DNA of 64,000 nucleotides. It comes from Tetmemena sp. SeJ-2015. Its lineage: Eukaryota > Ciliophora > Spirotrichea > Sporadotrichida > Oxytrichidae. Positions 1 through 64,000 of the stretch are shown here, piece after piece. The position numbers and the translations under genes are program-made. Under the pieces are notes generated by a model. The model saw only the letters and a program-made list of their open reading frames with translations. It was not told the DNA's origin and ran no database searches. The stretch is taken from assembly GCA_027382625.1 (NCBI GenBank), contig JAJKFJ010021500.1, positions 1 to 64,000 on the forward strand, read 5' to 3'. The first letter of the stretch is position 1. Each line of letters starts with the position of its first letter.

Positions 1-700
1 AAAAAACCCAATCCCCCCCTTCCCTAAGCCAAAGTCTTCGTTTTTTTCCCTTTCCCAAGAAAACGCATCTTTTAGTTATTTTTTATTTTCCCCTACCTGG
101 GAAAAACTTTTTTAATGTTATCGGGGCTTCTTGCCCAAAACTCTTTTTCCCATAAAAGGTGTTTTTGTGAACACAGTTTCTCAGCACATAAAAAACTTCA
201 CGCTATCCCTCTCACACCTGAGAGCTATTCGTAAATATTTTTCAGATTATTAAAAAAATGGCTTAGTGAAGTCTATAAACGCGCTTCACTCGATTCACAT
301 TTTTTGGACTTAATGCCATTTAAACCCTAGATGTTTGCTACAGTCTACGGGGGGATTTTAAAATTAAGGAAACTATTATGGAAGATCTTCGGGGCGCTAC
401 CCCAAAAATTTGAAGTGCGCTTAGTGGGGAAAAATTTGGGGGTCAATCAAATAATTAATTCCACCTTGAAACTTAGAATGCGATGGGGAAAAGGAAAATT
501 TCCAATCTAAAAATTTTCAAATCAAGGTATAGGGGGTGGAAATTTTCAAATTTTTAGGGATTTGAGTTGAAAAATTGGCTATTTTTTCTGAAAAGGGGTA
601 TTCCTTTCCTTAAGTAAAAATAAAAACTGAGAAGGAGGATAATGTAGTTTTTTTTTGATTAATTTCGCGTTTACTCGAAAAATTAAAAGTTTTAAATTTA
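1..700. other. Uninterpretable homopolymer-rich left end
   Basis: No gene can be supported here. The stretch is unusually rich in short runs of A, T, C and G, including several G5-G6 and C6 runs not seen elsewhere in the window. It lies directly upstream of the RBR gene fragment, whose first RING and N-terminus are missing, so it may hold an error-damaged 5' part of that gene or germline-limited DNA. Confidence 0.4.
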
Positions 701-752
701 AAAGAAATTATTATACACAATTTTTCATTTTTCTTATCTATTTTTTGGGGTT

Positions 753-1392
753 TTGAATCTAGAGAAGAGATTCTCAGGATGGGCCTCTGGAAACATAGCA
801 ATTTCTTTCTGTCCAAAGTGCAAAACCAAAGTTGAAAAGGTTGAGGGATGCAATCACATGACGTGCTACTTTTGCCGATTCCAATGGTGCTGGATATGTG
901 GAGGCACATATACTGACGATCACTATGTGCCTTTTAATCCCTTTGGCTGCGGAAATTAATAGTTCTCTAAAAAGCAAACATTAAATAAGTTTTAAATTGA
1001 ATTAAAGCATGCATGGTACATTCAGATTTGGATTAACCTAGGGTGGATGCTTCTTGCCAAAAAGATAAAATATTTTTCAATCTCTTGCCCTCTTAATTCT
1101 TCCACTAATTTTAATATTCACAGTTCCAGCAGTAATGACTGTCTTTGCATTTGAGCAATGCTTCAGGCATGTTAGAAGGAATTATTGTAGGAAACCCTAA
1201 TACTTTATTTTGGGAAGCATTATTGGACTGATAACCATCTCGATAGGTCTCGCCTTAAACATAATTTTGATTCCACTTTTCTTGGTATTTGGCTTGCCAG
1301 TAATAATTGGTATGATGATAAAAATAAGTATGTAGATAAATGTGAAGATTTATTTTAATGATCTATAAGAGATATAAGGTGCATAGAGATGA
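753..1392 (+). CDS. RBR-type E3 ubiquitin ligase, 3' part with RING2 and two membrane helices
   Basis: The first readable exon encodes the second RING of a RING-between-RING ubiquitin ligase: CPKC, then CNHMTC, then CYFC-type and WCWIC spacing, ending in an NPFGC motif typical of protist RBR proteins. The ligase would pass ubiquitin through a RING2 cysteine. A 37-nt GT-AG intron (989-1025) joins this to an exon with two strong hydrophobic segments (about 1100-1170 and 1205-1320), so the product is probably a tail-anchored or polytopic membrane ligase. It ends at TGA 1390-1392. TAA and TAG are read as Gln in both exons. The 5' end is missing: RING1 and IBR are not found upstream, and the true first codon here is probably after a TAG acceptor near 761. 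Confidence is high for the RING2 and moderate for the linkage of the helices. Confidence 0.75.
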
Positions 1393-1590
1393 AAAAATAT
1401 TTAAAATATAAAAAAACATTTTTAAAAATTTGAATAAAATTTTTTTTAAATTTAAAAACTCCAAAGTAAAATTTAAAAAAAATTTTTTTTCAATTTTAAT
1501 TAAAAATTAATTCACTGGGTAAGGTTAATCTATCATAGTTTGATAATTTATATTTAGATTCTTAAAATTTTTTGTGAGATTCTAATCTTT

Positions 1591-3060
1591 TCATTTATTC
1601 TTAGACAGCTCCTTCAAGGCTTTGCTAGTCTTAGCAATATCTTACTTAAGCTCTTGGAGATTATACTTGGTTACTTGGAATCTGCAGACGGGACACACTG
1701 AATTCTTTTTAAGCCACATCTCTATGCATGCTGTATGGAAGGAGTGGTTTTTGCAAGGAAGTGGGACCACTAGCATTTCAGGTTGGAATTCTTCTATTCC
1801 TGAAATTAAAAAGAGAATTATTAGATTTTTGAATAATTTCATTAGGCTATAAACATATAGCGCAAGTCAAGTCAGATTCCTCACTTGCTTGTTTATTAAG
1901 ATAAGGGTTTTAAGAGGAGCCATTCGATTAGTCTTTATCTAGTAATGGCGTCACATCAGCAGTGCTTTATTTCTCTGTCACTAGTCCCTCAAAATATATA
2001 TTTAAATTCATATTAATATAGATCAATGTTCCTTATATTCATTACAATTATTTAAATTTTTTGTATTCTCAAAAATGACTGGATGTATAGACTAATTATT
2101 CCTAGCTGTCTTGATATACCTCTTAAACTGTTTGAACTCTTCAAAGGGCACTTTATTCAGATTTTTTATTATTGCTCCATCTGCTGCGACTGTTCTATTC
2201 CTCAAGAACCTAGAGATGATGATGAGTGGGCCGCACAGAATGAAAATGATTGCGATGAGGATCATTTGAATCAAGCGCAGGTAGGATACTAGGATCACGT
2301 CAGCCAGCAGTTTCTGCATCGCCAATCCGCGACAGTCTGACTTTGGATGATAGAGCACGACATGTCCTACTATGCAGCAAATTAGCAGAGACCTAAATAA
2401 AGCAGAATGAGTTTAATTATTAATAGAGATATTTATTGGAAATATAGCGACTGTGGTTGATCTATCTTTTGCAATAAAATTTATTCTGGACTTACAGATC
2501 TATCATCAAGTAAAAAGTAGAAATTTAGTTGGATTTATAAATAAGTAAATTGTCTTGGTCATGGGTGTTAGATAATTCTTAAGTATCTCCCTCATCATGC
2601 CCAGATAGAATAAAATGGAACCCACTGAGAGCACGCCATAAATTATGAACCAAAACTTTATGGGCATGTTGCAGCTCTCTGTATTGAAAAATTCTATGTT
2701 CACTGATACTGCAACCTGAAAATGATTATTTTTAAAGACAGTAAAATAGATTACTCCTATAACATCGAAAATTAGGGTGAAGAAAATTCTCCAAAAGCTC
2801 TTGTTTTTTCTCTTCTGGGGTGACTTCGTCCGCGTAGTCGGGTATTCCCCGTGCTGCTCTATTTTGCGCTGCCTATAATCTTCTTTAATATATTGCAATT
2901 TTACTTGTTAAATTCGCTCTTCCAAAGACAGTGCCTGCTCGTTTTCATCTTTAAGCTCTTCTGACTGAATAAAGTATAAGTATATTTATTTTTTTGAATA
3001 TCATCTTCGTCAGTCTTTTTATCCTCATCCTCGTCTTACCTATAAATGATAAATAACTCA
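1591..3060 (-). CDS. Membrane RING-H2 E3 ubiquitin ligase, interrupted by four IESs
   Basis: The C-terminal RING-H2 finger is complete: CAIC (about 1865), then PLPCKNHSFH, CIEMWL and CPVC (about 1690-1780), followed by a short tail to TGA (1591-1593). Upstream are at least four hydrophobic helices (2110-2330 and 2550-2800) and an acidic, charged N-terminal stretch with DEDEDKK. This is the layout of a polytopic membrane ubiquitin ligase. The frame is restored only by removing inserts at 1792-1837, 1988-2067, 2394-2537 and 2966-2994, each with a direct repeat at its ends. The start codon is not settled; several frames are open near 3000-3100. The substrate cannot be told from sequence. Confidence 0.8.
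1988..2067. other. IES, 80 bp, pointer CTCAAAA
   Basis: CTCAAAA occurs at 1988-1994 and 2068-2074. Removal joins HPVIFE to GLVTEKQ in frame on the minus strand and links the helix region to the RING-H2 part of the gene. Confidence 0.8.
2394..2537. other. IES, 144 bp, pointer TAAATAA
   Basis: The 7-bp repeat TAAATAA occurs at 2394-2400 and 2538-2544. Deleting one copy and the DNA between joins ...TIYLF to RSLLICC in one frame inside a membrane helix region. The insert is AT-rich and carries in-frame TGA. It has no GT-AG ends at the right phase. Confidence 0.85.
2966..2994. other. IES, 29 bp, pointer TGAAT
   Basis: TGAAT occurs at 2966-2970 and 2995-2999. Removing 29 bp joins the acidic stretch KTDEDDI to QSEELKDENE in one frame. 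Confidence 0.75.
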
Positions 3061-4257
3061 TCTATTTTCTTGCTTGAGGTAATTTAATGCAGGAAATTCG
3101 TGGGAATAAATATGTGCCCTTATTTTACCTCATGCCAGCCAGTAGATTCCTCTCACTCCTTCTGTTCTAAATCGAGGTCTCGTACTATTGAGCAGTCTGC
3201 AAAATTTCAGCTCTTCCCCTCTCCGATATATCCACCAACATTAAATAATAACAATAATATTACAAATAATCTCTATTCAATTTCAGATCACTTATTCTTC
3301 TCTAATCATAATCGCTAATGTTTGTCAATGGATTTGAATTCGAGTAATGATTGTGTTGTGAGTGATGAAGTTTTTAAACTTTGAATTATGATGATTTATT
3401 AATACGGTAACCTCGGCTATAAAAATAGAGACCACTTATCTAAAAGCTATCTTCCCAAATAGTTTGAAGAGTTAACTCTTAAGACTGTGTCTCAAACATA
3501 AATATTTATTTATTTGCATTTGTAATTCTCACGTTTAAATTGATAGTGTGATGTTGTATATATCTTATGATTTGTTGAAGTTGCTTTGCTCTCTCTATAT
3601 CTTGTAAAAGGGTGCATTTGCAAATGAAGTGAGCAATTAGTTTGGGTGACTGGAATTAGGAGTCACTCTCAGAAAATTGAGCAGTTGCAGGCCTCGTTAA
3701 GTTCTTCCTTTCTCTTTCTCTCCAACTCTCTTTCTAGTATCTTAAAAAGCAAAAATGAATATTCATATAGATGTTTATTTAAAATAACTTCTGCTTTTTA
3801 TCTGAGAGATTTTCGTACTTATAAGATTCTACTTCTATTACATTTGATTTAGATGAGGAGTAGCTAAATAAAAATCTAATTTTTAAAAAGGTAATTATAA
3901 TAAACTATTTAGGCAATGAAATCGCATTCTACTTTCAATTAAAATAGGATACAAGCTGAGAGGCCCACCCATGATAAGAGTCAGTACAATCTCTCAGCTG
4001 TTCACAATTTCTTAATAGCTGACAACTCCCACTTCAACTCGCAACATTAGCTTTATTTATTTGTAAAAGCCCTACTAAGATCACTGGTTATAATAGCTCA
4101 GTGAAATCAAATTAAAAGATTTCCAACTTTCTGAATAAGTAAAATTTATGAAAAAAAAAAGTTTTTAAAATTATGATAAAGTATTATGGCTTATAATTTG
4201 CTATTATAATTAGACTTAGTCTTTTTACAATTTTAAACTTGTGATATATTTTAAGAA
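3061..4257. other. Intergenic or germline-limited AT-rich DNA
   Basis: No convincing coding sequence is visible between the divergent RING-H2 gene (-) and the IQ-like gene (+). Short open frames exist, but their composition is not protein-like. The first exons and promoters of both genes probably lie at the edges of this stretch. Confidence 0.4.
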
Positions 4258-7200
4258 ACCTGAATAAAACTCAGGAATAAACTATTTAGTCAAAGAAGAA
4301 AGAGCAACAGTTTCAGCATGCAATATCGCAAAATAGTTTTAACAATGCTTTTGACGCTACCAAGCACTCAATTCATACTGGAAACTGTTTATATCAAATA
4401 TTTTTAAACTCTGGCTATATTCAGGGAAGAGGCATTGAAAGCAACAATTCAAATGAAGGGAGAGGCATGAATTTCACTTAGAGCAAATATTTCAGTAGGA
4501 CTAACGGCTTAGAGTGAGGGTAGAAGTGACTCCACCAAATCCTTAGTCTAGAAATGGATATTTATTTGTGAACAAACGAGTTAGCTCCACCCTCAATAAA
4601 ACCAAGTAGCTTCATTCCTTCTCCTCAGGGCAGAAGTATAGATTTAAAGTACAGTCTGGATAGATCACTGCAAAAATATTATTATTGAGGTTATGAACTA
4701 AATATCTATGCGTTGTTTAATGAAGATAGAAATAAATAGATGCTTGAAGAGACAGAAGCATCTCTTATGTTCTCAAAGAATAGTAAAACATAGTTTAATT
4801 AAAAATTACAGATACCCTTTTATAGTTAAGTTTACCTTAGATTAGTCCTCTGAGAGTCCCTCTTAGATCATTAACTCAAGAACTATCTATATTTTAACTG
4901 CACTCAAAAGATTAAGGATGCCTCATTAGCCAACCAAACCTAAGTGATAAATATAAAGAGTCAGTTTTGAAGGCTAAATAATCCAAAAACCAATAAGAAT
5001 TTAATAATCAAGAATCGCAATCATACCTATCTATGAATAACACAGGCAATAATGAATTCAAGAAACTTTGCAAGAGACCAACTCCAAATTAGAGATCGCT
5101 AACTTTACTTATTTATAAACTCAAAACAGCTGAGGCCATTAACAACAGTTTTTATCTTCTTTAAAGTCTTGTCGAATTCATCCTCAAATTCTCCCACCAG
5201 AACCAAATCTTTGACTCGAAAAAGGATCATGCTTAAAAGAGGAGGCACAACTATGAACTAGCATAATAATCAAGAGTAAATGCTTGATTCAAGATGTGGA
5301 AGGCAGTACTCTGCTAAAGACTTAGGCTAGTGTGGAAATAGGCTCTCATCAAGCATTTCTAGACTAGTAAATGTCTACCATGAAAATAAAGCGAAGAGAC
5401 TCTATCATCTCCAAAAGAACCAACCAGAGCCAACTCTAAAAGAAAAACTATGGAGCACTACTCTTCTAAAATCAGGGCTAGTCATCCACTAAGAACGTAA
5501 TTGGCAGAGCATTTACACAGACCGCAAATAGAGAAGATTCCAAACTAAGATCTAGTAGCAAGGAGTTTATTATCAAATCTTAGAAGCTTAAAGAGTAGCA
5601 TAAGGCTTTTGCTTTTAACTCTTAACCAGTCTCATAAATAGTTAATGTAAGATGGAAAAAGCTCTTTCTATTTTCTTATGGGTTATATAGATTTCTGAAG
5701 AGCTCGCTTCTAATGCACTAAATACTACTTCTGAATGTCAAGAAATAGTTTAAAGCATCAATTCAAATGAGAGAAGGAATCTACATGACACAAGTTAACT
5801 TAGTGATGCTGGATTATACTTACTTAGAGAAAGTAGCAGCTTATCTCCATTTACCAGATAAAGAAATGAGCTTCTCGTAGATTAGCTACAACAGTTATCT
5901 GAAGCTCAGAAGTCTAAAGAGTAAGCTATAGATTTTTTAACACCAATTTTCTTGATAGCTTTAATGAGAAGAGCATGAAGGTAGATGCAAAAAGTCTTCT
6001 TCTAAAGACGAACAGAGACATCAAATCCTTGAATTACAAGCTTATGAGGATCATTTCAGCAGATGACTACCATACTTGCCTCTACCCTCAGAAGAATAAT
6101 GATATCGAGGTGATTGAGCAAACATACATCTACTGCAAAGTAAACGTGAGAGGATACTCTTCGCCAGTGAAATTTGTGATTCACTTCAAAGGCTTTGAGA
6201 CCTCAAACTTGAATAATACTTTTAATGGAGGTAGGCTATCTTTAGATTTATAATGTGAATTTTAGGACTGAACTCTAGATTTGCAAAGCTTCCAGACTTG
6301 AAAGTATATCTATCCTCTACCAGCAAAGAGCCCTCAGACACTCATAACGAGAAGCATTTTGTCAATGTATAATATATTCCTTAATTTCAACAATTTTATC
6401 TTAGTAAAGAAAGTTTGTGTTCCATGCTGCGGATAAAAATCGGAGATTTGAAAGGCAAGAGTACATCTATCTTTCATTCTTCAGTTTGGCCGGTTGCTCT
6501 TTAAATGTGAAGATCAGTTTTCCAACTGATGCCATTTCTAAAGAGCTCAACCCTAATAAGACTCAAAATGATAATATTCCCTAGCAGCAATTGCAAAATT
6601 AGATCACTCTGTAAGACTATTGACTTAATTTAGATCGATCTTTGTTTAGGGCATCAACTGGAGAAGGGAACGAAGATAATAATGAGGATTTGAATAAGAA
6701 TGGGGTAACTGTTAAACTTGTACAGAAGAAAGACATCCGAGAGATTGAGGAGTCACTCATGGAGACTTTAAAGAAATACAACCAGCAGAAATATGGGAGA
6801 GACTATGACGACAACTCGTACCTGGTCAACTATATAGATAAGAATAAGCAGATAGGGCCACACTGGAATCACTTTCATGCTATTAGGAGGTCTTTATTCA
6901 CGGCTGAAAGTGTTTAGAGCAAGCTCACACTTGCCTAACAGAGAAAGCAGTAACTTTATTATAAAAATACATTTTTATCTAACAAGAGGAGTAGAAGCGG
7001 ATAAGAGATTAGTTTGCTCTGGTCAAATGGGATGTCTATAGATAAAACCGAGATAAAATAAATGATCAATTTTTTATAAACCAATAGGTGATATAGTAAA
7101 AGATAGAAGAACTGTAGATGAAGAGGTTCTAAAAATTACAGTGGCTTGTCTTCGTTAAACAGAGCTAGATGCTGAAACTTATCTTTGATAAATTTGACTA

Positions 7201-8251
7201 GAGAAGACAAGAAATATTCAGGAAAAAATAGATGAAGCAGGCAGTCTCTTTCTTGGGAAGAGCGTTCAGGAGATTTTTCAAACGCTCAGGCAAAGACCTT
7301 AAAGAAAGAACCAAGTTTAAAGCTTATCACACAATCACATTTGCTTCCTCTCAAATGCATGAGGCTGTTCAATCAACCAAATAATACTTCTTATTAAGGA
7401 TGTACAAATTATTCATTATCATTAATTATTCGATTGAGGGAAGAGCACAGTAAAAACTCCTTGCATTTCTGGGAGACACAGCAGCAGTTTATGACTTGAA
7501 GTAGAAGTTCAGAGAATTCCACCAAAGAATCTAGCACATCCAAGCATCTTATAGAAGCCGCTGTCAGAGCATTATAATAATTACCATTTTATGTTTTGAA
7601 TCTGCATCTTGAATAGGAAGGCATTCCTAACACAGTACTTTGAAAAGGAGAGAAGTTTCCTGCTAAAGTTTTACATGCAAAAGAAGTCCTCCAAGAAGTC
7701 TAAACATCTCGTCAAGAAGCTACATTCAATATTCTCCTTACATATAGGATTTATTTATAAGCTAAACTTGCTGGACTCTGATGTGAGAGACTAAATCATA
7801 AAGGTCTACTTTGAGAAGTGTGTCTTTGACTACTCAGTCAAGTTCAACGAATGGCGGCTCAAGACACGTGGTGAAGAATCAGGAGTGGATATGGAAACCA
7901 TGTTCACAAGAAACTAGATGCTCCTCAAAAAGCAGTAGCTCTTGTTTAAAGACACAGACATAGTCGAGGAAGATCAAACTGCTCAAGCTTCAAAGCAATC
8001 CTCTAGCGGTAAAGATACTTACTCACTATTCTATATATTTGTATACCTCAGCTACAGGTTCACCAGCTAGAAAGTCTCAGTCCTTCACTTTTAAAGTGCA
8101 AAGGAGAGGCACTGCCCACAACAACAACGATCTTAAAAAGCTAAACTAGATGCCTCCTATTTTCTTATCCATGCCAACAAGAGAAGTTCTCCACAGACTT
8201 ATTATAAAAGCTACTTAGTTCAACTCAGTGCAAGAGATGAAAGAGCTCTGA
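4258..8251 (+). CDS. Large IQ-like protein with short introns (unidentified)
   Basis: A long product, roughly 1,100 residues, appears when GT-AG introns are removed. The clearest introns are 5921-5958, 6231-6265, 6367-6404, 6611-6649 and 8009-8051, all 35-43 nt and all phase-correct. Another intron of 36 nt near 4653-4688 removes an otherwise in-frame TGA. The N-terminal third is rich in S, N and Q. The middle has a compact domain with LYPQKNNDIEV and YIYLSFFSLAGC that I do not recognise. The C-terminal third is basic and helical with IQ-like motifs (RIQHIQASYRSRC near 7535-7565). A frame jump near 7567-7616 is best read as a small IES with a 2-bp pointer (AG). The stop is TGA 8249-8251. The 5' end is uncertain. 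Calmodulin binding is an inference. Confidence 0.7.
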
Positions 8252-8391
8252 TAGCCCTTTCATATTCCATATTTCATCATTTCATACTTTCAAATTCTAC
8301 ATAAATGGATAGTATTCTAGAATTAATGCATCACTAATTTAATCGATGACGACTCCACTTATAGCTAGATAAACTTGAGCGAAATATCTTC

Positions 8392-9190
8392 TCAAAGATT
8401 CGAAAATTTGATTCCTCCATCTATTCTGAGGGTAACTCCTGAGAGGTATGTATTCTCGATTGCAGTTCTTACAAAGTGAGCGAACTCATCTGGAGTGCCT
8501 GATCTATTAAGGGCTGTATCGGCGTTGAGTCTCTTCTTTACGTTCTCTGACATTGCATGAGACAGAGGAGTCTCGAAGATACCTGGAGCAATGCCTACAA
8601 CTCTGATTCCATATCTTCCCAAGTCACGTGCCATTGGTAACACAATACCATTAATGGCTCCCTTAGTTGAAGAGTAAGCCACTTGACCTCTTTAGCCTTC
8701 CTCGGCAGCCACACTGCTCACGAACAAAATGAATACATGCTATTCTACTTCATTAAATGACTCCCTTTTCTCCCTTGTCGTTGATAGGCTTGTTCTTAGA
8801 CATAACAATGGAGCAGTACTTGGCCACGTACATGCTTCCATAGACATTGATTTCAGTAGTTCTCTTGAACAACTCCATGTCGATGAGTCCTCTTGAGCTG
8901 AGAGTGAGTGAAACTGTTGCGATTCCTGCACAAGCTAATGCGGCATGAATGGTTCCCCAAGTTGCTACAGTCTGATCTACTGCGGCCTTCACCTCCTACT
9001 CGTTAGTTACATCGCATCTTATGGTTATAATTCTCTCCTTCAGCTCATTCTTTATCAATTCGAGTCTCTCCTCATTAAAGTCAGCGATTGCTACTTTAGC
9101 TCCAAGTCCATGGATTTCTCTGACTGTGGCCTCTCCGAGTCCAGAGGCACCACCTGTGATGAAAAATACTGTATCTCCTGTGATTCTCAT
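8392..9190 (-). CDS. Short-chain dehydrogenase, HSD17B10-like
   Basis: A complete SDR of about 257 residues once one 28-bp IES is removed. The N-terminal cofactor motif TGGASGLG sits at residues 12-19. The acidic residue after the second strand (AIADFN) suggests an NAD-type site. An AGIA stretch follows the fourth strand. The catalytic block is SSVAAEEGQ then YSSTKGA, giving Ser and the YxxxK pair. The C-terminal IAPGIFETPL and the ending RIDGG resemble 17-beta-hydroxysteroid dehydrogenase 10 / short-chain 3-hydroxyacyl-CoA dehydrogenase, a mitochondrial enzyme of fatty-acid and isoleucine breakdown. No targeting peptide is obvious before Met 9190. One glutamine is encoded by TAG (near 9000). 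The stop is TGA 8392-8394. Confidence 0.88.
8727..8754. other. IES, 28 bp, pointer AAATGA
   Basis: AAATGA occurs at 8727-8732 and 8755-8760. Removing 28 bp gives EKGVI joined to LFVSSVAAEEG, exactly the spacing of HSD17B10-type enzymes. The alternative, a 22-nt GT-AG intron, would leave KGHVFILFVSS and fits the family less well. Confidence 0.88.
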
Positions 9191-9532
9191 ACTTTAGATC
9201 TTCTGATTGATTTTATTATATCTTATCCTCAGATTTTTGTCCTTTCCATTATATTTATGCTTTGTTTGAAATTGGAATGAATGAAGTGAAGGCAAATCTT
9301 CTAATGATAAACATATATTCTACTTTTGGTCTTTATATCTTGTTCGTGTGATAGTTTGCAAATTGGATTCTATAGCTGTGTCCTTGTTTTGAGATATTAA
9401 GTAAGTTAATTATTATCAAAATACACAAGAAATATATCACTAAACTATTTGAGTAGCAATATCACTTAATAGCAATAGTAATATAACTGCATCTATCACA
9501 TTTAATTTGAGTGATATAAATTGATTGAGAAT
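9191..9532. other. Intergenic region between divergent genes
   Basis: About 340 bp of AT-rich DNA separate the start of the dehydrogenase (-) from the start of the next gene (+). Nothing coding or structured is seen; any promoter signals are not recognisable. Confidence 0.4.
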
Positions 9533-11140
9533 ATGAGTGAAGTAAATAACTCAGTTCATTCCATCACTTCCAAGCAGAGGGCTGACTAGAGTGAGTTCGA
9601 TGGAGATGATACAAACTCGGAGCAAAGAAGAGGATCCTTCTTCTCTAAGAACCCAGACATTGAAAATCTATACAACGACTACTTCGCCATTAACAAATAG
9701 AAGCTAAACTTTAACTAAGATAGATTTTAATTTCTAAGCGTTGGCTAAGGGAAAAAGATGATGGAGAGAGCCAGTTTCTCTCAGAGAAGGCCAGCATTAT
9801 AAACTCTAAGCATCACTACGAGCACTTCCTCAAACCTCAGTCTCTCCATTCAAAAAACTGTAATCATCTTTCTTTTGTCTAAAGATAGCAGCTCATCATT
9901 GAGAATAAACCTAGTGGACAGCAGCAGGCAAGAGTAAGACAGTATGAGGAGTGGAAACGACTCTTACGTTTACTAACCGTTCGCTATGAGAGCTAGCCAC
10001 TAGCAGAACAAGCTGCCGAAGAGCCCGAGTTACAAATCTTATCTAAAATTCAAGTGAGGCAAAATTGGACGAAGCTGAAAAGTATGTAGACAGGCTGGCA
10101 AAGACACTGGTGTAAGTCAACTCTCACCCGTCCACTCCCCACCCTCACCTCTCGGTCAAGCAAGGAAAGTAGCAAGAAAATAGCTACGCTGGCTTCATGC
10201 AAATTTGCGAGCAGTAGCAGGAAGAGGCGCACTAAAATGCCATCACTAACTAAAATATTACTCGCAAAGCCCTCCCCAAACCTCAGGTCTAATAATATCA
10301 AAGGTTATATTAATGCGATTACTTAATTCTTGATTTTGTGAATGAGATTTGTCAAGCGAGTGCAGTTTAGCGGGCTTGAAAAAGGAACGAGGGATAATGA
10401 GTGCAAGAGATTATATAAGAGCCGGTGATATCCAAGCTGAGGATGATGTCAATGATGATTTATTTGGTTTTTGTATGTTATAGAGAGTATAAGTATGGAC
10501 TCAGAAGACGAGACTCCAAAGTACCTTCAATAGGAATCTGCTCAAAAGCAGGGAGTGAAGTAGATAATCTTGAATGGCCAAAAATCAGAGTAAGTAAATC
10601 TAAACTGCACCCCCTCCCACTTTCTAATCAATTTAAGCACTAATTATAATTAATACACACTTCGTCTCTTCGATAGGTATTTATTCACTCTTGCTCATCA
10701 TTAATAAATAGTCAAACGCCATTTCAGAAATTAGAATTTAAACTTGTTTATAGTTTCGATCACAGCACTACGAATGATGACGAGGAGGAGAATCATCACC
10801 TGCATTTGCATAAACACAGCCTCACTGAACCAGCAACTGAATTAAAAGCTCTCAAAAAATCTCCAAAGAGGTTTAGCAAACATAAGTTTTATATTATTTT
10901 CTTGGTTGAGATCAGCTATGAAGATGAACTTCTTGCAACTAGAGTCAAGGCCTTGCGAAGATAAATACACTCCTGAAGGAGTCAAGCTCAACGACCAAAA
11001 CCAGAAGCGAAAGGACCAGTTCGGTAATCTGATAAAGAGAGGAGGCAAGCATCACAAGGTGGTCTTCGCTGACAGTAAGCACATCAACAGAACCATGAAG
11101 ATTGTGCACGAAGTAGAATCTTATTCATTCTATAGCATGC
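9533..11140 (+). CDS. Unidentified S/Q-rich protein with helical middle and basic C-terminus
   Basis: The likely start is ATG 9533. The N-terminal part is polar and low in complexity (FFSKNPDIENLYNDYFAI). A helical, charged region follows at 9900-10110, then an acidic stretch (QAEDDVNDD near 10435). The C-terminal region ends in GNLIKRGGKHHKVVFADSKH and VHEVESY (11020-11130). IESs at 10669-10754 and 10942-10978 must be removed. The frame changes near 10055 without an obvious repeat or intron and is either a one-base error or another junction. No family is recognised. The exact 3' end after VHEVESY is not resolved. Confidence 0.6.
10669..10754. other. IES, 86 bp, pointer TTCGAT
   Basis: TTCGAT occurs at 10669-10674 and 10755-10760. 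Removal joins an upstream open frame ending TLRLFD to HSTTNDDEEENHH in the same frame. The upstream frame is less certain because an intron may also be present there. Confidence 0.6.
10942..10978. other. IES, 37 bp, pointer GAGTCAAG
   Basis: An exact 8-bp repeat, GAGTCAAG, occurs at 10942-10949 and 10979-10986. Removing 37 bp joins EISYEDELLATRVK to LNDQNQKRKDQ in one frame. Without removal the first frame reaches TGA within a few codons. Confidence 0.85.
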
Positions 11141-11235
11141 ATGTTCTTATGTTCTTTCTAGTTTCGCTTAAATACTTTTATAATGAAAACAGAGACCTTG
11201 ATATAGATAATTGTGACTGCCTTGCACGAAGCTAC

Positions 11236-12112
11236 TCACTGCTCGTCACCATCCTGCTTTTTGAGTTCTCCTCTCATCCTGGCCTGGATGATCTTCTTCT
11301 GCTCCTCCAGCGCCCTCTTGTTGATCTTCTCCACATACTCCCCGAAGGTGATCTCCTTCTCAGTGCCGTCCTGGTTCTTCTCCTCCTCACTAAGTTATAA
11401 ATTAGCACGAGCTATTTGCCTTACCCGAAGATGGCTTTGATTTCCTCATCCAGGCGCTCTCTGCCATAGCGCACGTAGAGGATCTGAAGAGTCTCCTCGA
11501 CTGTCACTCTGCCCTTGAAGGTCTTGTCGTACATGAGGAACTGCACCAAGTTGAATAGCTTGCGAGGCTCGAGTCCAGTCTCGTCTGAGATGCAGCGCTT
11601 GTACATAGTCTGGAACTCCTCCTTGCTTACGAAGCCGTCGAGGTCGTCGTCCACTTCCTGTGATCAAATTATTAGAGACGAGAGTTATAACGTACCCAGA
11701 TAATCAGCTTCACCTCAGCCTTTGAAGGCTTCTGTCCTAGATAGTTGAGGACCTTCATGATATCTCCCTCTCCAATTTTCTTCTTATGCTCCTCAGGCTT
11801 CTTAGGGTCTATATTTCAAGGTTAGGATATCTGTTGCTAAAGATTGATCATCATTATTTTAAATAGAGAGTAGCTGAGAATATTCGTTTCATAAAGCGTT
11901 GAAACTTCAAACTGCGGATGATTTTGCTGTGAGCTTACCCTTGTCAACTATAGTAGGAGTTAAGCGATTGAAGAATAGAAAGGGAGAGTATCTTATAATA
12001 TATTATTTGACTTACTGAGATAGGCGAAGACTCTGTCGAGGCACTCCTGCTCGATGGGCTTGATCTGCACTAGCTTTAACAGTTCAGCTGGAGACTGCTT
12101 TAATTTTTCCAT
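11236..12112 (-). CDS. EF-hand calcium-binding protein, possibly axonemal
   Basis: Starts at ATG 12112 and ends at TGA 11236-11238. The product is about 195 residues. It has one canonical EF-hand loop, DDDLDGFVSKEE, with acidic ligands at positions 1, 3, 5 and 12 and Gly at 6; the flanking regions look like degenerate EF-hands. The order is similar to calmodulin-like proteins of ciliary complexes such as dynein regulatory complex subunits, but no specific member can be assigned. Three or four GT-AG introns interrupt it, including a 9-nt exon (ttgacaagg) between two introns near 11935-11945; joining gives AYLIDKDPKKPEEH. The C-terminus is charged and helical (EQKKIIQARMRGELKK). Confidence 0.78.
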
Positions 12113-12229
12113 TTTAATTAAATTATTCTTAACTAAACTCTTTCCTCGAAACTAGTTCATCTTAGAGGGAGGTAATAGCGGGTGTTATGAACAGGAGTGA
12201 ATAGATTATTAATTCATAAGAAGTTGTAA

Positions 12230-14592
12230 TAATCAATGCTTTTGCTTAATTTTATTAGACTTGAACCTGTTCAGTTGACTGGGCTAGTCTTCATAGTGGT
12301 GGTTCTCTGTCAGCTGCTCGTCCATCCTTTAAGTAAAGTAAATGTAAATAGGCTAATCATTAAGTAGGAATGTGATGGGGAGACTTCGTCACTTAATCAT
12401 TATAATTATAGTTTAGAATTCAATTCAAATGGAAGGTATGTCAAAATAATCAACAGCACTTAAATTAGAAAGTATTTAAATTTACTGACAGTTCTAGATT
12501 GTCAAGAGCCAATTAAATTAATATATATTTCTAGTTTGATTAACAAAATAAGCCTTTCAAGGATAAGGTCCTCATCCTTTTCAAATCCTTATCTTCCAAA
12601 TTTGAATCTCTTATATCTCTTAAAAGAGTTTCACCTCACTAAACTAATATAAATATTTAAGGAGAAAATTGAATAAACTAATTCATTATCCAATTTATTT
12701 TCAGTTATATTGGCTGATAAACCTAGCTAGTAGTTAAAAGGCTAATGCTCATAGGGAGAACTTTTGTTTTCGTTGGTTTACTTTAGCTACTGGTGCATTT
12801 GAGAAAGCATATCTGATAAATCCCTCTTTTCAAGCTGCTCATCTTCATCCAGAGATTTGTAGTGTTTGAGATGAGTAGTCTGAGCGTTTGTATTTGTAGC
12901 CTAAGTATTTATATTGGTAGTCTTCTCTGTGGACACGCCTTCCATTTTGAATTCAAGACTATTCCTAAGGTTTTACAAAGTATTGATAATGACTGGGCCC
13001 TCAAAGCCAGAGTTAGTTTGCAGGGGTGTAGCACTAGTCTCAACATTTTACTGGCTGCTTATTTGCATTCTTTGGTTTAAGATCATTAACCTCTCTTCTT
13101 GAAGCTACTGATTGGAATCTTGGTTTGCTTATAGCTGATTAAAGTTAAGGACTTGCGTCTCGTCAGTGTCTCCTCCAAACTAAGTCATTTCTCTCACTAA
13201 TTGCTGCTAAGAGCCACTCAACTTAGCCTTTATCAACACTTTCTAATCAGCAGAGAAGTTGGTTTCTACTTTCGTTGCGCCGTTTTAATAGGGATCAATG
13301 AGCACCAACTACTGATCTTCATGGTTCATATTTCGAATGCGGTCTAATTCAGCATCGTTTGAATTGAGCAAGTTTATATCCCGAATCAAGGCATCTACTA
13401 ACTGCTCGTCTAAAATATCATAATCAATCTTTGAGGTACTCATTCACACTTTGCCTGTTAATTAAGTCGATGTGACTGGCCCTTACTCCCTCATCCTCTT
13501 CATTCATCTTATACATCATTCCCTCAATTTACTGAATCGTGATTGATGGAATTAAAAACTGAATTTTAAAGTTTGATGGTTATCCATCCTTGTCTTAGAG
13601 TACTTAACTCAGGGATTAGAGCTTATTCAACTTGTTCATATTTTAAGAGGGACGATAAACAAAATAGTAAATTCTTTGGACGATCATGCCCATTCTCACT
13701 GTCAAAAAAGCTGTTTGCGATGTTGATTTTGTCACTCTCATCATTTGCATTTTACAAAGACATGTTATTAAAGTCTTAAGATACCTCGTTTGGAGAAGCT
13801 GTGAGAATTATCTGGTCTCCCAACTTTTCTTGGATATTCTTCGTCTATAAATTCTGAGTTTTCTTATGCTTTCTGATAAATATAAGAAAGCTTTTTGTAG
13901 GATTGCAACTTGGCTCTGGTTTCCTCGTGCTCCAGCTGCCTCCTTGTTTCCTCATTAGAGGATTTGTAGTCTTGGTCGCCATTCGGTAGTTCCATGGCTG
14001 ACTGCACATTAGTAGTTGGTAATCTTCTATCTGTGAAATTATTATTCTCATCATCATCATCATCTTCAAACTCTTCTTTTTCAAAGTTAACTCTATTGGC
14101 TTTGACTTGATCCACCTGCTCGACTGCTATCTACCTCAAGCTTGAACCTTTTATCTTCATCCTCAAGTCTTGAGAGTTGAACTTCTCCTCCTCAGCATAA
14201 GATTCAAGGTAATCTTAATGAGCGTTCTCAGTTGTGACATTGCGTTGCTCTTGGATAGAAATAGGATTGCGAACGAGGATCAACTCCCCCTCCTTTATCT
14301 CTTCCTCCTCTTCTAGAATTTCATTCTCGAAATCTCTTGCACTTCGAATATCTGCTCGATTAAAAATAGAATGCAACTTATATGCAATATATAATATACG
14401 ATTTGTGTTGTTAGAGAATAGCATGTTTTAGTTGTTGTTTCTATTCCTTGGATCTGTCAATTACCTCTAAAAACTTTAATTCTCAGCAGCTTAGAATCTA
14501 CTCTGGCCAGAGTTGCGACTAAGCTCATTCGCGTTATAGAAACTGTCGTTGTGAGGCACCACAGAATTCAATTGGGGCCTTTGCCTCGACAT
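12230..14592 (-). CDS. Low-complexity acidic protein (unidentified)
   Basis: Met 14592 begins MSRQRPQLNSVVPHND. The chain is polar, rich in N, Q, S and E, with acidic clusters (LEEEEEIKEGE near 14300 and EEFEDDDDDENNN near 14070) and short helical segments (RRQLEHEETRAKLQ). A 42-bp IES is inferred at 14357-14398. The frame slips once near 13875. Downstream of 13850 the reading is coding-like (KLGDQIILTASPNEV, then DEQLVDALIRDINLLN near 13400) but fragmented, and the 3' end near 12230-12330 is only a guess. No domain is recognised. Confidence 0.5.
14357..14398. other. IES, 42 bp, pointer CGATT, frame-neutral
   Basis: CGATT occurs at 14357-14361 and 14399-14403. Removal joins FSNNTN to RADIRSARDF. 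The insert is a multiple of three and has no in-frame TGA, so retention would add 14 hydrophobic residues without breaking the frame. Confidence 0.6.
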
Positions 14593-14649
14593 CCCTGACA
14601 CATTAGCAAAAGATAATTAAACTATCATGATTAAGATAAAATATAGCTT

Positions 14650-16980
14650 AGGTGTCAGGAGCAGTCTGAAAATCAGCTGCAGCTGTGATTTACCTGTCTT
14701 CACCTAGCAAGAAAGATCTCTGCCCGCTTCTGTTATTTCGAGCCTGATGATTTCCATAAGGATTATCCAAGGCAGCTGAGGTATTTATTTAGTTCCTCAA
14801 GCTCTAGGATCCATTAAGTATAGCGTTATCATCTCCGTTCAAATTGAAAATCTAGTTGTGAAAACAAAGATGATTAAAATGCCCATTATGTGAGGCCTAA
14901 CAATACTTGAATCTTGATTATCTGCCTCAATTATTCTGGTTGCGACAGCTTGTCTGCTATTTAGATGCTACAAAGGAGTAATTTTTTCAAATAAGAGCAT
15001 GAATTCTGGTGGGAAGTACTCTCTGCAGTCTTCATAATTTGCGCATTCCTTGTATTTCTTCTTTTAAGATAATCTGCAATCAATTTAAGACTCTAATAAA
15101 TACTTACGAGCAGAATAATGAAGTTAAAGCAAGTGAATCGCTTAGTTGCATAAACACCAAGAGTTACTCTACCGAATTTAAACGAACATAGGAGTATTCA
15201 GTTTTAGAGGGTATGGTTGATTTAGGAGAACTAAAGTTCCAAATTTGGATTGATTATCTGAAACATAGACTTCCCCAGCCTTGCTCATCCTGATTATGGA
15301 ATGGATACGACTCACACTTATATCAGTGATCCTAACCTCTGCATTCTATCCTCTTCCCTATCATTAGAATTATTTAGATTTAGTTCACTTACAACTTTGA
15401 TCTTCTTTTTCTCTGAGAAATTGAATGACATGAATAGTCTTTGAAGTTGTGTTAGTCACACTTTCGATCACCATGTAGCTCTTTGCATCAGAGTGAATAT
15501 CGTATTTCAGTAGACTAACTACTCTGCCATCCTTCAGAGTTGTACTCTCACTGTACTAAGTTTTGCAAATTTCACACTCTAGAATTTTCCAAATGAAAGA
15601 GTTCACCTCAGGAGTAAGCTTGTAATGCTTCTTACCCTCTAACCATAAATTAATGTAACCACTCTTGAAGACAGTTAAGATGTACGAATTTGAGGGAGCC
15701 TGTGCAAGAACAGGGGTTCACCATGGGATTTGCCATCTTTTGATTTGATTCCTCTTCACTTAAGCAGATTCTACAGATTATGTCAGGGTTGATACTTGAC
15801 TTATTAGTTGACTGCCTTTTGAGAATCTTCGATTTGAGCATCATTTGACTCTCTTGATTTAGCATGTTTTAGATGTGCTCAAACTCTGGTTGCCTGTTAT
15901 CGAAGCCTAATGTCTCTCTGTTAAATTTAAACGAATGTTATAATTCTAGGTCATTCTTGTTTCAGGGTCAGTCATCATTTAGTGAGCGTTCATGTGAAGC
16001 TAGCTGATATTATCGCACTCGTGAGTTGTCAGTACACGATCTCTGTTGTTAGGGTCAGCTCTAGTTTACTTCGTGAATGAAGAGAGGTCGTTGGCATCAT
16101 CAGCAGCGCTATCGATTATATCATCCGTGTCTATCACTAGCTTTTTTATCACAAAGCGGACTCTTCCAAATTTAACCATGTCTCCTTCTCGAAGGTTATA
16201 GTTGTTGATCCTATTATATTTCTTCGAAAGAACATGATAAGAAAAAATCAAAGAGTATCAATAAATCTAAGAATAGCAGCCTTATTTGATCACCTCGAGT
16301 TGGAGAATGGTTAAGGGAAGGAGTTTCGTATTTAACGATTCTCCAAACATGGTCTGCATGATTTTTAAAGGAGTCATCTCTGAGTGACTTGCAGTGATAG
16401 ATCCAGTATGCGTTGCTTTTGTAGACTATAGAAAGAAGCCGCTAGTCCTTTTCTCCTATGTTGCTGTCGGGTGTTGTTATATAACTTGAGTATCCGACCT
16501 GGTAATGAAGGCTATATATAATTTTGAAGAATTCCTATATAATTTTTGGTGGAAGTTAGAGTGAATGTAATAAGCCAATACTCTATTTTATTAGACTTAC
16601 TTGAGCCTGCTGCTTTCTGAGTAGTTCTTATAATCTCCTTGCATTCATAGTCATACAAGCCATGGGAGTCTCTGTTCCACAGAAAAGATTCCACCTCTAC
16701 ACTATTTACAGCTTAATTAAACTCATTAGGGAAGTAGCAAAATTGATAGTTAGACTTTTCTTTTATCAAAAGACACCTACCTCTATGTAATTTGCTCTGA
16801 CTGTGAGTTCGTTTGTGAAGAATATAAAAATATGGAATATATACAGATTATTGTAAGAATTGCTGGGGGTATTTCTTCTCTTGTTTTTGAAGCTTAGATT
16901 GCTGATGGTGCTCTGGTGGAACAAGGCTGCCTAGTCCTGAGAGAAGGTGGTGGGCGACTGATGTAGGTTTCTGTTTGTTT
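14650..16980 (-). CDS. RING-CH zinc finger protein with FHA domain(s)
   Basis: The middle encodes a RING-CH (MARCH-type) finger: CRICLSEE, NPCSCTGSLKFVH, then LNCLQEWL and a later CEIC (15545-15840). It is followed by an FHA domain: EDQSQVRITDISVSRIHS, SDNQSKFGTLV and a GRVTLGVY ending (15130-15420), the phosphothreonine-binding core residues SRxH and SKFGT being present. A 54-nt intron with GT-AG ends precedes it. Upstream, SYHVLSKKYNRI and GDMVKFGRVRFVI (16150-16240) look like the end of another FHA fold, and GEKDQRLLSIVYKSNAYWIYH (16390-16455) its beginning. The role is probably phospho-dependent ubiquitination. Start, end and several junctions are unresolved. Confidence 0.7.
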
Positions 16981-17149
16981 GGAGCACTACTGGTTGGGCT
17001 GTTGACATTAAAAGTTTATAATAGCTGCCTTATATTGTTAATTGCTAATTATTATTCTTTCTTTTTCATTCACTTGCAATTGCTGATAGAATTTACCAAG
17101 AAGGGTTAATTTAAAAACATAAAACTTAAAATATCCGGAAGAGGAAGTA

Positions 17150-17930
17150 ATGGAGCAAAAGAAACTCAAGCTGCAGTGCAAAGAGCTTAACTATAATAGA
17201 GGCAGATGCTAAACTCGCCTAAATCTCAAACCTAGTTAAGGATATGCTTGAAGATGGCTAGCAGGGAGATTTTATTTCTTAATGAATGTATTATAATTAG
17301 GATGAGATGAAGCAATTCCCCTTTTAGAATATAGCGAGGAGATTTTGAAAATCCTTTTGGAATTCTGTGAACTGGCTGACTATGAAAATAAGGATTTCGT
17401 GGAGCGACCAGTGCTTAACCTGGACAACCCTTATATCAATTAATGGGAAAAGGATTTTCTTTAATAAACTCACTCTCGATCAACTCACTGACTTAGTTAA
17501 ATGTAAGTTGTTGCCTTTTTTTTAAAAAATTAAATTTTTTTTTCCTTTTTGGGAATTTTTTTCCTTATCAGAAAAAGCTAATTACACACAATTTTGGGGC
17601 AATAATTAAACTTTTCTCTGTAGGCTGCAAACTTCATGGATATCCCCAAACTGGTAGATGGGTGTTGTGCTAAATTAGCAGTGGTTTTAAAGAATGAATC
17701 AGAGAGAATGATTCAGGAGGAGATGGGAGGCAAGTTCAAACTAACAGAAGAAGATGAGAGACTTCTGAAGGGAGGAATTCCCCTTCATAGTAGACATGGA
17801 TCCAAACAGATACGAGAATGAAATTATTAATTTGTTCTTATACTTTAATGAAAAGCAATACGCAGCAGAGAGATTATAGCAAGCTGCAGAGGAGACAAAG
17901 CAATAATTTAAGGAGCAAGTTGCTCATTGA
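17150..17930 (+). CDS. Skp1-like SCF ubiquitin ligase adaptor
   Basis: Skp1 bridges cullin and F-box proteins in SCF ligases. Seen here are the N-terminal strand KKLKLQCKEL, the helix ISNLVKDMLEDG, then PLLEYSEEILKILLEFCE, the segment NQWEKDF and TLDQLTDL followed by AANFMDIPKLVDGCC, matching the Skp1 core and the hydrophobic helix region. A 38-bp IES (17266-17303) and a GT-AG intron of about 140 nt (near 17491-17622) must be removed. Two single-base slips (about 17195 and 17454, the second in a T run) and possibly a third near 17773 break the frame. With the third corrected the chain continues to TGA 17928-17930; otherwise it ends at TGA 17819-17821. The intron holds a noisy T/A-rich tract. 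Confidence 0.78.
17266..17303. other. IES, 38 bp, pointer GAGAT
   Basis: GAGAT occurs at 17266-17270 and 17304-17308. Removal joins EDGQQGD to EAIPLLEYSEEILK, the expected Skp1 spacing; unremoved, the frame hits TGA within seven codons. Confidence 0.85.
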
Positions 17931-17992
17931 AGAAGAATTAAAGTAGTAGATTTTAAAGAGTTCAATCTTAATTTCTTAAATTATTACTAAAG

Positions 17993-18406
17993 TCAAAATT
18001 TCTGAGTGGTCCATTTGTTGATAGTAGTCATCACTTTTGCAAAAGGTTTGTCGGCTGCTATGTGGTCGCCTACTATCTTCATTCTCTTGTTTGTGAGATG
18101 AACATTATAACCTAGTGCAAATCCTTAGGGGACTTAATTAAAAAAGACAGCGATGCACAATAACCACCTTTTGGGGAAAAAGTAAAAGCCTGCCACACTG
18201 TAAAGCAATCCTTGCTTCATGCTTGTGAAAAGGCGAGTTCTAAATAATTTTTCCTCCTGTTCGAGTAGGTCTTTGCGAAAGTAGTTCTAGTTTTCAAAGG
18301 CATGCTGCTTATTACACTCAACTAATTCTGGTACCTAGTATAGCTCATTGTTTACGAACTCTAGAGTTCCAACCTCATTTAGATGCTTTTGAAGCTGCTG
18401 ATCCAT
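17993..18406 (-). CDS. Small unidentified protein with one hydrophobic segment
   Basis: An uninterrupted frame of 137 residues from ATG 18406 to TGA 17993-17995, with four Gln encoded by TAA or TAG. The first 65 residues are charged and helical. A hydrophobic stretch (LYSVAGFYFFPKRWLLCIAVFF) follows, possibly a membrane segment or hairpin. The C-terminus is basic. No IES or intron is needed, unusual for this window. The gene stands tail to tail with the Skp1-like gene, about 60 bp apart. No family is recognised. Confidence 0.65.
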
Positions 18407-18524
18407 GTTAGTGTTATAATTGTTTCTTTTATAAAAGTTATAAGGATTACTTAACCACAAGAGTTGAATTAAATTGTTCTTAAGAAATATTAATAAGATT
18501 AAGAGAAAATTAGTTACAGCAGTG

Positions 18525-21500
18525 TCACGTTTAATCCATCTTTACATCTATCTCCTCTGGACACTCAAAGGAAGAGGATTCTTCTTTCTGAGGTTGAGAA
18601 GAAGGTTTAGGTTACTCCTAGCTTTCCCCTACTTATTAATCAAGAGCTGAATCTGTTGGGGGCTTATTCTCTTCCAAACTTTGTTCTATAGGCTGCAATT
18701 ATTATGTAATTTCTTTAATCTACTCAGGCTACTATGATTGACTAGCTATTATGAGTTCTTGGATTCGGTCTAGTGCAGGAGGCTCTTAGATTTTAGGCTT
18801 TAGATAGATTTGGTCGTCTTCTTGAGGATTGAATTCCTCGATTGGATCAAGGAGCTTGAATGATAAGTCTGGACTATCTACAAAGAGTGAGCTGTCTGGA
18901 GGATTTGCTCCGCTTTAATACGAATTGAAGTCCTTGTTCATGAAATAATCGAGTATCTTGTTCTCACTGGGAGGAAAGCCATTTTAAAAAGCTGCTTCGG
19001 TACCCTATCCTACTTGATCAATGTCCATAGGGGAATCTTCACTTTTGATTTAATCACTATTAGGGGATTATTTAAAGACAGGGGCATCTTCTTCATCATC
19101 CCATGTGAAAGTTTCCTCTAGGGAAGGAAGGCTTGGACCAATCTTCGGTTAGTTAGGCTGCACAGGTAGCTTCACCCCACTGCCTATTTGATTACTGGTA
19201 AATTTGAAGTAGCTCTGTTCAGTCCTCTACCTCTTCCTATCAAGCATCATCTTTTCCAAATTTATCAAGTCATCTTTCTCATCTTCCTCCTCTTCCATTC
19301 CTTCATCTTCTTTTTCCTGCTAAATTAGAAGATCCCTCATACTTTGAGTTCTCTTCTGAATCAGATCTTGCAGATTTTTGTTGAACTCCTCCGAGTTTAT
19401 ATCTCCTTGAGAGGTCATGTTACGGGAAGCAAGCATCATTAGAGAGAGACCCTTTGGCTTACTTTCCTAAGCTAGGAGGGGCTGTTTCTATTCTCCTGCG
19501 ATTGAGTTCTATGAGGTTGAATCATTTGTAGGATTTGTGATTCTCTTTCTTATTGGCTGTTACACTAATTTATGGAGCATTAATTGAGCTGCATTTTGAA
19601 ATCCTGATTAGCTGGTTGAAGCTCTTGTCCTACCTAAATTTAAAGCTTTTTGCTCTATGCTTTCATCAAAGAAGTATTTGAAGAGTCTTCTATTCCAACT
19701 TAGTTCTTATCTATATTCCTTTACGAAATTCGTATACTCTTTCTTCAATGGTTCAACTTCAAGAATCTTCTTAGCGTAAGAATTCACAAACTCGAAGAGG
19801 GCAGACTCAAACATGTTGTAATTTGCTTTGACTTTTTCCTTCGTCTTTTACAGAGCTTTGATAACTGCTGTCATTATCTCAGTCTTGTTGAGTTTAGGAT
19901 AGAAATTTATGTCCTGAGAATTCACCAAAGCCTTGAGGAACTTAATACCCATCAGTCTTACAAACTGACTGGTATTAGAGTCTGAAACTAGATTGAGTGT
20001 GATTTGGATTAGATCTTCTTCGAAAATGAAGTTCCTTAAAACTTGCGTATTCATTCTCCTCTCTCTTCTTGGATCGAGACCTAAGGGATTTCCCATTTGT
20101 TGAATCTGCTGCATATTTGGCTTGCAAATGTACTGCAGGAACTCATACACATACTGCACTGGCATAGCAAAGTCATTCACATTTTGCAAGAGAATGATCT
20201 TCATGAAAGCGTTGAAGAGAGTTAGTTTGAACAGCTTCTCTATCTAGCCTTGTTAGCTATCACTTGCTGCTCCATCGATCACTTACTTAAAGACCTCTAT
20301 TATCTACAGCCTTATTCCATCATTTTGAGTGATAAATAGATGTTGAGATAGGACCAAGGATATCTCTGGATCTTGGAGGAACTGAAAAATCACCTCCCTT
20401 TAGCAAAGAGTCTGGAGATAGTAGATATAGTCTAGAAGTGTACCAATCATAGAGTCATACATGTCAGCCTACTCTGCAGAGTACTCTACTTCAGCCTAGC
20501 TAGTATTCTCTGTTTACTCTATCACTGCTTATATTTAATCTTGGTTCTAAGTTTGAGAGTTCAATGCTCTTAATTAAATATGATCATCTGTGTTTGATAG
20601 ATTGCTTAGTTCTTAGGCATTATTTTCCTAAGTTGGTTGAGATATTATGGATGCATTATCAACAGATAAGTTCTAAGAGGATGCAGTGGGATCGTTAACT
20701 TCATTTTTGTTAGACTCACTATTATTATTCACATTTTACTGTTGCTGTTGTAATGGCTGAGTCTTCTTTGGCTTTTCCTTTTCCTTAGGCTAAAAGTTGA
20801 GGCCTAGAACCTTCGACTACTATTGAACCCTGATATCATTTTTTAAAACAATTTTACAAAATTATAGAGTGTTAGTCTTCTTTATCAAGCTCTCTGATAT
20901 ATTTTGCCTTCTGAAGATCTCTGCAGTAGCAGGGGCAGGAGTAGCTGGCTTGCACTTATTTATCAGCTCAAAGATGAATTTAGAGATGTTAAGCTGTTTC
21001 TCAATTGAAGACTCTTGTCCCTCAGCTTATTCAAATATTCTCTTCAGTAGTCCATGATCATTGAGGATATTTCTCATGATCTCTGCTGAATTTTCGGCGA
21101 TAAGTTTGCTCAAGATCTAAACCTTCATGGGATCCTCTTTTCCAAAGAGCTACTCTTTGAGATAACTTGCTCTGAAGAGAGAGTTGATTCGCTTTTAAAG
21201 CAGGATATTGTTGAAGTCTATAACTTCCTTGAACTTTGCGCTTTGAATATAATCATAAGGCTTCTAATCAGCATAATCAGAGCAAAACTCCAAAGCTCGG
21301 AAGGTATTGAGGTAAAATCTATTTGAGAGCATAGCCTCTAGGATGTTATAACCTTAGTCGTCTATATTTAGCAGTCCTCTGTATATTTAGGAAACTCTAA
21401 CCAGTCTTGAATGATTCAAAGACTATTCATCTTCTCTTTTACCTTAATCGAAGGCAGATTTCATAGGGTAACTCTTTCCCTCATGACCTAGTAACTCTTC

Positions 21501-21960
21501 ACTTGTTTCATCATTCATAACAGTATCCTATTTTTATTGCTCATCAGTAGTAATAGCCGTCGTCAATTTATCATCCTTCTCGGTTTCACTGATCTGAGGA
21601 TTAGCTTTCTGCTGCTCTTTTAAAATCTCCTCTTCAAGCTTTTTCTCTAGCTCCTCCAATATGTTACCCAAGTCCTGTAAGAACTTGAAGTTCCTCTCCT
21701 TGATTTTGAGGTTAAGGCTTCTCTTATTAAGACTAGCCTGAAAGCCAGTCAAGCAGCTGGAGATTATGAGCACATACTCATCTAAATTGTCCTTTGTGAT
21801 GTCAGGTAAGGCCTTTTAAGAATTGAGCCTAGAGGGTTTGAGAGAATATTAGGACCCATGTTTCTTGAAGTCCTAGATGAGAAACTTGAATTCTACCCAT
21901 TTTAGAAGGGCTGGAGATGCTACTGGCCATATGAGGATCTACCTCTGTTCGAGTAAAGAC
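18525..21960 (-). CDS. PP4R3/SMEK-like regulatory subunit of protein phosphatase 4
   Basis: The central ARM-like core resembles SMEK/PP4R3. The segment ILEAMLSNRFYLNTFRALEF followed by SAKFKEVIDFNN and RINSLFRASYLKEQ (21190-21400) parallels the family's 'SDE-Y-GCLEYDP / AKFKEVIPI / KIHQTYRVQYIQD' block. Further on, LRNFIFEEDLIQITLNLV and FVRLMGIKFLKALVNS (19900-20050) parallel the conserved late helices. The C-terminal 1.2 kb is acidic and Q/E/P-rich and ends at TGA 18525-18527. The N-terminal EVH1-like domain of the family is not visible. Numerous Gln are TAA/TAG. Introns were not mapped. Identification rests on motif order only, so an alignment-based check would decide it. Confidence 0.7.
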
Positions 21961-23500
21961 TGTTATAGGAATCTTGCATAAAGAGCTGCTCTGCACTCAT
22001 GTCATTCATGTCATCATCATCTTCGTCATCCTTGTAAATCATATCCTCAAGTTCGTCATCCTCATCATCGTCATCATCATCCAGCTCAAAGTCCATTTAG
22101 TAGTCCTCGCTATTACTTAAAAAATTTAAATTTGAGTGTTGAGGAGCTAGTCCTCTCAAGTCCAGTTTCCTATTCTGATTTTCATATTTATTGAATCTTT
22201 GCATTTGCTGTTACCTTCCAAACTCTCTTTTCTCTGCTTAGCCTCTCTAGCCATACTTCTGCTGTAGTAATTTCTCAGGGTCCTTGCTTCTATCATCTTC
22301 ATCATCACTGCTAGAGCTACTTGAAGAGGAGTCATCAAACAATCCATTTTAGCCTTTCTCCTTTTTCTTGAGCTCACTTTTCTTGGGAGTGAGTTTTTCG
22401 ATCTTTCTGTTTTCACCTTCATCTCCACTTTTTGAATCAGAGGAAGAGTCTGAGTCCTCTTCCCCATTTCTCGCTCTTTTTAGCCTTTGCTTTAGGACCT
22501 GCCTTTAGTATTCTTGCACATCTTTTTCGTAGTCGAGGTATGAGGGCATCTTTGAGCTCTTGGCTGAGATCAAGTAATCTTCGTCATCATCATCTGAGTC
22601 GAAGCCACCATAGCCCTCTTGCATCATTTTCATCACATCTGTCATATCGAATTCCTTGGTCTGCATCGTCTTTGGCTTTGAGCCAAGCTTCTCCAATCTA
22701 CTCAATTGCTTCCTATTCTCAAGAATTTGCTTCTGCTCTGATTGCTCCTTCATGGCTTTGAGAATAGATTTCTGCGATCTCAGTGAGTCATTCATTTTGT
22801 TGGGGTCATTATATGCTTCATCATCTTCTGAGTCTAGTGAGTCATCTTCATCAGATTCTGTGTCCCTTCTTCTCTAAGGATATACTTAATTTGCGCCAAG
22901 GCTCTTAATGGCTACATCTCTTTCACCCCCTGACTTGAGTAGTTCCTTCTACACATCATCGAAGTCATCATCATCGTCTTCTGAGGAAGCGGTGTTGTTC
23001 TTATTCTTGTCTTTCTTCTACTTGTTCTCTCCTTCCTCAGAGTCACTGGAACTGTCTACAGTCTTGGTAGTTTCTTCTTGATCAGCAGTTTAGTGCTACC
23101 CATTATGAATAGCTCCTATGAACTTAGTTCCCTGATTGTCCTTGAAGGAAGTCTGAGGAAATGAAATGCTATTCAGAGATGCAAAACTTTGCTGCATCAT
23201 CAAGTCTGCTATGGTAGGTTCTCGTGAGCTTTCCTCTTGCTCTTATTAATCCTGCTTCTTATTTATTTCTCATACTTAAATGATATCACTCATTATCTAA
23301 TCTCCTTCTGGCTGAGATGTAGAAGCGATTTTAATTTCATCAGCAGGTACTTCAAAGGAGTTGCTAAATGGCGGTGCATCACAATCTCCATCACTTTTTT
23401 CATTCACTCCAAGTTGATCTTATATTGGCTCCTAGATTGACTCTTATTTTTCGTCAAATATAGAATGAGGGGTTAAATTTTCCAGTTATTCTGCGAGCAT
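21900..23500 (-). CDS. Acidic, Ser-rich protein or N-terminal extension of the PP4R3-like gene
   Basis: From ATG 23500 the minus strand is open for about 500 codons apart from one likely intron or IES near 23265-23290. It is strongly acidic with SSDSEEGE, DDDDDFDD, ESDEDDSLDSEDDE and FDDSSSSSSSDDEDD clusters, plus helical basic patches (RKQLSRLEKLG, LKQRLKRARN). It reads into the region where the PP4R3-like core starts in another frame (about 21900-21960). Whether the two are one protein joined by an unseen junction or two genes is open. Such acidic regions often occur in nuclear chaperone-like proteins, but no family is claimed. Confidence 0.5.
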
Positions 23501-23909
23501 TCCAAAAAATATTTTAGAAATCAGAAAGAATCTTAACAGCACTAGCTTTCCTCCCCTCAACCAATTCTAAATATTTAAACAAACAATTGGTCAATACTTC
23601 CCACCGCTCATTCACTTTCATCATTCATAAATTAATTATTATATAAAGAGGAGTATAATGGAATATCTTCTAATGCATATCTTTTCATTTATTTGATTGA
23701 TATATAGAACTAATATGAAGTTGAAGTGGAAGTAAAGATTTAGAAGACCAATTTATTCATTGATTGTTGTTGTTTTACTATAAGAAACTTTGAGGATCTT
23801 GCGAACCTATCGACAATGACTTATTAGAAAGCTCTGCTCTTTATGCGAGTGAGCACGAGATATATACTTTAAAGTATGCTAGCTAGCTAGCGATCTTAAA
23901 TCTTGTTAA

Positions 23910-25559
23910 TCAATTGTAGTTGTTGGAAGTAAACTGTTACACTTGTACATTATGGTACTCCTGCTAGTTTTCATGGTCATTCATATTAATTTCGATCATC
24001 TGCTGCTGGCCTGGAGAATTTCCATTTGCCTTGTTAACGAAGGACCAGCCTGGGATGTTATTGGGACTCTCACCATCATGTGTGAAATCTGCGGGCACGT
24101 CCTCAAAGATGCTTGGATTTATCTCCTACCACATTATCTGTCTCACTTATTTAAAAATGCTTAACTTAAGGTTTGGGGACATCATATTCCTTGGCAAGAA
24201 CTTTATCCCAATCTATCACATCGAAGAATGGATGTTTCTTGATTTCCTCAGCGTCAGTAGGCCCTGCGCCTAGTCTCTTGTTTGGATTTCTGTTCAGCAA
24301 CTATAAAGGATGAAAATTCAATAAAGTAAACTTACTGAAATAAGTAAAGACTTAGCTTCGTTGGAAATAGAGGCTGGAAGTTTGAGCACTCCCTTCTGAA
24401 TGTTGTAGAAGAGCTGTTCCTTGTTGTTGCAGAAATAGGGAGGTTGACCTACGAGCATCTCATACAGCAACACACCCAGTAGATACCAGTCCACTGATTT
24501 CCCATGACCAGACCTCTTCAGCATCTCTGGAGCTAGATAGGCAACAGAGCCACAGAATGATCTGGCAGAGATATTATCTAGTACTCCCTCTTTGGACAAA
24601 CCAAAGTCCGTGAGTAGAGCATGGCCGTCGGCACTGATCACCACATTATCAGGTTTCAAGTCTCTGAAGATGATATCCCTCTTGTGCAGATATTGAATTG
24701 CTAGTAAGATTTCCGCAATATAGATTCTAGCTCTATCCTCAGTGAACTTTTTATCTCTTAGAAGCACTCTAGCAAGATCTCCACCTGAACAGTAGTCAAG
24801 GATAAGGAACAGCTTTTCACTGGTCTGGAAAGCGTAATTCAAGTTGACAATGAATGGATGCTGAGTATAAGAGAGTACATTTCTCTCTGTCTTGGCATAT
24901 CTGACTAAGTTCTACCCCATAATCTTCTACTTTGAAAGTACTTTCATAGCAAACTGCTGTCCTGTGTTTTTCTTCTGCACTAGATACACTTCTCCAAAAC
25001 TACCTTTACCTAAGAGCTAAATAGGCTGGAAACACAAGGCATTAATCTTCTCCTCTTCTTCTACTGGTGGCTCTTGATTAACTGATTCATTATCCAGATA
25101 GTATTCTTAGCCACTAGTTTAAGAGCTCCCTGTATTCTAGGTGTTATTACTTTGTGAGAATGCTGCTGCTCCAGTAGTTGACTGATTCATAGGCTCTCTT
25201 GGAAGCTAGCCTCTCCTTACACTTAGGGAGTTCATCATTTGACTGATCTGACCTCCAGCCAAGTTTTAACTTTGCGCCTGAGTGGGTTATTCACATCCAC
25301 TACCTCCTTCTGAGTTGGACTGAGTACCTCCCTAGATTTTGATCTTGACAACTCCTTGATGGTTCATTTCAACTGCATGTCTTGCGTTTTCGAAATTGGA
25401 GGCTATCTGCTTTGCGTCTATGGCTTTGTTACTTTCTTATTAGTTTTTGTTGGGAGTCCTCTCTTAGTTAGACGTTTGAATTTTATTCCTTATCTGATTC
25501 ATGATGTTGTCGAAGTTCTAATTATTGCTTATCTGGTTTTGAAGTGCTTGGGTGTTCAT
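23910..25559 (-). CDS. AGC-family serine/threonine protein kinase
   Basis: Complete gene from ATG 25559 to TGA 23910-23912. A Gln/Asn-rich N-terminal 180 residues precede the kinase domain: glycine loop [13 protein letters not shown]-type lysine in QQFAMKV, catalytic loop [18 protein letters not shown], activation loop [16 protein letters not shown] and [25 protein letters not shown] block and the C-tail with [12 protein letters not shown] are typical of AGC kinases; IPGWSF may be the hydrophobic-motif region. Two GT-AG introns of 35 nt (24301-24335) and 40 nt (24126-24165) are needed; no IES is evident. Possible relatives are PKB/SGK/S6K-type kinases, but the subfamily is not assigned. Confidence 0.9.
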
Positions 25560-26525
25560 GGCCTAACTAGGACTGCCAATAGTCAAGGAATAAACCTTAT
25601 AAATATCATAACGGAATGAATCTAAATTTATTTGAAGTTAAGATATAAAGTTAGAGATTATATTCTGTTAATTATTTTATTTTTTATTAAATGCGTGTTG
25701 ACATAGTCTTGGAATATCTATAAATAGAACTTTAAGGATCTTCTTTTGAAAATAAAACTCTCAATCAAACAACTATTTATCATATTTGTGGAAATAACTT
25801 AAACTGAGAAAAGTATATTATCCTAGGTGAATTGTTTTAGAATATAATTTAAATCATGGTTAAGATAACAAAATAAAATTAAAATAATCATGATATGAGC
25901 TTTTATGAATTCACAAAAATGTTAAATATGTTAGAAAGGCAAATAACAAATGTGAGTTTTTTTATTTCAATTCTTAAATTTAAATTCGATGAGAGTGTAT
26001 TAGATAGAAAAATAAAAAAGCAAATATTTTATTTACCCTAACTCTATCAAAAAATATAAATAGACAGAAGCCTCAGCAAAGGCGAGAACCTTTCACACCA
26101 ATTTAATTTATGACTTATATTGAATAAGTTAATAGTCTATTACTCATCTTCATCACTAAAATATTAGCAATTTCTTATAAAGAACCATTTAAAACTTATC
26201 ATCAAGTCGCAAAGGAAGAGTCAGTGAATAAGTGTTTGAGATAATTTAAACCAAAATTATTTTTATTTGTTTTATTTTTTACTAATTCGACACTTTAAAT
26301 TAAAAAAAAATATGATAGATAAAAATAATTTCGCATCCTATTTCTGATATACTCTCTATTTTTATTGTAAAATGTATTTAATGCAAATATCATTTTATTG
26401 CACCCACGTTTATGGTGGTTTAATGGCCTTGTTTTAAATTATAGATAAACTTATATAACAAAGCAATATATTTTGTAAGTTTTCAAATAAGTTTATTATC
26501 AATTTTAATATCAATAATTAAAAGA
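25560..26525. other. AT-rich intergenic, probably germline-limited DNA
   Basis: About 960 bp of very AT-rich sequence between two divergently transcribed genes. No coding frame, tRNA-like fold or transposase motif is seen. It is the longest clearly empty stretch in the middle of the window. Confidence 0.5.
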
Positions 26526-29500
26526 ATGATGGACTTTTTCTATGGGAAGAGAAGCGATCCCAACTCCCAGTCAAATTCAAATGCCGCAAATACATAAGCT
26601 CAAAGTCCCCACGCCAATTCGCAGAATGGCAGCGCTAAGCCCACTAGCAGGAACTCTCCCATAAGCTCTGCTAGCTCTAGTCAGGTCTCCCGACTGCAGA
26701 CGCAACACCCTTCTACTTCCCAGAATACCAATATTACTGTCGGAAGTCCCTATGTATCTAATAAATTTTAATATACCTCAAACTTGTTTGAGTAAATGAG
26801 TAGATTATATTTTTGTGTCTACAAAATATTCCATGCTGATGAAATAAGTTCAATTATAAGTATAAATAATTGATCTTTCAAACGAAGAAGATTTAATGCA
26901 GCAAATTATAAAGCTTAATTAACATTAAATGTCTTTCTTATATTATGGTGTTGTGATAATTAGCTTTGATGTTTAGGGTGGCGGAATGAGTTCGAAGATA
27001 GGTTTTTAAACACAAGTGTCCTCAGCTAAGTCTCGCAAAGACGATGCATCCTCCAACTCCATCTTCACTATTTCCAAGGACTAGAAATACGGTCAAGTAG
27101 GTTCCCAGACTGCTTCTGCCTCAAAATACAAATCAGAATCAACCCTAAACTAAATTAATTAAGTCGTTTTATCATCTCTCTTAAGAATAACTTTAGCAAA
27201 GTGCGATATCAGGGGCGTACTCTAACATCCTAAGTTCGATAGGACTTCGTAATAATTCCCCCAAAACAGCCTCTAACATGGCAGACAGCACTAAGAAAGT
27301 CCCCAAGCAAGGTTCAGATAGGTTGTTTGCGGGGTCTGGCTAGACTAACTCAGAAATAAATTCTTAAAAGTCTTCTAACTCCAATCAATATAATGTATTT
27401 TATGAATGTTTTTTGTAATCAGCTTTAGTCCAGTCAGGGGCAGCAGAGTTCTCATCAGATAAATAATTCACAAATAAACAATTTAACTAGCTCTAATGCT
27501 GGCGTCAACTCAAACCTAGGAATCACGCCTGCTCTCTTCCAAAACTCTAAGCATATCACCTCTGGAGCCACTTAAAACATTGGCTTTGGAATACTTCCAA
27601 AAACTCTTTTAAAATCATGAAATGAAATAGTTAAAAATTTTCAGTGTCTTGAGATTTAAAAATAATGATGAACTAGTTTTCAGTAATCTTTCGCTTTAAA
27701 ATTGCAATTATTTTGATAAAAAAGTAAATTCTCAGAGAGACATATACAAATTCCTCTTCAAAATGCTGATTTAATTGATAGGAGGCTCCTCCAGGAATTA
27801 ATTTAGCCATCATGCTCGAAGTTTACCTCAGATTATATATTTTAGACTACATAGTAGTTGAGTTCATAGCAGTATGAAAAAATATCTTCGCAGATTCAGT
27901 CCCACGCAAAGTACAATCCTCAACAGTCCGCAGGTAAGCCACCAATTACAACTAATTTCCAGTATCAATAAAAATTCATAACCCACAATAGGTGTAAAGG
28001 CTAAGCAAGAACCTCAATAGAAGGGAATCAAAGACTAAAAGAAAGGCCTTCTCGAGGGAAAGCAAATCAAGAAGAGATCTAATTCGCCTCAGTCTAATAC
28101 CAGTTCTCTCATCGATACTACTTCCTTCAATGACAGTAAGATATTCTTATCTATGCATTTTTAATTATATTATTGCAATGCTTCAATATAATACCTTCAT
28201 TAACTATAAATAATTGATTTGTTTATAATTAGCCCCAACTACTATTTAAAATGTACCTGCCTCTTTAAATAAGGTGAATGTGATCCAGCCGCCAAACTCT
28301 TCAAGATCGCCGGAGTCTTCGTCAAGGAAGGTTCTTAACATAAACAAAGACAAGGACACCGAGTATGAGGATATGAAGATTGGGGGCACTATCGAAAGTT
28401 CAGAAGAAGAAGATGAAGATGACAATGATAACCCATTTGATATCAGCCAAAAAGAGATACTAATTAAACTTTGATCTTATTATAATGATGATCCTTATCA
28501 AGGCTAATTAACTCAATCAACTACAGCAGCAAATTCAGCAAAAGTAAAACAAGATGGACATCTCCAACTCTTAGAGTCAGCCAACTGCACTTGCTTCACC
28601 TTCAAACATGAGATACTCGCTCCCATCTCAGTTCACTGCTCAGCAGCAGGCACTTGAAAATTAGTAGAAAGAAATTAGCAGACTCACTTCAGGAGGGTAG
28701 CCAAGTGCTCAGGCTTACCATTACTACAAGAAGAAGTTCAATGAGTACTTCTTGAAGGCAGCAGAGACAGGAAACACAGACTCTGTTTAAGAGGCGCTTA
28801 ACAAATCCAAGTATGGGTAGTTCACAGCAGATATCAACTCTCATAACAAGGAAGACTGGACTCCTCTCCATTTCGCAGTGAGTGAAGGCCACTATAACGT
28901 GGTTTAATTAGTGCTGAAGGCGGAGGCTGACGTAAATGCGCTAACTGCTTCTAAGAGAACCCCTCTGCACATAGCTTGTATCTTAATTTATCAGAGGTAG
29001 AATAGAGTACGTCAACATCCTACTTTCCAGAGGTGCTAATGTAAACATCCAAGACATAGATGGAAATACACCTCTTCATCACGCAAGTGAGTAGGGCCAC
29101 AAAGACATAGTCGTCTAGATTTTAAACAAAAATCCAGATCTAAGCTTGAAAAACAGCTAAGGAAAGACACCCATAGACGTTTCAAGTACCAATCGCATCA
29201 TAGCTGTAAGTCGTGTCTTTATTATCTCTGATTGAGAGTTTTAATAATCGAAAAGCAATCTTAAATTAAGGAGGTGATGAAATAACAATTTGATAAATAT
29301 GAAACTTAGAGACATCTTGGAAAACAGGAAGCCTTCAAGAGCAAACAAACTCACTAACTCTGGGATTCTAACTCAGTTTCAAAACAATCACTAAGCCAGG
29401 CTATCGATAGGAAACTAGAATATCCACCACAATAACTTCAAATTCTACACGAGTACTCTTTCCCCAGATCGATAAAATTCAAACAGTTGCTAACAGAGCT

Positions 29501-30440
29501 CTTCACTCTACTCACAGAAGTAGTTAAGAGAAGTTTAAAGCAATTTGAAGCAAAGCATTTACTCATCTGCCCTGCATCCTAAATAAAAACATGAATCCAT
29601 GAATGTAGCAGACTCAGCTAACTATCTCAGTAGGTTGACCTCTATGAATCACTAGAATCACTCTGAATAGTAGTATATTTAAAGTCAACTGGAGAACTAG
29701 GATTCTAATTCGAAGTCGGATAAATAATTTCAGATACTTAGAAAGAGTGAGATCCAAGATTCTGCTCTTGCATTTAAGAAATCACCTACTTTTAACTTGC
29801 ATCAAGTGTGCTTAATTTATTTACATAAGTTTCAACCACTAGATAACTTATCAGCTCATATTCCTGATTCGCATTTTTAAATTAATTGTCACGATATTTT
29901 TATATAACAATAAGCTGTGTGAGTTGATAGGGATAAGTATTTCCTGAACTCACTACCTAAAACTTAGATTAATTTAATAAATGAATTTAAAAAAATGACA
30001 ATTTATACTTTAACAATGACTATTATAATATTGATTAAATATTTCTAATTTAAGATTGAAAACAAAAACATCCTCTCTACGAAATCCGTTAAACGTTGAA
30101 TAGCGTAACAACTGAAAGCAAGCAAGACTTTAATCAGAAACTGGCAAGTAAGGTAGCTTTTTAAATGAAGACAAACCACAAAAAAGTACTAACTTTCAGA
30201 GCTATTCCCTACTGTCCAAACTCTAAAACCTAAAGTCAAAGGCACTCAAGATCATCTTGAATGAAAACTCTAAGAGCGAGGAGAGTGAAGAAAATGTGGA
30301 TAACAAGTAAGTTGGAAAAGATTATTAAGGAGATTGATGCACATACCTCAGTGTTCTTGACTAATGCCAACTACATGAGTCAGATTAGCACTGACTGCAC
30401 TTTAAAAGAGTGTTTAAAGCTTAGGTGTCAAAGTTAATGA
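26526..30440 (+). CDS. Ankyrin-repeat protein with long S/N/Q-rich flanks
   Basis: ATG 26526 starts [15 protein letters not shown]. The first 1.9 kb encodes S/N/Q-rich low-complexity sequence in several blocks separated by AT-rich inserts (for example 26765-26970), which are introns or IESs. At about 28800-29210 are at least three ankyrin repeats: [37 protein letters not shown] (after IES removal) and [17 protein letters not shown], with GA-V-N links. Downstream is another S/N/Q-rich region (29320-29870). A last helical block ([26 protein letters not shown]) ends at TGA 30438-30440 and probably belongs here. A one-base slip occurs near 30309. The binding partner is unknown. Confidence 0.65.
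28979..28988. other. Very short IES candidate, 10 bp, pointer TATC
   Basis: TATC occurs at 28979-28982 and 28989-28992. Removing 10 bp gives LHIACI joined to [16 protein letters not shown], the canonical ankyrin repeat spacing. Left in place, the frame is wrong for the next 230 bp of conserved repeats. Confidence 0.7.
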
Positions 30441-30679
30441 ATCCTATAGAGACACTCAGTCAACTGATGAATCAGAGCTTCAAACTGACTCTGTTAATAA
30501 TTTAATTTAATACCAAAATATTTTGCCATTATTGAAATCATTAAGTTTGAAATGATTATCATTTTAAGTTAATAGGATAAAGTAGAACTTGGAAAGTCTG
30601 AAGCATTTTCTAAATTTTGACATCAAAGATAAACTCTTTCATTCTTCTATTCTATTTTGACTTATTTAAATCGTAAGTA

Positions 30680-31156
30680 ATAGTTTATGAGGCAGCTTCA
30701 AGCTGTTTCTCTTGATACTTAAAAATAATTTAAAATGCAGACAAGAAGAACAGGAGGCTGCAAAGTTAGCCAAAGCAAAAAGCCCTTCCTGAGTATATAC
30801 CATTATCAAATAATTTTTTTAATTTTGAGTGTGAAGAAACCAGATTACGTGGATATGGCTCCTAAACTGCAAGAATTCGTGTCTGAAAACACCAACTTCT
30901 TTGTTCATTTATTTATTTATTTCAATTATTTGTAAATAGGAAAAACAAAACACTGAGCTTGAACAGAAACCAAAAGCGGAAAGAGCAACAGCTGAGTTCA
31001 TACACGTAAATAAAAGATGCAAAGATATTTTCAACAAACTAGTCGGTGCTCGAGAATCTTAAGCTCTATAATTTACAAAACATCAAACATCAAAATGCTT
31101 TTGTTGTACCAACTAATAGAGAGTAAATTATTCTGCTTTATTTTAAATTTATTTGA
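30680..31156 (+). CDS. Short helical protein, several introns (unidentified)
   Basis: Exons encode EEQEAAKLAKAKSPS, then VKKPDYVDMAPKLQEFVSEN, then EKQNTELEQKPKAERATAEF and SVLENLKLYNLQNIKHQNAF, ending at TGA 31154-31156. The last two gaps have clear GT-AG introns (about 30903-30939 with TAG acceptor; about 31008-31042). The first gap (about 30795-30833) lacks a clean donor. Start codon and 5' end are unresolved; it could also be the tail of the upstream ankyrin gene, although TGA codons separate them. No domain is recognised. Confidence 0.45.
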
Positions 31157-31803
31157 CTATTTTAAATTTTCAATAATTTAAAAATAAAAATTTTATCTTA
31201 TTGATTAATTTCATTCAAGAAAATGGCTATATTTAATTAATTCTTAAATCTTGCTTATAAAATTAAAAGATTTGAGTTATATTCCTACCTCTGAGCAAAA
31301 GCACCGATATTTTTATTTGAATTTTAATTCAAACTTTCTAATTCACAAGACAGAAAAGATCAACATATAAAGGTAGAATAAATTAACCAGCAATCCTGCA
31401 AGCTAAAAGAGTTAAAGCTAAAGCTTTTAAACTAACAAAGAAGGTCTTAAAATGCAGTCAAAATCATACAAAATACCTCACTATGAATAAAAACATCAAA
31501 TTATTTATAAACCACTCCTCTTATATTTGTAATTTCCTTATAATAAAGAGTTATAAGAATTTGTAAAATTAAATAATTTCTGAAATGAAAAAATTTGAAG
31601 GGGGAAGACTAAGTTCGCAAGGGAGGTTGCTCAAACCAAATTTAAAAGTAATCCTTCTTCACCATATTTAGCTTAAATAGATCTATATTCTTAGTTCTAT
31701 CATTTTACAATTGATATAAACAAATAATTCATTCATTTGCTAAAATTAAGTAATGAATTATCATATAGTTTAAACTGAATATGGATAGTTATATTATAAA
31801 TTG
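31157..31803. other. AT-rich intergenic DNA
   Basis: About 650 bp of AT-rich sequence with no coding-like frame. It includes short A/T homopolymers and no recognisable repeat element. Confidence 0.4.
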
Positions 31804-32870
31804 ATGGGTGGGATCTTTGGAAATGACAAATGCACTTTAACTTCGGGGGATCCATCTAAGGTAATACCCTTTTCTGATATATTCCTATTAGGCTTTTCCA
31901 TCTTTGGTAAAGTGCTACAGAAACAACGTCAATTCCATAATTTATGCTCCATTTTATTGCAAATATACTTATTAAGTCAATTCTCATTTGAAAATTTTAA
32001 GCTCTTTATTGTTGCAATATTTTTTCTTCGCACCAAAATACGAATTAAACTTCATTATTTTATAATCATTTTTGGTAAGTGGAACTGAAAAGAGTATTTA
32101 TATCTAAAATTATTGATAAGAATCAATGTTTACTGTGTATTTAACTTATTTAATGTAGTTGTGTGAATGCTTGCTGCATTTCCGCGCATGATGACGCTAT
32201 AAACGATTTCTATAAGGATCTCCTGCCCGACGCTTGCCAAAGAAGTTACAGTGAGATGGAGCTTTACTTTTGCTATGGCTGCCACTACACAGAGCCCACT
32301 GCCACCTACAGGACAGCAAATACCAAGAGAATCACACTTTGTCAAGATTATGCAGAAAGACTTTGGGGAGGAGACCTCACTAAGCCCTCAACGATTTACA
32401 ATTTAACTCATTTACTCTCACTTTAAGAATTTATTATAATTAATTGCTGTTCTTTCTTATTAATTCATATTTATAATAAGTTATTGAGAGTTTATTAAAT
32501 ATATCGATGTATGATGACTGTGGTATCACAAAGTATTCACCAAAATAATTAAGAATAATTCTCCTATTTTTCAAATAATTGCATTATCATTAGAGGCATA
32601 ATGTTTTACTTAAATGCTTTCTTAGCATATTTAATTAAATTAGCATAATTTGAATAATTATAATATTGGGAGGCAGACCAGCCAATAGTAATTCCAAGTT
32701 TAGAGTGGAACAACGCGTATGAATTCTTCGCAGTGGCAAAGCCCCCATTTTTTTAAGACTACACAGTGGTGATAACTTCAAGTTCGACTGTTGACTGTTT
32801 CGATAGTGCACAAAGTTTAATTATAAGTCTTATAGCAGTGTCCATCCTACTTTTTGCTTTATTAGTTTGA
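31804..32870 (+). CDS. Folate-receptor-like cysteine-rich membrane protein
   Basis: The middle exon (about 32150-32400) has a dense cysteine pattern: NACCISAHDDAI, LLPDACQ, YFCYGCHY, then RITLCQDYAERLWGGDLTKP. The CQxYAxxLWGGDL block and cysteine spacing resemble the folate-receptor/riboflavin-binding fold. A final part (32672-32870) encodes IPSLEWNNAYEFFAVAKPP and ends in a hydrophobic helix (LIISLIAVSILLFALLV) and TGA, so a C-terminal membrane or GPI-type anchor is likely. An N-terminal piece may start at ATG 31804 (MGGIFGNDKCTLTSGDPSKV). The parts are separated by AT-rich inserts of about 265 bp each; the second can be joined at a 2-bp repeat (TA). Ligand binding is not shown. Confidence 0.6.
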
Positions 32871-33101
32871 ACTACTTCTCAATTTAAATTTACTAATTCA
32901 CTGCTCTATTATGCTAAAATCAAACATCGCTATTTAAGATGCTTAAAATTTTAATTTCATCATAAATTATGCAAATTTTGTAAATCAAAAGTGTAAGTAA
33001 TTAAAGTAATCTGGCTTTATCTAAATTCTTTAGAAGTTGAGCAATTATCAAATAAATAAAAAACTAATTTAATAAGCCGAATTTATGCTCACAAATATAT
33101 T

Positions 33102-35470
33102 TCATAGATTCATTCTAAAGGAGAAAAGCTCTTGAGCCATTCTGTTATACTCGTCTAAGTCCTCTTAATAAACAGGCAACTTCATGTCAAACTTTCTTCT
33201 TATCTCCATTTCTAAGTGAAAATAAAATCAAAAGAAGGAGCTCTGCTTGTAGAACTGAGTCAAATCTTCTGGCTGGATCAAATATTTTCCATTCAATTAT
33301 GAATGATTCTAAAAATTTATTTATAGATCATCTCTTTTGAAAGAGTTAAACAACAAATTATAGTTTGGGTAGTAGTCTCTGGTGACTGCAGTTGCCTTTA
33401 TTGGTTGCCTACCGAGGGTGAACCTAGTAGGCGCATTACGAATCTCCCGCTGATAGGCGAATGAAGCACTTAAGCTGCTGTCTACTGGATTATAGGTATT
33501 TTTGACAGGCATCCAGTCTTGTCCTGGGTTATTTTCACTCTAGTCTTGTCTAACTTCTCTGTAATTAGAGCCCAACCCAAATCGTGGAGGAGGCTTGTAG
33601 TTTGGATTGCTGCTTATTGAAATGAACGCATAATTAATTTCTCATTATAATATAAGAAAACACTCCAGGTGTGAAGTTAGAGGGTTAAGGCGCCTATCCC
33701 ATTGGTTTAAATTCATGCTGCTTTATTTCCTTTTACTAAGAAAAAAGAGAATTGAAATATGGTTCACTAAGGTGGCTAAGTGCTGGAAACATAGGATAAC
33801 ATGTCAATTGAGTGTCCGTTTTTGGAAGCGTGCTGAGTAAATAAATACTCCACATCATTTGAACTCTCATTCTTCAAGCTTGGCTAGATGTGATCTTACT
33901 GCTTCAAGTCTTTAAAAGGATCCGCATTAAGTTGCTAAGAGGAGTCAAAGTCTAACTCAAAGTCATTCAATATAGTAGGGATCGATTCTTGAACCTTGCT
34001 ATTGATCTTTTGTATATTTTCTCCAACTTACTTGAATCCTTTCTCTAAGGAATTTTCAAGTTCCTCATTTGTGAGCCGCCTCTCAGTAACAAAAGCGTCT
34101 CTTCTTTTTTCATTGACATTTATGTTATGATTAGCGTTGACTTACTTGTAAGTTTTGTCAGGCACTTATAATGGGAAGAAAAAATATTACACTTATTTAC
34201 ACTCTTAGCATGGGTGTGCTATCATAGGATGGATAATCAGACTAATCTACTTTGCCATTTAAAAAAAGATAGTAAAAAATATTAATCTGCATTATCAGGA
34301 GTTTTGTTAGCATTTGAATCAAACTAGATGTTCATAGTGGCGATGCTCTCATCCTCAGAGAATTCTGGTTAAAAAGGCTTGTTTAAATTGTCCTCTGACT
34401 GTGAGTTGGAATTCTGATAATAATTTTTAAATTGCCTTTACTCTGAGTTCTATTTCAAAAGGTTAGTAGATTATAAGTGAAGGCCTGTCTAGTTTTCCCT
34501 CACTTCGTTCAGATTTTAAGAAATAGTTTAGTGAGTAATAGGATAAGTTAGTGGCGGCTATTAACAAAACTAGCAAATAAATGCAATAATTATCCTTGAT
34601 TCTGTAATGACTGGTTTTCCACTATTTGACTATTATCATTTTGCAGCCTTCTTTAATTTAGTCTTTAGAAAAGGCTATTCTCTTCAAAATTCTATGAGGG
34701 TTGTTGATTCCTTTGATTGGGATATATAGGCTTCTAAATTCTACTGCTCTCTTCCTTATAATCAAACTGTTTCTAAACATCATAGTCAGATTCCTCTGAG
34801 GGAATTTCTGAAATTTACTGAAGAAGCCTCTCCTATGCCTGCCTCTCTAATTAATCTCTCATTTCTTTACAAGAATAACATGATCAACTTTATTTCCTGG
34901 TCTTAAATGGAATTCTGCATGGCTCGCTTCAAAGCCTCCTCTTCGTCGATCTGCATTTGCAATTGGGAGTAATCTCTCTTGCCGTTCTTCTCATTAGAAT
35001 ACTAAGGTTGCTTGCTGTTTGAATCTTAAAGGTACTGAGTGAGTTTGCCTTACTTCTTGTTACTGAGTAAACTCTGAGGAATAGGTCTACTGCCCCCTCC
35101 ATTGCTTCTTAGCATGGGAATGTTGCTCTGTGGCTTTGCTCCACTATCATGTCCCACAAGCTTTTGCTACCTCTGAGGCTCCTAGGGCTTCTAGATAGAA
35201 TTTGAAAGACCCTTCTAGTTTTAAAGTAGAGATCATTAAGAATAGGCTCTTAGCTTCCAAAGTCTATATTCTCGCCCTCATTCTTGTTGTTGGGCTGTCT
35301 GTTCAGGAAAATGCTTGTCTTTCTATTTGAAGAGTTTTGAAGCTCCTATGAAAATAACTTAAGAGGGTAGTATAATTAGAACGATTGAGTGGGATTGGCT
35401 ATTTTTGAGAACTCTGAGTTAAGCTGTTTATAATATCCTAAGATGTATTTAAAATAGGGATAAAAATATT
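33102..35470 (-). CDS. Low-complexity Q/N/S-rich protein (unidentified)
   Basis: Coding composition is clear on the minus strand: RSNGGGSRPIPQSLL and QMQIDEEEALKRAMQNS (34900-35140), a basic block near 34680-34800, and a C-terminal part with NTYNPVDSSLSASFAYQREI, TRFTLGRQPIKATAV and EIRRKFDMKLPVYQEDLDEY, ending at TGA 33102-33104. An in-frame TGA near 33228 interrupts the last 45 codons. DEEEALKRAM resembles a ubiquitin-interacting motif core, but this is weak. The upstream end probably continues into the frame at 35480-36080. Introns and IESs were not mapped. Confidence 0.5.
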
Positions 35471-35479
35471 AAATAAAGT

Positions 35480-36200
35480 TGTGGGTGCCAGCTTTTATTG
35501 AGCTCCAATCAACTGCTGGTGGCGAGAATGCCTCATCTGGTAAATGGGCGAGGCGCCGTTAGGACAAAAAATCATAATACGAGGTGTGATAGCAATGTAA
35601 GGCTGCTTTTTCTCTTCTTGCAAGCTGAGTTTAAGTGCTTTTTGGATTTAGCTGCATCCTTCCATCAATTTGAGTTTTCGAGTGTCTCTCTCGATCATAT
35701 TGTTTTGAGGCTGAGGAAATCTAGGACTTTAATTCCTCAGAGACTCTTTAACATTTCTGATACCGAATGGAGACTCCGGCACAAAGTCTAGATTCCACAG
35801 ATTAAAAAGAAATATGACTACTTTGAAAGTCCTTCTTGGCATTTCCTGAATCTGAGGGAACGCTGCTGACATTAACTGGTTCTTCTTCCAAAAATAATAT
35901 TTAATGAGTTCGCTTTCTTGCTCATCTACTTTGGTTTGTTTAATCTTTCTGGCTTTCTTGATTTTGAAAAGTCTGATGGAGTGGATTCTAAAGTCTTCAA
36001 CAAATGTCTTGACATGATCGTTGTCTACGTATGCTAACGCATTCTTAAATGTTATATAAATGTGAGGATACATGCGTCGCTCTTGGGACTGGATTTGGGG
36101 GAATTGTAGACAATGTCAAATGAGTCAGAGTCAGGCTCAAACTCCTCCCTTGTGGGATTAAGACCCAGATCTTAAGTATTCACACAGACTGTGTCGCGAT
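35480..36200 (-). CDS. Basic/helical N-terminal region, probably of the same gene
   Basis: An open frame encodes MYPHIYITFKNALAYVDNDH, a basic stretch KIKKARKIKQTKVDEQESE, then YYFWKKNQLMSAAFPQIQEM, and continues through several TAA/TAG glutamines to LQEEKKQPYIAI (about 35600). Upstream at 36080-36190 a further acidic segment (DLGLNPTREEFEPDSDSFD) is coding-like. The frame reads toward the low-complexity gene downstream and the two may be one protein. No domain recognised. Confidence 0.45.
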
Positions 36201-36569
36201 TAAAACATAATAGATTTTGGATGAGAAGAGATACTCTTACTGCATATGTGCTTTGTTTTCAGTTGAATTCTCCTAATCACACAAGCATCGTAGGTTAGCC
36301 TTATCACAAAACTATGCAGTGGCTCAGAGTTACTTAAAAAATAATTTATGATCGTAAATATGTAAAAAACACGCACGATACACATCGGGTTTTATAAACA
36401 CAAGTCTTAAAAATTAAAATAAAGGAAAACTTAAATGATCACTAACTCTTTCTTCTTTCTCTAGAATAATAACGTTTATAATTAATTCTATCTTTTGCCA
36501 ATTGTAATTTTATACACTTATTCACCCATAATTTTTTATTTTATATAGAATTTTGTATAATAAAAAGCA

Positions 36570-37055
36570 TTTATTTACTGCGCCAAAATTGGAGGAGTCC
36601 CAAAGATTGGAGATACATCTCCCTTTTCGATCGCACTCATTATTAGCTCATCTCGCATTTAGCTTGGATATACGTTTACAATTTTAAAAGCAACATCCCT
36701 TAGAGCTTCTTACTCCACTGCCTATGAGGGTTACCTTCGCTTCGCATTGCCAAATTGGCCTTAGGCTTTTTGCATTTATCTTAAATGAGTTTGTTTAGTA
36801 TTCTTTTGTAGCTTGGGGGAAAAAAGAAGATGAAGAGGAGAGTACGATGGAGTTATTGTCTACAAAAATTTAGTTGCAATTTAAATTTTTAAACTACTTA
36901 TCCATTAAACCTGCTACTCCTTATTATTCTAGATTTAATCCAATGAAGATCATGCTGAATTTTCTTAATGTTTCTTTCCTTTCTGTTTCACTCTCTTACT
37001 CTAACATTTGATATAGATGTTAGAATTATAATAAGTTGGGAAAGCAAATAAAAAA
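36570..37055. other. Region without a supported gene
   Basis: Between the end of the gene at 37056 and the unclear sequence near 36430 no continuous coding frame is supported. Short frames occur on the minus strand near 36580-36830, but none shows a recognisable domain. Confidence 0.35.
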
Positions 37056-38986
37056 TCAATGAGTTTGTCTTTTGATGAGTTCCTTGCGCTGCCACTTAAT
37101 GTAATTTTTGTAATCGTCTACTACCTTGAAGTGGTGGAGGGTGATCTACTTCTAAGGTAACTTCACTCTCCTCAGGATAAGGAATGCCGCCACGACTCTC
37201 CACATGAGCAAGCACTTAGAAGGGAGGGAGCACGTAGGTGTCGTTGCACAAGTGACACACTGAGCTTAAAAACTCAACTGGTACTTCGATTATGTAAACA
37301 GCTTAATTATTATAATAAATCTAGCTTCACCTCCGAACTTGAGAGCTGTGGTGAGTGACTTTACTCCAAATACCCAGTTTACATTCCTATAGACTTGATT
37401 TTCATGATAGTGCTGATCTAATTAGGGTGCAACGTGGAACAAGTGCACTAAACCTAAACTTTGCAAATTGATATCACAATAAATGAGCTATTGTTTGTTG
37501 GGTAATCAGCTGGGAACTGTTGCTTATATCTGCCCCAAAGATGGACGCTGTTCAAGATAGGCATAATAGCATTCAACTTTCTTGAACTCTCTGCATAGTT
37601 GGAACTAAATAGAGGGTCAACGAGGTGGTCACCTTGCTTTAACCCTATTTCCTAGAAGAAGGCGTTGATAGTGAGCTTGTTGATGTCTCTGCACATATTT
37701 TTGCAGTCTGCATTAAGAATGGTTTAGGAGAGAGCATGTGTGATACAGCAGAAGTTCTTCTTCACTTCCTCTTTAAAGATAAATTCAGTTATTCTTAGAG
37801 GCCTAGTATTTTCTATATTTGAGGAGTCAATTCTCTTTAGATTGATGGACTGAAGTTTTGAAGAGCTGCCTTCTTGTTCATAAACTGTGGGGTCTCTCTT
37901 GTTAGAGTATTTGAGGTGATCATAGTCCCAATACCTCTGGATATCGTGAGCTTGTATAAATAGCAAGGGTTCATTATTGCGAGTGAAAGGTCCTTGATTC
38001 CTGTTTGTCTCTTGGATGTATAAAATCTGGTTAGCCAAATCTTCCTTGATCTCTGGAGCAAGTTCAGCTATATATTGCTTAGCGCCATCTAAGTGCTTGA
38101 CCACTTCTGCTACTTTTGCTTTCTTGACTGCCTCCCCCATGTGTTTGAGGTACTCATGAGCCTTAACCTGCGATGTGGCCTTATCCAAGCCCTTCTCCTT
38201 GTACTTATCTGCTGGCATAATCATAGCCATCTACTTGTCAATATAGTTGCCAATTGATTTCTCCGCCTTCTCTCCATCATCTTCAAACTTCTGCATTTCC
38301 TTCTTCTCATAGATTACTGCCTTTTGATCGTCGTCTGCTTCGAACAGCACATAGAACTGGAAAGAGGAGAAGGGCCCAGTTTTCTAAAAGAGGGCATCAC
38401 TTAGTTGTAGGTAAGCATCCAGTCCATAGAAAGCGTTGCTCATTTCCACTACGATTACAGAAGACTCAAAGAAGGGTTGCATCAAAGGGCTCTTGGATAG
38501 TTTGTAGTCTGTAGCCAAGATCTCAGCACCAGTTCCTAATGAAACCGTTTGGGCTTCTTTGAAAGCCCTCATGAAGAAATCCTTCCAGTCCACTCCTTCC
38601 TTCTCTTCCCCATTTTAGCTTATGCAAAACAGCTTCACTATCTTAGAAATCTCTTGAGTGATGAAGTCTGGGAACACGATGCCTACTACCTTCATGAAAT
38701 AGCGTTTATCTTGAGGTGAGTCAAAGAGAACGAGCACCTAAGTTCTCATGAGCTCCGTGTAACGAGCCAGCTTGTAGAACTCCTTTGGCTTGCCTATATT
38801 AGAGCATAGCTTAGTAAATTCCTTCATGTCAAGTTCTCTCTCCATCCTGCTTAAAAGTAGAGTTGAGTCTATCTTAGTACCGATGTGCTCCATGAGTTCT
38901 CTTTGTTGAGATGGCTCTACGTTGTCGAAGAAGTATGTGCGTTGATCTTCAGCTGGTGAGATCTTTGGCTTAGTTGCAGTGTTCAT
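37056..38986 (-). CDS. Unidentified conserved-looking protein, about 600 residues
   Basis: Starts at ATG 38986 (MNTATKPKISPAEDQRTYFF) and runs uninterrupted for about 1.5 kb with TAA/TAG as Gln. Sequence is complex and globular: KRYFMKVVGIVFPDFITQEI, WKDFFMRAFKEAQTVSLGTG, PFSSFQFYVLFEADDDQKAV, then a helical Lys/Ala-rich middle (KKAKVAEVVKHLDGAKQY). Nearer the C-terminus are LWGRYKQQFPADYPTNN, VHLFHVAPQLDQHYHEN and a CHLCND pair. It ends DDYKNYIKWQRKELIKRQTH at TGA 37056-37058. Two or three junctions lie between 37100 and 37520. I do not recognise the family; it is not low complexity and should give clear homologues. Confidence 0.65.
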
Positions 38987-39129
38987 TTTTATTTTGATAG
39001 ATATTCTCTTTAATTTATTTCTCCCCTCTCTTTAAAGTTACTCATAGAGAGAGAGTTTAATGTATTGTAGTTGCATTTGAGAAATAATATAGATTTATAA
39101 AACTAGAAGCCAACTTGGAGAGAACAAAC

Positions 39130-40908
39130 ATGGACACCCACACTTCAAAAGCTGGTACTCTTGGACAGCAAAACCCCAACCAGAGAAGTAAGTACTTGAA
39201 TTTGAGATTGAAGCTTTGCTGTATAGATTCGATGCCAGACTTGCACTCAGGAACCAACGCCCTCCAAACTGTTTCTGTAAGTGTGCTTTGGTGTGATAAC
39301 GATATTTTTTTCTTCAATATGGGTTGATGAATAACTTCTCACACTCTGGTTGTAGGTGATTTCTTCAAATAAGCACAAGAAGAAGGAAAAGGACGAGAAA
39401 GAGTAAGTACAACTCATCTCTCTTCAAACCACTGTTTATAGCATCCAGATTGAGAAACTGAAAGCAGTTAACGTAAAGCTGAGGAACAAGATCAAGGAGT
39501 TGAATTAAGTGGTTGAGAAGGCCATAGAAAAGGCAAACACTAAAGCGCATCATCACCAATAAACACAAGAACGAAAACGTCCAAGACCTCGGTCACCTCA
39601 TTCAAAGTAATAACCATCATCGATAATATCATACTCTTGAATAGTCAGAGACCAAGAAATCGTAAACGCAGAGAAGCAGATATCCACTAACAACTACGAA
39701 ATTGAAAAGCTTAAGGAGAAGCTGGAGCAATGATACATTTTCACATCCATCATTTCCTTTCTAGCAGTTATCAGGAGCAGATAAGATCATCATGTTGGAG
39801 CAGCGCATGAAGGAGGCGTAGACGGAAAAATCAGAACTTGAAAAGGCTATCAAGAACCTAGAGAAGTAAAACAACGACTAAGGAAAGGCCCTTGATAAGC
39901 TGACCAATGATGTTGAGAACCACTCCAAAATTAAGAACATGATAGAGGAGCTGAGAGTCTGGAAGGAGAAAGTAAAGCGACTGGAAAAGGCAGTAAGAAA
40001 GGACAAAGACACTCGCAAGGAGCAGATTGAGCGAATCAAACGCACAGAAGATGAAAATCGTCGCTATCAAGAGGAACTAGAGTCACTGGTTTAAAGGAAG
40101 AAGAATCTGCAGGCAGATCATGAGAAGCCTCCCCAAGTGGACATTGACTAGATCATCTACGAGAAGGACTAGATGAAACTTGAGTACCTTGAGGAAGAGA
40201 AGAGACAAAAGCTGGAACTGAGATAGCTGGAAAGGAGACTTAATGAACTTAGTGGAAAGGCAGAGAAGATGAGGAAGGACCTCAAAGAGAAGGAGCAGGA
40301 GCAGAGGATCCAACAGTTCAAGCTCAATGAACTCAGACGCACAGTCAAGCACAACTAGCTTAAGCCCATCAAGAAGAACGATGGCAGTGAGGTCCAGAGC
40401 GAGATCAACCCTGCCAGTCAGCAGCAGACAAGTCAAGGCGCTCTTAATAAGCAAAATCTGAAGAAGCACAACAACATGAAATTTTATGATTAAGGGAGGT
40501 GGATTATCTGAGCAGAACAACAACAGCTAGATGATGACGCCAAGCCATCATGGAGGTTAGCAGTTGAGCTCTAGCAAGCAGAGATTTGACAAGTTCGAAG
40601 ATGAAGATGGCATAGATGATGAGGTGGAGCAGTAGATTGATGCAAAGGTGAGGGCGAAGATCAAGGCAGAGGCTGAGCTAGACAAGAACCAATCCATACC
40701 TGCACATCTAGCCAAGTAGTACTAGTAACAATAGTAACAGTAGTAGCAATAGCAACAACAGCAGCAGCAGTAGTAGCAACAGTCTCATTTATTTTCTAAA
40801 AGCCCCCAAAGAAGCGATGATAAGAGGACAAAGTTTTCCCTTCTTCTGCTTTATAAGAATGAGGTTAATAATTTTTAGAAAGGTTAATTTATAATAGAGT
40901 CGGTTTGA
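39130..40908 (+). CDS. Long coiled-coil protein with C-terminal polyglutamine
   Basis: ATG 39130 begins MDTHTSKAGTLGQQNPNQ. Short introns interrupt the first 600 bp. From about 39770 to 40360 the chain is almost pure coiled coil: EELRVWKEKVKRLEKAVRKD, IERIKRTEDENRRYQEELES and EEEKRQKLELRQLERRLNEL. After a QQQ/N-rich linker, an acidic helix (DGIDDEVEQQIDAKVRAKIK) is followed by a 20-residue polyQ run at 40723-40782. The stop is TGA 40906-40908. A one-base slip in a G run near 40496 shifts the frame. Similar architecture occurs in centriolar or ciliary scaffold proteins, and FOP follows 34 bp downstream, but no orthologue is claimed. Confidence 0.65.
40723..40782 (+). repeat. PolyQ tract using all four Gln codons
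   Basis: Twenty consecutive codons are 7 TAG, 2 TAA, 5 CAA and 6 CAG, in the coding frame of the coiled-coil protein. In the standard code this would be nine stops. It is the most compact evidence in the window for UAA/UAG reassigned to glutamine. Confidence 0.9.
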
Positions 40909-40941
40909 ATTAAGTTAATTTAAACAACAGTGATTTGAATA

Positions 40942-42232
40942 ATGGTGGACGCCCATAACCTAAACCGAGACTAAGATTACTAGCTCAAGCAAAAGATTCT
41001 GTCAAACTTACAGAGCGATGGATTCATAGACTCCATGCGTTCCTAGTTGAGAGCGCAAGTCATTAACGCCATGGAGAAAGACAAGAAGTCCTCATATGGC
41101 TCTGCTTCCAAATACTTGCAGAAGTCTGAGATCTCAAACCCAATCACCAAGAAGGTTGTAGAGCATGAGGATGGACTGCTCTGCGCAGAGGTAATCAGGG
41201 AATTCATGCAGTTTTACAAGATGAGGCTGTCACTTCAGATCTTTGAGCCTGAGATGAGTATCTCCACTGGCTTCCCAAAGACCAGACAGGAGATGGAGAG
41301 AGAAGTCGCACTATAAGAAAGAGGAGACAATTCTAAACCACTTCTACTTAAGATCATAGAGTAGATTAAATACGGAGGTGGAGGTGGCGGCATGGGAATG
41401 ATGGGTGGCGCTTCAGATCTTGGTGGCTTCTCCAAAAATCCAGCAGCTTCTCAAAGTTCTTGGAACGCAGCTCCTTCTTCTAAAGAGTAAGTTCAATTTC
41501 CATCCTTTATATAATGACTTTGATTAGGGACTTCCCAGATCCATTCAAGCGACCAGATCCCTTTGCTTCTTCTCAATCTGTGAAGGAGAACGAGGACAAG
41601 ACCAATAAGAAAGAGAGCAAAGATCCCAAGAAGAAAAAGAGTGCTGATAAGAAGAAAGGCGACGCTAAGAAGAATAAAGACAAGTTATCTTGCTACTTAT
41701 TTATAATGTTCTAAGTCTAAGGTTGTTAAGAACTAGGACAGTAGCTCAAAGCCAGCACCTGCAAGTTAGTCCTTGACAAAGTTGGATGACCTTCCCTCCC
41801 TTGGAGGAAAGAAGCCTGCAGCGCCGAAGGAGAAAGACCCCTACGACTTTGACTTAGATGACTTAGAGGATGATTCAGAGCAGAAGAGCAGTAAGAGGGG
41901 AGGATATGGTATGGAGAGCAAGTACTCTAAGGCTCAGATGCAGTTGAAGGACCAAGAGGAAGAGGAGAGGAAAGGCTTCAAGATGCATAACCCAGCTCTT
42001 AACAACAAGAATGAGATATGATTTTTAGAATAAGCAGTAGCACTATGCGTTTGAGGACGAGGTGGAGGAGGAGATAGAGGAAGACATCGACAGTGACAGG
42101 TACGAGGACAAGAATATAGAGAGCAGTGGCAAGAACTATGGAATAACTGTCTCTCAGTCTCTGGGAATAGATAGGAGTGTTGACTCCCTTGAGCTAGATG
42201 AATATGACCACATTGAATATGTTGATCTTTGA
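40942..42232 (+). CDS. CEP43: FOP/CEP43 (FGFR1 oncogene partner) homologue, basal body protein
   Basis: The N-terminal LisH-type dimerisation region shows FIDSMRSQLRAQVINAMEKD, then LLCAEVIREFMQFYKMRLSL and QIFEPEMSISTGF, matching the FOP pattern (ELRAAVFLAL... VAEFLQFFNLDFTLAVFQPE). A Gly-rich stretch, a Lys-rich KKKK segment and an acidic C-terminus with EVEEEIEEDIDSDRYEDKN and a final DEYDHIEYVDL mirror the human protein. FOP organises centriolar satellites and the basal body distal region. A 41-nt intron (41487-41527), an IES near 41682-41718 (pointer AAG) and a 19-bp IES (42008-42026) are removed. The stop is TGA 42230-42232, 28 bp from the end of the convergent CFAP44 gene. Confidence 0.85.
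42008..42026. other. Very short IES, 19 bp, pointer AGAAT
   Basis: AGAAT occurs at 42008-42012 and 42027-42031. Removal joins NPALNNKN to KQQHYAFEDEVEEE in one frame; left in place TGA follows within two codons. There is no GT donor, so an intron is excluded. Confidence 0.85.
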
Positions 42233-42259
42233 ATTTCCAAAGCAAGAATAAAAAGCTTA

Positions 42260-45200
42260 TCAACTCTTTATATGAAGAAGCTTAAATAGAATAGCAATAT
42301 ATATGTAGTTATGAATAATGTATAGTGGCTCTCTCACATTTGAGTAGATTCCATAGGTGATTACAATAAGTCTTATGAAGAAGAAGGATGAATTATTTAT
42401 TTCTTTGGTCATTCCTGGTTGATTAGAGAAGGCAGCTCTCCTGTTGGTGGTGACCTTGGTGTAGATGTGACCTCCCTTCTTTTTATAGAGATTAATTTCA
42501 GTCTTGAGAGTTTCAATTTCCTTGGCCTGTAGCTCAAGCAGCTTCTTAAGTTTCTGCTTCTCCTCAAGCATGTTCTTCTTGTCCTCGTCATCCTCATCCA
42601 CGAAGATGGCCTTGTTGGTGGAGTCCAAATTCCTATTGAGTTGCAACTGCTCCTCTCCAAGTTGGCGAATCAAGTTCAACAAGTTCGTGTTGTTCTTTAT
42701 CGACTCAACACAAATTTGAATTATAATAAATTATAATAAAAAAGTATTTAAAAAATTTATCATAAAAAGATACTTATAAAAAATATGTATTGTGTGGGGT
42801 TAGACTGAGTGAGTTCTCTCTGAGGTCTTCTCCATCTCGGCATCGGCTTCCTCAATCATCTTAATGCACTTCTTCTCAGTCTTCTTTTGGAACTTGTTCT
42901 GCAACTCAAGCACTGCATTCGAAGGTCCGGAGATTTCCAAGTTGTCCAGGTCCACCAGGTTACCAAACCTCAGCATCTGTCTTTCATTTACACCATATTT
43001 AAATCCTTATTGTGAATTAGTTAAATAATTTACCGATTGTATTCTCTCTCCTTAGCAGCTCTGATCTTTTCATTCTCCTTGATTTCCTTCTTCTTCTGGT
43101 TGTGGTCCCTCTTGTACTCCTTGAACTGCTTGTCCAGGTTAATTTGCTCCTCGTCCAACTCCCTCTTTCTGTTTATAAGTGACAGTAGCTAAGTCCTAGT
43201 GAACAGAATAGAGTCCTTAAGATCCTTTGGAAGGTAGTAGCCTCTCCAGTCCTCTTCTTCCATCAGCTGCTACAGCTTCTGCTGCTCTTCCATGCTTGCA
43301 TCGCCCTCGTGCTGCTGCAGCTCCATCTGCTTGGCCTCAATCTCCTTCTCTCTTGTCTGTCTCCACTTCTCAACTCAATAATAAACTAGGTTGAAGTCAG
43401 GTTCTAGGTTTTACAGTTACTTTACCTTAAGCACCACTGACACTTCAAGCTGGTTGAGTTTAGCCATCTTCTCCTTTTGGAAGTCTTGGATCTCCTCCTC
43501 AGTGTCCTCCAGCTCAGACTTGATGTTCTTCTCCTTCACTTCCAGTTTCTTCCTCTGCTGCTCCAGGTTGTTGATGAACTGCATTATCTCTTCCTTCTCA
43601 TCGTACAGAGTCATTCTGTCATCTCTCAGCTTCTCGATCTCGTCTATCTTGTACTCTTCCTGAGGGAGAGATACCACATTGTTCTCATCCTCCTCGTCTT
43701 CTTCCTCCTCATCTACTTCCTCTTCCTGATCAGCATCGTCTTCTTCATCGTCCTCGGCGTCGCCCTTGTCTTGAGGCTTGCGGTTGTTCCTCTTGCGCTT
43801 GATGATCTTCTCGAAGAACTTACGAATTTCATCGTACTTGTCGGACCCCTCTGGACACAGGTCGTGGAACTTGATCATTAAATCCTCTTCTCTGGCTTTA
43901 ATTCCATCGATGGCTATCTTCTTCTCTCTGAGCTGCTTCGATATCTCATTGATTTCTCTCAGAATAATGATACAGTCATTAAAGATTGTGATGTAGAATC
44001 TGGCCCTTGTCTTATCTGCACTTGGCTAGTGCTTTGGTGAGCTCTTGGTCTCTGCCCTCCATGCTTTTCAAAAGAATGAGTTCTTCGAAGTAGAGCACCA
44101 ATTTCATCTCAGCGTTCTTCAAGTCACTCTCAAGTCTGCTATTAATTTAAATATTTCTAGTCTGTACTTCTCCTTCTGCATCTCCTTAATCTCCTCATCG
44201 AAGGTGTTAATCATGCCATCGATCTCGGAGTTCAGCTGCTCCTTCTCGTATTGCAATTCGATGCGTCTGATTTGTTGCATCTCACTGTCTAGCTCAGTTA
44301 TGTCCATATTCTTCTTGCCTTTGCGTTCCAGTCCTTGGTTGCGCTTACGCTCCTCATTGGCCTTCTCTTGAATGGACTTTGCTTCAGCTTGCTTCTAAGC
44401 TTCACTCATCTATGCTCCTTGGTTCACAACTCAATCAATAAAAATACTAAGCTCCAGTTGCCTACTCCTCAACGTTTTGTTGCTGTTTCTTTGAGGCGAA
44501 GTTATTAGACTTCTTAGAGGCAGCTGCTGCTCTTTCCCTCTCGATCTTGGCCTTCTTGTGGTTCTCGATGTCCTTCTCAGAAATCTCGAAGAACTTCTCG
44601 GGGTACTCGATGTTGTGGTTAATGCTTGGCTCAAACAAGTTCACTCCTTCTCCAAGTTCGTTGTGTATTTCAGTCAGTCTACCATTAATGGTTTTCACTC
44701 TGTCAATGATATCCTGCTTTCTGAGCTTGAGCTCTTGGATCTTTTGGTTGAAGTCTACCTTAAGCTTGTGGATGCTACCCTCCAATAGGACCATCTGTTG
44801 TCTCTTCTTAGCGAAGTTGACTCTTTGGTTCTCAGGCACGACATAGCTTGAGGAAAGCTTAAGCTTGTAGTCCTTGTAGGTTTGCATGGCTTCCTCGATT
44901 TCCTTCCTGTCAGCTGGGTCTTCTCCAGAGTGCATGGCTTCCTTCTTTTCAAGCTTTTCAATCTTCTTCTTTCTGGCTTCTCTCTAGAGTTTCCTCTCCT
45001 CTCTCTTGCGCTCAGCTTCTGTCTTCTTGGCTTGTAGCTGTGCTTGCTGTTGAAGCTGCTTCTTAGTCTAGTTCATAGAGGTCTTCGTCTGGGCTGCATC
45101 CTTGGCCTTATCGTCTTTGGTTTGCTGCATGGCTCCAGAGGCATCTAAGTTATCCATGTCAGGATCGTCATTGAAGTCCATGGAGTTGTTGCCAAGCATC

Positions 45201-48200
45201 TCAGACTCCAACATCTGCTTGAAGGTTTCAATATTCTGTTAGAGGAAGTCACTCATCTTATGTACTCTGAAAGTGGTCACATAATGCTGAGTCTTGAGAG
45301 CCACTACTGTGAACTTCTCGAATTCAAGCACGTCGTAGAACTTTGACTTTAGCTTATGAAGCTTCAAAGACTCGTACTCGATTCCGAAAGCTACTTCTTT
45401 TCTTGCCTCTTCAATCTTGAGGTCATTTCTATCTTGCAGCATGTTGAAGTAGATAGGATCAATGTTGAAGTCGTCCTCTGTGATTTGGATCCATTACTCT
45501 GTGCCTGAATTCCTGACTCTTAGCTCTTTAAAGCCTCTTCTAAGTTTTTCAATCCTCATCTTGACTTCATCTTTCTTCTCTTCAGCCAATTTAACTCTGT
45601 GGTCTTCCTCAGTTCTGAGCTTTGCCTGTTAAAATCATTAAAAGTGTATGCATGTTAGATTGAGTACTGAGAAGGGTCCAAGATATCCTCGTTGATATCC
45701 TCTGTGAGCTTGAGTGCCTTGGCTAGGTAAGCGTGGTCGATGGCGTCCTTCTCCTAATCAAGGTCAGTAAAGTAGGGAGGAGTTGAGTCAAAGAATTCTT
45801 TCATTTTCTCTTGTCTGATTTCTTCTCTCTGAGACTCAGCCATGAAGTCAACACCCTCAACTCCTTCCAAGGGATTAAAGGTTGACTCTCTCTTCATGTT
45901 GTCCTTGTCAATCTAATGGATGTAAATGAGTCCATCTTCACCAGTGGATATCATCATCTTCTCATCCTTGTCAAGCTTAGCACTCGTTATTCTGCCGTTG
46001 TGTCCATCGTGCATCAATAAATTATTCACTAACTCATCTTAATGACGAGGAATTTGTCAAGGTTGTCTAGTATTCTCAATTGAATCTCTCCATTTTCAAA
46101 GCCCATTATCAGGAATTGCTCCGAGGGACTTCTATCAATGTACTTGCAGGAAGTTGTCTTAGAGATTTCATAAGCCTTGAGTGGTCTTGATTAGTTGAAG
46201 TCGCACAGGTAAAAATAGCCAGAGAAGAGTCCAGTAGAGGACACAAGGAACTTTCCAGTGCCATCGTTTAAGTAATTACAAGCCAAAATTGGCTCTGGGT
46301 CCCAGTCCTCCTCTTGCTCCTCTTCTTCCTTAGGAAGTTCTCCTCTGAGTCTCATTCTCCTCTTCTTTTCTTCTTCCTCCTCGTCCTTCTTTTGGTTCTT
46401 CTTCATCTGGAACTCCATCATCCTAATTCTCCACTCTCTGATTCTCACTTGATCAGTCAGGAAGGTCTCTGTGTTTACAATGTCCTAAGCTCTAGGTCTC
46501 TCTATCTCGTAGACATATCCGTTGGAGCATCCAACAAGCAGGTTGTTGCTGTCCGTATCCCATCTCATATCATTGATGCGCACTGTCTCCTTCTTCTCCT
46601 CATCTTACTCTTGCTGTTGGTTGGCTGGGATGATCACCATGCAAAGAGGCTCATACTTTTGGAGGTTGTCGTGACCTGAGATCAAGAAGAAGAAAATTTC
46701 TCCATCCTAAGAGGCAGTTGCTAGCATGGTGTTGTCTGGAGAGTACTTCACTCGCACTACTGCAGAGTCATGAGCTTTGAAAGCCTTCAGAATTTAAAAG
46801 TCATGTGAGCCAAGCATCAATATTCTCACTATACCGTTGTCGAAACCTGCAGCTACTACCTTGCCTTGATTTGCTTCAGCATAAGGAAGAATATCTAGTG
46901 AAGTACCTGCACCCTTAAATTTCTTGGAGTAGAACTCTCTATCCTTTGCGATATCCCAGAGCTTTGCCTGTCCATCAGAGCCTAGTGAGATAGCTGCATT
47001 TTGATCCTAGCAAATGACGAGGTCTGAAATTTTCCCAGAGTGGAAATCAAACTCCATACAAATAATACATAGAAATGCTTGATCTCAGTGACAGTCATGT
47101 GCTCGTCCATCATCATCTTCCAGATCTTTCCCTTTCCATCTTGAATAAGCCAGTGGTCACTGCCCTTAGTCATGTTAACAATGTATGCTGGTTCGCCAGT
47201 GCCTCCGTTGGTGTCATCTCTGATCAACTTTTCCTTAATAGGTGCGACTACTACTTCAATAGTTTCATCTGCCTCTGCGTTATCGATCTCGTGGAACTTC
47301 CACCATTTTATATAACCGTCGGCTCCTGCTGTGATGAAGTGGTCGTGCTCCAACTCCAAATAAACCACCTCAATCATGCCTTTAAAATAATTATGGAGAG
47401 GAGTGAAGTGAACTCCTGGGGCGGATCTTGCAAGCACCAAGTGGGCCTTGACCAAGTTACCCTCCCAAAGCACCAAAGTACCATAGTCACTTCCACTCAC
47501 TATCTTGCCGTCTGGCAACTCTGCGAAGCCAGTGACATCAGACAGCTCCAGCTGACCAAACTTGCCTATCTCGCCTTGGAGCTTTAAACCTGTGAAGGTC
47601 TGAGCCATCCTCCAGAATCTAATGTGACCACTTCCACTTGTGAACAAGATATATTTAAGCACTATTTACGATACTTAATCTAATTTGAAGTCAAAATTAA
47701 ACATAATACTTTCTTACTTTAGTATTTTAATCCTATTTATTTTATTTTGAGAAAAGAGAATTATTTTTTTTTAAAACTGACCTCCTAAGTCGGAGTACAA
47801 TTTCAGTTTTTATCTATTTTTAAATAACACTTGTAATAATTATTGCAATTTTGTTTTTTGTAGTGATATTTCAGTCAGCTCCTTAAACTTCCCTTATAAT
47901 AATTTAATGATTAAAAGATTAAAAATACTGAGATAATAAACTTATGCAAAAGCAATTCATACTAAAATAAAATCTCCACTAGAGTTTTATAATATTATAG
48001 ATATCATCTGTGAAGGGAGAGAAGCTGACTCTGTAGACGTCCATTGAGAAGGCCTTAGCTTTGAGAATGACTCTCTGGGCAAGCCAGTCCCAAACTGTGA
48101 TTGTAAAGTCAGGGCTTCCTCCCACACTAGCCAGTTTAGTACCTGACACTGAGAACTCCACGTGAGCGTACATCTGCTCAGTTCCCCTTCTCAGAATTCT

Positions 48201-48716
48201 GTACAGCCTGAGACTAGGGTACTCGTATATAAAGATGTTAGGTTGTCTTCCTTTCTCAGCCACTGCGAAGTACTTGCGAGAGGGTTGCACTGCAATAGAT
48301 CCAATACCGTCTGTATCTTGGCCCCTGTATATTTTCTTTTCGTGAGTAGTGATGTTGTAGATCTGGTAGGTGTTGCCAGTTGCAAAAATTACAACGCTAT
48401 CTTCCAAATAGTGAAGGTTGAAGCGCTTGTAGGACTGGATTCCCTGGCAGCCATAGAATCGCTTGTTCCTTCGGGAGATGTTAGAATCCTCGATGGGCTT
48501 GTCAACGTGGCCGTCGGGGTAGAATTCGTCGATGCCCATCTGGACTTCTCTGACTTCCTCCTCTTCAGTTACTTACTACTGCTCCTCGGGAGCGGGAGGT
48601 TACTTTCCTCCATCTTTTTTGCCTATAAAAAGATACGCAATTAATAAAATCAAAGAAAAGAAGACTACAATTGTATAAGAGATTTGTAAGATGAGGGACC
48701 TACCTTTGTCAGCCAT
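42260..48716 (-). CDS. CFAP44: CFAP44 (WDR52) homologue, WD-repeat and coiled-coil axonemal protein
   Basis: Met 48716, a short charged N-terminus and an 81-nt intron (48623-48703) precede about nine WD-type repeats (46000-48540), for example SVGGSPDFTITVWDW, TSGSGHIRFWRM, DGYIKWWKFHEIDNAE and GSDGQAKLWDI. The family-specific stretch from GYIKWWKFHEIDNAEADETI through HWLIQDGKGKIWKM to FHSGKI matches CFAP44. Then come DGHNGRITSAKLDKDEKM, the block KLRRGFKELRVRN...FNIDPIYFNML and 3 kb of coiled coil. CFAP44 with CFAP43 tethers the inner dynein arm f head in cilia. At least six IESs interrupt it (114, 26, 37, 41, 23 and 352 bp); one intron of about 57 nt lies near 43375-43431. The C-terminal end is unclear between 42260 and 42425. 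A one-base slip occurs near 44030. Confidence 0.85.
42704..42817. other. IES candidate, 114 bp, pointer CTC, frame-neutral
   Basis: CTC occurs at 42704-42706 and 42818-42820. Removal joins AEMEKTSE to SIKNNTNLLNLIRQL in the CFAP44 coiled coil. The insert is AT-rich, a multiple of three and free of in-frame TGA. Confidence 0.6.
44133..44158. other. IES, 26 bp, pointer AGTCT
   Basis: AGTCT occurs at 44133-44137 and 44159-44163. Removal joins MQKEKYRL to ESDLKNAEMKLVLYF in CFAP44; otherwise TGA follows. Confidence 0.85.
44414..44450. other. IES, 37 bp, pointer GCTC
   Basis: GCTC occurs at 44414-44417 and 44451-44454. Removal joins QNVEEQATGA to QMSEAQKQAEAKSIQE in CFAP44. The insert carries TGA in frame and no GT-AG ends. 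Confidence 0.85.
45626..45666. other. IES, 41 bp, pointer CTG
   Basis: CTG occurs at 45626-45628 and 45667-45669. On the minus strand removal gives DILDPSQ joined to AKLRTEEDHRVKL. An intron reading with the nearby GT and AG gives the wrong phase. Confidence 0.75.
46012..46034. other. IES, 23 bp, pointer CATC
   Basis: CATC occurs at 46012-46015 and 46035-46038. Removal joins DKFLVIKM to HDGHNGRITSAKL in a CFAP44 WD region. Confidence 0.85.
47647..47998. other. IES, 352 bp, pointer AGATAT
   Basis: AGATAT occurs at 47647-47652 and 47999-48004. Removal joins VSFSPFTDDI to LFTSGSGHIRFW, restoring one WD repeat of CFAP44. The insert is very AT-rich and full of stops in every frame. Confidence 0.92.
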
Positions 48717-48911
48717 TTCGGTGGTTGGTGTGTTAGATACAAGTCTTAAGTAAGTTGTTGGGATGTTAAGAGAACGAAGATCTCTAAATTTAAATATCAA
48801 AGACTATTTAAATAATTATATCACAAATATAAAATGAATGTGACACTTTTCACTCTCATTTAATTATAGTTTGAGCAATAATTAATGGCTCTTCTTCTTA
48901 AATAAATTTAA

Positions 48912-51900
48912 ATGTTTCCTCCTCCAATAAGTACAGTAAGTGTGATAAAGAAAAAGAAGGGTGAGTTTAATTATAGATCAGAGTTTAAGAAACAAAAAAA
49001 GAAATGGAATAGCCATTTAGTGAGCGAGTCATGACCAGTGTCAATTACAGACTACTGAATTTTATATACAACTATATTTATTTCCATTCCAAGATACTTG
49101 ATGAGATTTTCAAAGAGCAGAATTGGAACAGACAGGCCATGGACGTGGAGAAAACTAAAAACCTCCAACTACTTTGGATGAGTAGACAGTAAGAATCCTA
49201 GTTTTCTATAATAATAATAAAGAGCTTATATATCTCAAACTTAACAAGCAATTTACAACCTTTTTAGCCACTTCGCGATCCTCTTTTTTAAATATGATTA
49301 TTTTAGGAATGTGTTAATAGGACCAAATAAGCCCCTACTCGATTAGATCTAATACTTCAGCAGGGCTTTTAACTCAGATGAGATATACAATTTAAGCAAA
49401 GCCACAGAGCTCTACACACTATCAGCCTAAAAAATATTCGAAGTTCAAAAGGATAAACAGCAAAACATCTTCCTAAACAGATATGAGTTCCCAGACTAAG
49501 TTAATAAGCTTTAGGAGGATCTCGAAAAATTTCAATTTTTAATTTGTGGTTGATCCAAGAATCAAATACGTGCTTTTTTGGAATGACCTCAGAGCTAAGA
49601 CCCAACAGACTCTGGACTTTGACTTTGAGAATACCTCAAAGAATAATTTGTTCCTCTCTCAACTGGATTAGATGAACAATAGTTTCATTTAAGCGACAGT
49701 GAGGGACAGTCTTAAAATCTATGGGCAAAAAGTGCAGCTGCAGTTTTACGCTTAGATAGAATCCTTCACTCCACTGAAGATAAGTGTATTCAGTGAAGGC
49801 CTAGTGAAGTTGTTCGATGGTTATATCTTCTTAGAAAATCAGAGAAATACTAAGGCACACATGTCCTTGAGTGAATTGTTCTCTTTGCTGGAAGAAAGAG
49901 GAGTTTCAAAGCACAAAGTGAATACAGTTTGGAGTAAGTGTTGTCATAAGATACTCAAGTGTCTACTTTCTTCAGTAACTGAGATTACCTTGCTATCACC
50001 TAAGACTTTCCAAATCGTCTAATTCAACTTTGAGCTCTCTTCAGACCTCGAACCCTACATCTACAAAGTCAAAGTGGACCACAAATTTCCAAAGAGGGGA
50101 ATCACTTGACACCCACAAGAAAGTCATGCTCTCAGAAATTCTCGAGAATTTGAAGAAGAGGATAGTGAAGGAGCAGATTCTCACTCAGCTAAAATCCAGC
50201 ATCAACACTCCTAAGTTTCTCTACTTGCTCAAAAGAATGCAAAACGATCCCAATTTATCAAAGGATAATTCTAAGCTGGAAGAGTCCCTAGACATCCTAC
50301 TGAAAGAGGATTATACCAAGCCAAAGCTCAGAGAAAGAACTGTTAAGAACATTAGTGAGGAGCTTTTCAAGAAGATTTCGAAGGAGCAAAATTTGATAAA
50401 GACTGGGCAGCTTAGAACCCCTAATTTCGATAGTATCCTATCTACAGTTAAAGTTGAGAAGACACTCATCCCTATCTTCTACCACTACAAAGAGGGGGAA
50501 GATAGACGTGCTCAAGACTTTCATTCAAAAGGCAAGTACTGATCAACCCATAAGCCAACGAGTCTATCAAGAATACTTTGAAAAGTAGCAGAACTCACTC
50601 AAGCAAGGAGGGAATCAAGATTAAAGGATTGTTTGGAAGGTGGAAGAATCAATTCTCAAGGACCCTGTCCTCAAATTCAAAAGAAAAGGAGCAGAACGAG
50701 ATAATCAAGAATAGGCTTAAGATTTTGAAGACCACTGATAAGCAAGCCTCTTAAAAGGTTTTCAAAGACGAATCAAGCTGTATCAAAGTCTTGAAGTCCC
50801 TTCTAAACCAGAACTCAGTTTTCGATTTTCTAGAGGTCCTAACTATCACTTAAAAGTTTAGCGAAGAGGAAATCCAAGCAGCCTTTGTTAGAAATTTGAA
50901 GTTATTTATTTACACTGATTCAAAGTGGAATGTTGAGAAGTTTGCTAAAGAACTAGAACGTATTCTCTTTGGTGAGAGAGCATCACCACTAGTTTAGAGT
51001 GGAGCTGCAAGAGCTGCTTTTAAATCTTAAGACTAGATAAGATAACCACTTTTTGAATTAGCAAGATTTAGAAGGCAACTGCAATCAAGCTAGTTAGATT
51101 TGATCGTTTAAAGACTACTCAGCCTTAATTGGTTTTTCAAGACAGACCAGTCAAAAGATTCCTGCAGAAGTTAAGGGACAGCCTAGGTATTGCAAGAGTC
51201 CTCTCAACTGCAATAGTATCAGACCAGGTACAAGTCAGTAATGATTCAAAAGTCCCAAACAGAGAAGCAACTGAAGATGTTACAAAAGGATTAGCAGTTA
51301 ATCAAAAACATAATGAGGAGGAGAATTTTTAAATTGAATCAGGAAAGACTCTGGATCAGTACTTATTTGGCTCCTTGAAAACTCCAAGGAATCAGCAGAC
51401 TTCTCAACCACCGCTCCATTCAGTTTTATAAATTGACTAATTATTTTCAGCTAAAAACCTTCTTGCAGAACTCTTAAAGAGCTTAAAGCACCGCTGCTAC
51501 CAAGAGAAGACACATCTTCACTGCAGACTAACAGACCAACAACAAGCACTCTTACACTTTCTCTGAATGAGCAGGATGAGAACAATGATGAAGAGCTAAA
51601 GTAAGCTCAGAAGAATGAATTGAATTCAAAGGCAATAAAAGGGCAAGTTCTCTGAGATGATATCCGTTCTCGAGAGTGAGGACATAGTGAGGCAAGCTGC
51701 GCTAACTAGCAGGGGTAGAGAGGGCTTGATAACTCCACAGTCGAGGAACTCTTTTCTCTACTCCAAAAATTACAACTTAGAGGCTTTTCTCAAAGACTCC
51801 ACCAACTACTAAATTATGCCTTTATAATCAGCTAGAAATACAACTTCTCGTCCTTTTGAAACTCGTTTAGATGAAAATTGCGATATATAATCAGACTTGA

Positions 51901-52840
51901 ATAAAAACCGAAAAGAGCAGTCTTAAATGATGACAAGAGGACCAAGTTATAGTGATAGGAAGATATTCAGCAGTGTGATGTCCAAGAGGTTGCAGAGAGT
52001 CATTCCTAAGCAGCCTTAGGAAAATAAACCTAACTACATCGAACAACTAAGATAGTTCAGAGTCAAACTCTTATAAACCTTGAAAATGTTAAATTAAAGC
52101 ATAGATTTCTTGTTTAAGTTTAAGAAAAGAAAATGCATCAAGAGCTGGTCACTAACTAGGAGCAACACCCGTCTCCTTAAAACCAAGGACAGAGTATTTT
52201 CGGCATGAAAAGGTAGCAGAGGTAGGAGGCCGAGAAGTAACAAGTGTCAATGATAAAGTAGTAGATTGCTTTTGGAATCAAGCATAAGATGCTCAAAGCT
52301 GCAAAGTAACAACAAATAGAAAATGAACTCACCAGCAATCAACAGTAGCAGCAGGCCACATATGTGCAGGTAACTGCTTTTATTATTTGAGGATGAGGAC
52401 ACTGACGAGGAATTTGATGAGGAGTAGGTGGAAAGAGAGTCTCTGTTGATCAACTCAAAGCGCTTGAGGGACAAGTACGTTCAAAAAGTAAAGGAAATAT
52501 ATCAGAACTACAAGTAGACAAACACCTTCATGATCCAAATTTTTCCCTTCAACGTACAAACTCAAGCCGCTTCCAAGTCTTTGCAATACAAGCAAGTCAT
52601 TATCACTATTTATCGATAAGACAATGAGAATTACTTTATAAACTTCTATATTATGGAGATAATGAAATAAGCTTGAATGATTTAGGCAATCCGATTAGTG
52701 CAAAGAAGAAGTAGACTTACTTGTTCCAACTCTCCTATAAAAATCAAGTTACAAAGCAACTTATAGACACAATTGCAAACTAAATGGAAGACTTTGTCTT
52801 TATACGCGACCTAAATACAAACATCATCAAAACTAATTGA
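48912..52840 (+). CDS. Large unidentified protein with coiled-coil segments
   Basis: Begins near ATG 48912 (MFPPPISTVSVIKKKKG) and ends at TGA 52838-52840. Clear coding blocks are KILDEIFKEQNWNRQAMDVE, DEIYNLSKATELYTLSAQKI, DPRIKYVLFWNDLRAKTQQT and KISVFSEGLVKLFDGYIFLE (49080-49860), then helical charged sequence (KVMLSEILENLKKRIVKEQI near 50120) and a final acidic part (DEDTDEEFDEEQVERESLL near 52400). Blocks are separated by short frame-breaking gaps, probably introns and IESs, that I did not map. No domain family is recognised. Confidence 0.55.
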
Positions 52841-52958
52841 ATCAACTTCGATTAATATACGGAGAGAAAGATTGCGCATAAATTTATATATTTTAAATGA
52901 AAATAAATTAGAGGTTCCTTGAGTTGAGGGCCTATTTAAGTTTATAATTATGAGTATA

Positions 52959-54250
52959 TCATCTTCTGCCCTTGGCATTTTAAGGTTATCTTGTGTTTGA
53001 AGCCATCCTTCTTGGGGGCTTCCTATTAGATCTGTAGTCTTCTTCGTCGCTAGGATCTTCAGATCTATCACTATAGTCATCCTTTTATCCATAAAACAGT
53101 TTAAGAATAGCAATTTTGATTTATAAGGAAATTTAATCTTCATAAAGAGAATTATAATATATCTTTTGACCATTAATCTTAGGAATTTATTTTATTGTAA
53201 GTTTATTAACCCTTAACTCATTTATTTCAATATAAAAACCTAATTTTTTAAAGGAAGCATCATTATCTGAATAAACTTATGTGATATTTCTTTTGCATAT
53301 TAGTGTCTTTTTTAGCAACCATTTGTTATTGTTTCGGATTATGACTAGGATTCTTTGATAGCTATGGTTTGGGCTATGGCTTGACATTATCCTAGTTCCA
53401 CTCACTCTTTTAATATGACTTCTTCTTCTAATGGAGTTGCTGCTGTCGGAAGTTTCTCTCCTTGGCCATGCATTCCTCAATCTTTTTAAGGTGAGAGTTG
53501 GGAGGGGACAACCAGTACTATATTTTGGTGCAAGCGAAAGTCAGTCCTACTGCTAATGCCAAAATCCCAACTGGGCCAACACTCATTATTATAAAATTTA
53601 AAGCATTATAATGATAAAGCTAGTCCTGGGTATCTGATACTTCTCAGTCTCAGTGTAGTTAAAGCCAATCATTCTCTTCAAAGAGTACTGCTAGTTTTAG
53701 TTAGTGGTGTAAAACCTGTACGAAAATCTAAAATTGGCTGCGTAGATATTGGCAGTATCTGGCTTCACAGTTATCCAAACCTGCTAAACGATTCCACTAA
53801 GTCGGGTGTTGAAACGATAGGTTGTGTTGAAATTTGGATTTACAGTCACGTTGCTCGCTGTATACAGATTTGAGCCAGTGGTTATTGTGAAGGTGCTAGC
53901 TAGGTAATAGTAAACATAAACCTCAACGTAATCGAAGAGGGAGGCGGAGGTTAAGTCTACCTAGAGTTAGAAATAGCACACATGATTGCTGCTTTCATAA
54001 ACTTAGGTGCTCTTTACTTCTTGGAACTTAATTGTCGGAGTCAGTTAGGAAGAACCTGCTATCAAAACATAAAAATATTATATATGCGAGTCAAACGGGA
54101 AATTACTCAAAAATTAAAAATGACTATACTTCCTAACACCGTTTAGGTATCGATGTAGTCACTAATATCAGTAGCAATAACAAAATTTAGCTCCATCATC
54201 GCAAAAATAATGAGAGTTCCAGTGCGCACTATACTCTATCATTTGAAAGC
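52959..54250 (-). CDS. Probable type I membrane protein
   Basis: A hydrophobic start near 54200-54250 (possible signal peptide ending LNFVIATD) leads to an ectodomain rich in beta-type sequence with many possible N-glycosylation sites: YEVYVYYYLASTFTITTGSN-like strands, TASNVTVNPNFNTTYRF and NIYAANFRFSYRFYTTN (53700-53960). One transmembrane helix (GILALAVGLTFACT, about 53530-53575) precedes a Lys/Gln-rich cytoplasmic tail and an acidic end YSDRSEDPSDEEDYRS to TGA 52959-52961. The parts are separated by AT-rich gaps near 53100-53280 and 53580-53640 that are probably IESs. The family is unknown. Confidence 0.55.
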
Positions 54251-54321
54251 TGATGATGAAAAGTTAGAAGTTGCAGATTTTCTTCAGAGATTTTTAAGCT
54301 TCAGCACATAAATTATTTTAT

Positions 54322-55441
54322 TGATCCTCACACTCTTCCCCACTTAGTGCTAATCAGTTTGGAATACTTAACGAAGATCTTCCATAGGTAGTGTCCTTAT
54401 TTCTCAAGATCTAGCAACATCTATCGTTGAAATGGAATAACTTCCAAAACTGTGAATGCGAGTAATGTCAACGACAGTTCGAATATCCTCAGAGCCTCAA
54501 GCGGCACATCAAGGAAGTCCACTCAGACAAACCTAAGATCTATATGAAGCATTAGAAAGTGGACGGTCGCTATCCTTGCTCAACTTGTGAGCAGACATTC
54601 TCTCACTCTGCTTTCCTCAAGAAACACATGGAGAAGAAGCACATGGCTGAGTTCGTAATTGAGGATAAAGAAACTTTAAAGATGGTGCCAGCTAAGAGGC
54701 AAGCACGATACCTTGACAAGGTTCAACTAAAGAGGAAGCAAGAGGAGAAGAAGAGGAAGATTGAGTTCATGAATCAGAAGCCTTAGTGTATGGTGTCAGT
54801 AAAGTTTCAGCTAGCTCAAAGCAAGACTCCATGCGTGAGAGTTGTAACTTTGGAGGAGTGTGTTCAAAATTACCTCCACCTTGCTGATTCGAAGCGAAGA
54901 GACACCATCATACAAGAAGAGTATGCTTACAAGATCTTCCCTTACGAATACCTTGTAAAGAAGGAAGAGAGGGTCTTGAGTTCGCGAACGAACTGACAGT
55001 GTTTGAGAGAAGTGAGGGACAAAAACTTGAGCTGTACGTTCTTCATCTTGCTGGTGTTCTTATCGATCATGATTACATCGCCATTCGCCTCCTAAATGGA
55101 GATCACACTAAGAGAATTTCTCAGCACGAGGCGCAACAAGTACTAGCTTACTGCTATTCTCACTGACCTCGTTAGAGGAGTGATGGAGTTGCATGAGTTG
55201 GGATTCGAAGAGATCTCAAGCCAGAGAACATCATGATAACTTTGAACCAGTCAGAGCAATGTCTTAGACTTCAACAGAGTTGTAAGAAGAGAAAACATTG
55301 AGGAAGCATCGGTGCAAGGAACTGCAGGCTACTTCCCATAGAGACAGACCTTGCTCGACAGTTCAGTGCAGTGGGACATTTGGTCTATAGTTGCAATCAT
55401 ACTTGAATGCAAATATGAAACCAGAGGAATACTACTAGTGT
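54322..55441 (+). pseudogene. Zinc-finger/kinase ORF resembling the TBE transposon 57-kDa protein, decayed
   Basis: The first 675 bp are open with TAA/TAG as Gln and encode two C2H2 zinc fingers: CEQCQRQFEYPQSLKRHIKEVH and CSTCEQTFSHSAFLKKHMEK (listed here as separate motifs), then a basic linker and EEYAYKIFPYEYLVKKEER. After a TGA the frame shifts and a degenerate kinase domain follows: GVMELHELG, RRDLKPENIM, VLDFNRVV and WDIWSIVAIILE, in at least three frames. TBE elements of Oxytricha are described as carrying a 42-kDa transposase, a 22-kDa ORF and a 57-kDa zinc-finger/kinase ORF, and this order matches. No transposase or terminal C4A4 repeats were found nearby, so this is a truncated relic or an unrelated kinase pseudogene. 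Confidence 0.55.
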
Positions 55442-55589
55442 GAAAGTGAAGATGATGCAATATAATTCAAAGACATTGTAAGATAGACAAGGTATCAGAA
55501 CCTTTGAAAAAGTTAGTGAGATAATGATAAAGGGGCAACCTTCGAAACCAACACTCGGTTTATTTTAGATATGACAAGCCAGGGCAAAA

Positions 55590-55885
55590 CAGCAAATAGG
55601 AGAACCGGGCGTTGCCCTCACGCACGGGAAATGATCAGGAATCCCTGCCGCTAAAAACCCTCCCTGTGGGGGGCGTGAGCTCCCCGGTCACCGGGGCCCT
55701 GGGCGCTTGCCGGGGGGTTCAGTGGGACTGGTAAAGAGAGCGTAAACCTGCCTCCGTGTCTGATTCAGGGTGCCCCTTAGCGGTAGTCATGGGGTGGCCC
55801 GTTGTCAGTTTATTTACCCCCTCGACTAGGTTCGATCTGTTTGGAATGCTCTAGTAGCACGTAGTCGCCGTAGTTTGTTTTGTAA
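55590..55885. other. GC-rich island of unknown origin
   Basis: About 300 bp stand out by high GC and long C/G runs in otherwise AT-rich DNA. It contains a perfect 7-bp inverted repeat with a one-base centre (CCCCGGT-C-ACCGGGG near 55692). No long open frame, tRNA fold or known repeat is recognised. It lies just downstream of the decayed zinc-finger/kinase ORF. Confidence 0.6.
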
Positions 55886-56049
55886 AACCACTCTTATTTT
55901 ATTTCCCTTTTTTTCTTTTTTTTCCGAGTCAGCTCCATCAGCAACTCCATTTTCCTATAAGTAACAAAGTAATAATCAAGCAACCCTTTTAAACCAAACT
56001 CATTAAATTTGAGTAGAGGAAACAGGTATAAAATTCAGAGAATAAGAGA

Positions 56050-56602
56050 CAGACGTCAAGGTCACCTTCCTAGAAGACTTTAGATTGCCTGTTTAGGGTT
56101 AAAATTTAGCATAATTATTATTTTTAATTATCTCATCTTTTTACGGGTGATTAAATATCTACTCCACAATTAGTAGGATTCTTTGAAGGACACAGACTAT
56201 ACTTTAATTGATTTGTTGATTGATGTTATAAAGTAATCTGAGCAAACTGATCCCAAAGCAAGATTTAAAACTTAAATTCAGTTGAAGATTTTATTAAACA
56301 TTTTATTGATTGTTATAGCACTTTGTATTCGCAATTGTGGTGCTGCAGCAATAGTACACGCCTGCGTTATTGCAGTACCTGGCAGCAGTAGCAGAGAAGT
56401 AATCAAAGCACTCTGTAAGGCAATTATCAGTTTAATATATCCCAATGCTGCATTTGTGAGGTCAGCTGCGTTGAAAGCAGCTCATGTGGTTTCAATGCTC
56501 ATTAGCAGCACCACAAGCAAAGAAGGGAGGAATCTACTATTAGGGAGCGGGCTCACTATCTTACTTACAAAAATAGATTTTAATATTTTCATTTCAAGAT
56601 AA
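56050..56602 (+). CDS. Orphan helical-repeat (ARM/HEAT-like) ORF
   Basis: An open frame encodes DYTLIDLLIDVIKQSEQTDP, a hydrophobic helix, then GAAAIVHACVIAVPG, EVIKALCKAIISLIYPNAAF and VRSAALKAAHVVSMLISSTT. The alternating amphipathic helices look like one to two ARM/HEAT repeats. No start codon, full domain or stop-defined gene is clear; the frame stays open toward the SF3B2 gene through AT-rich DNA. It may be a separate gene fragment or a macronuclear-destined segment whose partners lie elsewhere. Confidence 0.4.
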
Positions 56603-56663
56603 TAATTTAATAAAAACTTACTCCAGTTCCTAATTATTATAATCACTTTACCATCTCACTTAA

Positions 56664-58986
56664 ATGAAGAAGCTCTTCAAGCGAAAACGACGAGTAAGCA
56701 TTATAACTAAGCAGAGTGGATTTTGTTTGCAGCCCTTTTAGATTTATTGTAGAACAGAAAACAAAAGAAGAAGGAGAAGCAGGATCAGCTGCAGTAGCAG
56801 ATAGATGACAAGGTTAACTTCCTCAAGAGTGTCATCCCCTCTCAGATTTCTCAACTCTCTCACTTCCAAGACCTGGGCTTTAGCTCAACAGAGGGTGATG
56901 TAGAGATGAGAGAGGAGGGGAGCGAGAGTGGAAGGAGAATGAGTGGAGACTAGTCTGCAACCAGTAATTAAACCCATTAAAATTAACTAAATAATGGTAA
57001 GATTGACTTGAGCAACATCGAGTTCGAGTATGTCAACATGGACGAAGGCGTTCTTGCTCCTGGCAGGGTAAGTTAGATCCTACTTTAATCTATATAGCAT
57101 GTGGCTGAGTTCAAGCACATCTTTGAGCACTTCACAACGCCTGTTAACCAAGGTGGCGCACTCAAGAAGAAGGAGGGTGAGCTCGTTTAAAAGCATCTCG
57201 AAGAAAAGGATGCCTTCACAAAGACCACTGAGGCTCAGGAAGACGAGGAGAAGAAGGAGAAACAGATGTCTAAGAAGCAGAGGAAACTGCTGGCAAGGAT
57301 GAAGGTGTTTGACCTCAAGATGAAGATCAGACGCCCTGACTTGGTTGAGGCTTGGGATGTCACTTCCAAGGACCCACTACTCCTGCATGGACATGAAGAT
57401 GGTGCGCAACTCAGTCCCAGTCCCAAGACACTGGTCCCAGAAAAGAAGATACCTCCAGTACAAAAGAGGCATCCACAAACCACCTTTCAAGCTGCCAGAC
57501 TTCATTGAGCAGACTGGCATAGGAAGAGTGAGGGAGCAAGCCAGTGATAAGCACAAGACGCTCAAGCAGAAGATGAGGGAGAGAATGCAGCCTAAGATGG
57601 GAAAGATCGACATAGACTATCAAGTGCTCCATGATGCTTTCTTCAAGCATCAAAAGAAACCTAAACTCACTCCCCATGGAGATCTCTTCTACGAGGGAAA
57701 GGAATACGAAATAAGGATGAGAGGCTACAAGCCAGGTAGGCTCACTCCTGAGTTGCGACACGCACTCGGCATCCCAGAAAACTCACCCCCTCCCTGGTTG
57801 ATTATTACTAAAATATAGTACTAGCAAAGATATCATATGGACATTAATGCAACAATAACATGCAGAGATATGGACCTCCTCCAGCTTACCCTAATCTTCG
57901 TATACCTGGAGTAAATGCCCCTATTCCTGAAACTATTGATGATAATTCAATTATAAAGGATAATTGGTTATAAGAATAAGTAGATGCCTTTAAATTCATG
58001 GGAGTATTAATTATTTAACAATTACTTGCGCTTGGCCATTGAGTAAATTTCAATTAAAGTAGCTTAATTATTTTAATCAATGATTATTGATGAGCTCGAT
58101 ATTCTTATTCAATTTAAAAATAATTCTTTTTATTGATCCAGTAATCCTTTAAAGTAAAATGCTGTGCTATATTCTAGTACTGACTTATAAACAATGGAAT
58201 AAATGCTACCTCAACTGATTCTTATTTTATCCCATTAAGCTTTACTTATTTATTGATCCCATCATTGATTTATTTCTCAGCTATATTACATACGGTTTTG
58301 GAAGACTGTTCACTGACGAAAGAGGCAGCACTGTCTACGCTGATTGCCATGGCTTGAACAAGGCTGTCTACCAAAAGCGCTAGAACAGAAAGCCTTATTG
58401 GGGTGCAATCAAAGAGACTGTCGAGGAAGAAGACGACCTCGAGGGAGATGAGGACATGGACGAGGAGGAAGAAGATGAAGAGCCTGAGTTTGAAGGCATC
58501 GGAAGGGACACTCTCGGTATGCTGGATGATGAAGTGGAGCTGGCTATGGGTAACTTCAAGCAGCAGGAAGAAAAGACTGACTTTGCTTCTCTCAAGGCGG
58601 GTATCTCTTCTCTCATTCAGAACTCCAACTTGATCTCACAACCAGAGGTATAATATAAATATATGAACATATATTTATAATAAGGTGGAGATATCTAAGA
58701 AGCCATTGCATCCTAAGATGCCTCCTCCCCCTCCCATGGAGGCAAGACCACTCTACGAAGTAGTGGAGGAGGTCAAGAACAAACAAGGAGACAACTCAGA
58801 CATTTTCCAATCAGGCCACGGCTACAAACTGCCCTTCTTCAGGAGCTGCAACTGGCAGCCAGTCTGTGGAGGCAGAAGTTAAACATCTCGAAGGTAGTGG
58901 CCGACGGAAAGAGCGCAGCAGAGAAGGAGGAGGAGAGAAAGAGGAAGGAGAAGGAAAAGAAGGACAAGTACAAGGTCAAGTTCTGA
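56664..58986 (+). CDS. SF3B2: SF3B2 (SAP145/Cus1) homologue, U2 snRNP splicing factor
   Basis: SF3B2 anchors SF3B in U2 snRNP near the branch point. The conserved core is unmistakable: RRPDLVEAWDVTSKDP, NSVPVPRHW, YLQYKRGIHKPPFKLPDF, MGKIDIDYQVLHDAFF and GDLFYEGKEYEIR (57320-57720), then ENSPPPWLI, the PSP-type RYGPPPAYPNLRIPGVNAPI (57865-57930) and, after a 350-bp IES, TYGFGRLFTDERGSTVY and an acidic segment. The C-terminus EKKDKYKVKF ends at TGA 58984-58986. An intron lies at 58648-58684; a second, smaller IES (about 60 bp, 2-bp repeat) falls after PPWLI. A one-base insertion near 57386 splits the core, and one or two slips lie near 58830. The start is near 56664. Confidence 0.93.
57934..58283. 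other. IES, 350 bp, pointer TATT
   Basis: TATT occurs at 57934-57937 and 58284-58287. Removal joins GVNAPIPET to ITYGFGRLFTDERG inside the SF3B2 PSP region, where orthologues have no gap. The insert is AT-rich with TGA in all frames. Confidence 0.88.
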
Positions 58987-59263
58987 CTTCCCAGTTCTTA
59001 AATTAACCCCAGCAAGTTATAATTAATTTGGAAAACTTAAAACACAAAATACCCCCCAACACTATATTAAATTTGTTGTTTTTAAAAGGGCTGTTGAGTG
59101 GGAAATGACTTACCTTTTGACGCCTCTTGGCCTTGGCCAGTTTGAGTTTATCGACGTTATTAGATTATTAGTGCGAGATGGTGTCTGAGGTGTGGCCATT
59201 GGAAGATCCAAAGAAGGGCTCGTCCATCATAGGCACCGCCATCGTAGGGCCATTTCCATTCAT
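58985..59263 (-). CDS. Short gene or isolated 5' exon
   Basis: From ATG 59263 the frame encodes MNGNGPTMAVPMMDEPFFGS and KLKLAKAKRRQK with two TAA glutamines in between, then a GT donor-like site near 59113. Beyond this the frame stays open to a TGA that overlaps the SF3B2 stop, but that part is AT-rich and not protein-like. The rest of the protein is not found nearby; it may be a very short protein or the first segment of a gene continued elsewhere. Confidence 0.45.
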
Positions 59264-59512
59264 TTTACTTCAACCAATATAACTTCAAATTATAATATCA
59301 TCACTCAATTCAACCTAAGTGTATGTGTGAGTAAAGGGAGTATAAAAGTATAATTTTTATATTAAGAGTGTAAGAGTAAAGTATATTTAAATATTTAACA
59401 TACTTTTAAATTGATAAGAGTTTTGAAAGATATCGATGATAGACCTACTCTAATTCGCTAAAACCAATTGAAAATATACAAATACAACTACCTCCTACTT
59501 CACAAACTAACT

Positions 59513-60526
59513 ATGTCGCTACTCCTACTTACTAACTTACCAAAGCTATCAATAGCAATCCACGAAGAAGAACCGATTACCTCCAATTCAAATATCAATC
59601 AGAATATAACTGAGGGAGGCTTGCAAAATAAGTTCAGTAAAAGAAAGCAGAGTGTTTCACCAGCACCTAAATCAAGAAAATATAAGAGCAAGTCTCCACT
59701 CAGGGCCAAGTAAATAAGCACTCACAGATAAAAGCACTTGTAGAATCTTGTCCACCAAACTCCATAGGAACTCTCCTACCCCATCCTTATTAGCAATGTA
59801 AGAAATGATGGAGCAAGAACTCAGAGGCAGACACTTGCAGAATTGAAAGCGGTTGTGATTGAAGCAAAGACTCAAGAAATAAAGCTGAAAGAGCTCAAAA
59901 GACCTAGGCAAGTCTCCCTTATTTAAATGTTCAAGACCTAGTCAATAAAGAAAGAGGACTCCAATCATAAATTAATAAAACAGCCTCAACTTAAAGCTAA
60001 GCAATCAGAGCAACGCCCCTAAGTCAAATAGAACTTCGAGATGATTTTCCACTACATGAATTCTCTTGAAAGAAAACAGCAGCAGTAACTTTAGTAACAA
60101 TCTCAAGTCTAAACTTAATAAGAAGAGAAATAGTTCCCCTTGATTACGATGAATTGTGAACAGAATGAGGACTCTCGGCATTCTAACATTTCAAGAAGTT
60201 CCTAGAGAAGTGTATTGAATTTCAGCACAGCAGAGGCGGAGCAGTAAAGGCAGTCAATAATCTAAAGTGAGAAAGAAGACGATTAGGAAGATGTGGAAAT
60301 GATGTGTATGGCAATCGATGAGAGCTCTATGCTGTCTTCTCATCAACTATCTGATCTCAACTTCAGAAACAGTTTGCTCTCTAAGAGGAAGGAAAGATCT
60401 GAGTTTTCATTTTCTGCCTCCCAGAATGGCTAAAAAGATAAGGCGAGGAAGAAATTGGCCTTCATAAGACCAAGAGATAGTAAATTGCAAGAGAAGAGGA
60501 TTTAGAAACTGTTGAGGATATAATGA
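59513..60526 (+). CDS. Basic, Q/S-rich single-exon protein (unidentified)
   Basis: A 337-codon frame from ATG 59513 to TGA 60524-60526 with at least 25 TAA/TAG glutamines. It is basic in the first half (KFSKRKQSVSPAPKSRKYKS), has a helical segment TLAELKAVVIEAKTQEIKL, a Q-rich linker and an acidic patch (DDQEDVEMMCMAIDESS) before a basic end (RKERSEFSFSASQNG, ARKKLAFIRPRDS). Possibly nuclear. No IES or intron is needed. No family is recognised. Confidence 0.65.
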
Positions 60527-60717
60527 AGAATGAATATATCGAATGTGGATGGCAGCTATCAGCTTGAGATTTATTCTTTCCAGAATATAGAATCAACGAC
60601 CTAATAAAGGGAAACAAGTGAGCAGGCTGATGGAAATTTTTGTAGTTCTTAATTAATATTACTATCTATTTATGAGCGTATTTTCCTAAAAATTCCAAAC
60701 ATTCTTTCTATCTTTTT

Positions 60718-61966
60718 TCAGTCTTTGAGGCACTGCACTAATTCCCTATCTTCATCATAGGTTATCATTTTGAGGAATTCTTTCCTTCCAAATGCTCCCA
60801 GAAGGTAAATGAAAATCTAGCTTGGAAGGATGTAGAGTAGAGCTGGTTGAGCCTGCCTGGTATTTAAGAGGGCTGAATAGGATACCATGAGTCCTATTAA
60901 ATAACCGAATATGCTGGCATAGAAGTAGAAGCAACCCATTTCTTTCTCTATGTAGGGAACTAGCTCTTACTTATCCTTAACTCCAGCTTCAAGTGCTGCT
61001 TTCCTGCCCTTAGCAAAGGCAGAAATCAAATCGCATCTGAGACACATAGAGCATAGTAGACCTGGGATAATGATGTCACCTGTGCCTATCATATTGAACG
61101 ACTTCCTAGTGGGGTCGATAGGCATGAGGTATTTGAGAGGGAGATCGATTCCTTTAGCCACTGTCATCATTACATCAGAGTGGAAAACAAAGTACACATC
61201 GTACGCTATCAATCCCATAAATACTATGAATATGTTTCTGAAAGAGCCAACCAGCCAATTCTCAATCGCATATACTGCCAAGCACATCGCTATCACATTA
61301 TTTGCGATGAAGTAAACAATGCAGTATTAACTTTAATTGTCATCGAACTATGATAAGAGTTTAATTGCTCCGAATGTAGAGTACTTAGAAATAATAGAGC
61401 TAGTAAGTAGCACATTACTTCCAAGTAAGTCAAGCCTAATCCGTATTGTTTGAAACGCTAGAGGGGAGCAATTGGCTAATCCCAAAAAATTAAGCTGGGC
61501 GATATCTTGAAGTAATCATGTAAGTATTTCTTGATGATCAGTGTACCCACGAAAGCGAAGTAAATGGTTATCAGATACTTTATTATATCATACTGTTACT
61601 GTATTGCAAAAGTAGACTGCTGTTAGTGTGGCTGTTGCTATAATTGGGATACTGAGTACGTTCTTCAAGCTGAGCAAAGAATTATCATTAGAGAGCACTG
61701 CTGAGTCCTCGTCACCTTTATCGCTTTTCTTATTTTCCTTTTCTGCGAACTGGTACTTTTACAAACTGCGAGTAGAGCCCATGTATAAAGTGCATAAGCA
61801 CAATCCGATTGTCACTAGTTAAGCCTGCACATACACGTAGTTCTAAGACTATAGTCAAAAGTAAAAGTCCCTGCAAAATATTGAAGTTGTTCCTCTTAAA
61901 GTTCAAGAAAAGTTCCATTCCTAAATTACTGCTATAATACTTATAATTATCTTTGTCATCTATCAT
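60718..61966 (-). CDS. Signal peptide peptidase (presenilin-type aspartyl protease)
   Basis: SPP cleaves residual signal peptides inside the ER membrane. All three family signatures are present: YD in the helix GLIAYDVYFVF (about 61190), GxGD in NMIGTGDIIIPG (about 61080) and the PAL motif QPALLYILP (about 60850). About nine hydrophobic helices are visible along 1.2 kb. The likely start is ATG 61966, the end TGA 60718-60720. The loop before the YD helix has TAA/TAG glutamines. A frame slip near 61728 in an A run, plus possibly one intron near 61600, need correction. The C-terminus is short and lacks an obvious KKxx signal. Confidence 0.9.
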
Positions 61967-62148
61967 AAGGAGAAATGTATTCTCTTCATAATGGATTGAT
62001 TATCGAGTCACAAAACTCCAGAAGGGTATCATTAATTTATTATCTACAAATATAAATATCATCATCATCAATGAGAATGTTAAAAGGCTCCCACCATTAA
62101 TATATTATTATTATTTAAGTTTATTAAGCGGAATAACTATTGCTCTCA

Positions 62149-63358
62149 TGTACGACTATTGCTTCCTTTAAATATCTCTTAGTACTTATAACTTATTCTA
62201 CTTTTGTGTTTGCTGTGCAACTCCCAGATAGAAATAGGCAACACACTCGCTACTTTGAACAGCAATAAACTATAGAGCAGTCCAAACACTCTCACTCAAC
62301 CCTCTTTACTGCAATAAGGATCATTATTTAAGCAAAATTTAGCAAAGATAACAGAAAACCAGCTGCTATCCACTCTCAAATAAAATAGTATAAGTAAGAT
62401 ATAACAAGGAGTATTTTAATAGAGGAAGCTAACTCTTTTGTTTATAGTGTCCAAGAACCCAATAAACCAAAGATAACTTGCATAGCAGGACTTACACACC
62501 AGTTGCATAACTTGCCTCAGTAATAACTTTAAGTTTTGCTACCAAGACTCTGATGAGTATTGCTGCGACCCTGAAGACTCAGACTCACAGTTTTGCAATA
62601 CCAGAAATCAACAAAGACTTAAAATGCTCTGACTAATTGTAAGCTTGTTTATTTAATCATCATTCTTTCCTAGTTATAATGGGTAAGGGGAGCAGATTTA
62701 AGATGTGCTAGTCCAACCAAACTCAGTGCAAAAGTTCTCTTGATACTTTTGTGAATGATAGAAATGGAGTTAATGGACAGAGAGACAGCACTTTGGAAAT
62801 TTAAGTTGATGATGACGCTTAGTGGAGAAGTGTGGAGATCTCTCTTCAAGAGAATATAGCTTGCTCTTACTAGTTCAAAGCTGAAAATGCTACGAATAAC
62901 CTGTTCGAGATCAAAATTGACAAGATAAAAAACGCAGTGATTGGACTGCAATTCTACTCTACGTTTACAGACTCCGTAATTGACTTGGGCTTGATTGATC
63001 CCTCTAACTGCAAAAGTATAAGACATTCTCATTAAATAGATGATTATTATAAATTATATAGTATGCTATTTCTATTGCGTGAGAAGTGAGGAGGGATACA
63101 TTTTATTTGTGTTAGATGATGCTGCATACGTGGATATGCAGCTCATCCCTCTTGACTCCACCAAGCATTCTTAACTTTCAGTTTCTTATCGCTTGATAAA
63201 CGCCGAGGAGAGATAATTTAAAATACGCTCACCAATATATAATGAAGTTATTTTCTTGATAATTCATATATGAGACTTTGGTAATGATGGGAGCAGGATT
63301 TGTTTTGATTTCAATTCTGTTGGTAATACTTTTTAGAGCGCTAAAAATATCAGAATGA
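62149..63358 (+). CDS. Type I membrane protein with cysteine-rich ectodomain
   Basis: An N-terminal signal sequence (FKYLLVLITYSTFVFA) is followed by a polar stretch, a cysteine-rich module ITCLSNNFKFCYQDSDEYCC, a second extracellular block (WRSVEISLQENIACSYQFKA, NAVIGLQFYSTFTDSVIDLG) and one transmembrane helix (GAGFVLISILLVILFRAL) near the TGA at 63356-63358. Three IESs (62473-62506, 62624-62702, 63014-63083) are removed to keep one frame. The cysteine module resembles modules common in ciliate surface proteins. The exact start codon is not resolved; ATG near 62149 is in another frame. Confidence 0.65.
62473..62506. other. IES, 34 bp, pointer ATAACTTGC
   Basis: A 9-bp exact repeat, ATAACTTGC, occurs at 62473-62481 and 62507-62515. 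Removal joins EPNKPKITC to LSNNFKFCYQD in frame, the first cysteine of the module being encoded by the pointer itself. Confidence 0.9.
62624..62702. other. IES, 79 bp, pointer ATG
   Basis: ATG occurs at 62624-62626 and 62703-62705. Removal joins RNQQRLKM to CQSNQTQCKSSLD in one frame. Confidence 0.65.
63014..63083. other. IES, 70 bp, pointer AAGT
   Basis: AAGT occurs at 63014-63017 and 63084-63087. Removal joins LIDPSNCKS to EEGYILFVLDDAAYV in frame. The insert is AT-rich. Confidence 0.8.
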
Positions 63359-63466
63359 CTGAGTGAGTGAGTTTGACTACTTCTACTTTATTTACTAATT
63401 TATTTTGTCTAATGACTTGTTAGTGAATGAATGAGTGAACGAGGATAAGAATAAAATAATATTATA

Positions 63467-64000
63467 ATGAAGTCCCTAGGCGGATAAAAAGAACTGGACT
63501 AACTTAAGACAAGTTCCCACTTGGATGGGGGCTAGCCAAATTCTTCAAGGAAATCAGCAGTTGATTAGCAGCTCGAGATGGCTCCAGTGTCTTTTGGAAT
63601 AGACTGGTTCTCTTTCTAAACACAGATAAGGAAGATGGTGATTGAGTTGATAGAGCCAACAGTTTCGAAGGCGCATGAGGACCATGTGACTGTTGCATCG
63701 CTCTCTCAAAATTATGAGACTCTCAAAAAGAGATAGGAGGAGTTTGAGTTCAGCACTGTCAAAGTGCTCGCTCGAACTGCTTCTCAAGATGATCTTGGAA
63801 AAGGCCGTCTCGAATTTGTAAGATATTGGAATGTTTGTTTGCGATTACCTTTAGGAGAAAATAAGGATGAAAATGGAGGAAAAGCTATTTGGCGAGATAC
63901 AAAAATTGCAATCAAACTAGGAATTCATCAGAGACAAGATCTCAAACTTCCTTCAAGAGGCTCATACTTTTGTAAGAACTAATTTCTCTTTATCAATTCG
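63467..64000 (+). CDS. Partial gene at the right edge, helical N-terminus
   Basis: ATG 63467 opens a frame with MKSLGGQKELDQLKTS, then SFGIDWFSFQTQIRKMVIEL, HEDHVTVASLSQNYETLKKR and STVKVLARTASQDDLGKG. A GT after LEF (about 63818) may start an intron, since the following sequence is less protein-like. The gene runs off the window. No family recognised. Confidence 0.55.

Follow-up and report, generated by a model that had tools for sequence, protein, structure and literature searches.

Pointer-bounded IESs interrupt coding segments in a 64-kb stretch of Tetmemena sp. germline DNA

A stretch of 64,000 nucleotides from Tetmemena sp. (Oxytrichidae), comprising bases 1-64000 of contig C2579 in an assembly of 146.2 Mb and 5,213 contigs and referred to here as the window, contains genes whose coding blocks are cut by non-coding inserts. 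The question raised by this locus is whether the inserts are IESs of unrearranged germline DNA, introns that are removed only from RNA, or the product of assembly errors and pseudogene decay. A first-pass annotation had claimed that the window is germline DNA with unexcised IESs, and this claim is borne out by direct repeats at the insert edges, by homologues that read through the joins, by introns without such repeats, and by TBE-like transposon pieces. The window is almost certainly unrearranged micronuclear (germline) DNA of Tetmemena sp., with MDSs split by AT-rich IESs that are bounded by pointers. MDS/IES organisation of the Tetmemena germline is already known biology, published with MDS annotation in 2022 (PMC9797194, as far as the sections used here describe it).

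In the mechanism proposed for such DNA, gene segments (MDSs) are interrupted by AT-rich IESs, each lying between two copies of a pointer that is specific to its site. As a new macronucleus develops following sex, the IES and one copy of the pointer would be removed, the MDSs joined, and telomeres added, with spliceosomal introns being taken out later, at the RNA level. Excision during macronuclear development would involve TBE transposases and RNA guides, as suggested by published work on Oxytricha and Tetmemena (PMC12242761, in the portion drawn on here).

Inserts in six genes and the proteins read across their joins

Frame-restoring inserts, observed directly together with their pointers, occur at 13 sites in six genes, which encode an HSD17B10-like SDR, an EF-hand (calmodulin-like) protein, an AGC kinase, an ankyrin protein, CFAP44 and SF3B2. 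The insert lengths range from 10 to 352 nt. Removal of each insert together with one copy of its repeat restores the frame, and homologue alignments across joins show the protein restored. The aligned blocks of the CFAP44, SF3B2 and EF-hand genes are all in order. CFAP44, on the minus strand, is the most heavily interrupted: its homologues (P0002 and P0001) align in blocks with sharp breaks and run straight on across the joins. Five IESs in this gene have lengths fixed by a homologue: 352 nt at 47653-48004 (pointer ATATCT), 23 nt at 46016-46038 (GATG), 26 nt at 45632-45657 (TAACA), 26 nt at 44139-44164 (CAGACT), where the joined product KYRLESDLKN is identical to P0001, and 34 nt at 43966-43999 (ATTCT). 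Two further inserts, whose pointers were chosen by eye, are a probable micro-IES of 11 nt at 47052-47062 (TTTG) and a probable IES of 52 nt at 44402-44453 (AGCTTAG); GT-AG readings, of 17 nt for the first and 43 nt for the second, would likewise keep the frame. SF3B2, on the plus strand, carries an IES of 53 nt at 57803-57855, whose pointer (TA, 2 bp) is not above chance on its own, and an IES of 350 nt at 57934-58283 (TATT), whose length is fixed by a homologue.

The remaining four genes have one insert each. In the SDR gene (9190-8392, minus strand), an IES of 28 nt at 8733-8760 has the pointer TCATTT; 4xgn aligns without a gap across the join, and the insert is also present, with both repeat copies, in the allelic contig C1458. 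The EF-hand gene (12112-11236, minus strand) contains a probable IES of 189 nt at 11816-12004 (AATATA), whose edges are not pinned by a homologue and for which a long GT-AG reading exists. The two best matches of this gene by E-value, each covering 89% of the query, are from Stylonychia lemnae (89% identity; located on a 1,221-base contig, an indirect hint of gene-sized macronuclear chromosomes) and entry 403372200 (90% identity), which is presumably from Oxytricha trifallax. In the AGC kinase gene, a probable IES of 19 nt lies in the 3' portion, at 24126-24144 on the minus strand (GAGA, chosen by eye). The ankyrin gene, on the plus strand, has a probable IES of only 10 nt at 28979-28988 (TATC), which each of the three contigs covering this locus carries; the usual spacing of ankyrin repeats fits once this insert is removed.

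An alternative explanation for the broken frames would be errors in the assembly or the decay of pseudogenes. SF3B2 does have three one-base frame breaks, at 57386, about 58830 and about 58893, which from their sequence look like assembly errors, and the window has 31 indel events of its own in 14 kb relative to two allelic contigs (C4516 and C752), 30 of them of 1-3 nt. However, random errors do not produce AT-rich, repeat-bounded inserts of up to 352 nt, and for both the SDR and the ankyrin gene, further contigs of the locus carry the insert as well. Errors or pseudogene decay are therefore a highly improbable source of the frame breaks, and the inserts are best read as IESs.

The first-pass annotation had counted at least nine interrupted genes. 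Its claim stands for the six genes described above, which were rechecked, but could not be carried through for the insert edges in a RING-H2 gene, for FOP, where the support consists of a Pfam domain plus a codon-usage model, or for Skp1, for which motif scans of the window found no match. In the RING-H2 coding region (1690-1873, minus strand), the frame is broken within the RING, and a candidate insert of 61 nt at 1781-1841 with the pointer TGAAAT fits the window; the second copy of this repeat differs in C1458, where neighbouring changes look synonymous, and the pointer was not accepted. A pointer that is perfect in the window and yet not conserved in the allele indicates that pointers chosen by eye can mislead. 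An alternative repeat, TTTA, lies near the RING-H2 frame break. A codon-usage gene model with pointers and introns proposed several joins that homologues do not support, and was kept for leads only.

The homologues read through with TAA and TAG translated as glutamine, which is also the code of Oxytricha trifallax. With these assignments (code 6), the window has 151 frames that reach 150 aa or more, as compared to 23 with the Euplotid code, which was rejected. Frames grow longer in any case when two of the stops are translated as amino acids, and the code assignment therefore rests on the homologue alignments.

Edge repeats compared with chance and with introns

The edge repeats were compared with chance using, as the test statistic, the longest repeat no more than 6 bases from each join, and as the null, random positions with matching lengths. 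The tested set consisted of the eight inserts whose length is fixed by a homologue: the seven such joins in CFAP44 and SF3B2, and the SDR join, included on the strength of the gap-free alignment of 4xgn to the joined product at this point. The other five inserts (EF-hand, kinase, ankyrin, and the TTTG and AGCTTAG inserts of CFAP44) had been chosen by eye for frame and repeat, and were left outside the test. For the eight inserts, the repeat lengths sum to 38, whereas the null has a mean of 15.6, and none of 200,000 resamples reached the observed sum. Pointers of at least 4 bp are found at seven of the eight sites, the exception being the 2-bp TA of SF3B2 at 57803, which is no better than chance. 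As the first-pass annotation had claimed, the repeats differ from site to site, all 13 being distinct, and the inserts are AT-rich, with a GC content of 0.19-0.26 in the eight tested inserts as against 0.285-0.435 in 2-kb windows of the sequence. The organisation differs from the TA-bounded IESs of the Paramecium and Euplotes type in that 12 of the 13 pointers are longer than TA and different from it.

The agreement between pointers and homologues was also considered join by join. The cut that best fits the homologue coincides with the pointer cut at ATATCT (352 nt), GATG (23 nt), TAACA (26 nt), CAGACT (26 nt) and the TA of SF3B2 (53 nt). At TAACA, an alternative cut with a 1-bp repeat scores equally, as do alternative cuts with 2- and 1-bp repeats at CAGACT. 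At the 34-nt ATTCT join of CFAP44, a repeat-less cut one base away fits the homologue better than the pointer cut, and at the 350-nt TATT join of SF3B2 the better fit is a repeat-less cut five bases further on.

Six GT-AG introns from the same genes served as an internal control. In CFAP44, the intron is 53 nt long (42981-43033, minus strand); in SF3B2, a putative intron of 30 nt (57068-57097, plus strand), which is in frame if kept and is not fixed by homology, is accompanied by one of 37 nt (58648-58684, plus strand); the EF-hand gene contributes introns of 38 nt (11658-11695) and 35 nt (11390-11424), both on the minus strand and the only two fixed residue by residue, by the homologue P0242; and the AGC kinase gene has one of 35 nt (24301-24335, minus strand). 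By the same measure, the repeats of these introns sum to 11, against 11.7 expected, with two of the six coordinates off by one or two bases, which is within tolerance. This direct contrast upholds the earlier claim that GT-AG introns are distinct from the inserts. The claim that such introns occur in the same genes also holds, although the stated size range of 35-41 nt does not, the introns used here measuring 30-53 nt.

These data bear on the possibility that the inserts are nothing but spliceosomal introns, of ordinary or very small size, and leave the RNA but never the DNA. GT-AG introns do occur alongside the inserts, and three of the 13 inserts (TTTG and AGCTTAG in CFAP44, and AATATA in the EF-hand gene) can themselves be read as GT-AG. 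Among the equivalent cuts examined, however, none of the eight homologue-fixed inserts has a GT-AG cut. Seven of these eight have pointers of at least 4 bp while the introns stay at the null level, the inserts span 10 to 352 nt, and one insert, at 28031, is absent from the DNA itself. An intronic origin is thus hardly credible, and excision from DNA is the reading followed here. Rearranging-ciliate germline DNA can accordingly be recognised from its sequence, and a pointer test that uses introns as an internal control lends support to this identification without a somatic genome.

A junction without its insert

Evidence that a segment of this kind can be missing from DNA came from allelic contigs. 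Two of them, C4516 and C752, both cover window positions 24566-38604, and both carry, after position 28030, a 35-nt segment flanked by AAGA. The window lacks this segment exactly and keeps a single AAGA (28031-28034, plus strand), so that an excised junction is seen directly in DNA and, in addition to the site-specific direct repeats at the edges of eight inserts, retention of one copy is seen at 28031. A 4-bp repeat at this site would on its own be expected by chance at about 2.4%. Ten distinct indels of at least 8 nt separate the window from four allelic contigs; the 35-nt one is the longest, the other nine being of 8-15 nt. A repeat of more than 3 bp accompanies two of the ten, namely the AAGA insert and a 9-nt in-frame gain of a repeat unit. 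The eight others, with repeats of 0-3 bp, look like ordinary indels and were rejected as IESs.

Across 24566-38604, the window is mosaic, combining two haplotypes between which about 5.5% of aligned sites differ: over the 14-kb alignment, 496 substitution sites are C752-specific, 266 are C4516-specific and 21 are found in the window only. Between 27504 and 28650, the window is identical to C752 except for the 35-nt segment and for 8 bp that differ at 28489, and this match indicates that one haplotype is seen both with and without the insert. Most likely, the somatic form entered the long-read contig when reads were corrected or the contig was polished, given that short reads were used for correcting the long ones in the published pipeline. 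In the part of the methods drawn on here, SPAdes contigs were combined with PacBio contigs, the long reads being corrected with short reads and the result polished (PMC9797194). The same source states that long reads aligning better to the macronuclear genome were discarded, which speaks somewhat against somatic uptake. In this comparison, as in that of C1953 and C4995 below, which contig is the long-read one was judged from contig size.

Alternatively, the difference at 28031 could be a true germline polymorphism, with the IES gone from one allele, and not a somatic junction that entered the assembly. Contigs of one assembly do differ by exactly the insert, reads closer to the macronuclear genome were thrown out by the pipeline, as far as its published description goes, and a second contig pair shows a similar difference, in the same direction. 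C1953 (234,701 bases; L063, about 4496-4517) is without a 135-nt segment carried by C4995 (10,921 bases; L067); the segment is bounded by a 14-bp repeat, of which the single copy in C1953 has one mismatch. Set against this are the mosaic structure of the window, its 21 private substitutions and its C752 haplotype around 28031, together with short-read correction and polishing steps (PMC9797194, in the same partial account) that could import macronuclear sequence. A germline polymorphism is for these reasons unlikely, and somatic uptake during assembly is preferred. It is doubtful, too, that germline alleles with precise loss of an IES, brought about for instance through recombination with somatic DNA, exist at 28031 and perhaps in C1953 as compared to C4995; if they did, the alleles of a single culture would allow the gain and loss of IESs to be followed.

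The 135-nt segment of C4995 contains GTAAA-type repeats. Of the two queries used in the search for further allelic pairs, one listed no partner and the other gave C1953 and C4995. Searches of the assembly for insert-free copies listed allelic contigs, paralogues and repeats and no insert-free somatic copy; such searches are lossy, and their negative outcome counts for little, one of them having missed C4516 and C752 although these match much of its query. Since at two places a contig is without an insert that another contig has, the absence of an IES from a single contig calls for caution.

Transposons and comparison with published germline genomes

Germline-type transposons were also observed directly. 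A TBE-like fragment at 24-769 has the right end GGGGTTTTG at 747-755, followed by AAT, which fits ANT, at 756-758. The element is a high-copy repeat: a query with bases 1-8200 gave 1288 first-look candidates, of which the best 40 were scored. Among the right ends of eight other copies, six have a GGGGTTTT-type end, and in each of them, just as at 24-769, ANT comes next; two of these six are without the last G, the end in L044 is degenerate, and L038 has none. The ANT flank was thus seen at the right side of TBE-like copies, the right sides being those examined. The 85-bp terminal repeat of Tetmemena TBEs, as given in Table 3 of PMC4724952 (the part of that paper used), has at least 41 matches in the assembly, at least 40 of them at 100% over 85 bases, among the best 40 of 1107 candidates. 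Together with the right ends, these matches identify a telomere-like terminal repeat of TBE type. More pieces of the 24-769 family lie at 54074-56128, where they are overlapped by a C2H2 zinc-finger ORF (54325-54996).

DDE_3 transposases have at least 150 matches in the assembly (the best 150 of 921 candidates). Matches were also found in three of 14 control genomes, indicating that DDE_3 alone is no proof of germline DNA. An exact C4A4 16-mer starts within the first ten bases of 11 of the 5,213 contigs, and at least one contig (C334) ends with it; such a small number of telomere-like ends indicates that the assembly is not one of telomere-capped nanochromosomes.

Feng et al. 2022 (PMC9797194; JAJKFJ000000000) describe the Tetmemena micronuclear genome, in the sections considered, as having nonscrambled MDS-IES genes, pointers that are typically 2-20 bp long, TBE transposons and a hybrid short- and long-read assembly, all as here. 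That assembly has 237 Mb in 28,446 contigs with a GC content of 32.17%, according to the same sections. The one analysed here (146 Mb, 5,213 contigs, those seen being longer than 10 kb) is probably a length-filtered part of it. Pointers, IES excision and TBE transposons are likewise shared with the Oxytricha trifallax germline as portrayed in the portion of PMC12242761 used; in contrast to that species, the present assembly carries the Tetmemena-type TBE terminal repeat. With TBEs as characterised in the relevant part of PMC4724952, the elements share a C4A4-type terminus, an ANT flank on the right side, a C2H2 zinc-finger ORF and high copy number, and DDE_3 transposases are likewise found in the assembly. 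A TBE comprises ORFs of 42, 22 and 57 kD in a fixed order, whereas the window has fragments and the C2H2 ORF, with the DDE_3 matches lying elsewhere.

The contig starts inside the TBE-like element (1-769), which adjoins coding sequence with an IBR domain, an arrangement suggesting that the element may lie in an IES of that gene. In the copy at 54074-56128, about 390 bp separate two parts that directly adjoin each other in the remaining aligned copies.
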